From the NCBI GenBank assembly GCA_020723405.1, contig DYIY01000014.1, forward strand, positions 1 through 64,000: a DNA stretch of 64,000 bases, given 5' to 3'. Positions 1-64,000 of the stretch are shown piece by piece. How positions within the stretch are numbered: position 1 is the first letter of the stretch; every line of letters starts with the position of its first letter. Below the pieces are notes generated by a model that did no database searches, was not told where the DNA came from, and saw only the letters and a program-made list of their open reading frames with translations. Position numbers and translations under genes: made by a program. Source of the DNA: Thiobacillus denitrificans. Its GTDB lineage: Bacteria; Pseudomonadota; Gammaproteobacteria; Burkholderiales; Thiobacillaceae.

Positions 1-15
1 ACACCCTGGTTTTCT

Positions 16-112
16 CCCCCCTTTGGAAAAGGGGGGCTGGGGGGATTTCTCCGCCGCATCTCCTTGGCCACCGTTTTGAATCCCCCCTGACCCCCCTTTT
101 TCAAAGGGGGGG
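16..112. repeat. G/C-rich inverted-repeat element, copy 1
   Basis: Two arms, each made of a C-run/CTTT...AAAG/G-run hairpin followed by a second G-run and ATTT, face each other across about 25 bases. It is the first of five related copies (2006, 2861, 4584/4662, 6061) in the first 6.2 kb. The outer flank TGGTTTTCT is shared with copy 2. It sits directly upstream of the FAD oxidoreductase gene, so it probably also separates that gene from one to the left of the window. It could fold into a strong RNA hairpin; any role in processing or attenuation is inference. Confidence 0.85.
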
Positions 113-169
113 ATGCGCGCCATGCCCCATCGCGCTTAGCGCGCCGGCTCATCCCACCAAGGACATCCC

Positions 170-1426
170 ATGAAATACCTCATCCTGGGCAACGGCCCCA
201 CCGGCGTCATTGCCGCCGAAACCCTGCGCAAGGCGGATCCCGCCGGGCAGATCATCATGGCCGGCAGCGAGCCGGAACCGCCCTACTCACGCATGGCCAT
301 CCCCTATCTCCTGGAAGGCAACATCGACGAGTCGGGCACCTATCTGCGCAAGACTGCGGACCACTTCGCCCGCCTGGGCATCACCCAGCGGGCCGGCCGG
401 GCGGTGGCGCTGGATACCGAGCAAAAGAGCGTGCTGTTCCACGACGGTGGCCGGGAGAGTTACGACCGCCTGCTGGTGGCCACCGGCTCGCGACCCATGC
501 GCCCGCCCATCCCGGGCATAGACCTGCCCCAGGTGCAGACCTGCTGGACCCTGGAAGACGCCCGGGCCATTGCCGCCCTAGCGCAACGGGGCAGCCGGGT
601 GGTGCAACTGGGGGCCGGCTTCATCGGCTGCATCATCATGCAGGCCCTGGCGGGACGGGGCGTGGATCTCACCGTGGTGGAAATGGGCGACCGCATGGTG
701 CCGCGCATGATGACCCCCACCGCCGGCACCATGATCCGGGAATGGGTGGAATCCAAGGGCATCCGGGTGCGTACCCAGGCCGGGGTGGAACGCATCGACC
801 CGGGCAGCGCTGCGCCCCTGGCGGTGAAGCTCACCACCGGCGAGACTCTGCCCTGCGACCTGCTCATCGTGGCCGCCGGGGTGGTGCCCAACGTGAGTTT
901 CCTGGAGTCCACCCCGGTCCACGTGGCCAAGGGGGTGCTGGTGGACGACCACATGGCCACCTCGGTGCCCGGCATCTATGCGGCCGGGGACGTGGCCGAG
1001 GCGCCGGACCTGTTCACCGGTGCCCATCTGGTGTCCGCCATCCAGCCCAACGCCGCCGACCAGGCCCGGGTGGCGGCCCTCAACATGGCCGGCCAGGACG
1101 TGAAACTGCCCGGGGTGCTGGCCATCAACGTGCTGGACACCCTGGGCCTCATCTCCTCGTCGTTCGGCCAGTGGTGGGGCACCGACGCCAAGGACGGCGT
1201 GGAACTGGCGGACCGGGATCGCCATCGCTATCTCAGCCTGCAATTCCAGGACGACGTGCTCATCGGTGCCACGTCCATCGGTCTCACTCAGCACGTGGGC
1301 GTGCTGCGCGGCCTGATCCAGAACCGCACCCGGCTGGGCCGCTGGAAGAAGATCCTGCGGGAAGATCCCCTGCGCTTCCCGGAAGCCTACGTGGCCAGCA
1401 CCCAGCAGCCCGTCACCCTGCACTGA
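170..1426 (+). CDS. FAD/NAD(P)-dependent oxidoreductase, AorC-like
   Basis: Class I pyridine-nucleotide-disulfide-type flavoprotein of 418 residues. An FAD-binding GNGPTG motif lies at residues 8-13, ATGSRP near residue 105, a second Rossmann motif GAGFIG near residue 149 for NAD(P)H, and a second FAD motif YAAGDVAE near residue 275. The start follows a good AAGGA ribosome site. In Aromatoleum-type tungsten aldehyde oxidoreductases, a flavoprotein of this class (AorC) links a ferredoxin-like subunit and the tungsten subunit to NAD. The MoaD-like gene 15 bases downstream and the tungstate transporter after it make this the preferred reading. The catalytic subunits would lie left of the window, so a nitrite-reductase-like or rubredoxin-reductase-like role cannot be excluded. 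The flavoprotein family is firm; the AorC assignment is inference. Confidence 0.75.
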   Translation: MKYLILGNGPTGVIAAETLRKADPAGQIIMAGSEPEPPYSRMAIPYLLEGNIDESGTYLRKTADHFARLGITQRAGRAVALDTEQKSVLFHDGGRESYDRLLVATGSRPMRPPIPGIDLPQVQTCWTLEDARAIAALAQRGSRVVQLGAGFIGCIIMQALAGRGVDLTVVEMGDRMVPRMMTPTAGTMIREWVESKGIRVRTQAGVERIDPGSAAPLAVKLTTGETLPCDLLIVAAGVVPNVSFLESTPVHVAKGVLVDDHMATSVPGIYAAGDVAEAPDLFTGAHLVSAIQPNAADQARVAALNMAGQDVKLPGVLAINVLDTLGLISSSFGQWWGTDAKDGVELADRDRHRYLSLQFQDDVLIGATSIGLTQHVGVLRGLIQNRTRLGRWKKILREDPLRFPEAYVASTQQPVTLH

Positions 1427-1441
1427 ACCGGGCCCACCGCC

Positions 1442-1693
1442 ATGCGCATCACCCTCAAACTGTTCGCCAGCCTGACCGACCACCTGCCTGCGGGTGGCAA
1501 GGACAACCAGGTGGAACTGGAGACCGGCGAAGGGGAGACGGTGGCCCAGGTGATCCAGCGCTGCCAGTTGCCCGAGCGCCTGGTGCACCTGGTGCTGGTC
1601 AATGGCGTCTACGTGGCCCCCGGCGACCGCCCCGTTCGGCAATTGAATCCCGGCGACCAGCTGGCCATCTGGCCCCCCATCGCCGGTGGCTGA
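1442..1693 (+). CDS. MoaD/ThiS-like sulfur-carrier protein of the tungsten module
   Basis: An 83-residue ubiquitin-fold protein ending in Gly-Gly. In this family the C-terminal glycine is adenylated by a MoeB/ThiF-type enzyme and turned into a thiocarboxylate that gives sulfur to the pterin dithiolene. The N-terminal strand (MRITLKLFASL) and the terminal PPIAGG are typical. It starts 15 bases after the flavoprotein and overlaps the next reading frame, so the three are probably one transcript. A second moaD lies at 60213-60470 on the other strand, so this copy is probably dedicated to the tungsten enzyme. The MoeB-like protein at 6191 is its likely activating partner. Confidence 0.85.
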   Translation: MRITLKLFASLTDHLPAGGKDNQVELETGEGETVAQVIQRCQLPERLVHLVLVNGVYVAPGDRPVRQLNPGDQLAIWPPIAGG

Positions 1694-1982
1694 ACCCGGC
1701 CCGGAGGAACTGTTGCGGGAGGTGTCCTGCACCCCCGCCGAGTACGCCCACGGCCTGGGCAACGCCTTTCCCCAGGGACTGTCCGGCGGACCGCTGGACT
1801 TCCGGGTGGAAGGGCAGGGAGCCGCCATGGCCATCCACCTCACCCCCGGCCCGGACCGGGTCATCGCCCTGCTGCGCCTGCCCACCCTGACGGCCCGCAT
1901 CCGCTTTACCGCAGGGGACGCCGAGGCCCGGGCGCGGATGCTCCGGCACATGGACCTGGCCATGCAGCGGGGTGGGGGGTAG
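1686..1982 (+). CDS. Small protein of the tungsten operon, unknown function
   Basis: 98 residues starting at GTG 1686, which overlaps the MoaD-like stop codon by 8 bases. The overlap supports translational coupling. The sequence has no signal peptide, cysteine cluster or membrane span. It reads as a compact alpha/beta protein, with a repeated pattern of hydrophobic strands (for example AAMAIHLTPG) and Arg-rich helices near the C terminus. The family is not recognised. Its place between a MoaD-like protein and the tungstate transporter suggests a helper in cofactor insertion or enzyme maturation, which is inference only. Confidence 0.6.
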   Translation: MAEPGPEELLREVSCTPAEYAHGLGNAFPQGLSGGPLDFRVEGQGAAMAIHLTPGPDRVIALLRLPTLTARIRFTAGDAEARARMLRHMDLAMQRGGG

Positions 1983-2005
1983 GGGAATTGGCCACCTGGT
2001 TTTCT

Positions 2006-2101
2006 TCCCCCTTTGTAAAGGGGGATCGAGGGGGATTTTGCCCAGGCGGGCCAATCCACTGCCGGTAAATCCCCCCCAGCCCCCCTTTACAAAGGGGGGA
2101 G
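2006..2101. repeat. G/C-rich inverted-repeat element, copy 2
   Basis: Same architecture as copy 1, in the gap between the 98-residue protein and tupB. The left arm reads C5-TTT-G-TAAAG5 and then GAGGGGGATTTT; the right arm is nearly its reverse complement. The upstream flank CACCTGGTTTTCT matches that of copy 1 almost base for base, so the mobile or duplicated unit extends beyond the hairpin. Confidence 0.85.
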
Positions 2102-2142
2102 AACACCCGCGGGCGCCCCACTCAAGGCCATAATCCACCCCC

Positions 2143-2838
2143 ATGCTCCCCACCCTGCTGGATGCCTTCCACCTGCTCGGCAACCTGGATGCCCAGGTGC
2201 TGGCCATCGTCTGGCTGTCCCTCAAGGTGAGCCTGTCCGCCGTGGCCCTGGGGGCCCTCATCGGCCTGCCTTTGGGGGCCTGGGTGGCGGTGGCCCGCTT
2301 CCCCGGGCGGAACGGGGTGGCGGTGTTTCTCAACGCCATGATGGGCATGCCTTCGGTGGTGCTGGGGGTCCTGGTCTACCTGCTGCTGTCCCGCTCCGGG
2401 CCCCTGGGCAGCCTGGGCCTGCTGTTTTCCCCCGCCGCCATGATCTTCGCCCAGACCCTGCTGGTGGCACCCCTCATCGCTGCCCTGGCCCGGCAGATCG
2501 TGGAGGACGCCTGGCGGGACTACGCCCACGAGTTCGCCGCCTTCCGCCTGTCCCGCCGGCAGAGCGTGGCCACCCTGCTGTTCGACTGCCGCTTCTCCCT
2601 GGTGGTGGCGGTGCTGGCCGGCCTGGGGCGCGCCATTTCGGAAGTGGGGGCGGTGATGATCGTGGGCGGCAACATCGAGGGCTTCACCCGGGTGATGACC
2701 ACGGCCATCGCCCTGGAGACGGCCAAGGGGGACCTGCCCCTGTCCATCGCCCTGGGGGTGGTGCTGGTGGGGCTGGTGCTGGGGCTGAATGCCCTGGCCC
2801 ATGGGCTGCGGCAATGGGCCATGGTGAAGTATGGCTGA
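2143..2838 (+). CDS. tupB: Tungstate ABC transporter permease
   Basis: 231-residue inner-membrane protein of the BPD permease superfamily with about five hydrophobic segments, beginning near residues 10, 40, 80 and 150. The characteristic permease loop around GLGRAISEVGAVMIVGGN (about residues 165-182) contacts the ATPase. Length and motif agree with TupB/WtpB-type tungstate permeases. The ATPase and TupA-type binding protein follow at once, giving the order tupB-tupC-tupA. The start is ATG 2143, 42 bases after repeat copy 2, with only a weak ribosome site. The gene should supply tungstate for the cofactor made by the neighbouring genes. Confidence 0.85.
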   Translation: MLPTLLDAFHLLGNLDAQVLAIVWLSLKVSLSAVALGALIGLPLGAWVAVARFPGRNGVAVFLNAMMGMPSVVLGVLVYLLLSRSGPLGSLGLLFSPAAMIFAQTLLVAPLIAALARQIVEDAWRDYAHEFAAFRLSRRQSVATLLFDCRFSLVVAVLAGLGRAISEVGAVMIVGGNIEGFTRVMTTAIALETAKGDLPLSIALGVVLVGLVLGLNALAHGLRQWAMVKYG

Positions 2839-2860
2839 GCGGTCGGGCTTGGTTTTTTGC

Positions 2861-2959
2861 TCCCCCCTTTGGAAAAGGGGGGCTGGGGGGGATTTCAGGC
2901 GTCGGCAGTCCGTGAACCCGCTGCAAATCCCCCCCAGCCCCCCTTTACAAAAGGGGGGA
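2861..2959. repeat. G/C-rich inverted-repeat element, copy 3
   Basis: Lies between tupB and tupC inside an operon whose genes elsewhere abut. It has the same two facing arms; the preceding GGTTTTTTGC resembles the flank of copies 1 and 2. Its right end supplies GGGGGGAG five bases before ATG 2965, so the repeat seems to provide the ribosome site of tupC. Confidence 0.85.
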
Positions 2960-2964
2960 GTGGC

Positions 2965-3677
<713 letters not shown>

Positions 3678-3702
<25 letters not shown>

Positions 3703-4481
3703 TCCTGGGAGCCGCCGCCCTGTTGCTGGGGGCCGCTGTCCAGGCGGAAGACATCGTGCTGGCGTCCACCACCTCCACCCAGCAGTCCGGCCTGTTCGGC
3801 CACATCCTGCCCCTGTTCACCGCCAAGACCGGCATCCAGGTGAAAGTGGTGGCCCTGGGCACCGGCCAGGCCCTGGACACGGGCCGGCGGGGTGACGCCG
3901 ACGTGCTGCTGGTCCACGACCGGCCCGCCGAGGACAAGTTCGTGGCCGAGGGTTCCGGCGTGGCACGGCGGGACGTGATGTACAACGATTTCGTGCTGGT
4001 GGGCCCCAAGGACGACCCGGCCAAGGTCAAGGCCGCCCGGGACGCCAACGACGCCTTCAAGCGCCTGGCCACGGCGCCCTTCGTCTCCCGGGGCGACAAG
4101 AGCGGCACCCACGCGGCGGAACTGCGCTTCTGGCAGGCCGCCGGCGTGGACCCCAAGGCGGGGTCGGGCTACAAGGAAGCCGGCACGGGCATGGGCCCCA
4201 CCCTCAACATGGCCGCCGCCCTGGGCGCCTATACCCTGTCCGACCGGGGCACCTGGCTGGCCTTCAAGAACCGCCAGGACCTGGAGATCGTCTTCGCCGG
4301 GGACCGCCGGATGTTCAACCCCTACGGGGTCATGCTGGTGAACCCGGCCAAGCATCCCCACGTGAAGAAGGATGCGGGCATGAAGTTCATCGACTGGGTC
4401 ACCGGTGCCGAGGGCCAGGCGGCCATCGCCGGCTACAGGATCAACGGCGAGCCGTTGTTCTTTCCGGACGCGGGGAAGTGA
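3678..4481 (+). CDS. tupA: Tungstate-binding periplasmic protein
   Basis: 267 residues. A Sec signal peptide covers about residues 1-23 (hydrophobic LILGAAALLLGAAV, then AEDIVL). The mature protein opens with the TTSTQ motif expected in TupA, where the Thr/Ser side chains bind the oxyanion, followed by RRGDADVLLVHD, which is typical of the TupA family. TupA proteins are known to prefer tungstate over molybdate strongly; that is family knowledge. The start overlaps tupC, so both are probably on one message. Confidence 0.9.
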
Positions 4482-4790
4482 GGGCGTGAAGGTGCCGGGA
4501 CTCAAGCCCATCTGCCAGCGTTCTTCCCGATTGTTCAGGGAGGCGGGATTTCTGGGGGCGGTGCTGGATGGAAGCGTCCTTGAATCCCCCCTAACCCCCC
4601 TTTTGCAAAGGGGGGGATGGGCTGTGGGGGGGGATGCCGGTAGCCGCTACCGCCAACCTGCTTCCCCCTTTCTTAAAGGGGGACTGAGGGGGATTTCTAC
4701 CCGGCACGCTTCTCCGGCACCGGCGAAAACCCCCCTGACCTCCCCTCTACAAAGAGGGTAACCCCCTCCGTGCTTCGATAGGACCCCACC
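4482..4790. repeat. Gene-free stretch with one and a half repeat copies (copy 4)
   Basis: This 309-base gap between tupA and moeA holds an isolated right-hand arm (4584-4617) and a complete but more degenerate element (4662-4761), in which one arm has drifted to CCCCTCT/AGAGGG. No credible coding region was found here. The lone arm may be the scar of a deletion within a former tandem pair. Confidence 0.8.
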
Positions 4791-6035
4791 ATGACCGACC
4801 CCTCCGGCTGCGCCAGCCCTGAATCCGCCCTGTCCGTGGCCCAGGCCCGGGACATCCTCCTGTCTGCCATCACCCCCGTGGACGGTTGGGAGACCGTGCC
4901 CATCCGCTCGGCCCTGGGCCGGGTGCTGATGCGCGACGTGGTGGCCCCCTTCGACGTGCCCGCCCACGACAACTCGGCCATGGACGGTTTTGCCGTGCGG
5001 GCGGCGGACATGACGGCGGCCGAGAACCGGCTGGCGGTGGTGGGCACCGCCTTGGCCGGCGGCGCCTTCTCCGGGGTGGTGGGGCCGGGCCAGGCGGTGC
5101 GGGTGATGACCGGCGCGGTGCTGCCCCGGGGGGCGGATTCCGTGGTGGTCCAGGAAGCGGCGCGGATGGACGGCGAGGCGGTGCTCCTGCCCGCCCTGCA
5201 ACGCCCCGGCCAGCACGTGCGCCGGGCCGGCGAGGACCTGGCCGCCGGCAAGCCCGCCCTGCGCGCCGGCAAGCGCATCGGCCCGGCGGAACTGGGCCTG
5301 CTGGCTTCCCTGGGCTTCGCCGAGGTGGCGGTGCGCCGCCGGCCGCGCATCGCCTTCTTCTCCACCGGCGACGAACTGGCCTCCATCGGCCGGCCCCTGG
5401 CCCCCGGCGAGGTCTACGACAGCAACCGCTACACCCTCTACGGCGTGCTCAGCCGCCTGGGGGTGGACATCCTGGACATGGGGGTGGTGCGGGACGAACC
5501 GGCGGAGATGGAGAAAGCCTTTGCCGAGGCGGCCCGGGAGGCCGACGCCATCCTCACCACCGGCGGCGTGTCGGTGGGGGAGGCGGACTTCGTCAAGGAC
5601 ATCATGGCCCGCCTGGGGGAAGTGCGCTTCTGGAAGATCGACATCAAGCCCGGCCGGCCCATGGCCTTCGGCCGCCTGGGCGACGCCTGGCTGTTCGGCC
5701 TGCCCGGCAACCCGGTGGCGGTGATGGTGAACTATTACCAGATCGTCCAGGACGCCCTGGTGAAGCTCCAGGGGGTGGATCCCCTGCCGCCCCGGCCCGT
5801 CTTCAAGGCCCTGGCCGCCGAGGCCATCCGCAAGGTCACCGGCCGGCGGGAGTTTCCCCGGGGGGTGCTGTTCCAGGAAGGGGGCCAATGGCAGGTGCGC
5901 CTGTCCGGCAACCAGGGCTCCGGAGTGCTGCGCTCCATGGTGGAGGCCAACTGCTTCATCGTCCTGCCGGAAACCTCGGCCAGCGTGGCTGCCGGCGACT
6001 GGGTGGACGTGCAGCCCTTCGACGGCGTAGTGTGA
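4791..6035 (+). CDS. moeA: Molybdopterin molybdenumtransferase MoeA
   Basis: 414 residues with the full MoeA layout. The N-terminal domain carries PAHDNSAMDGFAVR (about residues 50-63), where MoeA binds adenylylated pterin. The central domain has TGDEL and YDSNRYTL, then the MogA-like TTGGVSVGEADF, and GKPMAFG-like KPGRPMAFGR and LPGNPVAV near residues 285-310. MoeA inserts molybdate, or here probably tungstate, into the AMP-activated dithiolene pterin. Its position behind tupBCA argues for a tungsten-dedicated copy, as duplicated moeA genes often are, but whether another moeA exists cannot be seen here. Confidence 0.93.
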   Translation: MTDPSGCASPESALSVAQARDILLSAITPVDGWETVPIRSALGRVLMRDVVAPFDVPAHDNSAMDGFAVRAADMTAAENRLAVVGTALAGGAFSGVVGPGQAVRVMTGAVLPRGADSVVVQEAARMDGEAVLLPALQRPGQHVRRAGEDLAAGKPALRAGKRIGPAELGLLASLGFAEVAVRRRPRIAFFSTGDELASIGRPLAPGEVYDSNRYTLYGVLSRLGVDILDMGVVRDEPAEMEKAFAEAAREADAILTTGGVSVGEADFVKDIMARLGEVRFWKIDIKPGRPMAFGRLGDAWLFGLPGNPVAVMVNYYQIVQDALVKLQGVDPLPPRPVFKALAAEAIRKVTGRREFPRGVLFQEGGQWQVRLSGNQGSGVLRSMVEANCFIVLPETSASVAAGDWVDVQPFDGVV

Positions 6036-6060
6036 TCCGCCCAAACCCCCGCGATCCAAC

Positions 6061-6158
6061 TCCCCCCTTTCGTAAAGGGGGGCTGGGGGGGATTTCAGCC
6101 GGCACCTCATCGCCCACCCGGGCAAATCCCCCCTGACCCCCCTTTTGCAAAGGGGGGA
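6061..6158. repeat. G/C-rich inverted-repeat element, copy 5
   Basis: Fills most of the gap between moeA and the moeB-like gene. Arms are close to the consensus (CCCCCCTTTCGTAAAGGGGGG left; TTTTGCAAAGGGGGG right). No further copy was seen in the remaining 57 kb. Confidence 0.85.
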
Positions 6159-6190
6159 ACCAAACCCCATCCCTTGTCCCGGAGATGTCC

Positions 6191-6946
6191 ATGGACGACC
6201 GCCAACTCATCCGCTACAGCCGCCACATCCTCCTGCCCCAGATCGATCTGGCCGGCCAGGAGAAACTCCTCGCCGGCCACGTGCTGCTCATCGGCGCCGG
6301 AGGCCTGGGCTCCCCCGCCTCCCTCTACCTGGCCTCCGCCGGGGTGGGCCGCCTGACCGTCTGCGACGGCGACGTGGTGGACCTCACCAACCTGCAACGG
6401 CAGATCGTCCACCGGGAAGCCACGGTGGGGGTGAACAAGGCGGAATCCGCCCGCCGGGCCCTGGCGGAGATCAACCCGGACTGCCGGGTGACCCCCGTGG
6501 AGCATCGCGTGGGCCCCGCCGAACTGGCCGATCTGGTGGCCGCCGCCGACGTGGTGGTGGACGCCTGTGACAACTTCGCCACCCGCCACGCCGTGAACCG
6601 GGCCTGCGTGGCCGCCCGCAAGCCCCTGGTGAGCGGCGCCGCCATCCGCTTCGCCGGCCAGATCGCCGTGTTCGACCTGCGCCGGGACGACGCCCCCTGC
6701 TACCACTGCCTGTTCCCGGACACCTCGGCCGACGACGGGGAACGCTGCGCCACCATGGGGGTGTTCGCCCCCCTCACCGGCATGGTGGGGGCCATCCAGG
6801 CCGGCGAGGCCATCCGCCTGCTGGCCGGCCTGGACAGCCCCCTGGCCGGGCAACTGGTGCTGTTCGACGCCATGGCCATGGAGTGGCAGCGCATGAAGGT
6901 GCCCCGGGATCCGGGCTGTCCGGTGTGCGGGGGACGGGGGACTTGA
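6191..6946 (+). CDS. moeB: MoeB/ThiF-family adenylyltransferase
   Basis: 251-residue E1-like enzyme that adenylates the C-terminal glycine of MoaD- or ThiS-type carriers. The ATP-binding GAGGLGSP lies near residues 36-43, followed by the DGDVVDLTNLQRQ segment and an Arg-finger region; DACDNF is also typical. Zn-binding cysteine pairs are CYHC (about residue 173) and CPVC (about residue 245). ATG 6191 is preferred because GGAG at 6181-6184 is at working distance from it but abuts ATG 6185. As the last gene of the tungsten module it probably serves the MoaD-like protein at 1442. A ThiF or HesA role is the alternative. Confidence 0.88.
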   Translation: MDDRQLIRYSRHILLPQIDLAGQEKLLAGHVLLIGAGGLGSPASLYLASAGVGRLTVCDGDVVDLTNLQRQIVHREATVGVNKAESARRALAEINPDCRVTPVEHRVGPAELADLVAAADVVVDACDNFATRHAVNRACVAARKPLVSGAAIRFAGQIAVFDLRRDDAPCYHCLFPDTSADDGERCATMGVFAPLTGMVGAIQAGEAIRLLAGLDSPLAGQLVLFDAMAMEWQRMKVPRDPGCPVCGGRGT

Positions 6947-6972
6947 CGGTGGTATGTCGGTGAAGTTACCTA

Positions 6973-7022
6973 GGAGCCTGTCTGACAGGCAGCCGATTTC
7001 CCCTCAAGTCTGACAGGCTCCC
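6973..7022. repeat. Inverted repeat between moeB and prsT
   Basis: Arms GGAGCCTGTCTGAC and GTCTGACAGGCTCC face each other across about 20 bases with one mismatch. The left arm also contains the shorter palindrome CCTGTCTGACAGG. It could end the tungsten transcript but has no U-tract. Confidence 0.6.
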
Positions 7023-7051
7023 AGAAATTCGACCCAAGCCCCCTCGCGCCC

Positions 7052-9844
7052 ATGTATCCATCCCCAGCCCTACGTCCAACCCGCAGGTTTGTTTGCTGTC
7101 TGGCCACGGCCGCCCTGTTGGCGGCCTGTCAAGGCGGCGACGATTTTCAGGCCCATGCGGACAGGGCCGCTGCTTACTACAAGGAGCGTGCCTATCCTTC
7201 CGCCGTGCTGGAATACAAGAATGCCCTGCAACGCAGACCAGACGATGCCGGGACGAGACTGGCCCTGGCGGAGACCTACCTGGCCATGGGTCAGGCCCGC
7301 AACGCAGAAAAGGAGGCGCTCCAGGCCAAGCGCCTGGGCGTTGAGGAACGGGAGAGTGCGGTGCCCCTCGCCCGGGCCTGGCTGCTATTGGGAGAACATC
7401 AACGGGTGTTGCAGGAGACCCGTCCGGAGAGCATTGCCGACCCGACGGTGAAAGCGCGCCTGCTGGGGCTCCACGGGGATGCCCGGCTGGGCCTCGGCGA
7501 GTGGAAAACGGGGTGCGAGCTATTCAACCAGGCCATCGCCATGGACGGCAAACTGGTCGAACCCCATTGGGGCAAGTCCCGATGTGCTTTGCGGGAAGGG
7601 GGGGCGGAAGCCGCCCGGACCGCTTTGCGGGCCGCTTTGGCATTGGACCCCGGCAGGTCGCGCAGTTGGTCCGAACTGGGGGATCTGGAATATGGGCTGG
7701 AACGGCTGTCCGAAGCGGATGCGGCCTATCGCGAATCCCTAAGCCGGGATCCTGCGGATCTCAATTCCCTGACCGGCCGAGCCATGATTGCGCTGCGTCG
7801 GGACCAGCCCCGGGAAGCCACCCAGGCCGTAGCCGAATTGGACCGCCACCACCCTGATCATCCCTTGGGCAAGACGCTTCAGGCCCTGGCCGATTTCCGG
7901 CAAGGCCGCTTGCCTCCTGCCCATGAGGCCCTCAGCGAAGTACTGAAAAGCCTGCCCAACCACCTGCCCAGCCTGGGCCTGCACGGTATGGTGTCCTATT
8001 CACTGGGGCGCTTCGAGGATGCGCAGCGCAGTCTGTCCCGCTATGTGCTGTCCCGGCCGGAAAGCCGGGACCTGCGCATACTGCTGGCCTCCAGCCAGAT
8101 ACGTCTGGGCCGGGGCCTGGATGCTTTGGAGACCCTGGGGCCCTTGCTGCGGGAGGAGGTCTCTGATGCCCAGGCCATGGTGCTTGCCGGGGAGGCCGAA
8201 TTGCTGGGCAACAAGCTGGCACGGGCCAGGGAATGGTTCAACCGGGCCTTGGCCAGGGGGGTGGATCCGGTGCCTGCCCGGGTGGACTTGGGGCGCACCC
8301 TGGCTTTGCAGGGCGATTTCGCCCGGGCCAAGGAACAGTTCGATTGGGTGCTGGCCCGGGCTCCCCGGCAGCTTCAGGCCCAATTGGGCCTGGCCCGGGC
8401 ACAACTGGCGGCCAGGGAGTTCGAGCAGGCGGCCCGACTGCTGGCCGACATGGAGCGATCCTGGCCGAACCACTCTGAAGTGGCCCTGTTGCGCGCCGAG
8501 ATGTTGTTGCGCCGTGACCAGTCGAACGTGGCCAGAGACAGTCTGCTGGGGGCCGTGGCGGCCAACCCGGGGGACCACCTGGCGCGTCTGGCCCTGGCGG
8601 AAATGGAATTGCGCCGGGGTGACCCGGATGCTGCCGAGGCCCAGGCAGCGGCCGTGCTGAAACAGGTGCCCAATGACGAACATGCCCACTTGCTCCTGGC
8701 CGCCATCGAACAGGCACAGGGCCGGCCCAAGCAGGCTCTGGCCTGGCTGGAGGCCGCCCAGAAGGCCCATCCCCAGCGTCTTTCACCCTTGTTGGCCCTC
8801 ACGGGATTCCACCTGCGGCAGAAGAATCCCCTCAAAGCCTTGGAATGGGCCCGCAGGGCGGAACAACTGTCACCCAGGGATCCCATGGCGCTGGAGGCGC
8901 TGGGAGCCTGCCAGTTGGCAGTGGGTGAGACGGCCAACGCCCTGGCCAGCTACCACCGCCTGGCCTTGGTGGACCCCAACTCGCCGGAAGCCCATCTGAA
9001 ATATGCCCGCATGCAACTCAAGCTGAACCACGACCGGTCTGGTGCGCGCTATTCCCTGCGCCAGGCCATCCGCCTGAAGCCGGATTACCTGGAGGCCCAG
9101 ACGGAACTCGTTCGCCTGGAGATCGGCGACAGCCGCTGGCAGACTGCCGTCGAGCTGGCCCGTTCAGTCCGCCGGCAACGGCCCGAAGAGGCGACCGGTT
9201 TCATTCTGGAGGGCGAGGTGTCGCTGGCCCGCCGTCAGTTTGCCGAGGCGGCCGAACTCTTTCGCCAGGGCCAGGCTCTGCGGGAGGGGGGCAAGGCCCT
9301 GGTCAAGCGCCATGGGGCCTTGTTCCTGGCCGGGCGGCAGGAGGAAGCCACCGCTGCCCTGGATGCATGGCTGGCAGCGCAGCCGAGAGACGTGGCTGTC
9401 CTGCTCTACCGGGCCGACGTGGCGCTGGCCGGCGGCCGCAACGACGCAGCCCGGTCGGACCTGGAAGCGGTACAGGCCCTGCGGCCTGATTTGCCCCTCG
9501 TGCTCAACAATCTGGCCGCCCTCTACCAGGAAGCGGGCGATGCCAGGGCTCTGGGCCATGCGCGCAAGGCCCATGCCCTGTTGCCTGGAAACGCCTACGT
9601 GCTGGATACCCTGGGCTGGATCGTGCTGGAGAAGGGGGAGGCGAAGGAAGCCGTGGGTTTGCTCCGGCAGGCGGTGCTCAACGCGCCTGGGAACCCCCGC
9701 TTCATCTACCACCTGGCGGCCGCCCTCGAAAAGCAGGGCGCCCGTTCGGAAGCCCGGGAACGGCTGCGGGATATGCTGAAAAAGTCCGAAAAATTCCCCG
9801 AACGGGGTGCTGCGGAGGCTCTGCTGGCCCGACTCGAAGGCTGA
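7052..9844 (+). CDS. prsT: PEP-CTERM system TPR-repeat lipoprotein
   Basis: 930 residues with a lipoprotein signal (hydrophobic CLATAALLAAC, lipobox cysteine near residue 26), then tetratricopeptide repeats from about residue 30 to the end, recognisable by recurring A-x-Y/W-x-x-A-L and P-x-x-A patterns. Length, lipobox and all-TPR body match PrsT, the TPR lipoprotein that accompanies exosortase/PEP-CTERM systems. It is expected at the periplasmic face of a membrane and may support polysaccharide or PEP-CTERM protein export. The next gene, convergent, is a PEP-CTERM substrate, and acyl-CoA ligase/ACP genes of exosortase type lie at the right end of the window. The core exosortase gene is not in view. 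Confidence 0.85.
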   Translation: MYPSPALRPTRRFVCCLATAALLAACQGGDDFQAHADRAAAYYKERAYPSAVLEYKNALQRRPDDAGTRLALAETYLAMGQARNAEKEALQAKRLGVEERESAVPLARAWLLLGEHQRVLQETRPESIADPTVKARLLGLHGDARLGLGEWKTGCELFNQAIAMDGKLVEPHWGKSRCALREGGAEAARTALRAALALDPGRSRSWSELGDLEYGLERLSEADAAYRESLSRDPADLNSLTGRAMIALRRDQPREATQAVAELDRHHPDHPLGKTLQALADFRQGRLPPAHEALSEVLKSLPNHLPSLGLHGMVSYSLGRFEDAQRSLSRYVLSRPESRDLRILLASSQIRLGRGLDALETLGPLLREEVSDAQAMVLAGEAELLGNKLARAREWFNRALARGVDPVPARVDLGRTLALQGDFARAKEQFDWVLARAPRQLQAQLGLARAQLAAREFEQAARLLADMERSWPNHSEVALLRAEMLLRRDQSNVARDSLLGAVAANPGDHLARLALAEMELRRGDPDAAEAQAAAVLKQVPNDEHAHLLLAAIEQAQGRPKQALAWLEAAQKAHPQRLSPLLALTGFHLRQKNPLKALEWARRAEQLSPRDPMALEALGACQLAVGETANALASYHRLALVDPNSPEAHLKYARMQLKLNHDRSGARYSLRQAIRLKPDYLEAQTELVRLEIGDSRWQTAVELARSVRRQRPEEATGFILEGEVSLARRQFAEAAELFRQGQALREGGKALVKRHGALFLAGRQEEATAALDAWLAAQPRDVAVLLYRADVALAGGRNDAARSDLEAVQALRPDLPLVLNNLAALYQEAGDARALGHARKAHALLPGNAYVLDTLGWIVLEKGEAKEAVGLLRQAVLNAPGNPRFIYHLAAALEKQGARSEARERLRDMLKKSEKFPERGAAEALLARLEG

Positions 9845-9859
9845 TCCCGGGGGGATCAG
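9841..9859. terminator. Hairpin between convergent genes
   Basis: CTGATCC and GGATCAG pair around a short loop and include the prsT stop codon. It lies between convergent prsT and the PEP-CTERM gene and may act in both directions; no T-run is present. Confidence 0.45.
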
Positions 9860-9884
9860 GGCCTTCGGTCTGGGCAGGAGGGGG

Positions 9885-10550
9885 TCAGCGGCGACGGACC
9901 CGGGCCATGGCCAGGGCGCCAATTCCCAACAGGGCCAGACTCATGGGCTCCGGCACGTTGCCGCCACCGCCCGACACATAGTTGCCGAAGGCGAAGCCGC
10001 TGTCCGAACAGCCGGTGCACCCTGCCAGGCTGAGGGACTGGAGGTGGGCGCCCAATTGCCCGGAACCCGCATCGTTGGACAGGGCCGTGGGGGCCGTGGT
10101 GAACATGTCCGCCGTCAGGTTGCCCAGGCTGTAGGTCATGGTGAAGGTCAGGTTCTGGGTGTTGGTCACGTCCAGGGCATTGGGTGCCCCGGCTGGATCG
10201 CTGGATTCGAACATGAAGCTCACGCCGCCGGCGCCCACTTCGGTGGCCGGCGCGGTGATGGTCCAGCCCACGGGGTCGAAGCCGCTGAAGCTGTAGGCGC
10301 TGGCGTCGCCGGCCATGTTGAAATAGAACTCGTCCAGCTTGATGTCCGGATGCAGGGGCGAATTGATGTCGATGACCCAGGTGGCCTGATTGGAGGTGGT
10401 GTCGCCGGTGATGGTGACGTCCACGAACAGGTTGTCCGGGTTGTCGGCACGGATGTCGCCAACCAGTTGGGCAGTGATGGTATAGGGCGTCGCCAGGGCC
10501 GTGCCGGCGGCCAGAAAACTGAGAGCTGCGAATACTGGGAGGGTGCGCAT
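9885..10550 (-). CDS. PEP-CTERM sorting domain protein
   Basis: 221 residues. A signal peptide spans about residues 1-20 (VFAALSFLAAGTALA). The body is a beta-rich, Asp/Thr/Asn-rich extracellular domain with a CTGC motif near residue 185. The C terminus has VPEP, a hydrophobic helix and RVRRR, the tripartite signal cut by exosortase. ATG 10550 is taken as start because the signal peptide begins there; ATG 10562 is also possible. A sigma-54 promoter-like element lies 54 bases upstream (10604-10620). The body family is not recognised; a role in the extracellular matrix is the usual inference. Confidence 0.88.
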   Translation of the reverse strand: MRTLPVFAALSFLAAGTALATPYTITAQLVGDIRADNPDNLFVDVTITGDTTSNQATWVIDINSPLHPDIKLDEFYFNMAGDASAYSFSGFDPVGWTITAPATEVGAGGVSFMFESSDPAGAPNALDVTNTQNLTFTMTYSLGNLTADMFTTAPTALSNDAGSGQLGAHLQSLSLAGCTGCSDSGFAFGNYVSGGGGNVPEPMSLALLGIGALAMARVRRR

Positions 10551-10603
10551 GTCGTCCACCATATCGTGGTTATATCAGGCTAAGCCTTAGTGCCTGATTT
10601 GTT

Positions 10604-10620
10604 AGCATTTATCATGCCAC
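10604..10620 (-). promoter_or_regulatory. Sigma-54-type promoter for the PEP-CTERM gene
   Basis: Read on the minus strand the sequence is GTGGCATGATAAATGCT: TGGC, eight bases, TGCT, which is the exact -24/-12 spacing of RpoN promoters. The start codon is about 54 bases downstream. The same layout occurs before three other genes for exported proteins in this window. Confidence 0.7.
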
Positions 10621-10724
10621 GGTAACAAATCACCGAATGCTCCAATAAAACAGAGGCTTACAAATCCATGTGCAACGCATGGGATTGAATCGGGTCCCAA
10701 TGTGTAAAAAATCTCGACGGCCAG

Positions 10725-11486
10725 TCAGTCCGCCAGACTGGCGTATAGGGCCTGGTACTCCCCGGTGAGCTTGTGGGCCGGCAGCAGATGGACCAGGGGT
10801 TTGCAGGCCTCGTGGGACTCCTTCACCTTCACTGAGGCCGACAGGGCCTGGGGCAGTACCGGCAGGCCCTCCGCCAGCAGTTCTGCCACCACCCGTCTGG
10901 GCAGGCTGGAACGGGGCTGGAACTGGTTCACCACGATGCCTTCCACGGCCAGCTCCCGGTTGTGGTCGGCGCGGATCTCCGCCACGTTGTCCAGCAGGGT
11001 GTAGATGGCCTGGTGGGAGAAGCTGTCGCAATCGTAGGGGATCAGGCAGCGGTCGGCGGCGATGAGGGCGGAGCGGGTGAAGAAGTTGAGGGCCGGCGGG
11101 GTGTCGATCCACACGTCGTCGAAGTCCGACTTCAGTTCCTCCAGGGTCTCCTTCAGCTTGTAGATCTTGTAGCGGGATTCCAGCTTGGGCCCCAGCTCTT
11201 CCAGGCTGGGGTGGGAAGGCAGCAGCCACAGGTTGTCGAAGGGGGTGGCGGTGGCGAATTCCACCGCCTTGCGGGGGCGCAGCTTGAAGTTGAGGATCTG
11301 GTCGAACAGGTCGGCCAGGGTGAGTGCCGGCCTGGCCTCGCCCAGCAGGTAATGGCTGGCGTTGCCCTGGAGATCCAGGTCCAGCACCAGGGTACGCCGG
11401 CCCCGGGATGCGCCGACGGCGGCCAGGTTGCAGGTGATGGTGGACTTGCCCACGCCGCCCTTCTGGTTGAACACGACCCGCTTCAT
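10725..11486 (-). CDS. Orphan ParA-family ATPase
   Basis: 253-residue Walker-type ATPase with the deviant Walker A KGGVGKST at residues 9-16, a switch I aspartate in DLDLQGNAS and the Walker B-like DDVWIDTPPA. No parB or centromere-like repeat lies next to it, and the chromosomal parAB pair would normally be near rnpA/gidB, so this is probably a specialised positioning protein (MinD/ParA type, for example for chemoreceptors, polysaccharide machinery or carbon granules). It lies 36 bases before the P-type ATPase gene on the same strand, which may be chance. Confidence 0.85.
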   Translation of the reverse strand: MKRVVFNQKGGVGKSTITCNLAAVGASRGRRTLVLDLDLQGNASHYLLGEARPALTLADLFDQILNFKLRPRKAVEFATATPFDNLWLLPSHPSLEELGPKLESRYKIYKLKETLEELKSDFDDVWIDTPPALNFFTRSALIAADRCLIPYDCDSFSHQAIYTLLDNVAEIRADHNRELAVEGIVVNQFQPRSSLPRRVVAELLAEGLPVLPQALSASVKVKESHEACKPLVHLLPAHKLTGEYQALYASLAD

Positions 11487-11522
11487 GGCTGGCTCCCGGC
11501 CAAAAGATTCAATGGCTTATTG

Positions 11523-14216
11523 TCACCTGTGCGGATGCTGCATTGCAACACGCGCATGGGGCGCCCGGGCGCGCAGGGTCTTCTCGATGCCCACCACGCC
11601 GCCGCTGGCCAGGGCGAAGGCCAGGATGGCCAGCCAGGATTCCAGGCCGATGGGGGCCGTGTGGAACAGGGTGTTGAACAGGGGCAGGTAGGTGAAGGCC
11701 AGTTGCAGGGCCAGCATGAGGCCTGAGCCCAGCCACACCCAGTGGTTGGAGAAGACCCCCACGGACCAGAAGGAACGGGTGAGGGAGCGGCAGTTGAAGA
11801 GATAGACCGTCTCCACCATGACGAACACGTTGGCCGCCACGGTGCGGGCCTCGGCCAGACTGGCGCCCCGCTCCAGTTCCAGTAGGAACAGGCCGAAGGA
11901 ACCCAGCAGCATGAGGACGCCCACCAGGACGATGCGCCAGACCAGCACCCGGTCCAGGAGGGGGGCGGCGGGAGGGCGGGGCGGTCGGCGCATGATGCCC
12001 TTCTCCGGGGGCTCGAAGGCCAGGGTGAGGCCCAGTAGCACGGCAGTGGTCATGTTGATCCAGAGGATCTGCAAGGGGGTGATGGGCAGGGTGGCGCCGG
12101 CCAGGATGGCGGCGACGATGACCAGGCCCTCACCGGCGTTGGTGGGAATGGTCCAGGTGATGAACTTCACCAGGTTGTCGAAGATGCCCCGGCCTTCCTC
12201 CACGGCGGCTTCGATGCTGGCGAAGTTGTCGTCGGTGAGCACCATGGCCGCCGCTTCCTTGGCCACCTCGGTGCCCGTGAGGCCCATGGCGATGCCGATG
12301 TCCGCCTGCCGGAGGGCCGGGGCGTCGTTCACCCCGTCGCCGGTCATGGCCACCACCTGGCCACTCCCTTGCAGGGCTTCCACCAGGCGCAGTTTCTGTT
12401 CCGGCTCGACCCGGGCGAATACGTCCACCTCCGCCGCCGCGGCCGCCAGGCCGGGGCCGTCCAGGCGGGCCAGTTCCCGGCCGGAGAGGGCCCGGGCCCC
12501 GGGGCCGGCGATGCCCAGTTGCCGGGCGATGGCCAGGGCGGTGTCCGGGTGGTCGCCGGTGATCATCTTCACCCGGATGCCGGCGCCGTGGCAGGCCTTC
12601 ACCGCCGCGATGGCCCGGGGCCGGGGCGGGTCCAGCATGCCGGCCAGGCCCAGGAAGGCCAGGCCGGCGCCCAGGCTGTCTTCCTGCAGGTCGCCCCGGG
12701 GCAGCCGGCCCCGGGCCAGGGCCAGCACCCGCATGCCCTGGCGGGCCAGCAGGGCGCCTTCGGCCTCGATGGCGGCGGCGTCCAGGGAAACTTCACGGCC
12801 CCCTTCGTCCAGCATGGCGGAACAGGCGGGCAACAGGCGCTCCAGGGCCCCCTTGGCGTACAGGAGCCGTTCCCCTTCCACCTCGTGGAGGGTGGCCATG
12901 GTCTGGCGCCCCGAGTCGAAGGGCAGTTCGTCCAGGCGGGGAAACACCTGGCGCAGGGTGGCTTGTTCCAGGCCGGCCTTGTGGGCGGCCACCAGCAAGG
13001 CCGCCTCGGTGGGGTCGCCGGTGATTTTCCAATGGCGGCCGTCCCGGGCCAGGCTGGCGTCGTTGCACAGCACCCCGGCCAGCAGGGCTTCCCGCAGGGC
13101 CGGCGCCTGGCCGGCCTCCACCTCCCCCTCGGCGGCGTAGCCCTGGCCGGCCACCCCGTGGCGCCGGCCGCCGGCCCACAGGGCCCGCACGGTCATGGCG
13201 TTTTCGGTGAGGGTGCCGGTCTTGTCGGAACAGATCACCGTGGTGCTACCCAGGGTCTCCACCGCCGGCAGGCGGCGGATGATGGCCCGCCGCCGGGCCA
13301 TGCGCGCCACGCCGATGGCCAGGGTGATGGTCACCGCCGCCGGCAGGCCCTCCGGGATGGCCCCCACGGCCAGGGCCACGGCGGCCATGAACATGGCGTA
13401 GGCCGATTCGCCCCGGGCCACGCCGATGGCAAAGGTGAGGGAGGCAAAGGCCAGGATCACCCACAGCAGCCACTGGGCGAACTGGCCGATCTTGCGGGTG
13501 AGGGGGGTGGAAAGATCCGGCGCGCTGGCGATGAGGTCGGCGATGCGCCCGGTCTCCGTGGCGTCGCCGGTGGCCACCACCAGCCCGTGGCCCTGGCCGG
13601 CGGCCACGTGGGTGCCGGCATAGGCCATGTTGCGCCGGTCGGCCAGGGGGGTGTCGGCGTCCAGCACGGCGGCCGGATGCTTGTCGGCGGCCAGGGATTC
13701 CCCGGTGAGGGCCGCTTCCACCAGGCGCAGTTCCTTGCCCTGGAGCAGGCGCAGGTCCGCCGGCACCTTGTCGCCGGCCGCGAGCCAGACCACGTCGCCG
13801 GGCACCAGGCCGGCGGCGTCCATGCGTCGGCGGGCCCCATCCCGCAGGACGGTCACCTCGCTGGCCACGGCCCGGGCCAGGGCGGCCAGGGCCGATTCCG
13901 CCCTCCCTTCCTGGATGTAGCCCACCAGGGCGTTGATGAGCACCACCCCCAGGATCACCCCGCTGTCCACCCATTCCCCCAGAAAGGCGGTCACCAGGCC
14001 GGCGGCGATGAGCACCAGCACCAGGGGTTGCAGCATCTGCTCCAGGAAGCGCCGCCAGGGCGGCCGGCCGGGGCGTTCCCTGAGGCGGTTGGGGCCGTGG
14101 CGGGCCAGGCGGGCGGCGGCGTCCGACTCGCTCAGGCCCCGGGCGGGGTCCACTTCCAGTTGCCGGGCCGCTTCGTGGCCGTGGAGGCTGTGCCAAAGAA
14201 GGAGCGGGGGCGGCAT
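11523..14216 (-). CDS. Cation-transporting P-type ATPase, Ca2+-type (P2)
   Basis: 897 residues with N-terminal cation-ATPase domain, TGES (171-174) in the actuator, PEGLP (288-292) in membrane helix 4, the phosphorylated Asp in DKTGT (331-335), MTGDGVND in the hinge and a C-terminal six-helix block. PEGLP and full length place it among P2A/PMR1-like Ca2+ or Mn2+ pumps rather than heavy-metal P1B pumps, since it has no CPC motif or metal-binding N domain. The final residues after the last helix are short and basic. Its ion specificity cannot be read from sequence alone. It follows the ABC permease by 32 bases on the same strand. Confidence 0.92.
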   Translation of the reverse strand: MPPPLLLWHSLHGHEAARQLEVDPARGLSESDAAARLARHGPNRLRERPGRPPWRRFLEQMLQPLVLVLIAAGLVTAFLGEWVDSGVILGVVLINALVGYIQEGRAESALAALARAVASEVTVLRDGARRRMDAAGLVPGDVVWLAAGDKVPADLRLLQGKELRLVEAALTGESLAADKHPAAVLDADTPLADRRNMAYAGTHVAAGQGHGLVVATGDATETGRIADLIASAPDLSTPLTRKIGQFAQWLLWVILAFASLTFAIGVARGESAYAMFMAAVALAVGAIPEGLPAAVTITLAIGVARMARRRAIIRRLPAVETLGSTTVICSDKTGTLTENAMTVRALWAGGRRHGVAGQGYAAEGEVEAGQAPALREALLAGVLCNDASLARDGRHWKITGDPTEAALLVAAHKAGLEQATLRQVFPRLDELPFDSGRQTMATLHEVEGERLLYAKGALERLLPACSAMLDEGGREVSLDAAAIEAEGALLARQGMRVLALARGRLPRGDLQEDSLGAGLAFLGLAGMLDPPRPRAIAAVKACHGAGIRVKMITGDHPDTALAIARQLGIAGPGARALSGRELARLDGPGLAAAAAEVDVFARVEPEQKLRLVEALQGSGQVVAMTGDGVNDAPALRQADIGIAMGLTGTEVAKEAAAMVLTDDNFASIEAAVEEGRGIFDNLVKFITWTIPTNAGEGLVIVAAILAGATLPITPLQILWINMTTAVLLGLTLAFEPPEKGIMRRPPRPPAAPLLDRVLVWRIVLVGVLMLLGSFGLFLLELERGASLAEARTVAANVFVMVETVYLFNCRSLTRSFWSVGVFSNHWVWLGSGLMLALQLAFTYLPLFNTLFHTAPIGLESWLAILAFALASGGVVGIEKTLRARAPHARVAMQHPHR

Positions 14217-14248
14217 GGTGGGTCAATCGAGAATGGGCGACACACTCC

Positions 14249-15019
14249 TCAGCGTAGCAGGCGCCGCCGGGTGAGTTTCAGGGCCGCCAGGAAGCCCAGG
14301 CTGCCGAAGGCCACCAGGGCCGTGGCGTGGAGCAGGATCTGCTGGGGCCAGTGGCCCAGGATCAGGGGCCGGGCCAGCTCGATGGCGTGGGTCAGGGGTA
14401 GCCAGGCGGCGATGGCCGCCAGCCAGCCGGGCAGGGCCGTGGGCGGGTAGAACACGCCGCCCAGCAGGATCATGGGGGTGATGGCCAGGGTGAAGTAGTA
14501 GAGGAAGAAGTCGTAGTTGGGCGAGACGGCGTTGATGCTGAGGCCCAGGCCGGCGAAGCAGAAGCCGGTGAGCAGGGCCACCGGCAGCAGGGCCAGGGTC
14601 ATGGCGAAATCCTCGTAGAGGCCCAGGGCCCACACCACCAGCAGGATGGCCACCCCGGACAGCAGGCTCTTGGCCGTGGCCCAGAACAACTCCCCAAGAA
14701 GGATGTCCGGCAGGCCCAGGGGCGTGTTGAGGATGGCATCCCAGGTCTTTTGCACGTGCATGCGCGAGAAGGCCGAGTAGAGGGTCTCGAAGGTGGCGCT
14801 GTTCATGACGCTGTAGGCCAGGGTGCCCGCCGCCAGGAAGTTCAGATAGGGCACCCCGTCCACTGCCGGCAGCAGGCCCCCCAGGCCGTAGCCCAGGCCC
14901 AGCATGTAGAGCATGGGGTCCGCCAGGTTGCCCAGCAGGGAGGGCATGGCCAGCTTCTTCCAGACCAGGAAGTTGCGCCGCCAGACGGGGAACCAGGTAA
15001 GGGAAGTGGAAGCATTCAT
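14249..15019 (-). CDS. ABC-2 type exporter permease (NodJ family)
   Basis: 256-residue inner-membrane protein with six hydrophobic helices and the ABC-2 signature region near GVFYPPTALPGWL (about residues 188-200). NodJ-like permeases pair with NodI-like ATPases in export of lipid-linked or glycan substrates. The start at ATG 15019 gives the usual MNASTSLTWFPVWRRN-type N terminus; an upstream in-frame ATG at 15055 is less likely. The partner ATPase (15796-16707) is separated by about 780 bases holding a small unrelated gene, although these two genes normally abut. Confidence 0.87.
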   Translation of the reverse strand: MNASTSLTWFPVWRRNFLVWKKLAMPSLLGNLADPMLYMLGLGYGLGGLLPAVDGVPYLNFLAAGTLAYSVMNSATFETLYSAFSRMHVQKTWDAILNTPLGLPDILLGELFWATAKSLLSGVAILLVVWALGLYEDFAMTLALLPVALLTGFCFAGLGLSINAVSPNYDFFLYYFTLAITPMILLGGVFYPPTALPGWLAAIAAWLPLTHAIELARPLILGHWPQQILLHATALVAFGSLGFLAALKLTRRRLLR

Positions 15020-15153
15020 GGGGGCACACCCTGTCTTGTTCGCCGGAACATTCACGCTCGAAAGCGACTATGAGCCGGGAATCAAACCATGAGATTGCAT
15101 TCCGTGGTGGATTCAATGAAAGGTACAGGGCTGTGTCCCATCAACTGGAACAA

Positions 15154-15189
15154 CCGGCTGATCAGGCAAGCTGCTTCCTGATCGGCCGG
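15154..15189. terminator. Hairpin downstream of the small Cys protein
   Basis: CCGGCTGATCAGG and CCTGATCGGCCGG pair with one mismatch around ten bases. On the minus strand it comes 23 bases after the stop of the 65-residue gene, so it may end that insert's transcript and separate it from the ABC permease. Confidence 0.5.
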
Positions 15190-15212
15190 TCTGCGCGCTT
15201 CAAGTACTCCAT

Positions 15213-15410
15213 CTAGCCCGTCATGCATTCCGGACACGGGGCCGATTGTGAAGCCCAGTAGAACGCCGCTTCCTGAAGGGGGGCCTCGATACTGCTGCGT
15301 ACGCCGATGTAATGGAGCGTGCTTTTCGCGGGTAGTGACGGGCAGCCGTGCCTGTGAACAACATGGTCGCCGTTCTCGTTTGCAAGTCTTTCCACATAGA
15401 ACTCGTTCAT
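15213..15410 (-). CDS. Small Cys/His protein inserted between ABC exporter genes
   Basis: 65 residues starting at ATG 15410 behind a clear GAGG ribosome site seven bases away. It begins MNEFYVERLANENGDHVVH and ends with a CPEC motif, with another Cys in HGCPSLP. This layout (N-terminal FYV...NGDHEVH-like, central Cys, C-terminal Cys pair) resembles a widespread small bacterial family of unknown function. The DNA is clearly lower in GC than its neighbours and uses A/T-ending codons, which fits recent acquisition. Two Cys sites and two His residues could bind a metal; that is inference. Confidence 0.65.
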   Translation of the reverse strand: MNEFYVERLANENGDHVVHRHGCPSLPAKSTLHYIGVRSSIEAPLQEAAFYWASQSAPCPECMTG

Positions 15411-15795
15411 TTCAATCCGCCTCTCAAAAAAGAAAAAAGTGTTATCAACCAGCATGACCATGGTAGTTGAGTGGTTTTGTCGGTTATCCAGCGTTTGTGC
15501 GATGTTCTTGCACCAAACCCGACAAGAACGCTTGGTTTATCACTCGTCACCTTGGCTGATGGCCATCCGTGCAAGATTTGTTCCAATCTTTGCCGGACAC
15601 CGGCTTGAGCCGATGGGCGCACCCGATGGCGGACTCGGGTGCGATGTGGGCAACAGAGCGGATTTGGCGTGACGAGCTGCGGAGCCATTCAGTTCCGGCC
15701 TGCCCCTTGCGGGCGGGCCTGCCGGATGTGCTGCCGGGATGGTCGAAGCCCTGCGCGGGGTGCGCGCCCGCCCTGGCGTTGCCAGGCCGGGACCG
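15411..15795. other. Gene-free, lower-GC stretch inside the split ABC operon
   Basis: No convincing coding region was seen; short open frames lack ribosome sites and look random. It holds a GTTCTTG...CAAGAAC inverted repeat at 15504-15529 and, near 15695-15725, a GC-rich imperfect hairpin. On the minus strand TTGATAAC at about 15435-15442 may serve as a -10 for the 65-residue gene. Probably foreign DNA that came in with that gene. Confidence 0.5.
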
Positions 15796-16707
15796 TCAGT
15801 CCCGCAGATCCCGCCCCGTCAGTTTGAGGAACACGTCCTCCAGGTTGGCCGGGCGGTGCAGGTAGCGCAGGGCCGGGCGGCCTTCCAGATGGGCCACCAC
15901 CTTGTCCGGGGCATCGGTGTAGCAGAACAGGGTTTCGCCGGCGGTCTCGCAGCGGTGGCACAGGTCGCCGGCACAGGCCTTCCACTCGGCCAGCCCGTCG
16001 CCAAAGACTTCCACCACGTGGGGCTCGATATGGCTGGCGATGAGTTCCCGGGGGCTGCCCCGGGCGATGACCCGGCCCCGGTCCATGACGCTGATGACGT
16101 CGCACAGGCGCTCCGCCTCGTCCATGAAGTGGGTGGTGAGCAGCAGGGTCTTGCCCTGGCCGATGAGCCGGCGCAGGCCCTGCCAGATCAGGTGGCGGGC
16201 TTGCGGGTCCAGGCCGGTGGTGGGTTCGTCCAGGAAGATCAGGTCCGGATCGTTGACCAGGGCCCGGGCCAGGGTGAGGCGCCGTTTCATGCCCCCGGAC
16301 AGGTTGAGGATGGGGGCGTCGGCCTTGCCGGCCAGGCCGGCGAAATCCAGCAGGTCCGGGATGCGCGCCTCGATCTCCCGGCCCGACAGGCCGAAGTAGC
16401 GGCCGTAGGTTTGCAGGTTCTCGCGCACGGTGAAATCCGGGTCCAGGCTGTCCACCTGGGGCACCACGCCCACCTTCTGCCGGCCCAGGCGGGCCCGGGC
16501 GGGCATGGGGTGGCCCAGCAGTTCCACCGTGCCGGCGTCGGCCTGGATCAGGCCCAGGGCCAGGCGCAGGGTGGTGGTCTTGCCGGCGCCGTTGGGGCCC
16601 AGCAAGCCGTGGCAGCGGCCCGGTTCCAGTTCCAGGTCGAAGCCGTCCACCACGGCGCTGCCGCCGTAATGCTTGGTGAGCCCGGCCAGGCGCAGGGGCG
16701 GCCTCAT
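15796..16707 (-). CDS. ABC exporter ATP-binding protein (NodI family)
   Basis: 303 residues. Walker A GPNGAGKTTT is near residue 37, Q-loop VVPQVDSLD near 86, signature LNLSGGMKRRL near 139, and Walker B LIFLDEPTTGLD near 162. The LSGGMKRRL signature and ~300-residue length with a C-terminal extension are typical of NodI/daunorubicin-resistance exporters. The ATG at 16707 overlaps the stop of the hydrolase gene (ATGA), so the two are co-translated. The cognate permease is displaced to 14249-15019. Confidence 0.9.
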   Translation of the reverse strand: MRPPLRLAGLTKHYGGSAVVDGFDLELEPGRCHGLLGPNGAGKTTTLRLALGLIQADAGTVELLGHPMPARARLGRQKVGVVPQVDSLDPDFTVRENLQTYGRYFGLSGREIEARIPDLLDFAGLAGKADAPILNLSGGMKRRLTLARALVNDPDLIFLDEPTTGLDPQARHLIWQGLRRLIGQGKTLLLTTHFMDEAERLCDVISVMDRGRVIARGSPRELIASHIEPHVVEVFGDGLAEWKACAGDLCHRCETAGETLFCYTDAPDKVVAHLEGRPALRYLHRPANLEDVFLKLTGRDLRD

Positions 16708-17306
16708 TGGCACAGGGCCTCCACCCGGGCCTGCAATTCCTTCAGCCGGCCGTGGAAGAAGTGGCCGCCCCCCTCGAACACGATGAGGGGGAGGTGGTGG
16801 GCCTCGGCGTAGGCCTTGGCGGCAGGAAAGGGGATCACCTCGTCCTGTTCCCCGTGGATCACCGTGGCCGGCACGTCGGCCGGATCGAAGGGATACATGG
16901 ACACGGCGGGGCCCACCATGATGAGCTGCCGGGCCGCCAGGCGGCGGGCCACCCGATGCTGCACGTAGGCGCCGAAGGAGAAGCCCAGCAGGGTCCAGGG
17001 CAGGTCGCCGTAGTGGGCGCTCACGGCCCGGGCCACCGCCAGCAGGTCCTCGGTCTCCCCCAGGCCGTGGTCGAAGCTGCCGGCGCTCTCCCCCACCCCG
17101 CGGAAGTTGGGGCGCACCGCCACCAGGCCGCAGTTCAGGGCCGCCCGGGCCAGGGTCCAGGTCACCTTGTTGTCCAGGGTGCCGCCTTTCAGGGGATGGG
17201 GATGGGCCACCAGGGCCAGGCCCCGGGGTTCGCCTTGCGGCTCCTCGATGACCGTCTCGATGGCGCCCACGGGGCCCTTGATGCGCAGTCTGTGTTTGGC
17301 GGCCAT
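16704..17306 (-). CDS. Alpha/beta hydrolase, COG2945-like
   Basis: 200 residues. The oxyanion region is VAHPHPLKGGT (about residues 33-43), the nucleophile elbow is GFSFGA near residue 108, and the likely catalytic acid and base are in HGEQDEVIP and GGGHFFHG. These are hallmarks of a small family of predicted alpha/beta hydrolases often found beside NodI/NodJ exporters in betaproteobacteria. The substrate is unknown. ATG 17306 is at good distance from GGAGAGG; a GTG three codons earlier is the alternative. Confidence 0.85.
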   Translation of the reverse strand: MAAKHRLRIKGPVGAIETVIEEPQGEPRGLALVAHPHPLKGGTLDNKVTWTLARAALNCGLVAVRPNFRGVGESAGSFDHGLGETEDLLAVARAVSAHYGDLPWTLLGFSFGAYVQHRVARRLAARQLIMVGPAVSMYPFDPADVPATVIHGEQDEVIPFPAAKAYAEAHHLPLIVFEGGGHFFHGRLKELQARVEALCQ

Positions 17307-17343
17307 GGGCTTCACCCCTCTCCTGCAAGCGGGAGAAGGACGG

Positions 17344-17667
17344 TCAGATCTTCAGCCGGTCCACGGGCGTGTTGTCCCGCAGGTGGGATTCCAGGATCTC
17401 GTCGATGTCCGCCTCGTCCACGAAGGTGTACCAGACCGCATCGGGATAGACCACGCACACCGGGCCTTCGGCGCAGCGGTCGAAGCAGCCGGCCCGGTTC
17501 ACCCGGCAGTCCCCTTCCTTGCCGTGGAGGCCCAGCTTCTTGGCCTTCTTCTTGGCGTACTCGAACAGGGCCTCGGCGTTGTGCTGGGTGCAGCACTGGG
17601 CGCCGTCCTCCCGTTCGTTGAGGCAGAAGAAGAGATGGTGGCGGAAGTGGCTCTTGGTCTCGTTCAC
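17344..17667 (-). CDS. Thioredoxin-fold 2Fe-2S ferredoxin-like protein
   Basis: 107 residues with the Shethna-type 2Fe-2S pattern: FFCLN near residue 14, a CC pair near 25 and CFDRCAEGPVCVVYP near 62. In this family four of these cysteines hold the cluster in a thioredoxin fold. It is soluble, with no signal peptide. It sits in a same-strand run with the hydrolase and MazG-like genes (gaps of 37 and 23 bases), probably one operon. The redox partner is unknown. Confidence 0.85.
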   Translation of the reverse strand: MNETKSHFRHHLFFCLNEREDGAQCCTQHNAEALFEYAKKKAKKLGLHGKEGDCRVNRAGCFDRCAEGPVCVVYPDAVWYTFVDEADIDEILESHLRDNTPVDRLKI

Positions 17668-17690
17668 GGAATCACGCTCACAGTTCGTGG

Positions 17691-18044
17691 TTACAACTCA
17701 AACGATTTTGCACAGGACCCCCGGGCCTTCTCCACCGGGTACTTGGCGGCGTTGATGGCCAGCTTGTCCTCGGCGGCTTTCAGCAGATCGATGTCCAGGC
17801 AGTTGGACAGGCTCACCAGGTAGATGAGCACGTCGGCCATCTCCTGGCGCACCGCTTCCCGCTTGGCTTCCGGCAGGTTCAGGCTCTGCTCCGGGGTCAG
17901 CCACTGGAAGGGTTCCAGCAGTTCCGCCGCTTCGACGATGAGGGCGGCGGTCAGGTTCTTGGGGTCGTGGTACTGGTGCCAGTCCCGTTCCCGGCCGAAC
18001 TGCTTCACGGCGGCGGCAAGCTGTTCCAGGGTGGTGATGGACAT
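17691..18044 (-). CDS. MazG-like nucleotide pyrophosphohydrolase
   Basis: 117 residues, the usual size of single-domain MazG-like/dCTPase enzymes. The metal-binding helices show EAAELLEPFQW (ExxE) and EMADVLIYL (ExxD), the motif that holds Mg2+ for hydrolysis of non-canonical or excess nucleoside triphosphates. The start at ATG 18044 gives the usual MSITTLEQL N terminus; the open frame continues upstream without support. Confidence 0.85.
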   Translation of the reverse strand: MSITTLEQLAAAVKQFGRERDWHQYHDPKNLTAALIVEAAELLEPFQWLTPEQSLNLPEAKREAVRQEMADVLIYLVSLSNCLDIDLLKAAEDKLAINAAKYPVEKARGSCAKSFEL

Positions 18045-18101
18045 GGCGGTCGATGCGGAAAAGCGACGCGCCAGTTTAGCAGGCGCCATCGGGCGGTGTT
18101 C

Positions 18102-19421
18102 CTACGCCAGGCGGGCGATCTTGGCCTGCGCATCCTCAAGGTGCCGGCGTAAGGCTTCGACACATGCTTGCCACTCGCCCGAGAAACGCTCATCGCCTTC
18201 GAGCCTGGCTATGAAGTTGCCAGCCATTTCTGCCGCCCGATTCCAGATCCTGGCCTCCACGCATGGATGCAGATGGGCCGGCGTGACTTCATTACGCACC
18301 GCGCCACCGGCGCGTGGCATGAAGGTCATGGGCAACATGTCGTAGGCCGGGGCCAGTTCATACGGGCGTCCATGCTCGGACACGAACGACAGGTTGCCGT
18401 GATGCATATCCGTGTTGCCGTTCAATACGCCAAAAGCGTACAGGATCGCTGCCTGTTCCAATGCGGCGTCGACCACCACGTTGGCGCGGACAAGTGCCGC
18501 CGTGATTTCCGGCCAGGGTGACGAGGCCCTCCCGACAAATTCGGCATCCAGCGCGGCCAACGAGTGAATGGCCCTTCGGCCGGACGCGCCAATCCGGTCA
18601 AACCGTTCAACCTCAAGGAAACGCCGACCGGCGATGTCGTGGACGCGGCTCGCCGACGCCCCCATGCCATGATCGCGTAGCGTCTGCAGAGCGTGGTGTT
18701 CTGCCAATAGGAGATCACGCCAGCGTTGCGACACCGGATTGTCGGCGGCGGAAGTCGTCTTGACGATGACATGTCGGTTGTCGGCGTATGCGATGAACTT
18801 GGGTTGCTCACCTCCGGCCGAGGTTCCGGGTAAGTCACCACGCTCGGCGGAATCGGCAAGGGCGGGATATTCGTCTGGTGTGACGGGAACAGGAGCCGGT
18901 GCGTTGATGAACCGGTCACGGGCGATGTCTCCAAGCAGCAGGTTTCCCGGCGCGTCATGACCCACGGCGATCAAGGCCCGCAGGGCGTGGCTGTCTGTCC
19001 ACTCGTTGAGATTCGCCGGCAGGCCCAGATTCGGCCCATGTCGGGAGGCCCATGCCCGGCCGAGGTGACCTGCCGGGCGCATGTCGAGCAGCCACCAGGG
19101 CAGCGAGACACTGTACAAGGTCATGCCGTTGTCCTGGCGCATGACGAACCCATCCTGGCGAACCGGAATCAGCACGCCGCGTCGTTGCAGCGTACCGTCC
19201 ACCGTCACCCGATAGATGGGAATGTCGTCAAAGCCACGGCTCCTGTCGTGAAGCGCGTATTGAATGGATCGGGCAGCACCGATACGGACGATCTCCTCAC
19301 CGGCCCCGTTGATCAGGCGCGACAAGGTCGGCTGGCTGATCCCCAGGGATTCAATGAGTTGGCGTGGCGCGGCCGGCCCGGAAGCCAGGAGAAGCCGCAG
19401 CCGTTCAGGGGGTGAGGACAT
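18102..19421 (-). CDS. yjjJ: HipA-family kinase, YjjJ type
   Basis: 439 residues. An N-terminal winged-helix segment (about residues 5-50, SLGISQPTLSRLI as recognition helix) is fused to a HipA-like Ser/Thr kinase. ATP-loop GGEQPKF is at 203-209, the catalytic loop NGNTDMHHGN at 334-343 and the metal-binding DMLPM at 361-365, all intact. E. coli YjjJ has this layout and length. HipA proteins phosphorylate GltX and induce persistence, and are held in check by HipB; no hipB-like gene lies beside this one, so the fused HTH may give self-regulation. The upstream gap holds AT-rich direct repeats (TATTCGCCTATC, TATTCTCGC) that could be its operator. Confidence 0.88.
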   Translation of the reverse strand: MSSPPERLRLLLASGPAAPRQLIESLGISQPTLSRLINGAGEEIVRIGAARSIQYALHDRSRGFDDIPIYRVTVDGTLQRRGVLIPVRQDGFVMRQDNGMTLYSVSLPWWLLDMRPAGHLGRAWASRHGPNLGLPANLNEWTDSHALRALIAVGHDAPGNLLLGDIARDRFINAPAPVPVTPDEYPALADSAERGDLPGTSAGGEQPKFIAYADNRHVIVKTTSAADNPVSQRWRDLLLAEHHALQTLRDHGMGASASRVHDIAGRRFLEVERFDRIGASGRRAIHSLAALDAEFVGRASSPWPEITAALVRANVVVDAALEQAAILYAFGVLNGNTDMHHGNLSFVSEHGRPYELAPAYDMLPMTFMPRAGGAVRNEVTPAHLHPCVEARIWNRAAEMAGNFIARLEGDERFSGEWQACVEALRRHLEDAQAKIARLA

Positions 19422-19533
19422 GGTGCGAGAATAGATAGGCGAATATATGCATGAATGGATATTACGCCAATCCCACGGGGTTTTCGGCACCCCCGCCGAC
19501 CCGGACGGACCTGGCACCAGGCGCGCAGAGGCG

Positions 19534-20076
19534 CTACCGCCCGAACTTCTCGTACCAGAGCAGCCCCATCACCGTCTTGCTCTCGTTGATCCGCCCGTCG
19601 CCCACCATGGCCATGGCTTCGGCGAAGGGCACCCGGAGGATTTCCAGGAACTCGTCCTCGTCCATGTTCTCGCCGCTGTAGCTCAGGTCTTCGGCCAGGA
19701 AATAGACCAGGCGTTCGTTGGAATAGCCGATGCAGGGGTAGAAGGTGGGCAGTTCCCGCCATTTGCCGGCCAGATAGCCGGTCTCCTCCTGGAGCTCCCG
19801 CTGGGCGCAGGCCAGTTCCGTTTCGTCGGGGTCGAACTTGCCCGCCGGCAGTTCCAGGAAATCCCGGTGCAGGGGGTAGCGGTGCTGGCGTTCCAGGAGG
19901 ATGTCGCCGTTGTCGAAGATGGGCAGGATCACGGCGGCGCCGGGGTGGACGATGTATTCCCGGGTGGATTCGCCGCCGTTGGGCAGGCGCACCCGGGCCC
20001 ATTTCACATGGAGCAGGCGGCCGTCGTATTCGTCGCGGGTTTCCAGGGTGTGTTCGGTCAGGTCCTTGGGTTCCAT
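19534..20076 (-). CDS. nudF: Nudix ADP-ribose pyrophosphatase
   Basis: 180 residues with a complete Nudix box: G at the start of GKFDPDE, then RELQEETGY, metal ligands in the REL-QEE helix. The preceding ELPAGKFDP is typical of ADP-ribose hydrolases. It would turn ADP-ribose into AMP and ribose-5-phosphate. It runs divergently from trpB2. Confidence 0.85.
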   Translation of the reverse strand: MEPKDLTEHTLETRDEYDGRLLHVKWARVRLPNGGESTREYIVHPGAAVILPIFDNGDILLERQHRYPLHRDFLELPAGKFDPDETELACAQRELQEETGYLAGKWRELPTFYPCIGYSNERLVYFLAEDLSYSGENMDEDEFLEILRVPFAEAMAMVGDGRINESKTVMGLLWYEKFGR

Positions 20077-20231
20077 GGGGGTGTCGTTCGGCGTGAAGGA
20101 GGAATGACGGGCGAGTATAGTTGCCCTTCGCGTCGGCCATCCGGGGGAGGAGGGCCGGCGCCATCAGAGCGGTCCGTCGGGGCGCGAGGAGAGTCCGGGC
20201 GGACGAGTGTATGGAACCAAGGAGACTTTTC

Positions 20232-21599
20232 ATGCCCCAGACCAAGATCCTGCTCGACGAATCCGATATTCCCACCCATTGGTACAACGTGGTGGCGGAC
20301 ATGCCCAACAAGCCGGCGCCGCCCCTGGGCCCGGACGGCAAGCCCATCGGCCCGGAGGCCCTGACGGCCATCTTCCCCATGGCCCTCATCGAGCAGGAGG
20401 TCTCCGCCGAGCGCTGGATTCCCATCCCCGAGCCGGTGCGCGAGGCCTATCGCATGTACCGGCCCAGCCCCCTGTTCCGGGCCCACAAGCTGGAAGCGGC
20501 CCTGGGTACACCGGCGAAGATCTACTACAAATACGAGGGCGTCTCGCCGGCCGGTTCCCACAAGGTGAACACCTCCATCGCCCAGGCCTATTACAACGCC
20601 CAGGCGGGCATCAAGCGCCTGGCCACCGAGACCGGCGCCGGCCAGTGGGGCTGCTCCCTGGCCCTGGCCGGGCAGATGTTCGGCATCGACGTGCGGGTCT
20701 ACATGGTGAAGGTGTCCTACAACCAGAAGCCCTACCGCCGTTCCATGATGCAGACCTGGGGCGCCGAGGTGTTCGCCAGCCCCACCCCCAACACCGTGTC
20801 GGGGCGCAAGATCCTGGAGCTGGACCCGGAATCCAACGGCAGCCTGGGCATCGCCATCTCGGAAGCCGTGGAGGAGGCCGCCAACCGGCCGGACACCAAC
20901 TATGCCCTGGGCTCGGTGCTCAACCACGTCTGCCACCACCAGACCGTCATCGGCCTGGAAGCCAAGAAGCAGTTCGAGAAGGTGGGCGAGTATCCGGACA
21001 TGGTCTTCGCCTGCTGCGGCGGCGGTTCCAACTTCGCCGGCACCGCCTTCCCCTTCCTGGCGGACAAGGCGGCCGGCGTCGCCAAGGCCCAGAACACCCG
21101 CCTGATCGCGGCGGAGCCCACCTCCTGCCCCACCCTGACCAAGGGCCACTACGCCTACGACTTCGGCGACGCCGTGGGCCTGACGCCCCTGATGCTCATG
21201 TACACCCTGGGCCACGACTTCATGCCTCCCGGCATCCACGCCGGCGGCCTGCGCTACCACGGCGACTCGCCCCTGGTGTCCCAGCTCTACCACGAGAAGC
21301 TCATCGAAGCCGTGGCCGTGCCCCAGGTGGCCACCTTCGAGGCGGGTGTGGCGTTTGCCCGGGCCGAGGGCATCATCCCGGCGCCGGAGTCCTGCCACGC
21401 CATCCGCGCCTGCCTGGACGAGGCCCTGCGCTGCAAGGAAACCGGCGAGCCCAAGGTGCTGTTCTTCAACCTGTCCGGCCACGGCCACTTCGACATGTCC
21501 TCCTACGACCGCTATTTCTCCGGCCAACTGGAGGACTACGCCTATCCGGAGCACGAGATCGAGGCGGCGCTGCATCGCTTGCCCAAGGTGGGCACGTGA
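20232..21599 (+). CDS. trpB2: Tryptophan synthase beta-like protein TrpB2
   Basis: 455 residues, longer than canonical TrpB (~400) and with the TrpB2-type N terminus. The PLP lysine is K111 in AGSHKVNTS, and the phosphate-binding loop is [10 protein letters not shown]. No trpA or trpF is adjacent. TrpB2 enzymes make tryptophan from indole and serine (or phosphoserine), often as salvage and without TrpA control. ATG 20232 lies behind AAGGAG at good spacing. No transcription attenuator was seen in the 155-base divergent gap to nudF. Confidence 0.92.
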
Positions 21600-21748
21600 T
21601 CTGATCTGCGGCGAACCGGGTGTGGTGGGGGATACGGGAATGACAGGGTTTGGCGTATCCCCGTTTGTTTGTCGATTTTTTTTACAACACCGTGTCGTGC
21701 AGGCTGGGACAAGGATGGTCAATACATAAAAAACAATGGGTTGGTGAC

Positions 21749-21765
21749 GTGGCGTGTTTCATGCT
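21749..21765 (+). promoter_or_regulatory. Sigma-54-type promoter for the PEP-CTERM gene
   Basis: GTGGCGTGTTTCATGCT: TGGC, eight bases, TGCT, i.e. correct -24/-12 spacing. The start codon lies 62 bases downstream. The 228-base gap before it is otherwise free of genes. Confidence 0.65.
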
Positions 21766-21827
21766 TATGGTTTTTCGTCTGGCATTTATGCAAGACCTTA
21801 CAAATGTTTCCTTGGAGGCTGTTCCCT

Positions 21828-22358
21828 ATGAAAAAGACCCTGCTTGCCGGCCTGTTGCTGGCTTCCGGCGTTGCCAATGCTGATTTCAGCGACGCCTACG
21901 ACGTGTCCAACTGGACCCAGTCCCTCAACGGTGGCGCCATCTTCACCTCCGCCGCTCCCTACCTGGTCACCATGATCAGCAGCGATGACGGTACCGGTCC
22001 CGACTACACCGATTTCACCATCACTGCCGTTCAAGGTGGCATGGTCTCTTTCGATTGGGCGTATCTCAACGGTGATATCGACGGTTCCAGCCTGGATCCT
22101 TTCGGCTATCTGCTGAACGGGGCTTTCGAACAGTTGACCGCGGACAATGATTCTGGCGCCCAGAACGGCTCCGCCTCCTTCATGGTTGCCGCTGGCGACA
22201 ACTTCGGTTTCCGCATCTATTCGACCGATTCCGTCCTGGGGTCCTCCTACGCCACCGTCCGCAATTTCGCTGCTCCCGTCCCCGAGCCCGAGACTTACGC
22301 CATGATGTTGGCCGGCCTGGCTCTTCTGGGTGTTGCCGCCAAGCGCCGCGCCGCCTGA
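21828..22358 (+). CDS. PEP-CTERM sorting domain protein
   Basis: 176 residues. Signal peptide about residues 1-18 (KKTLLAGLLLASGVANA), a beta-rich Ser/Asp-rich domain, then VPEPETYAMMLAGLALLG and KRRAA, the complete exosortase sorting tail. ATG 21828 behind TTGGAGG is chosen over an ATG 159 bases upstream because it begins the signal peptide. Codon use is less G/C-biased than in nearby metabolic genes, as is common for PEP-CTERM substrates. Confidence 0.9.
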   Translation: MKKTLLAGLLLASGVANADFSDAYDVSNWTQSLNGGAIFTSAAPYLVTMISSDDGTGPDYTDFTITAVQGGMVSFDWAYLNGDIDGSSLDPFGYLLNGAFEQLTADNDSGAQNGSASFMVAAGDNFGFRIYSTDSVLGSSYATVRNFAAPVPEPETYAMMLAGLALLGVAAKRRAA

Positions 22359-22373
22359 TCGGCACCCTGACTT

Positions 22374-22396
22374 GGCACGCCCGACAAGGGCGTGCC
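22374..22396 (+). terminator. Hairpin after the PEP-CTERM gene
   Basis: GGCACGCCC and GGGCGTGCC form a nine-base stem with a five-base loop, 15 bases past the stop codon. There is no T-run, so factor-dependent ending or message protection is as likely as intrinsic termination. Confidence 0.5.
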
Positions 22397-22521
22397 GGTC
22401 GCACCACTCCCAGGCGGTTCGGTACACAGCCAAGCCCATGGCTGGTGATCCCGGGCACGAGCGCCTGAAAGCACCATCGCACCAGGCAGGAGTCCGCAGC
22501 AAAACCGACTTACGGTTCTGC

Positions 22522-22551
22522 TTGTGGCGGCGCACCATGGTCTGCTAGCAT
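22522..22551 (+). promoter_or_regulatory. Possible promoter of the DAHP synthase leader
   Basis: TTGTGG at 22522-22527 and TAGCAT at 22546-22551 with an extended TGC in front, spaced 18 bases. Transcription would start about 22557-22559, so the leader ORF at 22560 would be nearly leaderless. Confidence 0.4.
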
Positions 22552-22559
22552 CCCTGCCT

Positions 22560-22628
22560 ATGAATCTGATTCAGCAGCGCTTTTCTCGATTTACCCCCTT
22601 CCTGGCCACGGCGGCCGGGAGGCGCTGA
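22560..22628 (+). CDS. Possible leader peptide with Phe codons
   Basis: A 22-residue open frame with Phe at positions 8, 11 and 14 (QQRFSRFTPF) ends 29 bases before a perfect rho-independent hairpin, which itself ends about 30 bases before the DAHP synthase gene. The part of the frame at 22601-22614 (CCTGG...GGCGG) is complementary to the left arm of that hairpin (CCGCCAGG) and could form the antiterminator. This is the standard layout of amino-acid attenuation. Against it, no ribosome site precedes the ATG and the Phe codons are not consecutive. Confidence 0.5.
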   Translation: MNLIQQRFSRFTPFLATAAGRR

Positions 22629-22657
22629 TCCACGCAAGTCACATCGAGCCACCCGTG

Positions 22658-22685
22658 AAACCGCCAGGTCCCTGGCGGTTTTTCG
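22658..22685 (+). terminator. Attenuator-like terminator before the DAHP synthase gene
   Basis: AAACCGCCAGG and CCTGGCGGTTT are perfect complements with a two-base centre (effective loop four to six bases) followed by TTT. It lies between the leader ORF and ATG 22717, so full-length transcription of the synthase gene has to pass it. Confidence 0.75.
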
Positions 22686-22716
22686 TTTCAGGGCCGGCAT
22701 CGACCAGGAAACCGAC

Positions 22717-23793
22717 ATGAGCCATATCCGCACCGACGACACCCGCATCGAGCAGAGCGACGAGCTGCTGGCCCCCATGCAGCTCATGCGCGAGCTGAAG
22801 GCCGGCGACGAGGCCCTGAACACTGCCTTCCAGGCCCGCGCCAGGATCCACGACGTGCTGCGCGGCGCCGACGACCGGCTGGTGGTGGTGGTGGGGCCCT
22901 GCTCCATCCACGACCCCAAGGCAGCCCTGGACTACGCCGCCCGGCTCAAGCCCCTGATGGCTGAACTGGAACGGGACCTGATCGTGATCATGCGGGTCTA
23001 TTTCGAGAAGCCGCGCACCACCGTGGGCTGGAAGGGCCTCATCAACGACCCCCACCTGAACGAGAGCTTCGACATCAACGAAGGCCTGCGCCTGGCCCGC
23101 AAGTTGCTGGTGGACATCAACGACATGGGGCTGCCCTGCGGCACCGAGTTCCTGGAGTTGATCTCGCCCCAGTACATCGCCGACCTGGTGGCCTGGGGGG
23201 CCATCGGCGCCCGCACCACGGAATCCCAGTCCCACCGGCAACTGGCCTCCGGCCTGTCCTGTCCCGTGGGCTTCAAGAACGGCACCGACGGCAATCTGAG
23301 GATCGCCGTGGACGCCATCAAGGCCGCCGCCTCCCGGCACCATTTCATCTCCATCACCAAATCCGGCCACGTGGGGGTGTTCCGCACCACCGGCAACGAG
23401 GACTGCCACGTGATCCTGCGCGGCGGCAAGCAGCCCAACTACGACGCCGCCAGCGTGGCCGCCGCCTGCAAGGAACTGGCCGGCGCCGGCCTGCGCCAGC
23501 AGGTGATGATCGACTTCTCCCACGCCAATTCCAGCAAGCAGTACCAGCGCCAGGTGGACGTGGGCGCCGACGTGGCCGGGCAGGTCGCCGCCGGGGACCG
23601 GCGCATCATGGGGGTGATGATCGAGAGCCACCTGAACCCGGGCCGCCAGGACCTGCAACCGGGCAAGGCCCTGGCCTACGGCCAGTCCATCACCGACGCC
23701 TGCATCGGCTGGGACGCCACCGAGCCCCTGCTGCGCCAGTTGGCCGAGGCCGTGCGGGCCCGCCGCCTGACCCCGCCGCCGGAAGACGAGTGA
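22717..23793 (+). CDS. aroG: 3-deoxy-7-phosphoheptulonate synthase (class I, AroG/AroF type)
   Basis: 358 residues, the usual size. Class I motifs: VVGPCSIHD near residue 51, phosphate and substrate residues in RVYFEKPRTTVGWKG near 92, GARTTESQ near 166, KNGTDG near 187 and DFSHANSSK near 266 with the metal-binding His. It makes DAHP from PEP and erythrose-4-phosphate, the first step of aromatic amino acid synthesis. The isoform (Phe, Tyr or Trp sensitive) is not certain from sequence; the Phe-containing leader would fit Phe control. Confidence 0.95.
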   Translation: MSHIRTDDTRIEQSDELLAPMQLMRELKAGDEALNTAFQARARIHDVLRGADDRLVVVVGPCSIHDPKAALDYAARLKPLMAELERDLIVIMRVYFEKPRTTVGWKGLINDPHLNESFDINEGLRLARKLLVDINDMGLPCGTEFLELISPQYIADLVAWGAIGARTTESQSHRQLASGLSCPVGFKNGTDGNLRIAVDAIKAAASRHHFISITKSGHVGVFRTTGNEDCHVILRGGKQPNYDAASVAAACKELAGAGLRQQVMIDFSHANSSKQYQRQVDVGADVAGQVAAGDRRIMGVMIESHLNPGRQDLQPGKALAYGQSITDACIGWDATEPLLRQLAEAVRARRLTPPPEDE

Positions 23794-23826
23794 GCCCCGC
23801 CGGGAGGCTCCTGGGTTAGAATGCCG

Positions 23827-23927
23827 CGTGGCGGGTCTCCCCGCATGGATACGTCGTCAACCTGGTCAGGTCCGGAAGGAAGCAGCCACAGCGACCGATG
23901 CCAGTGCCGGGGGTCAGGCTCGCCACC
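23827..23927 (+). ncRNA. ffs: 4.5S signal recognition particle RNA
   Basis: The invariant domain IV GGTCAGGTCCGGAAGGAAGC followed by AGCCA lies at 23862-23886. The ends GTGGCGGGTCTCCCC and GGGGTCAGGCTCGCCAC pair to close the rod. The RNA binds Ffh and guides co-translational insertion. Location just upstream of dnaX is usual in betaproteobacteria. Exact ends are estimated from the pairing. Confidence 0.93.
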
Positions 23928-24019
23928 CCGAATTCTGGTGAGGGGTAAGGAGTGAGGAGTGAGGGGAAGACCCTTCGCCTTGCCGCCTCACATCTCGATC
24001 CCAACGCCTCACCGCCTTC

Positions 24020-25798
24020 ATGAGCCATCAGGTTTTAGCCCGCAAATGGCGGCCCCGGCGCTTCGACCAGCTGGTGGGTCAGGAGCACGTGGTGCGCGCC
24101 CTGTCCAACGCCCTGGCCCAGGGCCGGCTGCACCACGCCTACCTGTTCACCGGCACCCGGGGGGTGGGCAAGACCACCCTGGCGCGCATCCTGGCCAAGT
24201 GCCTGAACTGCCAGGGGGGCGTGGGCGTCACCGCCGAGCCCTGCGGTGAATGTGCCGCCTGCCGGGAGATCGACGCCGGCCGCTTCGTGGACCTCATCGA
24301 GATCGACGCCGCTTCGTATACCGGCATCGACAACATGCGGGAGGTCATCGAGAACGCCCAGTACGCCCCCACGGCGGGCCGCTACAAGGTGTACATCATC
24401 GATGAGGTGCACCAGCTCTCCAAGCACGCCTTCAACGCTATGCTGAAGACCCTGGAGGAGCCGCCGGGCCACGTGATCTTCATCCTGGCCACCACCGATC
24501 CCCAGAAGGTGCCGGTGACGGTGCTGTCCCGCTGCCTCCAGTTCAACCTGAAACAGATGCCCCCGGGCCACGTGGCCGGCCACCTGCGCAAGGTTCTGGA
24601 AGCCGAGCAGGTGCCCTTCGAAGCCGGTGCCCTGAACCTGCTGGCCCGGGCCGCCGCCGGCAGCATGCGCGACGCCCTGTCCCTCACCGACCAGGCCATC
24701 GCCTACGGCAGCGGCCAGGTGCGGGAGGAGGAGACCCGGGCCATGCTGGGGGTCATCGACCAGGCCTACCTGCTGCCCCTGCTGGAGGCCCTGGCGGCCA
24801 AGGACGGCCCCCGGCTCATGGCCGAGGCCGGCGAGCTGGCCGCCCGGGGGTTTTCCTTCGACGCCGCCCTCCAGGACCTGGCCGGCCTGTTGCACCAGAT
24901 CGCCCTGGCCCAGGGGGTGCCGGAAGCCGTGGCCGAGGACGCCCCGGAACGGGACCGGCTGTTCGAACTGGGCACCCTGCTGGACCCGGAAACCGTGCAG
25001 CTCTACTACCAGATCGCCACCCTGGGGCGGCGGGACCTGGAATGGGCTCCGGACGAATACGCCGGGTTCACCATGACCCTGCTGCGCATGCTGGCCTTCG
25101 CCCCGGGGGAGCCCTCCGGGCCGGGCGGCGGTAGCCGGGCCGGCGAGGCTGCGGGCCAACCTGCGGGCGCCAGCGGACGTTTCCAGGGGGCCCCTGCGGC
25201 CCGGCCCAGCCCTGTTGCCCAGGCGGCCAATGAGGCGCGGATCGGGCCGATGCCGGGGACCGCGTCGGTAGCTGCGGCCAGCTATCCCCCCCACCCCAAC
25301 CCCTCCCCCACGGGGGGGGAGGGGCTTTTGGGAACCCTCCCCCCTCGTGCGGGAGGGCAGGGTGGGGGGGAGAACCACGCCAATGCCAACGCCGAAACGA
25401 TGGCCCCCGCCCAACCCCTGGACTGGCGTGCCCTGGCCGAAAGCCTGCCCGGCGTGGTGCGGCAACTGGCCATGCACTGCGAACTGGCCGGCCGGGATGA
25501 ACGGGGCCTCCACCTGCGCCTGCCGGAAAGCCAGAAGCCCCTGCTGGCCGGCTTCGGCGAGAAACTCAAGGAAGCCCTGGCCGAACGCCTGGGCCGCTTG
25601 CCGGTGCACATCGACATGGTGGCCGATACCCTGGCCTCCCCCGCCGCCGCCCGGGCCCGGGAGCAGGCGGTGCGCCAGGACGAGGCGTCCGCCGCCATCC
25701 ACGACGACCCATTCATCCAGACCCTGGTGCGCGAGTGCGACGCCAGCGTGTCCAACATCCGCCCCCTGGCCCCCCGCCGGACGGGCACCGACAACTGA
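24020..25798 (+). CDS. dnaX: DNA polymerase III subunits gamma/tau
   Basis: 592 residues. Walker [10 protein letters not shown] near 45-53, four Zn cysteines (CLNC...CGEC.AC near 64-79), Walker [10 protein letters not shown] and sensor/SRC arginine finger region TVLSRCLQF are all present, so domains I-III are complete. From about residue 370 a linker rich in Gly/Pro/Ala leads to the tau C-terminal domain. This linker contains an in-frame DNA repeat at 25286-25371 (about residues 423-451). dnaX, ybaB and recR follow each other as in most Gram-negative genomes. Whether a shorter gamma form is produced by frameshifting was not determined. Confidence 0.95.
25286..25371. repeat. G/C-rich repeat element inside dnaX, in frame
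   Basis: C-runs and G-runs alternate as an imperfect double hairpin (CCCCCCACCCC... and ...GGGTGGGGGG as outer arms, CCCTCCCCC/GGGGGGGAGGG inside). Translated it gives [13 protein letters not shown], a peptide that recurs when this type of intergenic element lands in a gene. It adds about 29 residues without breaking the frame. Although also G/C-rich, its sequence is different from the five elements at 16-6158. Confidence 0.8.
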
Positions 25799-25811
25799 GC
25801 GAGGCGAACCC

Positions 25812-26138
25812 ATGATCAAAGGCGGTATCGGCAACCTGATGAAGCAGGCCCAGCAGATGCAGGAAAACATGCAGAAGCTCCAGGCCAAGATCGCGGAGAT
25901 GGAAGTGGAAGGCGCCGCTGGCGCCGGCCTGGTCAAGGTGGTGATGACCGGCAAGCACGACGTGAAGCGCATCACCATCGACCCTTCCCTGCTGGCCGAC
26001 GACAAGGACATGCTGGAAGACCTGGTGGCCGCCGCCGTCAACGACGCCGTGCGCAAGGTGGAGACCCTGGTGCAGGACAAAATGTCCGCCGCCACCGCCG
26101 GCCTGCCCCTGCCCCCGGGGTTCAAACTGCCGTTTTGA
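25812..26138 (+). CDS. ybaB: YbaB/EbfC nucleoid-associated protein
   Basis: 108 residues starting [17 protein letters not shown], with the long N-terminal helix and central sheet of the YbaB/EbfC family and a C-terminal [10 protein letters not shown]. YbaB dimers bind DNA; the dnaX-ybaB-recR order is conserved. Confidence 0.95.
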
Positions 26139-26146
26139 GAGGCAGC

Positions 26147-26239
26147 GGGTAGTCGGTAGTTGGTAGTCTGTAGCTTTATTACTGCGCGCCTTTGGCGCGG
26201 AAGCACAGCTACCGACTACCAACTACCGACTACCAACTA
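26147..26239. repeat. GTAGT/ACTAC inverted-repeat element between ybaB and recR
   Basis: Repeated GTAGTCGGTAGTTGGTAGT on the left and its complement ACTACCAACTACCGACTACC on the right flank a small GCGCGCCTTTGGCGCG hairpin. It separates two genes that are usually adjacent. This type of element looks like a non-autonomous insertion. Confidence 0.75.
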
Positions 26240-26243
26240 AACG

Positions 26244-26837
26244 ATGCTCCCCGCCTCCCTCGGCGCCCTCATCGACTCCCTGCGCGTGCTGCCCGGGGTG
26301 GGGCCCAAGTCTGCCGCGCGCATGGCCTATCACCTGCTGCAACGGGACCGCAACGGCGCCGCCCGGCTGGCCATGGCCCTCTCCGGGGCATTGGAGAAGC
26401 TGCGCCATTGCCAGCGCTGCAACAATTTCAGCGAGACCGATGTCTGCGAGACCTGCGCCAGCCCCCGGCGGGACCCGCGCCAGCTCTGCGTGGTGGAAAT
26501 GCCCGCCGACCTGAACCGGCTGGAGGAGACCCAGGCCTACAAGGGCCTCTACTTCGTGCTCATGGGGCGGCTCTCCCCCCTGGACGGCATCGGCCCCCGG
26601 GAGATCGGACTGGAAAGGCTCATCGAGCGGGCCCGGGATGGTGAGACGGAGGAAGTGATCCTGGCCACCAACTTCACCGCCGAGGGGGAAGCCACCGCCC
26701 ACTACGCCGGCGAGCTGCTCAAGGCCCGGGGCCTGAAGGTGACCCGCATCGCCCGGGGCCTGCCCGCCGGCGGCGAGCTGGAACACGTGGACGGCATGAC
26801 CATCGCCCAGGCCCTGCTGGACCGGCGGGCCGTCTGA
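26244..26837 (+). CDS. recR: Recombination protein RecR
   Basis: 197 residues. Helix-hairpin-helix [13 protein letters not shown] (about residues 16-28), C4 zinc finger [16 protein letters not shown] (about 57-72), then a Toprim domain with [13 protein letters not shown]. RecR forms a ring that with RecO and RecF loads RecA at gaps. Length is standard. Confidence 0.95.
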
Positions 26838-26850
26838 CCACAAGGTGACC

Positions 26851-29761
<2,911 letters not shown>

Positions 29762-29770
29762 GGCCGCACC

Positions 29771-30140
29771 TCACGCCATGGAATGCAGGCCGATCATGTT
29801 GCCCTCGGTGTCAGTCACCAGGGCGATGAAGCCATGCTGGCCGATGGAAAATTTCTCCTTGAACACCTGACCGCCATTGTCCCGGACCCGGGCGGCCTCC
29901 ACGGCTCAATCGGCACAGGCGAAATAGACCAGGGTGCCGCCCCCCCGAAGCGCAATCTTCCATACGCACCAGGCCCCCTGCCGCGCCGGGCGCGTTCATC
30001 TCCATGGGAAAGGCCCGCCTCTCCACCCCCGGGCTCTCCAGGAGCTGGAGTTCAAGCGCGAAGACCCGCTCATAGAAGACCCGGGCCCGGGCCGTGTCCT
30101 GCAGGTGGATCTCGAACCAGACCACCGGATTGTTCCGCAA
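29771..30140 (-). pseudogene. VOC (glyoxalase-like) family gene, frameshifted and with a stop
   Basis: The first part reads MRNNPVVWFEIHLQDTARA as in VOC proteins, up to about residue 68 (RMEDCASGG). A shift at a run of seven G (29940-29946 on the plus strand) then puts the true continuation, LVYFACAD, into another frame. That frame has a TGA at 29906-29908 and resumes with VFKEKFSIGQHGFIAL and DTEGNMIGLHSMA, a typical VOC end. Two independent lesions make a real pseudogene more likely than a single sequencing error, though the homopolymer is a classic error site. Confidence 0.8.
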
Positions 30141-30273
30141 GGTTGCCTCCTGTTGGGCGCTTGATGGGTGAGTCCCGGAGCGCGGGTTGGCAGGGGATCA
30201 TGTCGATTTGTCGAAAATATTTACGCCCGACCCTGGCCCGCGCGCAGATCATCAATATAACCTATTGATTTAC

Positions 30274-30290
30274 TTGGCTATTGCCGTGCA
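30274..30290 (+). promoter_or_regulatory. Sigma-54-type promoter for the PEP-CTERM gene
   Basis: TTGGCTATTGCCGTGCA: TGGC, eight bases, TGCA. The start codon follows 50 bases downstream. The surrounding 200 bases (30141-30340) are AT-rich for this genome and hold no gene. Confidence 0.65.
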
Positions 30291-30340
30291 GGCGCGGTAA
30301 TTGCTTGATTTTCAAGTGCAAACCTTGAGAGGAGGATGTC

Positions 30341-31039
30341 ATGGACATGCGCGCCGCCAAGCTTTTGCCCGCCGTCGTCGCCTGCTGCTTCGCCATGGGG
30401 CATGCCCGGGCGGCGACCATCGAATGGTCCCTGGGCCCGAGCTTCAACGGGGCCACCGGCTACGAGGGCATCCTCACCAACGGAACCCTGGTGGAAGCGG
30501 TTGATTTGGTCGGTGCCACTGGCGGCTCCATGACTGTGGATCCCCTTGGCATCAACCTGACCTTTTCGATGGTCAATTCGCCCTTCTTCAACAGCAACTG
30601 GGCTTCCGCCGGGTTTGGCGGCAGTACCGACAGTGCCTGGGGCAACATCCTCAACACCTTCGAATGGCATCAGGGAAGCGACGTGGCCGGAACCGGCTTC
30701 CTGGGCGGACTGGTGGCCGGGCACACCTACCAGGTGCAGTTCTTCGCAGCCCGTTCCGACTGCTGCGGGACCAGGACTCTGTCCTTCTCCAACGGCATCG
30801 ACGTGGCGACGGTGACCATCGAATACGATGATTACGTGAGCGTGGTGGGCACCTTCGTTGCCGATGCCAGCAGCCAGACCATCAGCTTCGACGACAGCAC
30901 CAACAACCCCTTGCTCAACGCCTACGTGCTGCGCGACATCAGCCCGGTGCCGGAGCCGCAAACCTGGACGATGTTGCTGGCAGGCCTGCTCACGGTTGCC
31001 GGCGTGGCCGCTTGGCGGCGGCCGGCCCGGGCCTGGTGA
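30341..31039 (+). CDS. PEP-CTERM sorting domain protein
   Basis: 232 residues, starting behind a strong GAGAGGAGG site. Signal peptide about residues 1-25 (KLLPAVVACCFAMGHARA). The body resembles a beta-sandwich, carbohydrate-binding-like module with a CC pair in ARSDCCGTR. The tail has VPEPQTWTMLLAGLLTVAG and WRRPARAW, the exosortase signal. It converges with the next secreted protein gene, leaving only six bases between the stops. Confidence 0.88.
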   Translation: MDMRAAKLLPAVVACCFAMGHARAATIEWSLGPSFNGATGYEGILTNGTLVEAVDLVGATGGSMTVDPLGINLTFSMVNSPFFNSNWASAGFGGSTDSAWGNILNTFEWHQGSDVAGTGFLGGLVAGHTYQVQFFAARSDCCGTRTLSFSNGIDVATVTIEYDDYVSVVGTFVADASSQTISFDDSTNNPLLNAYVLRDISPVPEPQTWTMLLAGLLTVAGVAAWRRPARAW

Positions 31040-31045
31040 AGGGCG

Positions 31046-31492
31046 TCAACCCCGGGTGCATACCAGGGTGTAGTGGGTTTCGTGGTTGCCGCCCACCGAG
31101 GTGGGGGTGACCCCGCTGGAGATATAGGTGGTATGGCTTCCTGAGGTGGATTCCGGGTTGCCGGTGCCGCGCAGGGTGAGCCGGGTGTTGAAGCCGATGG
31201 CCACGAACACCCCCACGTCGTTGAAATAGTCGATGTTCACCACCGCCTTGCCGGCCTCTTTGGTGAGGATGGCGGAGAAGACCTTGGTGCGGGTGGTGGT
31301 GGAGAAATCATCTTCATAGGCCACACCCTGCTGGACCACGAAATCCTTGATGTACTCCTCCACCAGGGCATCGCCGTACACGTATTCCACGACCACGTTG
31401 CAATTGGCTGAAACGGGGCCGGCAGCCTGGACGGCGGATGGGGGATTCAGGGTTACGAGGAAGAGGGCAAGCAGCGTGGTCAGTCTGGTCAT
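31046..31492 (-). CDS. Secreted protein of unknown function
   Basis: 148 residues starting at ATG 31492 behind GGAGAATCC. The signal peptide is about residues 1-23 (LTTLLALFLVTLNPPSAVQA). The mature part is beta-rich with two Cys residues (SANCNVVV and LVCTRG near the C terminus) that may form a disulfide, and no PEP-CTERM tail. No family is recognised. A near-consensus sigma-54 element lies 71 bases upstream, as for the PEP-CTERM genes, which suggests joint control. Confidence 0.75.
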   Translation of the reverse strand: MTRLTTLLALFLVTLNPPSAVQAAGPVSANCNVVVEYVYGDALVEEYIKDFVVQQGVAYEDDFSTTTRTKVFSAILTKEAGKAVVNIDYFNDVGVFVAIGFNTRLTLRGTGNPESTSGSHTTYISSGVTPTSVGGNHETHYTLVCTRG

Positions 31493-31562
31493 GATGGATT
31501 CTCCAGAAAGGGATGGGCATCCTGGCTGACTTGGGGCGGCCGCCAGGGGAGCCTGGAAAGTA

Positions 31563-31579
31563 CGCAATCCGCGTGCCAG
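31563..31579 (-). promoter_or_regulatory. Near-consensus sigma-54 promoter
   Basis: On the minus strand CTGGCACGCGGATTGCG. It matches the RpoN consensus TGGCACG-N4-TTGC at every defined core position. It drives toward the secreted protein gene at 31492. Confidence 0.75.
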
Positions 31580-31761
31580 GGCCTGTGTCTCGGCCAGCAC
31601 CGGGGCCGGTGGGCGGGTGAGCGGACGGAAACCGGGGGCAAAGGGTGATTTGCCCCCACCGGATTGGGGGAAATAACCCGGTTCAGGACGGGGATCGGCT
31701 TTACTTGTGCCGAGAAGGCGGGGATATTTTTTACTTTCCATTGCCAAATTGGTTTGCCCCC

Positions 31762-32619
31762 ATGTCCGCCCATGCTTTTGACGTCGATGCCAGCAATTTC
31801 CATGAACTGGTCCTGGAGAAGTCCAAGCACGTCCCCGTCGTGATCGACTTCTGGGCCGAGTGGTGCGGGCCCTGCAAATCCCTGAAGCCCATCCTGGAGA
31901 AGCTGGCCGAGGAGTTCGCCGGCCGGTTCGTGCTGGCCAAGATCAACGCCGACCAAAACCAGGACTTGGCGGCCCAATTCCAGGTGCGCGGCATCCCCAG
32001 CGTGAAGGCGGTGTTCAACGGGGAGATCCTGGACGAGTTCTCCGGGGCCATGCCCGAGGCCACGGTGCGGGAGTTCCTCAAGCGCATCATCCCCAGCCCC
32101 GCCGAGGAATTGCGTGCAGCGGCGGCCCGGGCCCGGGAGGCGGGCAATCCCGGCGAAGCCCTGCAACTGCTGGCCGAGGCCTCCAAAGTGGACATGGCCA
32201 ACGAAGCGGTGCGCATGGATGCCGCCGACATCCTGCTGGATCAGGGGGAACTGGAGGAGGCCAAGCGTCTGCTGGACAGTCTGACCCCCAACACCCGCAT
32301 GGACGAAAGGGCCCAGCAGTTGCTGGCCAGGCTGACCTTTGCCCTGGGGGGGCAGCAGGGCGGCGATGCGGCCGAACTGAAGGCCCGCATCGAGGCCCGG
32401 CCCGACGACATGGAGGTGCGCATGCAACTGGCCAACCTGTACATCGCCAGCGGCCGCCACCAGGAGGGTCTGGACGAGTTGCTGGACATGGTCCGCCGGG
32501 ACAAGGCCTGGAACGAGGAAGCGGCGCGCAAGGCGGTGCTGGCCGTGTTCAACATGCTGGGCAACCAGGGGCCCCTGGTGGCCGCCTACCGGCGCAAACT
32601 GTCCAGCGCACTTAACTGA
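31762..32619 (+). CDS. cnoX: Thioredoxin-TPR protein, CnoX/YbbN-like
   Basis: 285 residues. N-terminal thioredoxin domain with WAEWCGPCK (active-site CGPC near residues 35-38) and the cis-Pro loop RGIPS, then a TPR-like helical domain from about residue 115. E. coli CnoX has the same two-domain layout but a redox-poor SxxC; the CGPC here should be a fully active redox site. It protects proteins from oxidation and hands them to chaperones in the known cases. Confidence 0.87.
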   Translation: MSAHAFDVDASNFHELVLEKSKHVPVVIDFWAEWCGPCKSLKPILEKLAEEFAGRFVLAKINADQNQDLAAQFQVRGIPSVKAVFNGEILDEFSGAMPEATVREFLKRIIPSPAEELRAAAARAREAGNPGEALQLLAEASKVDMANEAVRMDAADILLDQGELEEAKRLLDSLTPNTRMDERAQQLLARLTFALGGQQGGDAAELKARIEARPDDMEVRMQLANLYIASGRHQEGLDELLDMVRRDKAWNEEAARKAVLAVFNMLGNQGPLVAAYRRKLSSALN

Positions 32620-32668
32620 GCCCCCCAATCCCGATGCTATGCTGAGGCATACAAGACAGGGAGCCAAG

Positions 32669-33421
32669 ATGACCTTCACTGCCCAACACCGAGCCCTGCT
32701 CGGAGAACTGGCCGCCTTCGAGGTTTGCGGACCCTTCGAAGACAATCTCTATCGCCTCACCCGCATGGCCGGGGAACTGCTGGAAGCGGACCGGGTTTCC
32801 CTGATGCTCCTGGATTCAGGCCAGAGTGAAGGCAAACGGCTCAAGCTGGTGGCCCTGTACGGCGTGCTGCCCCAGGCGGCCAGCAGGGAGGAATCCGTTC
32901 CCGGCCAGGGCATCGCCGGCCAGGTGTTTACCACCGGCCAGACACTCCGCGTGGAGCGCATCGAGGATACCCCCTGGCGCGACAAGGCCCGCCGGCCGGA
33001 AGAAGGGGGCAGCTTCCTGGCCTGCCCGGTCCTGATTGCCGGGGAACCGGCGGGGGTGCTCAACTTCAGCGCTCCCCGGGGCCGCACGGTGTTTACCGAG
33101 TCGGATCAGGCCCTGGGAGAACTGGCCACCCTGCTGCTGGCCCGGGCCATCCAGGTGGCCCGTCTGGAGCGCATGCTGGACTCCCGTTTCGCCCAGTTGG
33201 CCTTCGCCCTGGAGGGCAGTTCCCAGGCCAGTGCCGTGACGGCCCTCTCCGCCCACGAGCCGGAAAGGGTGGCGAAGATGCTGGCCAAGGGTTTCTACAA
33301 GGAGTTGCGCCACTGCGGTTTCACCCCCAACCAGATCATCCACGCAGCGGGGGAGATCATCTCCGAACTGACCGGCAGCCTGAACCGGCATACCAAGCGG
33401 CTGGTGCGGGAGCAGGGGTAG
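32669..33421 (+). CDS. GAF-domain protein
   Basis: 250 residues. A GAF domain spans about 15-170 (ADRVSLMLLD, PGQGIAGQVFTTGQ, FLACPVLIAGEPAGVLNFS). The C-terminal ~80 residues are helical and not recognised. No output domain such as GGDEF or kinase is attached. ATG 32669 follows GGGAG. It follows cnoX by 49 bases. Confidence 0.8.
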   Translation: MTFTAQHRALLGELAAFEVCGPFEDNLYRLTRMAGELLEADRVSLMLLDSGQSEGKRLKLVALYGVLPQAASREESVPGQGIAGQVFTTGQTLRVERIEDTPWRDKARRPEEGGSFLACPVLIAGEPAGVLNFSAPRGRTVFTESDQALGELATLLLARAIQVARLERMLDSRFAQLAFALEGSSQASAVTALSAHEPERVAKMLAKGFYKELRHCGFTPNQIIHAAGEIISELTGSLNRHTKRLVREQG

Positions 33422-33441
33422 GGGGGGAGAGGAGTAAGGGG

Positions 33442-33981
33442 TCAGGATGCCGGACGGGCGGCGTACTCCGCCGCCAGCTTGGCGTAATTGGCGGCGTGGT
33501 AGGCGAAGTAGTCCAGCTCTTCCGGGGTGAGGGGGCGCACCTGCTTGGCCGGCCGGCCCAGGTAGAGCCAGCCCGATTGCAGCACCTTGCCCTCCGGCAC
33601 CAGGCTGCCGGCCCCCAGCAGCACCCGGGGTTCCAGCACGGCCTTGTCCATGACCAGGGAGCCCATGCCCACCAGGCATTCGTCGCCGATGGTGCAGCCG
33701 TGGAGGATGACCATGTGGCCCACGGTCACGTCCCGGCCGATGATCAACGGCGCTCCCAGGGGGTCCCGCTGGCTGCGGTGGGTCACGTGCAGCACCGAGC
33801 TGTCCTGGATGTTGCTGCGGGCGCCGATGCGGATGAAGTTCACGTCGCCGCGCACCACCACGCCGGGCCAGATGGACGCCTCGTCGCCCAGTTCCACGTC
33901 CCCCACCACGGTGGCGGCAGGGTGGACGAACACGTCGCGCCCCAGGCGGGGCCGCTGGTCGCGGTAGGATTCGATGGCCAT
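33442..33981 (-). CDS. Gamma-class carbonic anhydrase / left-handed beta-helix protein
   Basis: 179 residues of hexapeptide repeats (VVGDVELGDEASIWPGVVVRGDV...). The three Zn-type histidines fit the positions in HVTHRS and VGHMVILHGC. YrdA/PaaY/CaiE-like proteins share the fold; some are true carbonic anhydrases. ATG 33981 gives the usual N terminus; an in-frame GTG at 34011 is the alternative. It is divergent from prlC. Confidence 0.87.
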   Translation of the reverse strand: MAIESYRDQRPRLGRDVFVHPAATVVGDVELGDEASIWPGVVVRGDVNFIRIGARSNIQDSSVLHVTHRSQRDPLGAPLIIGRDVTVGHMVILHGCTIGDECLVGMGSLVMDKAVLEPRVLLGAGSLVPEGKVLQSGWLYLGRPAKQVRPLTPEELDYFAYHAANYAKLAAEYAARPAS

Positions 33982-34077
33982 GGCGTGTAAGGAAATGTAA
34001 TCAGCCGCCACTATGCCTTGAAATTCCCGATTCCGGGCCGATACTCCTCTTGGTCACCACCTGTCCAACCCACGTTC

Positions 34078-36096
34078 ATGAACCCCCTCCTCGACTTCTC
34101 CGGCCTGCCCCGTTACAGCGAAATCCGTCCCGACCACGTCACACCCGCCGTGGATCAGCTCCTGGCCGAGAACCGGGCCCTGGTGGATGCCCTCTGCCTG
34201 CCCGACGTGCCGGCCACCTGGGCGGCCTTCGTGCAGCCCCTGGACGACGCCAACGAGCGCCTGTCCCGGGCCTGGGGCCAGGTCTCCCACCTGCATTCGG
34301 TCCTGGACAGCCCGGAACTGCGGGAGGTCTATAACGCCAACCTGCCCAAGATCACCCAGTACTACGCCGAACTGGGCCAGCACGAGGGCCTGTTCCGCCG
34401 CTACAAGGCCCTGGCCGCCTCGCCGGAATTGGGCAAGCTGAGCCCGGCCCGGCGCAAGATCGTGGACAACGAACTGCGTGATTTCCGCCTGGGGGGCGCC
34501 GAGCTGCCCGAAGCGGACAAGCCCCGCTTCATGGCCATCCAGGAGGAACTGTCCAAACTCTCCGCCAAATTCGAGGAAAACCTGCTGGACGCCACCAACG
34601 CCTGGAGCAAGCTCATCACCGACGAGGCCCAACTGGCCGGCCTGCCCGAGGACGCCAAGGCCATGTTCCAGGAGATGGCCCAGGCCGCCGGCCAGGCGGG
34701 CTGGAAGCTGAACCTCCAGGCCCCGTCCTTCCTGCCGGTCATGCAGTTCTGCTCCAACCGGGCCCTGCGCGAGGAGATGTACCGGGCCTACACCACCCGG
34801 GCTTCCGAGTTCGGTCCGGAGAACCTGGACAACACTTCCCTCATCAGCCGCATCCTGGCCCTGCGGGCCGAGGCGGCCAGACTGCTGGGCTTCGCTTCCT
34901 ACGCCCAGGTGTCCCTGGAACCCAAGATGGCGGAAAGCCCCCGGGAAGTGCTGGATTTCCTGGAGAACCTGGCCGCCCGGGCCAAGCCCTATGCCGAACA
35001 GGACATGGTCGAACTGCGGGATTTCGCCGCCAAGGAACTGGGGCTGCCCGACCTCCAGGCCTGGGACGTGGCCTACGCCAGCGAAAAGCTGCGGGAAGCC
35101 CGCTACGCCTTCTCCGAAAACGAGGTGAAGCAGTATCTCCAGGAACCCCGGGTGCTGGCCGGCCTGTTCCGGGTCATCGAGACCCTCTACGGCCTGGAGA
35201 TCCGCGAAGACGCGGCCCCGGTCTGGCACGAGGACGTGAAGTTCTTCGCCCTGCGCGACCGCCAGGGGCAACTGGTGGGCCAGTTCTACCTGGACCTCTA
35301 CGCCCGGGACACCAAGCGGGGCGGCGCCTGGATGGACGACGCCATCACCCGGCGGCGCAAGGACGAAGGCATCCAGACCCCGGTGGCCTATCTCAACTGC
35401 AATTTCACCCGGCCCGTGGGCGGCAAGCCGGCCCTGCTCACCCACGACGACGTCATCACCCTGTTCCACGAGTTCGGCCACGGCCTGCACCACCTGCTCA
35501 CCAAGGTGGAGGACCTGGGCGTGTCCGGCATCAACGGCGTGGAATGGGACGCGGTGGAACTGCCCTCCCAGTTCATGGAGAACTTCTGCTGGGAATGGGA
35601 CGTGCTGAAGCACATGACCGGCCACGTGGAGACCGGCGAACCCCTGCCCGAGGCCCTGTTCCGCAAGATGCTGGCGGCCAAGAACTTCCAGGCCGGCATG
35701 CAGACCGTGCGGCAGATCGAGTTCGCCCTGTTCGACATGCACCTGCACCACGACCTGGCCCCGGGCCAGACGGCTTTGGGCCTGCTGCGGGAGATCCGCC
35801 AGCGGGTGGCGGTGGTGCACCCGCCGGAATACAACCGCTTCCCCAACAACTTCTCCCACATCTTCGCCGGCGGCTACGCGGCGGGTTACTACAGTTACAA
35901 ATGGGCCGAGGTGCTGTCCGCCGACGCCTACAGCCTGTTCGAGGAGAACGGTGGGCTCAACCCGGACATCGGCCACCGTTTCTGGAGCGAAATCCTGGCC
36001 CAGGGCGGGGCCCGGCCGGCCATCGAATCCTTCAAGGCCTTCAGGGGCCGGGAGCCCACCATCGATGCCCTGTTGCGGCACAACGGCATGGCGTGA
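34078..36096 (+). CDS. prlC: Oligopeptidase A (M3 metallopeptidase)
   Basis: 672 residues. Zn site HEFGH at 464-468 in FHEFGHGLHHLL, with the third ligand Glu about 25 residues later in the NGVEWDAVELPSQ segment. It is cytosolic and degrades peptides, including cleaved signal peptides in E. coli. The length is standard and the frame is complete. Confidence 0.95.
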   Translation: MNPLLDFSGLPRYSEIRPDHVTPAVDQLLAENRALVDALCLPDVPATWAAFVQPLDDANERLSRAWGQVSHLHSVLDSPELREVYNANLPKITQYYAELGQHEGLFRRYKALAASPELGKLSPARRKIVDNELRDFRLGGAELPEADKPRFMAIQEELSKLSAKFEENLLDATNAWSKLITDEAQLAGLPEDAKAMFQEMAQAAGQAGWKLNLQAPSFLPVMQFCSNRALREEMYRAYTTRASEFGPENLDNTSLISRILALRAEAARLLGFASYAQVSLEPKMAESPREVLDFLENLAARAKPYAEQDMVELRDFAAKELGLPDLQAWDVAYASEKLREARYAFSENEVKQYLQEPRVLAGLFRVIETLYGLEIREDAAPVWHEDVKFFALRDRQGQLVGQFYLDLYARDTKRGGAWMDDAITRRRKDEGIQTPVAYLNCNFTRPVGGKPALLTHDDVITLFHEFGHGLHHLLTKVEDLGVSGINGVEWDAVELPSQFMENFCWEWDVLKHMTGHVETGEPLPEALFRKMLAAKNFQAGMQTVRQIEFALFDMHLHHDLAPGQTALGLLREIRQRVAVVHPPEYNRFPNNFSHIFAGGYAAGYYSYKWAEVLSADAYSLFEENGGLNPDIGHRFWSEILAQGGARPAIESFKAFRGREPTIDALLRHNGMA

Positions 36097-36151
36097 GGCC
36101 CATGCGGGGGCGGGGCTGCTAGAATCCCCTGCATCGAAGAGGAGAACCACC

Positions 36152-36691
36152 ATGAAACGGGGACTTCTGCTAATCATGCTGCTTGCCAGCCCCATGCTCC
36201 ATGCCGCCGATCTGTATCGCTGGATCGACGCCAATGGGCGCATCGTCTATTCCGACCAGCCGCCGCCGGCCACGGCCAAGCAACAACAGAAGGTGTCCGG
36301 CAAGGGCAACGTGGTGGAGGTGGACAAGGAATCCTACGAAACCCGCGTGGCCCGGGAAGCCAATCCGGTGATCCTGTACAGCAATGCCTGCGGTCCCATC
36401 TGTGATCAGGCCAAGGAATTCCTGGCCAAGCGGGGCGTGCCCTACACCACCCGGGACCCCAGCAAGGATCCGGAAATCGCCCTGCAACTGAAGAAACTGG
36501 TGGGCACGCTGGAGGTGCCGGTGATCGTAGTGGGCCGGACCCATCAGAAGGGCTTCGAGCCCAACTCCTGGGGAAGCATTCTGGACGTGGCGGGTTATCC
36601 CAAGGAAGCCTTGCTGCCCAATGGCGCGCCCCCCCCGGCAAGCCCGGAGGCCACGCCACCGGCCCCTCCCACCGCCCAGCCCCAACCCTGA
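36152..36691 (+). CDS. Periplasmic DUF4124-glutaredoxin-like protein
   Basis: 179 residues. Signal peptide about 1-18 (LLLIMLLASPMLHA); DUF4124 segment DLYRWIDANGRIVYSDQPP; then a glutaredoxin-like domain with NACGPICDQA. The redox pair would be CGPIC, one residue longer than the usual CxxC, so its chemistry is uncertain. The C terminus is Pro/Ala-rich. Such fusions are frequent in betaproteobacteria. Confidence 0.83.
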   Translation: MKRGLLLIMLLASPMLHAADLYRWIDANGRIVYSDQPPPATAKQQQKVSGKGNVVEVDKESYETRVAREANPVILYSNACGPICDQAKEFLAKRGVPYTTRDPSKDPEIALQLKKLVGTLEVPVIVVGRTHQKGFEPNSWGSILDVAGYPKEALLPNGAPPPASPEATPPAPPTAQPQP

Positions 36692-36707
36692 TTCCCCGGA
36701 GTTTCCC

Positions 36708-38507
36708 ATGCACCGCCTAGCCGGCTGGTTCGGCCACGGCGCGGATGATGCCGCGCGCACCCTGGAGGCCATGCTGGCCGCCTGCAACGTGGGCCGTCCC
36801 CCCCACACCCATGCGGAGAGCGCCTTGGGCCTGGCCGCCAGCCAGGCATTGGCCGTGACGGATGACCTGGCGGCGGTGATCGCCGGCCGGCCCCGCTTTG
36901 CCGAAGGACTGCTGTCCGGGCCCGCCGCAGCCACCGCACTCCTGGACCTGTGGCGCAAACATGGGCGCGACACCCCCAAGCACCTGACCGGCAGCTATGC
37001 CCTGGCCATCGTGGACCGGCGCGCCCGGGGCGTTTTCCTGGCCCTGGACCGGATCGGCGCCGAGCGCCTGTGTTTCGCCGCCTCGCCCCGGGGCGTGGTG
37101 TTCTCCAGCCAGGCCGACATGGTCACCGCCCACCCGGCGGTGGGGCGCACCCTGGACCCCCAGGGCCTGTTCAACTACCTGTACTTCTTCCAGGTGCCGG
37201 CGCCGGGCAGCATCTTCCAGGGGGTGGAGAAACTGCTCCCCGCCCAGTGGGCCTGGTGCCAGGACGGGCAGGTGAGCCGGGGCTTTCATTGGGCCCTGCA
37301 TTACCGGGATGAGCCCCGGGACGATTTCGAGGCCCAGCGGGAGCGCTTCCACGAGATTCTGCGCGCCTCCGTGGGCCGGGCCCGGGGAGACGAAGAGGTG
37401 TCCGCCTTCCTGTCCGGCGGCACGGACAGTTCCACGGTATGCGGCCTGCTGCGGGAACAGGCGGGCCGGGCCCGGACCTTCTCCATCGGTTTCGACGCCA
37501 ACGGCTTCGACGAGATCGAGTACGTGCGCATCGCCGCCCGCCGCTATGGCCTGGACAGCCAGGAGTACTACCTGCAACAGGCCGACGTGATGGAAGCCAT
37601 CCCGGTCATCGCCCGGCACTACGACGAACCCTTCGCCAACGAATCCGCCGTGCCCACCTATTTCTGCGCCAAGCTGGCGGCGGCGGAGGGATTCAAGGTC
37701 ATGCTGGCCGGCGACGGCGGCGACGAAATCTTCGGCGGCAACGAGCGTTACGCCAAGCAGAAGGTGTTCGAGCGCTATTTCCTGGTGCCCGATGCCCTGC
37801 GCAAGGGCCTGCTGGAACCCCTGGTGAACCTGCCCGGCCTGTCGGCCCTGGGCCTGGTGCGCAAGGCCCAGAGCTACATCCGCCAGGCCAACATCCCCCT
37901 GCCGGAGCGCATGGAGTCCTACAACTTCATCTACCGCCAGCCCCTGGACGAGATGTTCGACGGCGGCTTCCTGGGCCAGGTGGATGCCGCGTTGCCCGCC
38001 GCCTTGCTGAAGGAAGTCTACGACCGGGCCGATTCGGACTCCTTCATCAACCGCATGCTGCACCTGGACATCAAGTTCACCCTGGCCGACAACGACCTGC
38101 GCAAGGTGAACGGCATGACCGAGGCGGCCGGCATCGAAGTCCGCTATCCCCTGCTGGACGACGCCATGATGGACTTCTCCGGCGAAGTGCCCCCCGACTG
38201 GAAAGTGCGCGGCCAGTACCTGCGCTGGTTCTTCAAGAAGGCCCTCACCGGCTTCCTGCCCGACGAGATCATCAACAAGAGCAAGCACGGCTTCGGCCTG
38301 CCCTTCGGCGTCTGGGCCCGGGAATACGCGCCCCTGCGGGAGCGGGTGGAGGACCGGCTGTCGGACCTGAAGAAACGGGCCATCCTGCGCCCGGACTACA
38401 TCGACCTGGTACGCAACGAGCACATGACCGGCCACGCCACCTATTTCGGACGGTCCATCTGGCTCATGCTGGCCCTGGAGGAGTGGCTGGCGGAACGGGG
38501 CCTGTAA
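36708..38507 (+). CDS. Asparagine-synthetase-like protein lacking the glutaminase Cys
   Basis: 599 residues. The C-terminal synthetase domain is complete: PP-loop SGGTDSS at 236-242, GDGGDEIFGGN near 343, and EVRYPLLDD near 478. The N-terminal glutaminase domain keeps its fold markers (GSYALAIVD near 95, DRIGAERLCF near 114) but begins MHRLAGWF instead of MCGI, so the essential Cys2 nucleophile is absent. It should be unable to use glutamine and either takes free ammonia or forms another amide. The sulfotransferase gene starts 126 bases downstream, with a GC-rich hairpin (38518-38539) between. Both may act in modification of a cell-surface or secreted product. Confidence 0.85.
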   Translation: MHRLAGWFGHGADDAARTLEAMLAACNVGRPPHTHAESALGLAASQALAVTDDLAAVIAGRPRFAEGLLSGPAAATALLDLWRKHGRDTPKHLTGSYALAIVDRRARGVFLALDRIGAERLCFAASPRGVVFSSQADMVTAHPAVGRTLDPQGLFNYLYFFQVPAPGSIFQGVEKLLPAQWAWCQDGQVSRGFHWALHYRDEPRDDFEAQRERFHEILRASVGRARGDEEVSAFLSGGTDSSTVCGLLREQAGRARTFSIGFDANGFDEIEYVRIAARRYGLDSQEYYLQQADVMEAIPVIARHYDEPFANESAVPTYFCAKLAAAEGFKVMLAGDGGDEIFGGNERYAKQKVFERYFLVPDALRKGLLEPLVNLPGLSALGLVRKAQSYIRQANIPLPERMESYNFIYRQPLDEMFDGGFLGQVDAALPAALLKEVYDRADSDSFINRMLHLDIKFTLADNDLRKVNGMTEAAGIEVRYPLLDDAMMDFSGEVPPDWKVRGQYLRWFFKKALTGFLPDEIINKSKHGFGLPFGVWAREYAPLRERVEDRLSDLKKRAILRPDYIDLVRNEHMTGHATYFGRSIWLMLALEEWLAERGL

Positions 38508-38517
38508 GCCCGGCTGC

Positions 38518-38539
38518 GGCCCGGCCCGTTGGCCGGGCC
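38518..38539. terminator. Perfect GC hairpin after the AsnB-like gene
   Basis: GGCCCGGCC and GGCCGGGCC pair perfectly around CGTT, ten bases after the stop codon. No T-run follows. Confidence 0.5.
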
Positions 38540-38633
38540 CTGTGGACTTGCCCATACCGTCCCAAGGGGAAACAATGGCGCCCCGCCCGTGCGGGACGAA
38601 ACGCCCCCCTACCGATAACGATCAGGAGACACC

Positions 38634-39647
38634 ATGCCCCAGCCTGGCATCCGGGGATTCATCCTCGGGTCGCGCCGTTCGGGTTCCAACCTGCTGCGCG
38701 TCATGCTCAACCAGTCCCCCCACCTGGCCGCGCCCCATCCTCCCCACCTCCTGCACGCCTTCACCGACCTGCTGCCCCATTACGGGGAGCTGGCCGATGA
38801 GGCCCGCTGGCGTGCCCTGGTGCAAGACGTGGTGGCCTATGCCAACCTGAACCCGGTGCCCCTGCTGGCCGACGGCCACCCTCTGGAGGCCGAAGCCGTG
38901 GCTGCCCGCTGCCGGGAGCGCAGTCTGATCTGGCTGCATGACGCCGTGTACACGGAAATCATGGCGCGTAACGGCAAGTCGGCCTGGGTATGCAAAAGCA
39001 ACGACAACATCCACTACCTGGAAGCCATCGAGGCGGCCTTCGCCGACTCGGCCCGCTACATCTACCTGTGCCGGGATGGCCGGGACGTGGCCCTGTCCTT
39101 CCGCAAGGCCCCCATCGGGCCCAAGCACCCCTACCTGTGCGCCACGGACTGGACCCGCACCCAGCAGCGCATGCTGGACTGGGAGCGGCGCACCGGGCCG
39201 CGCACCCTGCGGGTGCATTACGAAGACCTGACCGGCCGGCCCGAGGCCACCTGCCGGCAACTGTGCGGCTTCCTCGGCGTGCCCTTCCATCCGGCCATGC
39301 TGGATGCCCACCGCTCCGACGAGGCGAGCCGGACCGCCGGGCAGAGCGTGCTGTGGGCCAACCTGACCCGCCCGGTGCAGGCGGGCAACAGCGAAAAATG
39401 GCGGCACGACAGCCTGCACAACGTGCAGCAGTTCGAGCGGGCGGCTGGGCCGGCCCTGGCTGCCCTGGGCTACCCCCTGGCCTGTGCGCCCCTGGCCCCG
39501 CCCTGCGAGGCGGAAACGGCAAGCATCCACGCCGAAGACCGGCGCCTGCGTGACCAGGTCCGGGCGGATCTGGGCCGGGACGGTGGTACCCGGGACGCCC
39601 AGGCCGCCTTCCTGGTGTCCCGCCGGCAAGCCCTGGCCCGTGGCTGA
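38634..39647 (+). CDS. PAPS-dependent sulfotransferase-like protein
   Basis: 337 residues. The 5'-phosphosulfate-binding loop is GSRRSGSNLLRVML (about 12-25) and the 3'-phosphate site is YIYLCRDGRDVALSF (about 143-157). Both fit the carbohydrate/lipid sulfotransferase group. There is no signal peptide, so it should act in the cytoplasm. The stop overlaps the GTG start of chrA. Substrate unknown; LPS- or Nod-factor-like saccharides are the usual ones for such enzymes. Confidence 0.82.
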   Translation: MPQPGIRGFILGSRRSGSNLLRVMLNQSPHLAAPHPPHLLHAFTDLLPHYGELADEARWRALVQDVVAYANLNPVPLLADGHPLEAEAVAARCRERSLIWLHDAVYTEIMARNGKSAWVCKSNDNIHYLEAIEAAFADSARYIYLCRDGRDVALSFRKAPIGPKHPYLCATDWTRTQQRMLDWERRTGPRTLRVHYEDLTGRPEATCRQLCGFLGVPFHPAMLDAHRSDEASRTAGQSVLWANLTRPVQAGNSEKWRHDSLHNVQQFERAAGPALAALGYPLACAPLAPPCEAETASIHAEDRRLRDQVRADLGRDGGTRDAQAAFLVSRRQALARG

Positions 39648-40827
39648 CGAAGCGGCGCTGCGGCGGCCCGGCCTGGCCGTTCTGGCCTGGGTGCTCCTGC
39701 GGGTGGGGGCGACGGCCTTCGGTGCCCACCTGGCCCTGCTCGGCGCCGTGCAGCGGGAGGCCGTGGTCCGCCGGGGCTGGCTGGCGGATACCCGCTGGAA
39801 CGACATCGTGGCCCTGGCCGCCACCCTGCCCGGCCCCATGGCGGTGAATGCGGTGACCTGTCTGGGCTACGTCCTGCGTGGACCGTGGGGCGCTCTGGTG
39901 GCCATGCTGGCCATCCTGGGGCCATCAGTCCTGCTCATGACCGGCTTTGCCGTGCTGCGCACCGGCCTGGGGGATTCACCCTGGTTGAATGCCTTGTTTT
40001 CCCTCCTGCCGGCGACGGTGGCGGCCATCGTCCTGGCGGCCGCCGCCGGCCTGGGCAGGGCGGCCCTGCCCGACCGCTTCGCCGCCGGGGTGGCCCTGCT
40101 GGCCGGCGGCTTCCTGCTGCTTGGCCAGGGCCGGGGCCTGGCCTGGATCATCCTGCTGGCCGGCCTGGCCGGCGTGCTCTGGCATCTCCCCCGGCCCGGC
40201 CGGACCGGGGGCTTTGCCCTGGGGGCCCTGGCCCCGGCCTTGCTGGCCGCCGGCCTGGCCCTGGCGGCCCTGCTGTCCCCCGGCCTGCCGGGCCTGGGCA
40301 CCCTTGGACAGTTGTTCACCGGCTTCGCCCGCACGGGTCTCCTGATGTTCGGCGGTGGTTACACCGCCGTGCCCCTTTTCCAGCAACTGGCCGTGGAACA
40401 GCATGGCTGGATCGATCCGGCCGGGCTGGCCGAGGCCATCGCCCTGAGCCAGCTCACGCCGGGCCCCATCCTCACCAGCGCCGGCTACATCGGCCAGACG
40501 GTGGCCGGCCTGGCGGGCAATGCTTCCGCCCTGGCCGGCATGTTCCTGCCCATGGCCATCATCGCGGTATTGCTCCTGCGCAGCCTGGAGAATCTGGCCG
40601 GCACCTGGTGGATGGCCGGTTTCCTGCATGGAGTGCGGCCTGCCGCCCTGGCGGCCATCGCGGCGGGTGGTCTGCTGCTGTTGGCGGCCCTGCCCGACCC
40701 GGCCCGCTCCCTGCCCGTGGCCGCTGGCGCCCTCTATCTGCTGTTGGGCCGGGGCCTGCCCACCTACTGGCTCATCCCCCTGGCCGGTGGCGTGGGCCTG
40801 CTGCTGGCCGGCCTGACGGGGACTTGA
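39640..40827 (+). CDS. chrA: Chromate transporter ChrA family, two-domain form
   Basis: 395 residues with two repeated CHR domains of about six helices each. The family motif is seen twice, LPGPMAVNAVTCLGY near residue 65 and TPGPILTSAGYIGQ near 275. ChrA effluxes chromate in known members, but many homologues have no proven substrate. GTG 39640 overlaps the sulfotransferase stop by eight bases. A sulfate-like oxyanion link to the neighbouring sulfotransferase is conceivable but speculative. Confidence 0.85.
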   Translation: MADEAALRRPGLAVLAWVLLRVGATAFGAHLALLGAVQREAVVRRGWLADTRWNDIVALAATLPGPMAVNAVTCLGYVLRGPWGALVAMLAILGPSVLLMTGFAVLRTGLGDSPWLNALFSLLPATVAAIVLAAAAGLGRAALPDRFAAGVALLAGGFLLLGQGRGLAWIILLAGLAGVLWHLPRPGRTGGFALGALAPALLAAGLALAALLSPGLPGLGTLGQLFTGFARTGLLMFGGGYTAVPLFQQLAVEQHGWIDPAGLAEAIALSQLTPGPILTSAGYIGQTVAGLAGNASALAGMFLPMAIIAVLLLRSLENLAGTWWMAGFLHGVRPAALAAIAAGGLLLLAALPDPARSLPVAAGALYLLLGRGLPTYWLIPLAGGVGLLLAGLTGT

Positions 40828-40836
40828 GCGCCTTCC

Positions 40837-41292
40837 TTAAGCGCCTTCCCAGCGGGCCGCCGCCGTGTCGTCCGACTCCCGGGCGTCCACCCACTTCTCG
40901 CCGTCCGGGGTGGCTTCCTTCTTCCAGAAGGGGGCCCGGGTCTTCAGGTAATCCATGATGAATTCACAGGCGGCGAAAGCATCGCCCCGGTGACTGGAGG
41001 CCACGGCCACCAGGACGATGGGATCGGTGGGTTGCAGGGGGCCCACCCGGTGGATGACGCAGGCGTCCAGGACTTCCCAGCGGGTCCGGGCCTCGGCGAC
41101 GATGTCGGCCAGGGCCTTCTCGGTCATGCCCGGGTAATGTTCCAGGGTCATGGCGCTGACGCTCTGGCCCTCGTTCACGTCCCGCACCAGCCCCAGGAAG
41201 GCGGCCACGGCGCCCACCCGGGGGTTGGCCCGGTACAGGGCGGCCACTTCGGTTTGCAGCTCGAAGGCTTGGGACTGGACGGCGATCTTCAT
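40837..41292 (-). CDS. moaE: Molybdopterin synthase catalytic subunit
   Basis: 151 residues with the MoaE core FLGLVRDVNEGQSV and LEHYPGMTE, HRVGPLQ and the catalytic lysines in FWKKEATPDGEKWVDA. With MoaD it converts cPMP to molybdopterin. moaD is usually next door, but here it lies about 19 kb away at 60213. Confidence 0.95.
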   Translation of the reverse strand: MKIAVQSQAFELQTEVAALYRANPRVGAVAAFLGLVRDVNEGQSVSAMTLEHYPGMTEKALADIVAEARTRWEVLDACVIHRVGPLQPTDPIVLVAVASSHRGDAFAACEFIMDYLKTRAPFWKKEATPDGEKWVDARESDDTAAARWEGA

Positions 41293-41317
41293 GGGAACTC
41301 CGGATGGGGTGGCGGGA

Positions 41318-41998
41318 TCAGGCCGGGGGCGCTGTGGGCAGCTTGTCCATGAGATAGCCCAGACCGCGCAGAGTTCGGATGGTGACGCCGGCCGGCTCCA
41401 GTTTCTTGCGCAGCCGGTGCACGTAGACCTCAATGGCGTTGGCGCTCACTTCCTCGCCGTAACCGCACAGGCTCTCGATGAGCTGGTCCTTGCTCACCAC
41501 CTTGCCTTGGCGGAACAGCAGGGTTTCCAACACCGAGACTTCCCTTTGCGAGAGTTCCAGGGACTCGCCGTTCAGGCTGGCCCGGCGGCCCACCGTGTCG
41601 TAGTCCAGGGCGCCGCAGGTCAGGTGGGGGGTTCCCCCCTGGCCCCGGCGCAGCAGGGCCCGCACCCGGGCCTCCAGTTCCACCAGGGAGAAGGGCTTGG
41701 TCAGGTAGTCGTCGGCCCCCAGGTCCAGGCCCTTGACCCGGTCCTCCACGCCATCCCGCGCCGTGAGGATGATGACCGGGGTGAGGTGGCCGCCACCGCG
41801 CAGGCGGGACAGCACGTTCAGGCCATCCAGGCGGGGCAGGCCCAGATCCAGGATCACCAGATCGAAGCCGCCGCCGCGCAGCAGCCCCAGGGCCATTTCC
41901 CCGTCCCCGGCCTGGTCGGTGGCGTAGCCGGCGGCGCGCATGGCCCGGGTCAGGCTGTCCTGGAGGATGGGGTCGTCCTCGACGATGAGCACACGCAC
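41318..41998 (-). CDS. OmpR-family response regulator (QseB/TctD-like), orphan
   Basis: 226 residues. Receiver with acidic pocket EDD at 7-9, phospho-acceptor D51 (VILDLGLP) and K in LTKPF; C-terminal winged helix ending IRTLRGLGYLMD. No histidine kinase gene is adjacent. The same-strand orphan kinase at 58800-60179 is a candidate partner. A CTTACG-N5-CTTACA direct repeat lies 26 bases upstream of its start. Confidence 0.9.
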   Translation of the reverse strand: MRVLIVEDDPILQDSLTRAMRAAGYATDQAGDGEMALGLLRGGGFDLVILDLGLPRLDGLNVLSRLRGGGHLTPVIILTARDGVEDRVKGLDLGADDYLTKPFSLVELEARVRALLRRGQGGTPHLTCGALDYDTVGRRASLNGESLELSQREVSVLETLLFRQGKVVSKDQLIESLCGYGEEVSANAIEVYVHRLRKKLEPAGVTIRTLRGLGYLMDKLPTAPPA

Positions 41999-42023
41999 GG
42001 CGATGGCCTGGAACGGGTTTCGG

Positions 42024-42040
42024 TGTAAGGGTGGCGTAAG
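42024..42040 (-). promoter_or_regulatory. OmpR-type direct repeat upstream of the orphan regulator
   Basis: On the plus strand TGTAAG, five bases, CGTAAG. Half-site spacing matches three other sites in the window (42946, 45499, 50593) and resembles the PmrA/QseB box CTTAAG-N5-CTTAAG. Confidence 0.5.
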
Positions 42041-42118
42041 GCAGCCCGTTTAGGATACCTCAACCCAACTGTCGTTGGCCCGGTCCTCCCCCGCTCGTTG
42101 CCTCGGCGACGGGCAACG

Positions 42119-42142
42119 CCCCCCGGCTTGTCCGGGGGGTTT
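42119..42142. terminator. GC hairpin between PEP-CTERM gene and response regulator
   Basis: CCCCCCGG and CCGGGGGG pair around CTTGT; TTT follows on the plus strand. It starts 21 bases past the minus-strand PEP-CTERM gene. A second hairpin (GTTGCC...GGGCAAC) adjoins it. Confidence 0.55.
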
Positions 42143-42162
42143 CCATTTCCGGCTGCCGTTTC

Positions 42163-42846
42163 TTATCGGACGGTGCGCCGCCGCCAGGCCAGCAGGCCCA
42201 GCCCCCCCAGGAACATGGCCCAGGTCTCGGGCTCAGGAACCGGGTTGGTGGGGGCCAGGGTGAAGCTGTTGATGTTGTTCACCGTGTTGGTCACGCCGAA
42301 ATTCAATCCCAGAAAGTAACCGCCATAGGGCAGTTCCGGCACCAGTGTGTTGGTCTGTGCCGGGTCGATGTCCGGACTCACGGCGCCGGTGGGCTGGCCG
42401 TCGGCGGGATCGATGTAGCCGTTGGTGTCGTAGAAGGACAGGTAGAGGTTGCTGATGGTGGTGCCGTTGATGCTGCCCGTGGTGCCCGGGTTGTTGCCCA
42501 GCAGGCTGAAGGTGAGCACGTCCAGGCCGGGGCTCACGCCGTAATCCGCCTCGTGGAAATTGAGTACCGACAGGTTCCCCGGGGCGTTGAGGCTGACGTG
42601 GTCGTCTCCCACGGTGATGCTCAGTTCGGTGATGGCGCCGGTGTACACCGTCATGTAGCCCTGCCAGACGGCATCGTAGAAGGTGGTGGTGGGCGTGGCC
42701 ACGGCCAGGTCGTAGGTGAAGCGGCCGACGTAGGCCTCACTGCCGAAACCGTTGAGGATGCCGGTGAAAGCGTAGGACACGGGGGCGGCCTGGGCGGCGC
42801 CGGCCAGCATGAGGCTGGCGGCCAGGGCGAGTTGGCGGACTTGCAT
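42163..42846 (-). CDS. PEP-CTERM sorting domain protein
   Basis: 227 residues. Signal peptide about 1-20 (LALAASLMLAGAAQA), a beta-rich domain with Asn/Thr/Gly-rich loops, then PVPEPETWAMFLGGLGLL and WRRRTVR. Unlike the other three PEP-CTERM genes in view, no correctly spaced sigma-54 element was found upstream; instead a 41-base palindrome lies 45 bases before its start. Confidence 0.88.
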   Translation of the reverse strand: MQVRQLALAASLMLAGAAQAAPVSYAFTGILNGFGSEAYVGRFTYDLAVATPTTTFYDAVWQGYMTVYTGAITELSITVGDDHVSLNAPGNLSVLNFHEADYGVSPGLDVLTFSLLGNNPGTTGSINGTTISNLYLSFYDTNGYIDPADGQPTGAVSPDIDPAQTNTLVPELPYGGYFLGLNFGVTNTVNNINSFTLAPTNPVPEPETWAMFLGGLGLLAWRRRTVR

Positions 42847-42890
42847 GGGTCATTCCCTTTCTTTTGTGTGGGTAGGGCGCAGAGTAGCAG

Positions 42891-42931
42891 TGGCGACCAA
42901 GCGTGTAAACAATTTACACGCTTGGTCGCCA
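42891..42931. repeat. Perfect 19-base inverted repeat in a divergent promoter region
   Basis: TGGCGACCAAGCGTGTAAA and its exact complement are separated by CAA. It lies between the divergent PEP-CTERM and DUF485-actP genes. No T-run follows in either direction, so it does not look like a terminator. An operator or a small mobile-element relic are the options. Confidence 0.75.
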
Positions 42932-42945
42932 AAGAAAAAAACCGA

Positions 42946-42962
42946 CGTAAGGGTCCTGTAAG
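42946..42962 (+). promoter_or_regulatory. OmpR-type direct repeat before the DUF485-actP operon
   Basis: CGTAAG, GGTCC, TGTAAG. It lies 77 bases before the DUF485 start. Possible -10 TAGCAT begins ten bases after the second half-site (42973). Confidence 0.5.
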
Positions 42963-43038
42963 TCCCCCTCCTTAGCATGCGGCCAGCGCCCAAACCGGGC
43001 CTCAAGTGTTTTCCTTCCTGCCGTAACGGAGTCCTGCC

Positions 43039-43356
43039 ATGTCAAAACCTGAAATGAACTGGGCGGCCATCGATGCCGACCCGCGCTTCCAGGCACTGCA
43101 CAAGAAGAAGCTGACCTTCCTGTGGTCCCTGATGATCTTCTCGGTGGTCTATTACTTCCTGCTGCCCATCGGTGCGGCCTACTTCCAGGATCTGTACAAG
43201 ATCAAGGTCTGGGGTCCCGTGAACGTGGGCATCCTGTTCGCCCTGTCCGAGTTCATCGTGGCCTGGACCATCGCCGCCGTGTACGCCAAGCGGGCCAACC
43301 GGGAATTCGACGCCATGGCCGCCGAGATCATCAAAGACGCCCATAACATCAAGTAA
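43039..43356 (+). CDS. yjcH: DUF485 (YjcH-like) membrane protein
   Basis: 105 residues with two hydrophobic helices (SLMIFSVVYYFLLPIG and NVGILFALSEFIVAWTIAAVY) and a basic N-terminal lead-in, as in E. coli YjcH, which lies between acs and actP. It precedes actP by ten bases and probably forms or supports the transporter complex. Start at ATG 43039 is preceded by an AACGGAG site. Confidence 0.9.
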   Translation: MSKPEMNWAAIDADPRFQALHKKKLTFLWSLMIFSVVYYFLLPIGAAYFQDLYKIKVWGPVNVGILFALSEFIVAWTIAAVYAKRANREFDAMAAEIIKDAHNIK

Positions 43357-43366
43357 GGATTCCGAC

Positions 43367-45403
43367 ATGAACCTGAAACTCATCGGCGGCGCCGCTGCCC
43401 TGGCCGCCGTCAGCTCCCTGGCCTTTGCCGGGACTGGCGCCGTGGCCGACGAATTCAAGTGGATGACCTTCGCCGTGTTCGGCGCCATCATCGCCTTGAC
43501 CATGTACGTCACCTATTGGGCCGCCCGGCAGACCCACTCCACTTCGGAGTTCTATGCCGCCGGCCGTTCCGTCACCGGTGTCCAGAACGGCTGGGCCATC
43601 GCCGGTGACTATCTGTCCGCCGCGTCCTTCCTGGGCATCGCCGGCCTGATCTCCCTGTACGGCTATGACGGCTTCATGTACTCGGTGGGCTGGCTGGTGG
43701 CCTACATCACCGTGCTGCTGGTGATCGCCGAGCCCTGCCGCAACATCGGCAAGTACACCCTGGGGGACATCCTGGCCTTCCGCAACCAGCCCAAGGCCTC
43801 CAAGACCGTGGCCGCCCTGTCCACCATCACCGTGTCCACCTTCTACCTGACCGCCCAGATGGTGGGCGGCGGCGTGCTGATCAAGACCCTGATCGGCATC
43901 GACTACTACATCTCCGTCATCGGCGTGGGCATCCTCATGCTGACCTACGTGGTATTCGGCGGCATGAAGGCAACCACCTGGGTGCAGATCATCAAGGCCG
44001 TGCTGCTGGTGACCGCCTCCATCCTGCTGGTCATGTTCACCTGGGGCCAATACGGCTTCAGCCTGCCCGGCTTCCTGCAAGCCGTGGTGGACAACCCCGG
44101 CGTGCAGAAGCAGGTGGCCAAGGTGATCGGCGACGCCGCCCTGAACATGAGCCCCGAGGAACTGGGCCAGCGCTTCCTGGAGCCGGGCCTGTTCCTGAAG
44201 AACCCCATCGACCAGATCTCCCTGGGCATGGCCCTGGTGCTGGGCACCGCCGGCATGCCCCACATCCTGATGCGCTTCTTCACCGTGCCCACCGCCCAGG
44301 ACGCCCGCAAGTCCGTGATCTGGGCCATGGCCATCATCGGGGGCTTCTACGTGCTGACCCTGTTCCTGGGCATGGGCGCCGCGATCAACGTGGGTTCCGC
44401 CAACATCGCCGGCCTGGACAAGGGCGGCAACATGGCTGCTCCGCTGCTGGCCCAGTACGTGGGCGGCGGCGCCGACTCCATGCTCGGCAACCTGTTCCTG
44501 GCCTTCGTGGCGGCCGTGGCCTTCGCCACCATCGTCGCGGTGGTGGCCGGTCTGGTGCTGGCGGCGGCGTCCGCCATGGCCCACGACATCTACGTGGGCG
44601 TCATCAAGGGTGACCATGCCTCTCCCCAGGAGCAGGTGATCGCCGCCCGGGTGTCCTCCATCATCGTCGGCATCCTGGCCATCTACGTGGGTATCGCCGC
44701 CGAGGGCCAGAACGTGGCCCACCTGGTGGCCCTGGCCTTCGCCGTGGCGGCTTCCTCCAACCTGCCGGCCGTGTTCCTGACCCTGTACTGGAAGCGGGCC
44801 AACACCTACGGCATCGTCACCGGCATGGTGGTGGGCGCGGTGACCGCCATCGCCCTGGTGATGATCTCCCCCAACATGACCTACCCCCAGGCCGTGATCA
44901 AGGACGCCAAGAAAGTGCTGGAAGGCGAGCCCATGCAGCCCGCCAAGGAAGCCAAGCCCGCCGTGGTGGCTTCCAGCTTCATGTGCGAACTGTTCGCCAT
45001 GGAAGGCTGCGTGAAGTCCGAGCCCGCCAAACCGGCTTCCCCCGAGAAGGCCGCCAAGCCGGGCGCCGCCGAGAAGCTGGCCAAGTTGAACGAGAAGCTG
45101 GCCACCTTGAGTGACGAGAAGGAGATCGCCGCGGTGAAGAAGGACATCGCCGCCACCGAGAAGGCCAAGTCCAAGGCGGAAGCCGACCTGAAGACCTTCG
45201 AAGGCCAGACCACCAGCATGGCGGGCCTGGAGAAGCCCTTCTTCCTGCTGAAGAACCCGGGCCTCATCTCCATCCCCCTGGGCTTCCTGTGCGTGATCGT
45301 CTTCTCCCTGGCCTTCCGGGACAAGCGCGCCGAGGAAATGTGGGACGAACTCTACGTGCGCCAGAACACCGGCATCCATGCCGAAGGCGCCTCGGCCCAC
45401 TGA
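43367..45403 (+). CDS. actP: Cation/acetate symporter ActP with inserted charged region
   Basis: 678 residues against about 550 in E. coli ActP. A signal-like first helix (residues 1-22) is followed by the SSS-family helices with SEFYAAGRSVTG, the Na+-site region and PHILMRFFTVP near 305. The extra length is mainly a hydrophilic Ala/Lys/Pro/Glu-rich segment between the last two helices (about residues 545-620), with KPA repeats and a predicted helical stretch of Lys/Glu heptads. The last helix (SIPLGFLCVIVFSLAF) returns to the membrane. Transport of acetate or similar acids is family knowledge; the insertion is an oddity of unknown use. Confidence 0.9.
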   Translation: MNLKLIGGAAALAAVSSLAFAGTGAVADEFKWMTFAVFGAIIALTMYVTYWAARQTHSTSEFYAAGRSVTGVQNGWAIAGDYLSAASFLGIAGLISLYGYDGFMYSVGWLVAYITVLLVIAEPCRNIGKYTLGDILAFRNQPKASKTVAALSTITVSTFYLTAQMVGGGVLIKTLIGIDYYISVIGVGILMLTYVVFGGMKATTWVQIIKAVLLVTASILLVMFTWGQYGFSLPGFLQAVVDNPGVQKQVAKVIGDAALNMSPEELGQRFLEPGLFLKNPIDQISLGMALVLGTAGMPHILMRFFTVPTAQDARKSVIWAMAIIGGFYVLTLFLGMGAAINVGSANIAGLDKGGNMAAPLLAQYVGGGADSMLGNLFLAFVAAVAFATIVAVVAGLVLAAASAMAHDIYVGVIKGDHASPQEQVIAARVSSIIVGILAIYVGIAAEGQNVAHLVALAFAVAASSNLPAVFLTLYWKRANTYGIVTGMVVGAVTAIALVMISPNMTYPQAVIKDAKKVLEGEPMQPAKEAKPAVVASSFMCELFAMEGCVKSEPAKPASPEKAAKPGAAEKLAKLNEKLATLSDEKEIAAVKKDIAATEKAKSKAEADLKTFEGQTTSMAGLEKPFFLLKNPGLISIPLGFLCVIVFSLAFRDKRAEEMWDELYVRQNTGIHAEGASAH

Positions 45404-45449
45404 GGTTCGAACGATCCTCCCCCCGTCCGCCCCGCCAGGGGCGGGCACT

Positions 45450-45483
45450 CGAACCCCCGGCTGGTCCGGGGGTTCGTTTTTTT
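45450..45483 (+). terminator. Rho-independent terminator of the actP operon
   Basis: GAACCCCCGG and CCGGGGGTTC with a five-base loop, followed by G and seven T. It is 47 bases beyond the actP stop. Confidence 0.9.
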
Positions 45484-45498
45484 GGCGTCTGTGGACTT

Positions 45499-45515
45499 CT
45501 TAAGTGTTCGTTAAC
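45499..45515 (+). promoter_or_regulatory. OmpR-type direct repeat before the small AKP protein and QseBC-like genes
   Basis: CTTAAG, TGTTC, GTTAAC. The first half-site is exactly the PmrA/QseB-type hexamer. A weak -10 (GAGAAT) begins ten bases after it. It could make the two-component system autoregulated. Confidence 0.55.
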
Positions 45516-45582
45516 TCCCCATGGTGAGAATGGGTTCGTCCGGATGTTTCCTCCGGCGCATCGTCAATCGAGGAGAAATTGC

Positions 45583-45810
45583 ATGAACAAGACTCTGATC
45601 GCTCTGCTGTCCGCCCTTTCCCTGCTGGCCTTCGGTTCCGCCCACGCCACCGAGGCCGCCAAGCCCGCCGAGGCGGCCAAGCCTGCCGAAGCGGCCAAGC
45701 CTGCCGAGGCCGCCAAGCCTGCCAAGAAGAAGGCCAAGAAGGCCGATGCCAAGGCCGAGGAAGCCAAGCCTGCCGAGGCAGCCAAGCCCGCCGAGCCCGC
45801 CAAGAAGTAA
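45583..45810 (+). CDS. Small secreted Ala/Lys/Pro-repeat protein
   Basis: 75 residues starting behind GAGGAGAAATT. A signal peptide spans about residues 1-22 (LIALLSALSLLAFGSAHA). The mature 50 residues are low complexity: repeats of AAKPAE, a central KKKAKKADAKAEE and a closing PAEPAKK. At DNA level 15-base units repeat in tandem at about 45655-45720. The same AKP-type sequence occurs in the extra loop of the preceding ActP. A terminator follows directly, so it can be expressed alone at high level. Function unknown; binding of polyanions is plausible from its charge. Confidence 0.75.
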   Translation: MNKTLIALLSALSLLAFGSAHATEAAKPAEAAKPAEAAKPAEAAKPAKKKAKKADAKAEEAKPAEAAKPAEPAKK

Positions 45811-45832
45811 GTTGTTCGCTGCTGTACAGAAG

Positions 45833-45859
45833 AGCGGGGTTTCCCCGCTTTTCTTTTTT
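45833..45859 (+). terminator. Rho-independent terminator after the small AKP protein
   Basis: AGCGGGG and CCCCGCT with a three-base loop, followed by TTTCTTTTTT. It lies before the response regulator gene, whose transcription must read through it or start in between. Confidence 0.9.
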
Positions 45860-45885
45860 GCCGGTGCCGTGGAGGATGTTTCCCC

Positions 45886-46569
45886 ATGAAATTGCTCCTT
45901 GCCGAGGATGACCCCATGATTGGCGCCAGCATGCAACGGGGTTTGCGGACCGCTGGTTTTGCTGTGGACTGGGTGCGCGATGGCCGGGCCGCCCAGCTCG
46001 CGCTGGCCCAGGAGGATCATGCCTTGTTGCTCCTGGATCTGGGCTTGCCCCGCCTGGACGGCCTCAGTCTGTTGCGTGAGCTTCGCCGTGGCAGCCGGGA
46101 CATCCCGGTGCTGGTGGTCACTGCCAGGGATGCGGTGGCCGACCGCATTTCGGGCCTCAACCTGGGGGCCGACGACTATCTCACCAAGCCTTTCGATCTG
46201 GATGAACTCGTGGCCCGGGTCCATGCTCTGTTGCGCCGCCGGGCCGGGCGGACTCGCCCGGAGATGCGCCTGGGGGGGCTCACTCTCAATCCGGTCAGCC
46301 GCGAAGCGGAATTGAACGGCCAGGCCCTGGCGCTGTCCCAGCGGGAGTTTTCCCTGCTGGCCGCCCTCATGGAGCAGCCGGGCAAGGTGCTTTCCCGGCA
46401 GCATCTGGAGGATCGCCTGTATGGCTGGGATGATCCGGTGTCCAGCAATGCCGTGGAGGTCCACTTGCATAACCTGCGCCGCAAGCTGGGCAGCGCCTGG
46501 ATCCGCAACGTGCGCGGAGTGGGTTACAAACTGGTGGAGCCCGGACCCGGGCCGGCCTCGGGGCAATGA
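45886..46569 (+). CDS. OmpR-family response regulator, QseB/PmrA-like
   Basis: 227 residues. Acidic pocket EDD at 7-9, D51 in LLLDLGLP, LTKPF, then a winged helix ending IRNVRGVGYKL. It overlaps the kinase gene by four bases. Its DNA-binding group recognises CTTAAG-type direct repeats in known QseB/PmrA proteins, and such repeats are present upstream of its own unit and of both symporter operons. Confidence 0.92.
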   Translation: MKLLLAEDDPMIGASMQRGLRTAGFAVDWVRDGRAAQLALAQEDHALLLLDLGLPRLDGLSLLRELRRGSRDIPVLVVTARDAVADRISGLNLGADDYLTKPFDLDELVARVHALLRRRAGRTRPEMRLGGLTLNPVSREAELNGQALALSQREFSLLAALMEQPGKVLSRQHLEDRLYGWDDPVSSNAVEVHLHNLRRKLGSAWIRNVRGVGYKLVEPGPGPASGQ

Positions 46570-47891
46570 ACTCCATCCGTGGCCGTCTGCTGCTCTGGCA
46601 GATCAGCGCCTTGTTGCTCACGGGGCTGTTGGTCAGCCTGATCACCTACCAACTGGCCTGGGATGCCTTCAACCGCATCCGGGATTACGGGTTGGAGCAG
46701 ATCGCCTATTCCGTGGTGCGCCATGGGGTGGAATACGACAACGACGGGGAGGTACGCAACGACCGGGGCCAGTTCGTCAGCCAGATCTGGGCGGCCGACG
46801 GCAGCCTCTTCTATTCCTCCCTGGATACGGGGGGGCCCCCCCTTCAGCCACCCGGGTTGCGCACGCTGTCCTGGCATGACAGCGAATGGCGGGTGTATTC
46901 CCTCAAGGAGGGCGGGCTGACCATCCAGGTGGCCACCAGCCTGGAGCACCGGGCGCGCAAGTTTGCCGAAATCGCCCCCTGGCTGCTCATCCCCCTGGCC
47001 GTGCTGGTGGTCCTGCTGGGGCTTCTCAACCGGGCGGCCGTGGGCCGGGCCCTGGCGCCCCTCAAGCGGGTCCGGGAGGAGCTCGGCCAGCGGGGTTCCC
47101 GCAGCCTGCATGCCATCGATGCCCGTGGCCTGCCCGACGAAGTGGCACCCCTGGTGGGGACCCTCAACGAACTCCTGCGCCACCTGGAGGCGGCATTGGA
47201 GAGCCAGCGCCGCTTCATTGCCGACGCCGCCCACGAATTGCGCACCCCTTTGACCGCCGTCAAACTCCAGGCCCGGCTGGTCGCCCTGGCCGATGACCCG
47301 GATGAGCGGCAGGCCGCCCTGGAGCAGCTCGCCCAGGGAGTGGATCGGGCCGCCCATCTGGTGGACCAGTTGCTGGGCATGGCCCGTCTGGAACCGGAGG
47401 CCAATGGACAGGGCTTCGAGCCGGTGGGACTGCACGAACTGGCCAAGCGGGCCGTGGGTGACTTCTCCTCCCTGGCCGAGGCCCGCCGGATCGACCTGGG
47501 TGTGGGGGCTTGCGAAGCCCTCACCTTGCCGGGCCAGCCACGGAACCTGCGGGTCATGCTGGACAACCTGATCGACAATGCCCTGCGCTACATCCCCGCG
47601 GGTGGCCGGGTGGACGTGGATGTGCTGCGCGACGGGGGAACCGCCGTGCTCATGGTCAGCGACGACGGCCCAGGCATCCCCGAAGCGGATCGGGAACGGG
47701 TCTTCGAGCGCTTTCAGCGTCTGGCCGGTGCGGACATCCCCGGTAGCGGACTGGGCCTGTCCATCGTCCGCCAGGTGGCCTTCATCCACGGCGGCAGCGT
47801 GCGTCTGGACAATCGTCCGGGTGGAGGCCTCAGGGTCATGGTTCGCCTGCCCATGGCGGTGCAAGTACCGCCGGCCGGGATGATGAAATAA
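46566..47891 (+). CDS. Sensor histidine kinase, QseC-like
   Basis: 441 residues. First membrane helix about 8-28, a ~110-residue periplasmic domain, second helix about 137-154, HAMP, then HisKA with H223 in AAHELRTPL, and HATPase motifs DNLIDNALRYIP (N box), DDGPGIPE (G1) and GSGLGLSIV (G2). The periplasmic part contains no recognised ligand fold. It pairs with the response regulator it overlaps. Confidence 0.92.
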   Translation: MNSIRGRLLLWQISALLLTGLLVSLITYQLAWDAFNRIRDYGLEQIAYSVVRHGVEYDNDGEVRNDRGQFVSQIWAADGSLFYSSLDTGGPPLQPPGLRTLSWHDSEWRVYSLKEGGLTIQVATSLEHRARKFAEIAPWLLIPLAVLVVLLGLLNRAAVGRALAPLKRVREELGQRGSRSLHAIDARGLPDEVAPLVGTLNELLRHLEAALESQRRFIADAAHELRTPLTAVKLQARLVALADDPDERQAALEQLAQGVDRAAHLVDQLLGMARLEPEANGQGFEPVGLHELAKRAVGDFSSLAEARRIDLGVGACEALTLPGQPRNLRVMLDNLIDNALRYIPAGGRVDVDVLRDGGTAVLMVSDDGPGIPEADRERVFERFQRLAGADIPGSGLGLSIVRQVAFIHGGSVRLDNRPGGGLRVMVRLPMAVQVPPAGMMK

Positions 47892-47921
47892 GCTACGGGT
47901 TTTCCCCCGGACGCTTCCTCC

Positions 47922-49811
47922 ATGGCCTCGCCCAATTCCCTGCTCGCCGCCACCGCCGACCATCTGGCCCGTTTCGCCCCTTTCGACAGCATGGCCCGGG
48001 AACATCTGCTCTGGCTGGCGGAACGCCTGAAGCTGGCCTACTACGGCAAGGACGAGGTGCTGCTGGCGCCGGATCAGGGGGAGATCAAGCGCTTCTACAT
48101 CATCAAGCAGGGGGCGGTGCAGGTGCAGCAGGCCGGCACCGACGACGCCTGGCTGGAACTGCACGAGGGCGAGGTTTTCCCCCTGGGGGCCCTGCTGGGC
48201 GGCCGCCAGGCCATCTCCACCTTCAAGGCCATCACCGACGTGTTCACCTATGAACTGGAAGTGGAGGATTTCCACGCCCTGTTCCGTCTCTCCCCGGCCT
48301 TCCAGGATTTCTCCACGCGGCGCATCGCCACGCTGCTGGAGCGCTCCCAGCGCAGCGTCCAGGCCCGCTACGCCGCCACCACCGCCGAACAGCAGTCCCT
48401 CAGGAGCCCCCTGTCCAGCATCGCCCGGCGCAAGCCGGTGACCTGCCGGCCAGGGACGCCGCTCAAGGAGGCCCTGGAAACCATCCGCGACAACCGCATC
48501 AGCGCCATCGTGGTGGTGGAGGATGGAGACCAGCCGGTGGGCGTGTTTTCCGTGCGCGACCTGATTGGCCGGGTCATCCTGCCCGGCACTGATCTGGCCA
48601 CCCCCATGGCCCAGGTCATGACGCCAAACCCCATGAGCCTGCCCTCCACGGCCCATGCCTTCGAGGCCGCCATGCTCATGGCCCGGCACGGCTTTCGCCA
48701 CGTGCTGGTGGCCGATGGGGGGCGGCTCACCGGCGTGATTTCGGAGAAGGACCTGTTCTCCCTGCAACGGGTGGGCGTCACCCAGATTTCCGCTGCCATC
48801 CGCGCCGCCACGGGCCAGGAGGCGCTGGTGCGGGCCGCCGAAGACATTCGCCAACTGGGCCACAACATGATGGCCCAGGGGGTGGCCGCCGAGCAGCTTA
48901 CCCAGATTCTCTCCACCCTGAACGACATCCTCACCCGGCGCATCATCGAACTGGAATGCGCCGCCCGGGACGAATGCCGGGTGGCCTACTGCTGGCTGGC
49001 CTTCGGATCCGAGGGCCGACTGGAGCAGACCCTGTCCACGGACCAGGACAACGGCCTCATCTTCCTGGTGCCGGAAGGCGAGACCGCCGAGAGCGTGCGC
49101 GCCGTCCTGCTGCCCCTGGCGGAACGCATCAACCGGGTTCTGGACGCCTGCGGCTTTCCCTTGTGCAAGGGGGAGATCATGGCCATGAACCCCAAGTGGT
49201 GCTTGTCCCTGGAGGAGTGGAAGACGGTCTTCTCCCGCTGGATCGATGCCGGCGACCCGGAATCCCTGCTCAATGCCAGCATCTTTTTCGACTTCCGCCC
49301 CCTGCTGGGCCAGGAAAACCTGGCCGAGGACCTGCAGGGCTGGCTTTTGGCCAAGACCACCGCCACGCCCCGCTTCCTCCACCAGATGGCCGCCAACGCC
49401 CTGCGCAACCGGCCGCCCCTGGGGGTGGTGCGGGACTTCGCCACGGATGGCGAGGGCGATCTGGCCAACACCCTGGACCTGAAGCTCAACGGCACCACCC
49501 CCTTCGTGGATGCCGCCCGGGTGTTCGCTCTGGCCAGCGGCGTGCCGGCCACCGGCACGGCGGCCCGGCTCCGGGGCGCGGCGGCCAAGATGAACATCCC
49601 CACGGCCGAGGTGGAGGCCTGGCTGTCCTCCTTCTATTTCATCCAGATGCTGCGCCTGCATGGCCAACACGAGGAGATGCAGGCCGGCAAGCCCATGGAC
49701 AACCGCATCAACCCGGATGAACTCAACGACCTGGACCGGCGCATCCTCAAGGAGTCCTTCCGCCAGGCCCGCAAGGTCCAGGCCCGGCTGGCCCTGGACT
49801 ACAAGATCTGA
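47922..49811 (+). CDS. cNMP-binding / CBS / DUF294 nucleotidyltransferase-like protein
   Basis: 629 residues in the order cyclic-nucleotide-binding-like domain (about 15-130), two CBS motifs (about 160-290), and a DUF294 nucleotidyltransferase-like domain with FGSEGRLEQTLSTDQDNGL near 360-380, where GSEGR...DQD matches GlnE/GlnD-type catalytic signatures. A C-terminal helical DUF294 substrate-binding domain follows. Such proteins are typical neighbours of acetate symporters and of the 3'-5' exonuclease that follows here. A link to signalling of acetate uptake is inferred from context. Confidence 0.88.
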   Translation: MASPNSLLAATADHLARFAPFDSMAREHLLWLAERLKLAYYGKDEVLLAPDQGEIKRFYIIKQGAVQVQQAGTDDAWLELHEGEVFPLGALLGGRQAISTFKAITDVFTYELEVEDFHALFRLSPAFQDFSTRRIATLLERSQRSVQARYAATTAEQQSLRSPLSSIARRKPVTCRPGTPLKEALETIRDNRISAIVVVEDGDQPVGVFSVRDLIGRVILPGTDLATPMAQVMTPNPMSLPSTAHAFEAAMLMARHGFRHVLVADGGRLTGVISEKDLFSLQRVGVTQISAAIRAATGQEALVRAAEDIRQLGHNMMAQGVAAEQLTQILSTLNDILTRRIIELECAARDECRVAYCWLAFGSEGRLEQTLSTDQDNGLIFLVPEGETAESVRAVLLPLAERINRVLDACGFPLCKGEIMAMNPKWCLSLEEWKTVFSRWIDAGDPESLLNASIFFDFRPLLGQENLAEDLQGWLLAKTTATPRFLHQMAANALRNRPPLGVVRDFATDGEGDLANTLDLKLNGTTPFVDAARVFALASGVPATGTAARLRGAAAKMNIPTAEVEAWLSSFYFIQMLRLHGQHEEMQAGKPMDNRINPDELNDLDRRILKESFRQARKVQARLALDYKI

Positions 49812-49821
49812 GGGGCGGGAC

Positions 49822-50526
49822 ATGGCCTTTCTCGCCCGTTTCTTCGGCCCCCGGCTGCCCCGGGACCCGGATCTGGCCCGCCGGCTGGAAGCCTGGCTGG
49901 CCCTGCCCGAAGCCAATGTCAAGGACGCCCTGCGGGCCAGCCGCTACGTGGTGGTGGACGTGGAGACCACCGGCCTGGACCTGGGCCGGGACCGGCTCAT
50001 CGCCATCGGCGCCTGCGCCGTGGAGAATGGCCAGGCGGTGCTGGCCGACAGCTTCGAGATCGTGCTGCGCCAGGACAAGGTGAGCAGCAAGGACAACATC
50101 CTCATCCACGGCATCGGCGGCGAAGCCCAGCGGGAAGGGGTGGAGCCGGTGGAGGCCCTGGTGGGCTTCCTGGAATTCCTCGGCAAGTCCCCCCTGGTGG
50201 CCTTCCACGTCACCTTCGACCAGACCATGATCAAGCGGGCGGTGAAGGAATACCTGGGCTTCGAGTTCAAGCACCCCTGGCTGGACCTGGCCTACGTGAT
50301 GCCCGGCCTCATGCCCGAATACGCCCGCCGCTACCGGGCCCTGGACGACTGGTCCGGCCATTTCCGCATCGGCAACTTCGCCCGCCACAGCGCCCTGGCC
50401 GACGCCCTGGCCACGGCCCAGCTCCTCCTCTGCGCCCTGCCCCTGGCGGAGGCCAAACGCTCCCGCCATTACGCCGACCTGATGGACCTGGAGAAGGCCC
50501 AGCGTTGGGTGAGCTGGTCGGGTTGA
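49822..50526 (+). CDS. DnaQ-like 3'-5' exonuclease
   Basis: 234 residues. Exo I motif VVVDVETTGLD near residue 45 with catalytic Asp and Glu, Exo II AFHVTFDQTM near 130, and Exo III H...D in RHSALADALATAQ near 193. It is most like the epsilon family but lacks the polymerase-binding tail. It starts ten bases after the DUF294 gene. These two are commonly found together in ActP regions. Confidence 0.88.
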   Translation: MAFLARFFGPRLPRDPDLARRLEAWLALPEANVKDALRASRYVVVDVETTGLDLGRDRLIAIGACAVENGQAVLADSFEIVLRQDKVSSKDNILIHGIGGEAQREGVEPVEALVGFLEFLGKSPLVAFHVTFDQTMIKRAVKEYLGFEFKHPWLDLAYVMPGLMPEYARRYRALDDWSGHFRIGNFARHSALADALATAQLLLCALPLAEAKRSRHYADLMDLEKAQRWVSWSG

Positions 50527-50592
50527 GCCGGTCTGGAAGGCACCGGAATTGTGCAACGCAACATTAGTGCTTTCTAATCAATGGCTTAGAAG

Positions 50593-50631
50593 GTTAAGTT
50601 TTTCTTAACCGTATAACTTTCGGGCTATACT
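50593..50631 (+). promoter_or_regulatory. OmpR-type direct repeat and promoter of the DUF4212-symporter operon
   Basis: GTTAAG, five T, CTTAAC at 50593-50609; TATACT at 50626-50631 is a good -10. The second half-site overlaps the -35 position, as in promoters activated by PmrA/QseB-type regulators. The leader to ATG 50753 is about 115 bases and has no clear hairpin. Confidence 0.65.
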
Positions 50632-50752
50632 GCGCCCCGCCTGGCGTGGCTGTCTGCGTGAGGTTCTGGGGGAGGAGAGCAGGTTCGGTCCCGGCCGAGG
50701 CTGTTCCCCAGACAGTGCCAACCTTTTCAACCTTCCTGTTTGGAGGAGCACT

Positions 50753-51016
50753 ATGCAGCTGACGGACAAGCACCGTGAGTACTGGAGCAGGAACCTGCGG
50801 TTGACCGCAATCCTGCTCGGCATCTGGTTCGTGGTGACCTTCGTGGTCATTTACTTCGCCCGCGAACTCAACGACATCGTCATCATGGGTTTCCCCTTCG
50901 CCTTCTACATGGGCGCCCAGGGCTCCCTCATCATCTACGTCCTGGTCATCTGGTTCTACGCTCGGCGCATGAACAAGATGGACATGGAATACGGCGTCCA
51001 CGAAGGGGAGGACTGA
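50753..51016 (+). CDS. DUF4212 small membrane subunit of a sodium/solute symporter
   Basis: 87 residues with two helices (LTAILLGIWFVVTFVVIYF and LIIYVLVIWFYARRM). It starts LTDKHREYWSRNLR, typical of DUF4212. The gene is one base away from the symporter gene that follows. DUF4212 proteins accompany VC_2705-type symporters as YjcH accompanies ActP. Confidence 0.92.
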   Translation: MQLTDKHREYWSRNLRLTAILLGIWFVVTFVVIYFARELNDIVIMGFPFAFYMGAQGSLIIYVLVIWFYARRMNKMDMEYGVHEGED

Positions 51017-51017
51017 C

Positions 51018-53210
51018 ATGGCCACGGCTGCTTCTTCCAATGCCGCCTTCTTCAACCAGTTGAAGAAGTACTACTCGTTTTACACGGGCGGTTTCATCGC
51101 GTTCGTGATCATTCTGGCCATCCTGGAACAGATGGGCGTCACGCCCAAGGTTCTGGGCTACATCTTCCTGGCCGCCACCATCGCCCTGTATGCCGGCATC
51201 GGCATCATGTCGAAGACCGCCGACGTGTCGGAATACTACGTGGCCGGCCGCCGGGTTCCCGCCCTGTTCAACGGCATGGCGACCGGGGCCGACTGGATGT
51301 CCGCCGCCTCCTTCATCGGTATGGCCGGCACCCTCTACCTGACCGGCTATGACGGCCTGGCCTTCGTCATGGGCTGGACCGGCGGCTACGTGCTGGTGGC
51401 CCTGTTCCTGGCCCCCTACCTGCGCAAGTTCGGCCAGTTCACCATCCCCGACTTCCTGGGCGCCCGCTACGGCGGCCACCTGCCCCGGACCCTGGGGGTG
51501 CTGGCGGCCATCATCTGCTCCTTCACCTATGTGATCGCCCAGATCTACGGCGTGGGCATCATCACCAGCCGCTTCACCGGCCTGGAGTTCAAAGTCGGGG
51601 TTTACGTCGGTCTGGCCGGCATCCTGGTGTGCTCCTTCCTGGGCGGCATGCGGGCGGTGACCTGGACCCAGGTGGCCCAGTACATCATCCTCATCGTGGC
51701 CTACATGATCCCGGTGGTGTGGCTGTCGGTGAACATCACCGGCAACCCCATCCCCCAGATCGCCTACGGCCAAGCCCTCCAGTCCGTCACCGCCAAGGAG
51801 AAGGAGCTGAACGACCCGGCCACCGCCCTGGGCGCGGCTGAAGCCTCCGTGCGGGCCATCCACAAGGAGAAGGCCAAGGAGATGGGCGACAAGCTGAAGG
51901 CCATGGAAGAAGCCGAAAAGGCGGGCAACGGCGCCGCTTTCTACGCCGAGCAGAAGGCCAAGGCCGAACAGAAGGTGGCCGACCTGAAGGCTGCCCCGGA
52001 ACCCGATGCCAAGGCCATCGCGGCCGCCGAGAAGGCCGTCGCCGAATTCCCGGCCGACCTGGGCCTGCTCAAGGCGGCCTGGAAGAAGGCCGAATCCGGT
52101 GCCAAGGGCAAGGCCGGTCCCGTGGCCGCCCACGCCACCGCGTTCTCCGGCAAGGGCGCCGAGAAGAAGGTCATGAAGGAAGCCGCAGACAAGGGCGAGA
52201 CGCCCTCCGCAGAAGCCATCGCCAAGGCCAAGGCCGAGGACGAGAAGGCCTCCAACGACAAGCGCAACAACTTCCTGGCCCTGGTGCTGTGCCTCATGGT
52301 GGGCACCGCCTCCCTGCCCCACATCCTGATGCGCTACTACACCACCCCCTCGGTGCGTGACGCCCGCAAGTCGGTGTTCTGGTCCCTGTTCTTCATCTTC
52401 CTGCTCTACTTCACCGCGCCCGCCCTGGCGGTGCTGGCCAAGTACGTGGTCTACCACGACCTGGTGGGCTCATCCTTCGCCAGTCTGCCCGCCTGGGTCA
52501 GCAACTGGTCGGCGGTGGATGCGACCCTGATGAAGATCGTCGACATGAACAAGGACGGCCTGATCCAGTTGGCGGAAATCACCATCGGTGGCGACCTGAT
52601 CGTGCTGGCCACGCCGGAGATCGCCGGTCTGCCCTACGTGATCTCCGGCCTGGTGGCGGCCGGTGGCCTGGCCGCCGCCCTGTCCACCGCCGACGGCCTG
52701 CTGCTGACCATCGCCAACGCCCTGTCCCACGACGTGTACTACAAGATGATCGACCCCAACGCCTCCACCGTGCGCCGCCTGACCGTGTCCAAGGCCCTGC
52801 TCCTGGTGGTGGCCATCCTGGCGGCCTACGTGGCCTCCCTGAAGCCGGGCGACATCCTGTTCCTGGTGGGCGCGGCCTTCTCCCTGGCGGCCTCGGCCTT
52901 CTTCCCCGCCCTGGTGCTGGGCGTGTTCTGGAAGCGGGCCAACTACCTGGGTGCGGTCATCGGCATGCTCACCGGCCTGATCGTCTGCATGTACTACATG
53001 TACATGACCTACGAGTTCTTCGGCATCAACGCCCCCCTGTGGTTCGAGATCAAGCCCATCTCCGCCGGCATCTTCGGTATGCCCGCCGGCTTCCTGGGCG
53101 TGATCCTCGGTTCCATGATCTCCCCGGCCCCGTCCAAGGAGATCCAGGAGCTGGTGGACCACGTGCGCTACCCCAGCCTGGAAGGCGACATCAACACCAA
53201 CGCCGCCTGA
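51018..53210 (+). CDS. VC_2705-type sodium/solute symporter with a cytosolic coiled insertion
   Basis: 730 residues. SSS-family helices with SEYYVAGRRVPALFNG near 72, GADWMSAASFIG near 92 and a second PHILMRYYTTP near 434. Between helices at about residues 255-415 there is a 160-residue hydrophilic insert rich in Ala, Lys and Glu that can form long helices (AEQKAKAEQKVADLKAA). The paralogous ActP at 43367 has a comparable AK-rich insert at another position. Organic acid uptake with Na+ is the family role. Confidence 0.9.
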   Translation: MATAASSNAAFFNQLKKYYSFYTGGFIAFVIILAILEQMGVTPKVLGYIFLAATIALYAGIGIMSKTADVSEYYVAGRRVPALFNGMATGADWMSAASFIGMAGTLYLTGYDGLAFVMGWTGGYVLVALFLAPYLRKFGQFTIPDFLGARYGGHLPRTLGVLAAIICSFTYVIAQIYGVGIITSRFTGLEFKVGVYVGLAGILVCSFLGGMRAVTWTQVAQYIILIVAYMIPVVWLSVNITGNPIPQIAYGQALQSVTAKEKELNDPATALGAAEASVRAIHKEKAKEMGDKLKAMEEAEKAGNGAAFYAEQKAKAEQKVADLKAAPEPDAKAIAAAEKAVAEFPADLGLLKAAWKKAESGAKGKAGPVAAHATAFSGKGAEKKVMKEAADKGETPSAEAIAKAKAEDEKASNDKRNNFLALVLCLMVGTASLPHILMRYYTTPSVRDARKSVFWSLFFIFLLYFTAPALAVLAKYVVYHDLVGSSFASLPAWVSNWSAVDATLMKIVDMNKDGLIQLAEITIGGDLIVLATPEIAGLPYVISGLVAAGGLAAALSTADGLLLTIANALSHDVYYKMIDPNASTVRRLTVSKALLLVVAILAAYVASLKPGDILFLVGAAFSLAASAFFPALVLGVFWKRANYLGAVIGMLTGLIVCMYYMYMTYEFFGINAPLWFEIKPISAGIFGMPAGFLGVILGSMISPAPSKEIQELVDHVRYPSLEGDINTNAA

Positions 53211-53243
53211 CCGGCACGCCCCGGACAGCGGGGCGGTTCCAGG

Positions 53244-53275
53244 AAAAAGGCCCGCGCAAGCGGGCCTTTTTCTTT
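53244..53275 (+). terminator. Rho-independent terminator of the symporter operon
   Basis: AAAAAGGCCCGC and GCGGGCCTTTTT around GCAA, then CTTTG. It follows the symporter stop by 34 bases. Confidence 0.9.
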
Positions 53276-53412
53276 GTTTCGGCGGCTCGGCTGCTATAAG
53301 TGGAGCATCCCCATCAGGAAAGGGAGGCGGGGAAGTCCATGTACACCACGCCACGCTCACCGCCTGCCGGCCAAGCCGACAGGATTGCCTGACAACGCCG
53401 GGACTGGCCGCC

Positions 53413-56400
53413 ATGGCTCTGGGCGAACGTCCAGAGGGGGCGAATCCCCTGCCCGGAATCATTCTGGTCATCCTCATGGCCGTGGGGGCCTATTGGGCCC
53501 AGACGGTACCCCTGCCCAGCGCCCGGCCCCAGGAGGCGGTAGTGGCGGCGGAGCGCTATGCGGCCCGGCAGGATATCGACGCCAGACTCTGGCAGGATCC
53601 CTTCGAAGCGGTGAAGAACGCCCCAGCCACCCCGGCTCCAGCGACGGAAAGCCTGGCAGTGTCCGGCCTGGCCGGCCGGGCAGCCTTCCAGGTGCGCATC
53701 GATCGCCCCGCCTCACCGCCATCCCGGGAGTCTCCGGCCTGCGACACCGGCTTGGCCGGCAATGGGGCCCGGGTGATGGCCGTGCTGGTCAATGGGGCAC
53801 CCTATTCGGAAGCCGCGGAGGACCGTCGCCGCACTCGCTATGCCGTGCTCTCGGGCCTGGCCCGGCGGGGCTTCGTGCCCCATGACCGGGAACACCTGGG
53901 CGTGGTCCAGGCCCGCCTGGCGGGCCGTGCCCTGGCCGTGCCCTTCGAGTGGTACGTCAGGGCGGACGGGGCGGCCATCCTGCTGTTGTGGATCAACGAG
54001 ATTCCCATCCGCGACCGGCCCCTGGCGGGCTTGCGCGTCCTGCTGGACCAGAGCGGCGCCTGTCTCGCCGGGCGGGACACCCTGCTGCTGGGCCCCAGCA
54101 ATTCCGACACCCTGCGGGCCCTGCTGGCTGAGCTGGCCCCCCGGCCCGGTGGAGCTGGGGAGGCGTCCCTGGCGGACTTCGTGCGGCGTCTGCGCATCCA
54201 TTCCCCCAAGGCCACCGCGCCCGACGAACACCTGCTGCGCAGCGCCGGCTGGCTGGCGGAGGGTGAAGGGCGCCCCCTCTGCCTGGATCCGCGCACGACC
54301 GTTGCCGCGCAACTGGCCCGGGTCCACACCGGCCTGGAATTCCAGCGGTCCGTGCCCACCGACTGCGCCCTGGTGTTCGGCCTGGCCCGGGAGCTGAAAC
54401 TGCGCGGTGTGGACCCCGACGACGGCCTGGTGGTCATTTCCGAATGGGACACCTTCTACGGCCGGGCCCTGCGCCAGGCTTTCGAGGAAGCCCTTCGCCA
54501 GGCGCCGGTCCCGCCCCCGGCCAGCCGGTCCACCTGGATCTGGCATTACAGTTATCTGCGCGGCCTGGACGGCAAGCTTCCGGGTGAAAGCGCCGACAGG
54601 AAAAGCGAGGCCAAGGAAGGGCGCCCGGCCGAGAACGTGGAAGTGGAGGCCGCCTACGGCAACCACCAGAAGGACTACCTGCGCCGCATGGCCACGCGCA
54701 TGTACGATCTGGACGAGCAGGTGAAGCGGGCCGGCCACCGGTCGGGCATCAAGGCCATCGGCGTCCTGGGCAGCGACGTGTACGACAAACTGCTCATCCT
54801 GCGGGCCCTGCGCCCCCGCTTCCCGGAAGCCATCTTCTTCACCACGGACCTGGATGCGCGGCTGCTGGCCCCGGAGGAGTGGGCCACCACCCGCAATCTG
54901 GTGGTGGTCTCCGGCTACGGCCTGCGCCTGAACGGCTGGCTGCAATGGGACATCCCACCCTTCCGGGACACTTACCAGACCGCCTATTTCGCCAGTACCC
55001 TGGCGGCCCTGGAGGATGCCCCGGCCGCCCGCCGCCAGGCCCAGGAAGTGCTGGACCGCTGGAGTTGGAGTCCCCGTGTGTTCGAAGTGGGCCGGGAGGG
55101 TGCGGTGGACTTGAGCGTCGCCGAGTACGAACCCAAACCCTGCGATCTGGCTTCCGGCTCCGACGGGAAGCGGCAATGCCGGTCCGTCCATCCCCACAAT
55201 CCCGCGCCTGGCCCACCGGAACCTGGGGTCTGGGTCCTGCTGGCGATGCCGTTCCTGGCCGGATTCTGGCTGCATCGGCGGAGCCTGTCCGCCAGCCTGG
55301 GCCAGGCCCGGGTGCTGCTGGAGAGGCCGCCGCCCTGGCGCTCGCCGCGCTGGACCCGGTCCCGCATCCCCCTCCTGGCCCTGGGTACCCTGCTGGGTCT
55401 GTGGTTGGCCTGGCAGGGGCAGCGGATTTGGCTGGACGTCTTCGTCAGCGGTCCCGGTGGCGGTGGTGAACCCTTTGCCTGGTACGGCGGCGTGAGCGTC
55501 TGGCCCAGCGTCCTGCTGCGCGGCTTCACCGGCGCCCTGGCCCTGTACCTGTTGCTGCGCGGCATGCAGCAGTTGCGCCGCAACGACATCGCCGTGACGG
55601 AGCGCTTCTTCTCCGGGCAGGCCACCACCCTGCTCTGGCGCCAGCGTCCCAGCCTGGGTCTGCGCTTCTGGCATGCCTGCCGGCGGGGCCGTCTGTGCCA
55701 GGCGGGTCTGGGCCGCTGCCTGCCCCGCTGGCTGGGAGGAATGCGCCGGGAATACCAGTCGGCGGCCTTCATCTGGCGGGACGCGGTCCAACCCCGATCC
55801 CGGGTGGCCCTGGCCGGCCGCCTGTTGGCCGGAGCGGCGCTGCTGCTGACGGTGGCCATCCTGATCATCAGCCTCGGTGAAGCCCCCAACACCCCTGCCC
55901 GGGGCGAAACCAGCTTCCTGGTGAATCGCTGCGTGTTGATCTTCGCCCTGTCGAGCTTCGCTCTGCTGCTGGTGTTCGTCATCGACAGCATCCGCCGGGC
56001 CTACTTCCTGGCCTCCCGCCTGCGCCGGGCCACCCGCTGGCCCGCCGCGCTGGAGCAGGCCCAGGGCTGTGCCGGCCAGGGTTATTGCGACGACTGGCTG
56101 GACATGCAACTGGTGGTGGCGCGTACCCAGGTGGCGGGCGGTTTCATCTACTACCCCTTCATCATCATGAGTCTGCTCCTGGTGGCGCGCAGCACGGGTT
56201 TCGACAATTGGCAGACGCCCACCGGCCTGGCCCTGATCCTGGCTTTCTACCTGGCCCTATCCCTGGCCTGCGCCATCAGCCTGCGCAATGCCGCCGAGAA
56301 GTTGCGCGCCCACGCCCTGGAAAACATCGAGCGGGACATCGTCACGGCGCTGGGCCGGGATGACCTGAAGCCCCGTGTGGAACAGATGAAACGCATGAAG

Positions 56401-56535
56401 GACCTGATCCAGGCCGAGCGGCGCGGCGCTTTTTCCTCCTTCCTCAACCAGCCCTGGCTGAAGGCCGTGCTGCTTTCCCTGGGCAGCTACAGCGGCATCC
56501 AGTTCATCGAATACCTGTCCTGGCTGAGTCTTTAG
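53413..56535 (+). CDS. Large membrane protein with a receptor-like periplasmic domain, unknown
   Basis: 1040 residues, not recognised as a named family. One N-terminal helix (about 15-30, GIILVILMAVGAYWA) is followed by a ~570-residue extramembrane region. Within it, about 315-530 has the alternating strand/helix pattern of a periplasmic-binding-protein-like fold: GLVVISEWDTFYGRALRQA, IKAIGVLGSDVYDKLLILRAL, AIFFTTDLDARLL, LVVVSGYG. Then come membrane helices near 605-620, 651-667, 695-717, 799-822, 834-859, 908-927, 936-957 and 1017-1038, with Arg-rich loops between. A helical cytosolic segment (NIERDIVTALGRDDLKPRVEQMKRM) lies at about 970-1000. No kinase, GGDEF or transport motif was found. 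It starts 143 bases beyond a strong terminator, so it probably has its own promoter. The next ORF begins one base after its stop. Confidence 0.8.
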   Translation: MALGERPEGANPLPGIILVILMAVGAYWAQTVPLPSARPQEAVVAAERYAARQDIDARLWQDPFEAVKNAPATPAPATESLAVSGLAGRAAFQVRIDRPASPPSRESPACDTGLAGNGARVMAVLVNGAPYSEAAEDRRRTRYAVLSGLARRGFVPHDREHLGVVQARLAGRALAVPFEWYVRADGAAILLLWINEIPIRDRPLAGLRVLLDQSGACLAGRDTLLLGPSNSDTLRALLAELAPRPGGAGEASLADFVRRLRIHSPKATAPDEHLLRSAGWLAEGEGRPLCLDPRTTVAAQLARVHTGLEFQRSVPTDCALVFGLARELKLRGVDPDDGLVVISEWDTFYGRALRQAFEEALRQAPVPPPASRSTWIWHYSYLRGLDGKLPGESADRKSEAKEGRPAENVEVEAAYGNHQKDYLRRMATRMYDLDEQVKRAGHRSGIKAIGVLGSDVYDKLLILRALRPRFPEAIFFTTDLDARLLAPEEWATTRNLVVVSGYGLRLNGWLQWDIPPFRDTYQTAYFASTLAALEDAPAARRQAQEVLDRWSWSPRVFEVGREGAVDLSVAEYEPKPCDLASGSDGKRQCRSVHPHNPAPGPPEPGVWVLLAMPFLAGFWLHRRSLSASLGQARVLLERPPPWRSPRWTRSRIPLLALGTLLGLWLAWQGQRIWLDVFVSGPGGGGEPFAWYGGVSVWPSVLLRGFTGALALYLLLRGMQQLRRNDIAVTERFFSGQATTLLWRQRPSLGLRFWHACRRGRLCQAGLGRCLPRWLGGMRREYQSAAFIWRDAVQPRSRVALAGRLLAGAALLLTVAILIISLGEAPNTPARGETSFLVNRCVLIFALSSFALLLVFVIDSIRRAYFLASRLRRATRWPAALEQAQGCAGQGYCDDWLDMQLVVARTQVAGGFIYYPFIIMSLLLVARSTGFDNWQTPTGLALILAFYLALSLACAISLRNAAEKLRAHALENIERDIVTALGRDDLKPRVEQMKRMKDLIQAERRGAFSSFLNQPWLKAVLLSLGSYSGIQFIEYLSWLSL

Positions 56536-56536
56536 G

Positions 56537-56911
56537 ATGACAACACTGCGGAGCAAGCATGGAGCTGCTGCCAGGGGCATCCCGCCTCTGGAATTCGAAC
56601 GGGTCCACCGCCTGGATCCCCGATACGGCGACTATGGGTCCGCCAGCGTGGAGATGACCGCCCCGGCGCCGCCCCACCTCCGTTCCGCCTGCACCGGGGG
56701 CGGGCGGAGTTCCGCCGGGGATGCCTGGAGTCTGGCGGCCCTGAATTTCACCACCCGGGACGTGTGGGTGCCCTTCGTCTTTCCCCGGGCTGGGGAATAC
56801 CGTGAAGCCCTGCACGGCCAGGACAAGCTGGCGGGCATCCGCACCGATCAACAGACCTGGCAGAACCTGCCCGCCAACTACGGCAGGGTAGGGGCGTGGC
56901 AGGCAGCCTGA
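56537..56911 (+). CDS. Small protein coupled to the large membrane protein
   Basis: 124 residues beginning one base after the stop of the 1040-residue gene, which favours translational coupling. No signal peptide and no helix long enough for a membrane. It has patches such as FERVHRLDPRYGDYGSASVEM and NFTTRDVWVPFVFPRAGEYREAL that look like a folded beta-rich domain. Not recognised. It could be a cytosolic partner of the upstream receptor-like protein. The reading frame has normal G/C codon bias, which supports coding. Confidence 0.55.
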   Translation: MTTLRSKHGAAARGIPPLEFERVHRLDPRYGDYGSASVEMTAPAPPHLRSACTGGGRSSAGDAWSLAALNFTTRDVWVPFVFPRAGEYREALHGQDKLAGIRTDQQTWQNLPANYGRVGAWQAA

Positions 56912-56929
56912 GCCTTGCTCCCCGGCTTC

Positions 56930-57862
56930 TCAGCGGCGGCGCCAGTCGCCGTTCTGCCAGACCACCTCCATGCGCGCCCAGCGGGCGAAGTCGTCCAGGT
57001 CCATGGTGCCGCGCCGGGCCCCGGGCAGGATTTCATATTCCACCTGGAGTCCCGATTCGTCCCGGGCCATGGCCAGCACCCGGCGCACCTGGAAGTTGGG
57101 GCCGAACCCGGCATTGCTGTAGCAGCCTCCCACGCTCACGTCCTCCCGCCCCACGTTATCCCGCTGGGCATGCTCCATGGCCGATTCGAAGAGCAGGGCC
57201 AGGTCGCTTTCGGTGATCTCCAGGGGTGTCTCCAGGCGGCGCAGGGCATAGGCCAGGTCCGTCCGCGACAGTTGGGCCGCGGCCGAGGGCACGGCCGGGG
57301 AGGAGGGCGGCTTGGGGGCCAGCACGGCGGGATAGCGCCGCCAGGGGAACAGGCTGTTGAGCAGATAGCCCAGCAGCACCAGGATGAGGGCGTTGAGCAG
57401 CACCGGCACCAGCACGAAGGACAGGCCCAGGGATTGCACCCCGGCCCCGCCCAGCACGGGGATCAGGGTGGTGCCGCCGCCGGAAGGGTGCAGGCAACGG
57501 AATACCAGGGACAAGGCGATGCTGCCCCCCACCGCCATGGCCACGGCCAGTTCCAGGGAGGGGATGAACATGGCGCACAGCACCCCCACCAGGGCTGACA
57601 CCCCGTGGCCGGCCACCACCGCCCAGGGCTGGGAGAAGGCGCCGTGGGGCACGGCGAACACCAGGATGGCCGAGGAACCCATGGAGGCCACCATGAGGGG
57701 GGCGTCCGTCTGACCCAGCACGGCGTGGCTGATGACGTAGACCGCCGCCATGGCGATGCCGGCGGTGATGGTGGAGACCAGGAGTTCCCGGGCGCTGACC
57801 GGCTGTTGGATGCCCAGCAGGGCATGGAGGCGGCCGTGCTGGCGGGGTTCGGAGGCTTTCAT
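56930..57862 (-). CDS. HPP family integral membrane protein
   Basis: 310 residues. The first ~180 carry four hydrophobic helices with SMGSSAILVFAVPHGAFSQPW and LHPSGGGTTL, the conserved region that names the HPP family (here HPS). A cytosolic C-terminal domain of about 110 residues begins after a Pro-rich linker and has ESDLALLFESAMEH. Some HPP proteins take up nitrite in plastids and cyanobacteria. ATG 57862 is chosen because the open frame upstream is antisense to the uspA gene. Confidence 0.8.
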   Translation of the reverse strand: MKASEPRQHGRLHALLGIQQPVSARELLVSTITAGIAMAAVYVISHAVLGQTDAPLMVASMGSSAILVFAVPHGAFSQPWAVVAGHGVSALVGVLCAMFIPSLELAVAMAVGGSIALSLVFRCLHPSGGGTTLIPVLGGAGVQSLGLSFVLVPVLLNALILVLLGYLLNSLFPWRRYPAVLAPKPPSSPAVPSAAAQLSRTDLAYALRRLETPLEITESDLALLFESAMEHAQRDNVGREDVSVGGCYSNAGFGPNFQVRRVLAMARDESGLQVEYEILPGARRGTMDLDDFARWARMEVVWQNGDWRRR

Positions 57863-57949
57863 GGGAAGCGATGATAACGGAGGGGCAAGCCAGCGAAGCG
57901 CCCGGAATTCACTATGCTGACCATGAACCCCCCAGAAGGAGATATCGCC

Positions 57950-58792
57950 ATGACGGCCCAGCTTTCCCCCATCGCCCGCTTCGACCACCTCTTGCTTGCC
58001 ACCGACGGCAGCGCCGTGAGCAACGGTGCCGTGAGGGTGGCCCTCAACCTGGCCGGCCGTTGCGGGGCCCGCCTCACCGTCATGCACATGGCCAGGACCG
58101 ACCCCAGCTACGCCATGTTCAACCCGTCCGGCGTGCAGCAGACCGAGGAACAGGGCCGGGAAGTGCTGCGTCAGGTGGAAGCCCAGGCCGGTACCGCCTG
58201 CGTCAACTGCGCCCCGGTGCTGCGCTACGGCGAGGAGCCGGTGGGGGAGATTGCCGCCCAGGTCGAGGACAGCCAGGCGGACCTGGTGGTGATGGGCCGC
58301 CGTGGCGTGCACTGGCTGGAACGCCTGGTGTTGGGCGAAGCCGCCGCCCGGGTGGTGGGTCACGTGAAGTGCAGCGTGCTGGTGGTGCCCCAGGAATCGG
58401 CCCTGTGGGAAAAGGGCATCCTGGTGGCGGTGGACGGCTCCCGCTACGCCGACATGGCGGCCGTGGCCGCCGGCAGCCTGGCCAAGCGTTGCGGCCTGCC
58501 CCTCACGGTGCTGGCGGTGTGTGCCAGTGACGACCTGTCCTGCGATCTGATCAAACCCCTGGCCGACCGGGTGCGGGATCTGCTGCGCCAGGACGGGGTG
58601 GCCGCCGACAGCCTGGCCCTGGAGGGCAAGCCTGCCGACACCATCATCCAGGCCGCCCGGGACAACGATTGCGATCTCATCGTCCTGGGCAGCCACGGCC
58701 GCACCGGCCTGGACCGGTTGCTCATGGGCAGCGTCTGCCAGCAGGTGGTCACCCACGCCAAATGCCCGGTACTGGTGGTGAAGGGCGGGTGA
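57950..58792 (+). CDS. Tandem universal stress protein
   Basis: 280 residues with two UspA domains (about 8-140 and 146-280). The second has the ATP-binding G-2x-G-9x-G(S/T) pattern in GSHGRTGLDRLLMGSVCQ and the first a similar GRRGVHWLERLVLGEAA. Start behind AAGGAG at eight bases. Tandem Usps often help in energy-limited or microaerobic survival. Confidence 0.9.
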   Translation: MTAQLSPIARFDHLLLATDGSAVSNGAVRVALNLAGRCGARLTVMHMARTDPSYAMFNPSGVQQTEEQGREVLRQVEAQAGTACVNCAPVLRYGEEPVGEIAAQVEDSQADLVVMGRRGVHWLERLVLGEAAARVVGHVKCSVLVVPQESALWEKGILVAVDGSRYADMAAVAAGSLAKRCGLPLTVLAVCASDDLSCDLIKPLADRVRDLLRQDGVAADSLALEGKPADTIIQAARDNDCDLIVLGSHGRTGLDRLLMGSVCQQVVTHAKCPVLVVKGG

Positions 58793-58799
58793 GGGGCCC

Positions 58800-60179
58800 T
58801 CAGGCAGCGCCGTGGTGGGGAAAACGCAGGGTGAACAAGGCCCCCGTCCCCTCCCGGCCCTCGTCGATGCGGATGTCCGCACCGTGGATCTGGGCCACTT
58901 CCTTGACGATGGCCAGGCCCAGGCCGCTGCCCGGCTGGCCGCTGCCGGCTATGCGGTGGAAGCGCTCGAAGACCCGCTCCCGCTGGTCCGGGGGGATGCC
59001 CGGCCCGTTGTCCTCCACCTCCAGCCAGGCCGCGTCCCCGTAGCCTACCCGGACGGTGATGCGGCCCCCGGCCGGGGTGTAGCGGATGGCGTTGTCCAGC
59101 AGGTTGTCCAGCAGGTCCCGCAGGCCCGCCTCGTTGCCGCGCACCGGCAACTGCCGGTCGGTCCCTTCGAAGCCCAGGTCGATGTCCTTGCGCAGGGCCT
59201 CAGGCACCCAGTGGGCGGTCACTTCCTGGGCCACCCGGTGCAGATCCAGCACCTCCATGGGGCTGTTCAGCCGGGCTTCGGGTTCATTGCGGGCCAGGGT
59301 GAGCAACTGGTTCACCAGGTGGCTGCACCGCTGGGCCCCGTCGCAGATGCGTTCCAGGGAATCCTTCACCGGCGCCGCCAGGGCTTCCCGCTTGGCCAGT
59401 TCCGCCTGGGATTTTAGGCCGGCGAAAGGGGTGCGCAACTGGTGGGCGGCGTCGGCCACGAAACGCCGCTGGGCATCGATCATGGCCTTCTGCCGCTCGA
59501 CGAGGGCGTTGACCTCCAGGATCAGGGGGCGCAGTTCCCCCGGCGCCCGGCTTTCGTCCAGGGGACGCAGGTCGTTGCGCGGCCGGCCGGCCACTTCCCG
59601 GCGCAGCCGTTCCAGAGGCTCGAAGCCCCGCTTCAGGCCGATCCACACAGCCACCCCGGCGATGACGATGAACATGAACTGGGGAATGACGATGTTGCCC
59701 AGGATGCTGCGCCCCAGGATCAGGCGGGCGTCCACCGGCTCCGCCACCTGCACCAGCACGGTCTGGCCGGAGGCCAGGGGAAGCAGCAGGATGGCCACCC
59801 GCAGCTTGCGATTCTGGAACTGGGTGTCGCGCAGCACCGGACTGGTCTGCTTGAAGTCCCCCGGCCGGGGCGTGGGCAGGGCACCGTTGCTCAGGAGCCG
59901 TTTGCCCGAGGGGTCGAACAGGCTGAACAGAAACTCCCCTTCCGCTTCCGGGAACAGCCGGGCCAGGTCCGCCGGACCGTCGTTCTGGTGCAAGGCGAAG
60001 CGGCTGGCCAGCAGCCGGGCCCGGTCCAGCAGCACCAGATCGTAGGGCTTGTTGGACAGGGTCACGGCAGCCATGTAACCGGTCACCGTGGAGAACAACA
60101 GGAGCAGGAACAGGGGCGTGAACAGCCAGTTGACCAACTGGTGGCGCAGGGAGGGGGTTTCGAGTTCTTCCTCTTCCAT
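58800..60179 (-). CDS. Sensor histidine kinase, orphan (TctE-like)
   Basis: 459 residues. Helix about 18-40, a periplasmic 2CSK-N-like domain (about 42-160), helix about 163-182, then HisKA with H246 in AAHQLRTPFAGL, N box DNLLDNAIRYTP and G2 GSGLGLAIV. No response regulator is adjacent. The orphan regulator at 41318, on the same strand, is of the matching TctD/QseB class. It lies 33 bases after moaD. Confidence 0.88.
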   Translation of the reverse strand: MEEEELETPSLRHQLVNWLFTPLFLLLLFSTVTGYMAAVTLSNKPYDLVLLDRARLLASRFALHQNDGPADLARLFPEAEGEFLFSLFDPSGKRLLSNGALPTPRPGDFKQTSPVLRDTQFQNRKLRVAILLLPLASGQTVLVQVAEPVDARLILGRSILGNIVIPQFMFIVIAGVAVWIGLKRGFEPLERLRREVAGRPRNDLRPLDESRAPGELRPLILEVNALVERQKAMIDAQRRFVADAAHQLRTPFAGLKSQAELAKREALAAPVKDSLERICDGAQRCSHLVNQLLTLARNEPEARLNSPMEVLDLHRVAQEVTAHWVPEALRKDIDLGFEGTDRQLPVRGNEAGLRDLLDNLLDNAIRYTPAGGRITVRVGYGDAAWLEVEDNGPGIPPDQRERVFERFHRIAGSGQPGSGLGLAIVKEVAQIHGADIRIDEGREGTGALFTLRFPHHGAA

Positions 60180-60212
60180 GGGGCGGGGCCGTCCGGGGCG
60201 GCCCGGCGGAGT

Positions 60213-60470
60213 TCAACCGCCGGTGACCGGGGGGAAGAGGGCCACTTCGTCCTGGTCGGCCAGGGGTCGTTCCCGGGTGGCGATGTCCTGGTTCACGGCC
60301 ATGCGGAAGGGCCGGCCTTCGGCCAGCTCCTCCGCCCAGACGCCGCCCCGGGCGCGCAGCAGGGCCAGCAGATCGGCCAGGGTGGCGGCGGGGCCGGGCA
60401 GGTCCAGGGTTTCCCGGTCACGGCCGAAGGCTTCCCGCAGGCGGGCGAAATAGAGAAGGCGCAGGGTCAT
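60213..60470 (-). CDS. moaD: Molybdopterin synthase sulfur-carrier subunit
   Basis: 85 residues ending FPPVTGG, with the C-terminal Gly-Gly needed for thiocarboxylation. It starts MTLRLLYFARLREAFG, the typical MoaD opening. This is probably the housekeeping copy; the paralogue at 1442 belongs to the tungsten operon. It is the usual partner of MoaE, which is about 19 kb away. Confidence 0.93.
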   Translation of the reverse strand: MTLRLLYFARLREAFGRDRETLDLPGPAATLADLLALLRARGGVWAEELAEGRPFRMAVNQDIATRERPLADQDEVALFPPVTGG

Positions 60471-60514
60471 GGTGTCGCAAACATGGGGTTCGTGGTCCGC
60501 ACCCTAGCCCAGCT

Positions 60515-61006
60515 TCAGCTTTTCAGCCAGTCCAGGATGAAGGCGGCCAGGCCATCCAGGTCATCCAGGGGGAAATGGGGCAGACGGCCGGGGGGCGGCC
60601 CATCGGCGGCCACGGCCAGCACGTGGGGGTCGGCCGGATGGAGCCAGGCCTTGCCGTTGGCCGCCCGCCACACTTCGATCTTGGCATGGGCGGCATGGCG
60701 GAAACCCTCCACCAGCACCAGGTCGCAGGGGGAGAGGCGGGCCAGGTGGGCGGCCAGGTCCGGTTCCGGCGCACCGTCCAGCTCGTGGACCAGCATCCAG
60801 CGGTGGGGGGAGGTGAGCAGCACCTCCCGGGCGCCGGCCCGGCGGTGCCGCCAGGAATCCTTGCCCGGCTTGTCCACCTCGAAATCGTGATGGCTCTGCT
60901 TGACCACCGACACCGTCAGGCCCGCCGCCGCCAGGCGGGGCAGCAGCCCCTCGATGAGGGTGGTCTTGCCGGCCCCGCTGAAACCGGCGAATCCCAAGGT
61001 CTTCAT
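60515..61006 (-). CDS. mobB: Molybdopterin-guanine dinucleotide biosynthesis adaptor MobB
   Basis: 163 residues. P-loop GFSGAGKTT at 6-14, KQSHHDFEVDKPGKDSWRHRRAGA near 38-60 and LVEGFRHAAHAKIEVWR near 98, all MobB hallmarks. It is a GTPase that aids MobA in MGD synthesis. It runs divergently from moaA. Confidence 0.93.
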   Translation of the reverse strand: MKTLGFAGFSGAGKTTLIEGLLPRLAAAGLTVSVVKQSHHDFEVDKPGKDSWRHRRAGAREVLLTSPHRWMLVHELDGAPEPDLAAHLARLSPCDLVLVEGFRHAAHAKIEVWRAANGKAWLHPADPHVLAVAADGPPPGRLPHFPLDDLDGLAAFILDWLKS

Positions 61007-61191
61007 GAAATCCCCAAACCGTTCATGGGTGAAAAATGCCCGATGGCGGGCTATCTTGGTAGCGCTTGCCGGAGGGGTTCATGATCTCGGTCAAGGCATC
61101 TGCCGACGGCCTTGTCGAAGATCAAGCCCCACGCTTCCCCCCGGCCGTGTCCGGGGACTACATTCTCCGCCAGCCCAATCGTTGGATGAAC

Positions 61192-62166
61192 ATGGACGCT
61201 CTGCTTGACCGCTTCGGACGACGCATCGAATACCTTCGCCTGTCGGTGACGGATCGGTGCGACCTGCGTTGCGCCTACTGCATCCCGGAAGGCTTCAAGG
61301 GCTTCGAGGAACCGGAGCACTGGCTCGACTTCGACGAACTGGAACGGCTCATCCGGGTGTTCGCCGGTCTGGGCCTCAAGCGCCTGCGCCTCACCGGCGG
61401 CGAACCCCTGCTGCGGCGGAACATCGTGGACCTGTGCCGGCGGGTATCCGCCATTCCCGGCATTGAGGATTTGTCCCTCTCCACCAACGCCACCCAACTG
61501 GCGGCCATGGCCGGCGACCTGAAGGCAGCGGGGGTGACCCGGCTCAACGTGAGCCTGGACTCCCTGCGTCCCGAGGGGGTGGAGAAGATCAACGGCCGGC
61601 CGGTGCTGGACAAGATTCTGGCCGGCCTTGAAGCCGCCCGGGCCACGGGCTTCCAGCCCATCAAGATCAACATGGTGGTGATGCGCGAGAATGCCGCCGA
61701 GATCGACGCCATGGTGGCCTACTGCATGGAGCGGGGCTTCGTGCTGCGCCTCATCGAGGTCATGCCCATGGGCGACACCGCCCGCAAGATGGGCTACGTG
61801 GACCTGCAACCGGTGAAGGCCGGCCTGCAACACCGCTTCGGCCTCATCGACACGGTGCTGCGCGGCGGCGGCCCGGCCCGTTACCTGGGCACCCCCGACG
61901 GCCGCTTCACCGTGGGCTTCATCACCCCCATCTCCCAGCACTTCTGCGCCACCTGCAACCGGGTGCGCCTCACCGTGGACGGCACACTGCACCTCTGCCT
62001 GGGCCAGGAGGAGCGCATGGATTTCCGTGCCCTGCTGCGCGGCGGTGCCAGCGACGCCGAGCTGGCCGACGCCATCCGCCTGGCCATCGACCTGAAGCCG
62101 GAACGCCACGAGTTCGTGGAAGCCCCCCAGAAGCTGGTGCGCTTCATGAACATGACGGGGGGATAG
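61192..62166 (+). CDS. moaA: GTP 3',8-cyclase
   Basis: 324 residues. The radical-SAM CDLRCAYC motif (CxxxCxxC type) lies near 21-28, LTGGEPLLR near 71 and the second cluster Cys residues in CATCNRVRLT...HLCLGQE near 255-273. The C-terminal Gly-Gly that is essential for catalysis is present (MTGG). It starts the pterin pathway by making cyclic GTP intermediate. Frame is open back to 61066 but homology-like sequence begins at MDALLDRFGR; ATG 61186 is nearly equal. Confidence 0.95.
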   Translation: MDALLDRFGRRIEYLRLSVTDRCDLRCAYCIPEGFKGFEEPEHWLDFDELERLIRVFAGLGLKRLRLTGGEPLLRRNIVDLCRRVSAIPGIEDLSLSTNATQLAAMAGDLKAAGVTRLNVSLDSLRPEGVEKINGRPVLDKILAGLEAARATGFQPIKINMVVMRENAAEIDAMVAYCMERGFVLRLIEVMPMGDTARKMGYVDLQPVKAGLQHRFGLIDTVLRGGGPARYLGTPDGRFTVGFITPISQHFCATCNRVRLTVDGTLHLCLGQEERMDFRALLRGGASDAELADAIRLAIDLKPERHEFVEAPQKLVRFMNMTGG

Positions 62167-62200
62167 GCGGGGCGTTCTCCCGGACGGGGTGGTGGGTGGG

Positions 62201-62278
62201 TGGTGCGGTTCGCTGCGCTCACCACACCCTACAGTCAAGCCGCCGGGTAGGGTGTGGTGAGCGCAGCGAACCGCACCA
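62201..62278. repeat. Perfect 32-base inverted repeat between convergent genes
   Basis: TGGTGCGGTTCGCTGCGCTC with a CCACACCCTAC-type extension is repeated exactly in reverse complement with a 14-base spacer. It sits in the convergent gap between moaA and gluQ and can act as a terminator in both directions. The GCGGTTCGCTGCGCTCACC-type sequence is common between proteobacterial genes. Confidence 0.9.
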
Positions 62279-62298
62279 AAACGCACCTGCCCCCGCCA

Positions 62299-63204
62299 TC
62301 AAGCCCAGCCCCCCCGTCCGCGCAAGGGGGGCAGGGTCTCCCGGCGCCAGGCGGACACCGCCCAGCCCCAGAATTCCGCCACCGAGGCCAGGTCCCCGGG
62401 GGGCGCCATGCCCAGGAAGCGGGCCGCCCCCAGCAGGGCCGGCAGGGGCCGGTGATCTTCCAGAGGGGCCGCCCGGGTCTGTTTCGACAGCTTGTCCCCC
62501 GCCCGGTCCAGCACCACGGGCAGATGCAGATATTCCGGCGTGGCCAGGCCCAGGGCCCGTTGCAAGGCGATCTGCCGGGGCGTGGAGGCCAGCAGGTCGG
62601 CGCCGCGCACCACGTGGCTGATGTCCTGGAAGGCGTCGTCCACCACCACCGCCAGTTGGTAGGTGTAGACCCCGTCCACCCGTTGCAGGACGAAGTCGCC
62701 GCATTCCGTCGCCAGGTCGCAGGCCACCCGGCCCAGCAGGGCGTCGCGGAAGGCCACCCGCTCCACCCCCACCCGGAAGCGGCTGGCCAGCCCCGGACCC
62801 GGCGGCCGGCCCCGGCAGGTGCCGGGATACACGGGCCCGTCCACGCCCGTCACGGCCGTCTCGGCGATGCGTTTGCGGCTGCATGCGCAGCCATAGATCA
62901 GCCCGGCCCGGGCCAGGCGATCCAGGGTTTCCCCGTAGGCCGCCCCGCGCCGGCCCTGCCACAGCACCGGGCCGTCCCAGGCGAAGCCGAAGGCCTCCAG
63001 GCTGGCCAGGATGGCGTCGGCGGCCCCGGCCACCACCCGGGGCGGGTCCACGTCCTCCATGCGCACCAGCCATTGGCCGCCCCGGGACCGGGCGTCCAGG
63101 CAACTGCCCAGGGCGGCCACCAGGGAACCGAAGTGCAGGGGACCGGAAGGGGTGGGGGCGAAACGGCCGCGATACACGGGGGAACGGCCGGGCAGGCCGG
63201 GCAT
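62299..63204 (-). CDS. gluQ: Glutamyl-Q tRNA(Asp) synthetase
   Basis: 301 residues, lacking the anticodon-binding domain of GltX. HIGH-like PSGPLHFGS near residues 18-26, KMSKS-like KLSKQ near 225, and the Zn site CAC...C (YGCACSRK and YPGTCRG) near 102-125. It attaches glutamate to queuosine in tRNA(Asp). ATG 63204 is taken; GTG 63219 is nearer to GAGGG and remains possible. Confidence 0.93.
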   Translation of the reverse strand: MPGLPGRSPVYRGRFAPTPSGPLHFGSLVAALGSCLDARSRGGQWLVRMEDVDPPRVVAGAADAILASLEAFGFAWDGPVLWQGRRGAAYGETLDRLARAGLIYGCACSRKRIAETAVTGVDGPVYPGTCRGRPPGPGLASRFRVGVERVAFRDALLGRVACDLATECGDFVLQRVDGVYTYQLAVVVDDAFQDISHVVRGADLLASTPRQIALQRALGLATPEYLHLPVVLDRAGDKLSKQTRAAPLEDHRPLPALLGAARFLGMAPPGDLASVAEFWGWAVSAWRRETLPPLRGRGGWA

Positions 63205-63225
63205 GGCAGCCGGCACCACGGACCC

Positions 63226-63477
63226 TCAGCCGGCCAGCTTGCGTTCCACGAACTCCACCAGGGTGCCCAGGGTGGCGAAGGTGTCGGCGGCGATTTCATC
63301 GTCTCCCACCTCGAAGCCGAACTGCTCCTCCAGGCCGGTGAGGATGCCCACCACGGCCATGGAATCCAGTTCCGGCAGGGCGCCCAGCAGGGGGGAATCC
63401 GGCTCCAGGGCGTAGGCCCGTGCACCCAGTTCCATGGTGTGGTCGAGAAGACCCTTGACGATTTCGATGACGGACAT
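63226..63477 (-). CDS. Acyl carrier protein
   Basis: 83 residues. The phosphopantetheine serine is in ELDSMAVVG near residues 37-41. It is divergent from, and next to, an acyl-CoA ligase, the pair found at the head of exosortase-A-associated polysaccharide loci. It is not the fatty-acid-synthesis AcpP (that has DSLDTVE). It probably carries an acyl group made by the ligase. Confidence 0.85.
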   Translation of the reverse strand: MSVIEIVKGLLDHTMELGARAYALEPDSPLLGALPELDSMAVVGILTGLEEQFGFEVGDDEIAADTFATLGTLVEFVERKLAG

Positions 63478-63580
63478 GTTTCCGATAGCGGTCTTCGAGT
63501 TCGAAACAGTCTAAGCTACCGGCCCGTATCCTGCCACGCGGAACCACGAATGGAAGCGCCAAGCCAGCGCCCCTGCCCCC

Positions 63581-64000
63581 ATGCCCAGCCTGGTCCATGA
63601 ACTGATCGGCGCGGGCGGCCGCCGGGCTCCGGGGGCCATCGCCCTCCAGGACGGCCGCCAGGCCCTGGACTACCCGGCCCTGGACGACGCCGTGCTCCAG
63701 GCCGCCGACTTCTATCTGGTCCTGGGCCTGGAGCGCGGTGAGCGGGTGGCGGTCTACCTGGAAAAGCGCCTGGATACGGTGGTGGCCCTGTTCGGCGCGG
63801 CGGCGGCCGGCGGCGTGTTCGTCCCGGTCAATCCCCTGCTCAAGCCGGAGCAGGTGGGCCACATCCTCTGCGACTGCAACGTGCGCATCCTGGTCACCTC
63901 GCCGGAACGTCTGGAACTGCTGCGCCCGGTGCTGGCCCACTGTCGTGACCTGCGCGCCCTGGTGTTGGTGGGGGACAAGGTCGTGGCGCCGGTGGACGGC
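63581..64000 (+). CDS. Acyl-CoA ligase (AMP-forming), N-terminal part, runs off the window
   Basis: 140 codons are open to the last base. MPSLVHELIGAGGRRAPGAI then GERVAVYLEKRLDTVVALFGAA and GGVFVPVNPLLKPEQVGHIL are typical of ANL-superfamily ligases. The P-loop lies beyond the window. Next to an ACP and in a PEP-CTERM genome, this fits the exosortase-A-associated acyl-CoA ligase. ATG 63581 has only a weak ribosome site. Confidence 0.8.
   Translation, partial: MPSLVHELIGAGGRRAPGAIALQDGRQALDYPALDDAVLQAADFYLVLGLERGERVAVYLEKRLDTVVALFGAAAAGGVFVPVNPLLKPEQVGHILCDCNVRILVTSPERLELLRPVLAHCRDLRALVLVGDKVVAPVDG

Follow-up and report, generated by a model that had tools for sequence, protein, structure and literature searches.

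The locus and its four sigma-54-like elements

The window that we analyzed is a stretch of 64,000 nucleotides of Thiobacillus denitrificans DNA, in which a sequence-only reading had linked four genes for exported proteins through TGGC-N8-TGC elements of exact sigma-54 spacing, 50 to 71 bases before a start codon. The four elements are found at 10605-10619 (-), 21750-21764 (+), 30275-30289 (+), and 31564-31578 (-). By coordinates, the ATGs behind them are at 10550 (-), 21828 (+), 30341 (+), and 31492 (-), at distances of 54, 63, 51, and 71 nt. The products are also as described, with three passing the Pfam PEP-CTERM cut-off and a fourth, without the tail, having no Pfam match. As for the exact spacing, the fixed -24/-12 geometry stands, but it is a general property of sigma-54 sites, and the distances to the start codons vary. 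The three PEP-CTERM genes and their upstream features are as follows.

9885-10550, minus strand: PEP-CTERM gene 1 (221 aa; Pfam PF07589, 22.2 bits, cut-off 20.7)
10604-10620, minus strand: sigma-54 -24/-12 site of gene 1, GTGGCATGATAAATGCT
10703-10718, minus strand: predicted PrsR box of gene 1, GTCGAGATTTTTTACA (exact match; spacer 84)
21671-21686, plus strand: predicted PrsR box of gene 2, GTCGATTTTTTTTACA (spacer 64)
21731-21743, plus strand: IHF-like site of gene 2, AAACAATGGGTTG (8/9; ends 7 nt before GGC, a position favored in the GTDB set)
21749-21765, plus strand: sigma-54 site of gene 2, GTGGCGTGTTTCATGCT
21828-22358, plus strand: PEP-CTERM gene 2 (176 aa), FxDxF family (NCBIfam NF038126, 57.5 bits, cut-off 50)
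30210-30225, plus strand: predicted PrsR box of gene 3, GTCGAAAATATTTACG (spacer 65 to the revised promoter)
30258-30270, plus strand: IHF-like site of gene 3, TAACCTATTGATT (9/9; its end lies 20 nt ahead of GGC in the revised promoter)
30289-30305, plus strand: revised sigma-54 site of gene 3, CAGGCGCGGTAATTGCT (replaces 30274-30290 of the earlier reading)
30341-31039, plus strand: PEP-CTERM gene 3 (232 aa; alternative start 30347; Pfam PF07589, 26.4 bits)

The bare TGGC-N8-TGC motif occurs 59 times in the 64-kb window, vs 24 expected from shuffles. Single matches are therefore little proof, and so weak a motif needed to be tested against other features. Plain counting was rejected as a criterion because the motif is too common, as was a genome search for TTTAC followed after a gap by TGGC-N8-TGC, which is too loose (23 matches vs 13 for the reversed control). 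The discriminating feature is GTCGA-N5-TTTACA, the predicted PrsR box, which corresponds to motif 1 of Haft 2006 (PMC1569441). In the accessible text of that study, motif 1 is a 17-nt box ending in TTTACA, and motif 2 is the sigma-54 site. Upstream of genes 10550, 21828, and 30341, motif 1 matches at 11, 11, and 10 of 11 positions, and motif 2 (-24 GG/-12 GC), sought 32 to 92 nt after motif 1, is found with spacers of 84, 64, and 65 to the GG.

For gene 3, a better sigma-54 site lies 15 nt downstream of the one originally proposed. The latter, TTGGCTATTGCCGTGCA, gives a spacer of 50, a TGCA ending, and an IHF-like site 5 nt off, whereas CAGGCGCGGTAATTGCT gives a spacer of 65, a TGCT ending, and an IHF-like match that is perfect and ends 20 nt ahead of GGC. 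The sigma-54 weights used here score the two candidates nearly equally (11.6 and 11.2). We prefer CAGGCGCGGTAATTGCT because spacer, ending, and IHF-like site all agree.

Box and promoter mark a subset of PEP-CTERM genes

The genome-wide comparison rests on 35 PEP-CTERM genes, i.e., 42 matches to TIGR02595 (E up to 10) minus 7 that were dropped (one frame without a start, four unlike PEP-CTERM proteins, and two short frames); three of the dropped 7 score above the TIGR02595 cut-off and three of the kept 35 below it. The 105 control genes were taken from 184 kb with a crude open-frame caller. Scored sigma-54 sites precede 15/35 PEP-CTERM genes and 8/105 controls (p=8e-6), so their frequencies are not equal. 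A box matching at least 9 of 11 positions is found before 15/35 and 1/105, respectively; two of these 15 matches, C3:42175 (an inverted repeat) and C29:87053, look false and are without a fitting promoter. Box and scored sigma-54 site occur together before 11/35 PEP-CTERM genes and none of the 105 controls (p=6e-8). This combination, hereafter the module, thus accounts for only 11 of the 35 PEP-CTERM genes of the genome, the rest being unexplained by it. Among the rest are the PEP-CTERM genes on C13 and C42, where the sigma-54 sites are strong and no box reaches 9 matching positions.

Searched exactly, GTCGA-N5-TTTAC occurs 12 times in the 4.15-Mb genome vs 4 for its reversed control. Eight of the 12 sites lie before seven PEP-CTERM genes (the three window genes, plus five sites before four other genes), one precedes an exported-type gene that has a sigma-54 site and no tail, and three are without a fitting promoter. 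When one mismatch is allowed and the final A required, there are 37 matches vs 15 reversed.

At L034, a single PEP-CTERM gene is preceded by a pair of exact boxes, at G000:C5:10098 and 10210, with 112 bp between them. At L032 (G000:C29:113755-116147), a single strand encodes four PEP-CTERM tails. Two of these belong to short frames that lack a fitting start, perhaps as broken genes. The window itself has a fourth PEP-CTERM gene, at 42163-42846 (-), which the earlier reading overlooked. It has no scoring sigma-54 site and a Pfam Toxin_10 match of 14.1 bits, under the cut-off of 28.6. A perfect inverted repeat, GTGTAAATTGTTTACAC, lies 57-73 nt before its ATG and is perhaps the operator of another regulator; by count it matches 9/11 as a box, yet it has GTGTA instead of GTCGA.

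The module co-occurs with PrsR

Genes for PrsK, PrsR, and PrsT are adjacent on C35 (797, 742, and 741 bits, all above the NCBIfam cut-offs) and adjoin an XrtA-type glycosyltransferase gene. This PrsR is the only one in the genome above the family cut-off. Among 117 genomes of the family, box plus promoter gives 112 matches in 59 genomes, while the reversed pattern gives none in all 117. PrsR is found in 85/117 at E up to 1e-150, a strict cut-off at which fragments in draft genomes may be missed. The module is present in 56/85 genomes with PrsR vs 3/32 without (p=2e-8); conversely, 29/85 PrsR genomes have no exact match to it. The three genomes with a match and without PrsR are G015, G034, and G075, two of which are nearly complete. 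The last base of the promoter is T in 112 family matches vs A, C, or G in 23. From the co-occurrence of module and PrsR we infer that PrsR binds the predicted box GTCGA-N5-TTTACA.

Control of PEP-CTERM genes by RpoN and PrsR is prior art (PMC1569441; pepA in Aquincola, PMC9850573). In its accessible text, Haft 2006 reports the two-motif arrangement at 99/167 proteobacterial PEP-CTERM genes, more than 65% of PEP-CTERM genes in single-gene operons, a spacer with a mean of 62.8 and an SD of 10.6, and co-occurrence with PrsK, PrsR, and PrsT (PMC1569441). The TTTACA-ending box, the sigma-54 motif, and the regulator set are common to that study and ours. In the case of pepA of Aquincola tertiaricarbonis RN12, the part of the report available to us describes a mapped -24/-12 start with TGGCAC and CTGCTT motifs, high transcription that depends on rpoN1, and a predicted enhancer upstream (PMC9850573). 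The likeness to our promoters lies in the sigma-54 motifs and the predicted upstream enhancer, and would extend to the RpoN1 dependence; the difference is that one promoter was studied there, experimentally, with no spacing rule in the accessible text and with PrsK-PrsR control only probable (PMC9850573). The earlier proposal of RpoN/PrsR control of the three PEP-CTERM window genes is thus well supported by sequence, each having a box at a phased distance in a genome that encodes PrsR, PrsK, and PrsT. Judged in this way, the three genes are probably ordinary members of the known regulon.

Box and promoter are separated by quantized distances

A GTDB scan covering box-promoter gaps of 47-77 bp gave at least 118 stretches. 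Matches followed by a PEP-CTERM gene were recognized by regular expression, and the first 80 loci comprise 81 matches among those listed. All 43 PEP-CTERM-followed spacers among the matches listed for these loci fall at 51-54 (7), 61-65 (26), or 74-77 bp (10), classes that were drawn from these loci themselves. Among the matches listed for 38 held-out loci (39 matches, 22 PEP-CTERM-followed), 22/22 fall in the same classes (p=5e-9). The fit is poorer for listed matches without a recognized PEP-CTERM gene, with 25/38 in the classes, and 13/17 in the held-out loci. Some of the 38 are probably chance matches, e.g., those in Lachnospiraceae and Paenibacillus, and five have PEP-CTERM-variant tails recognized by eye, three of these listed matches lying in the classes and two, with a spacer of 66, outside.

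The family genomes, in which spacers of 36-96 bp were covered, extend this series. There, 110/112 spacers lie in clusters at 52.8, 63.7, 75.5, 86.2, and 95.0 bp, with a slope of 11.06 bp per cluster and outliers at 37 and 42; the class near 86 is added by these genomes, beyond the 47-77 range of the GTDB scan. The best spacer periods are 11.1-11.4 bp, with R of 0.71-0.89. A uniform null was rejected, the observed R never being reached in 5000 simulations, and a single-peak null was likewise rejected (0/5000). With one row per genus and spacer (49 rows), R is still 0.61 vs a simulation maximum of 0.52. Distances from sigma-54 site or box to ATG show little periodicity (R 0.08-0.20, n=41, vs 0.87). 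The GTDB classes do not cover the spacers of 78 (C29) and 119 (C12:298504) in our own genome. On this sequence evidence, the box-promoter spacing is quantized.

Shared descent or the search pattern might in principle have produced such a series: the same exact pattern was used to find all sets, the family genomes are kin, and the GTDB set consists of the matches listed, out of at least 118 stretches. We regard this explanation as hardly credible. The 43 GTDB spacer sequences are unrelated, the best equal-length pair among the matches listed being 47% identical, and when 81 GTDB modules among the matches listed were compared with 30 family modules, none was common to both or more than 80% identical. 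The held-out loci, with every listed PEP-CTERM spacer in a class defined beforehand on other loci, also argue against it. As a weak control, 12 presumed chance matches among those listed, picked by eye after their spacers were known and including one (L224) from a Desulfuromonadales MAG, are scattered over 49-73 bp, with 3/12 in the classes and 0/12 with an IHF-like site.

IHF-like sites at fixed positions next to many promoters

We took WATCAANNNNTTR as the presumed IHF consensus, together with an assumed IHF bend geometry, and counted as IHF-like any match at 8 or more of 9 consensus positions. When spacers were aligned by their promoters, TTGAT-type sites ended 19-21 nt before GGC, and those in the opposite orientation 6-8 nt before it. 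The two windows were fixed using the first GTDB set, before the other two sets served to test them. Among the matches listed in the discovery set, 22/48 promoters (the 43 PEP-CTERM-followed ones plus the five by-eye variants) have an IHF-like site there, vs a shuffle mean of 0.6 and a maximum of 3 in 500 runs; sliding the windows by -6 to +15 leaves 0-2 matches. The held-out GTDB matches listed give 14/22 (shuffle mean 0.35, maximum 3). In the family, where 29 of the 112 matches were used with our own genome left out, the site is found at 10/29 promoters, in the reverse orientation only (shuffle mean 0.3, maximum 3; slid windows 0-3).

In the window, IHF-like sites lie at favored positions between box and promoter at genes 21828 (8/9) and 30341 (9/9), and gene 10550 has none at these positions. 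In the whole genome, 4 of 12 inspected box-linked promoters have such a site at a favored position. The C42 promoter has a perfect IHF-like match, but at another position.

A proposed geometric model for PrsR-box promoters

The box, the promoter, their quantized spacing, the fixed-position IHF-like site, and the co-occurrence with PrsR are all observed in the genomes, and they lead us to propose the following model. Phosphorylated PrsR would bind GTCGA-N5-TTTACA while sigma-54 polymerase waits at a GGC-N8-TGCT promoter. Separated by whole helical turns (about 53, 64, 75, or 86 bp), box and promoter would face the same side of the DNA. At many promoters, IHF bound at its fixed place beside the promoter would bend the short linker, so that the AAA+ ring of PrsR could touch sigma-54. 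Binding of PrsR and IHF, loop, and output are the inferred part of this model. We consider it highly probable that the three PEP-CTERM genes of the window are PrsK/PrsR-sigma-54 targets with a phased box-promoter arrangement and often IHF, and that the fourth gene is under another activator. The wider statement, that in bacteria with PrsR the PEP-CTERM promoters form a rigid nucleoprotein module on one helix face, at about 53, 64, 75, 86, or 95 bp and often with IHF at one fixed place in either orientation, appears probable to us.

Helix-face effects are known at other sigma-54 enhancers. Flocs and exopolysaccharide are associated with the PEP-CTERM/exosortase system, whose switch was deduced for the most part from co-occurrence. 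Synthetic bacterial enhancers are the topic of another paper, as far as its accessible part goes (PMC4740811). IHF commonly bends the DNA between enhancer and sigma-54 promoter, according to the available text of two reports (PMC7057263, PMC7962754), and our model resembles these IHF-assisted promoters in having an enhancer, an IHF bend, and an AAA+ activator contacting sigma-54. The usual separation given in one of them is 100-140 bp (PMC7962754), vs mostly 50-95 bp here, phased, with the IHF-like site near the promoter. The accessible part of the same paper, a Geobacter study of IHF genes, lists GSU1943, a PEP-motif exosortase substrate, in an RNA-Seq table (PMC7962754). Where Haft 2006 describes the spacing, in the text available, by its mean, SD, and range, helical classes and an IHF site are given only here (PMC1569441). 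Among the open-licence papers listed, mostly at the level of titles and abstracts, we found neither phased PrsR spacing nor IHF sites at PEP-CTERM promoters.

What is new is therefore the geometry, spacing and IHF-like site together, which the sequences strongly support. If true, the arrangement would amount to a spacing code used by one activator family, legible from genomes alone, that also picks out targets without a PEP-CTERM tail. The geometric model makes a prediction for a reporter: a 5-bp insertion would break the arrangement and an 11-bp insertion would rescue it. It also sharpens target prediction, with one promoter corrected, one gene removed, and tail-less candidates added.

The fourth gene has a strong sigma-54 site outside the module

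The gene removed is the fourth gene of the window, which had been put forward as a new member of the regulon. Its features are as follows.

31046-31492, minus strand: fourth gene, an orphan of 148 aa (signal-peptide-like start by eye; no tail)
31563-31579, minus strand: sigma-54 site of the fourth gene, CTGGCACGCGGATTGCG (no PrsR box upstream)
31634-31657, unstranded: inverted repeat GGGGGCAAA-N6-TTTGCCCCC (speculatively, a possible site of another activator)

Up to E 10, Pfam gives no match to the product, and its best NCBIfam score is 16 of 130 bits, far under the cut-off. Relatives are absent from the 116 other family genomes, the gene being found in 1/117, its own. Motif 2 is present (score 15.4). 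The site had been called near-perfect, and rightly so: it is one of only 14 matches to TGGCACG-N4-TTGC in the genome, vs none for the reversed control. For seven of the other 13, the gene that follows was compared with Pfam; the products are a flagellar rod protein, a flagellin, a nitrogenase-type oxidoreductase, a pyridine-nucleotide oxidoreductase, an NMT1-like binding protein, an iron-sulphur assembly protein, and OsmC. Sigma-54 classically drives flagellar and nitrogen genes, so this class of sites is probably functional, and the fourth gene's promoter is probably a genuine sigma-54 site of the general kind.

That all four genes belong to one PrsR regulon, as initially proposed, would fit the strength of this site, the secreted type of the product, and the adjoining PEP-CTERM gene. 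We nevertheless consider it very unlikely. Upstream of the fourth gene, motif 1 matches at best 6/11 on the sense strand, which is background level, and 8/11 on the other strand; the promoter ends in TTGCG, whereas box-linked promoters mostly end in TGCT rather than TGCA, TGCC, or TGCG (112 vs 23); no IHF-like site was found at it; and the gene has no relative in which conservation could speak for it. A second sigma-54 regulon offers another possibility. It would be defined by a GGGGCA/TGCCCC dyad common to the fourth gene, a boxless PEP-CTERM gene on C22, and a histidine-kinase gene on C36, with the C36 NtrC-type regulator as activator. The exact dyad GGGGCANNTGCCCC occurs at only four places in the genome (L297-L300, on G000:C7, C22, C29, and C36). 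Two of these are followed by strong sigma-54 sites, at 73 and 61 bp, and the dyad at 61 bp precedes a gene with a HisKA domain, itself ahead of an NtrC-type match (C36). The fourth gene's inverted repeat, with arms of 9 bp, has the same half-sites and matches 10/12 in the best register, but with a different half-site spacing. The other two dyads are without a strong sigma-54 site, and the dyad was defined post hoc from these same promoters, hence is not independent. With dyad plus promoter found in 1/117 family genomes, its own, we rejected it as a conserved second regulon and consider this reading rather unlikely for the fourth gene. The more general reading is preferred: having a strong general sigma-54 promoter without the module, the fourth gene is likely sigma-54 dependent via an activator other than PrsR.

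Tail-less genes with box and promoter

A few sites before other genes are mentioned by Haft 2006, in its accessible text (PMC1569441), and two such genes can be named here. On C12 (L134), a box at 3323-3338 (-) and a sigma-54 site, with a spacer of 85, precede a gene whose product, of 231 aa, has what by eye is a twin-arginine-like start and no PEP-CTERM tail. This protein has no Pfam or NCBIfam family and no similarity to the 26 non-PEP proteins among the matches listed in the first GTDB set. In a member of the Halieaceae (L218), the module, matched at 6171-6265 (-) with a spacer of 64, lies before the gene for a short tail-less twin-arginine-like protein, which is not similar to the C12 protein. 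On C2 (L128), a box with one mismatch and a sigma-54 site, with a spacer of 63, precede the gene at 812-2758 (-) for a 648-aa HDOD-histidine kinase. A receiver-domain match lies just downstream, and the PrsR regulon may have a regulatory branch here.
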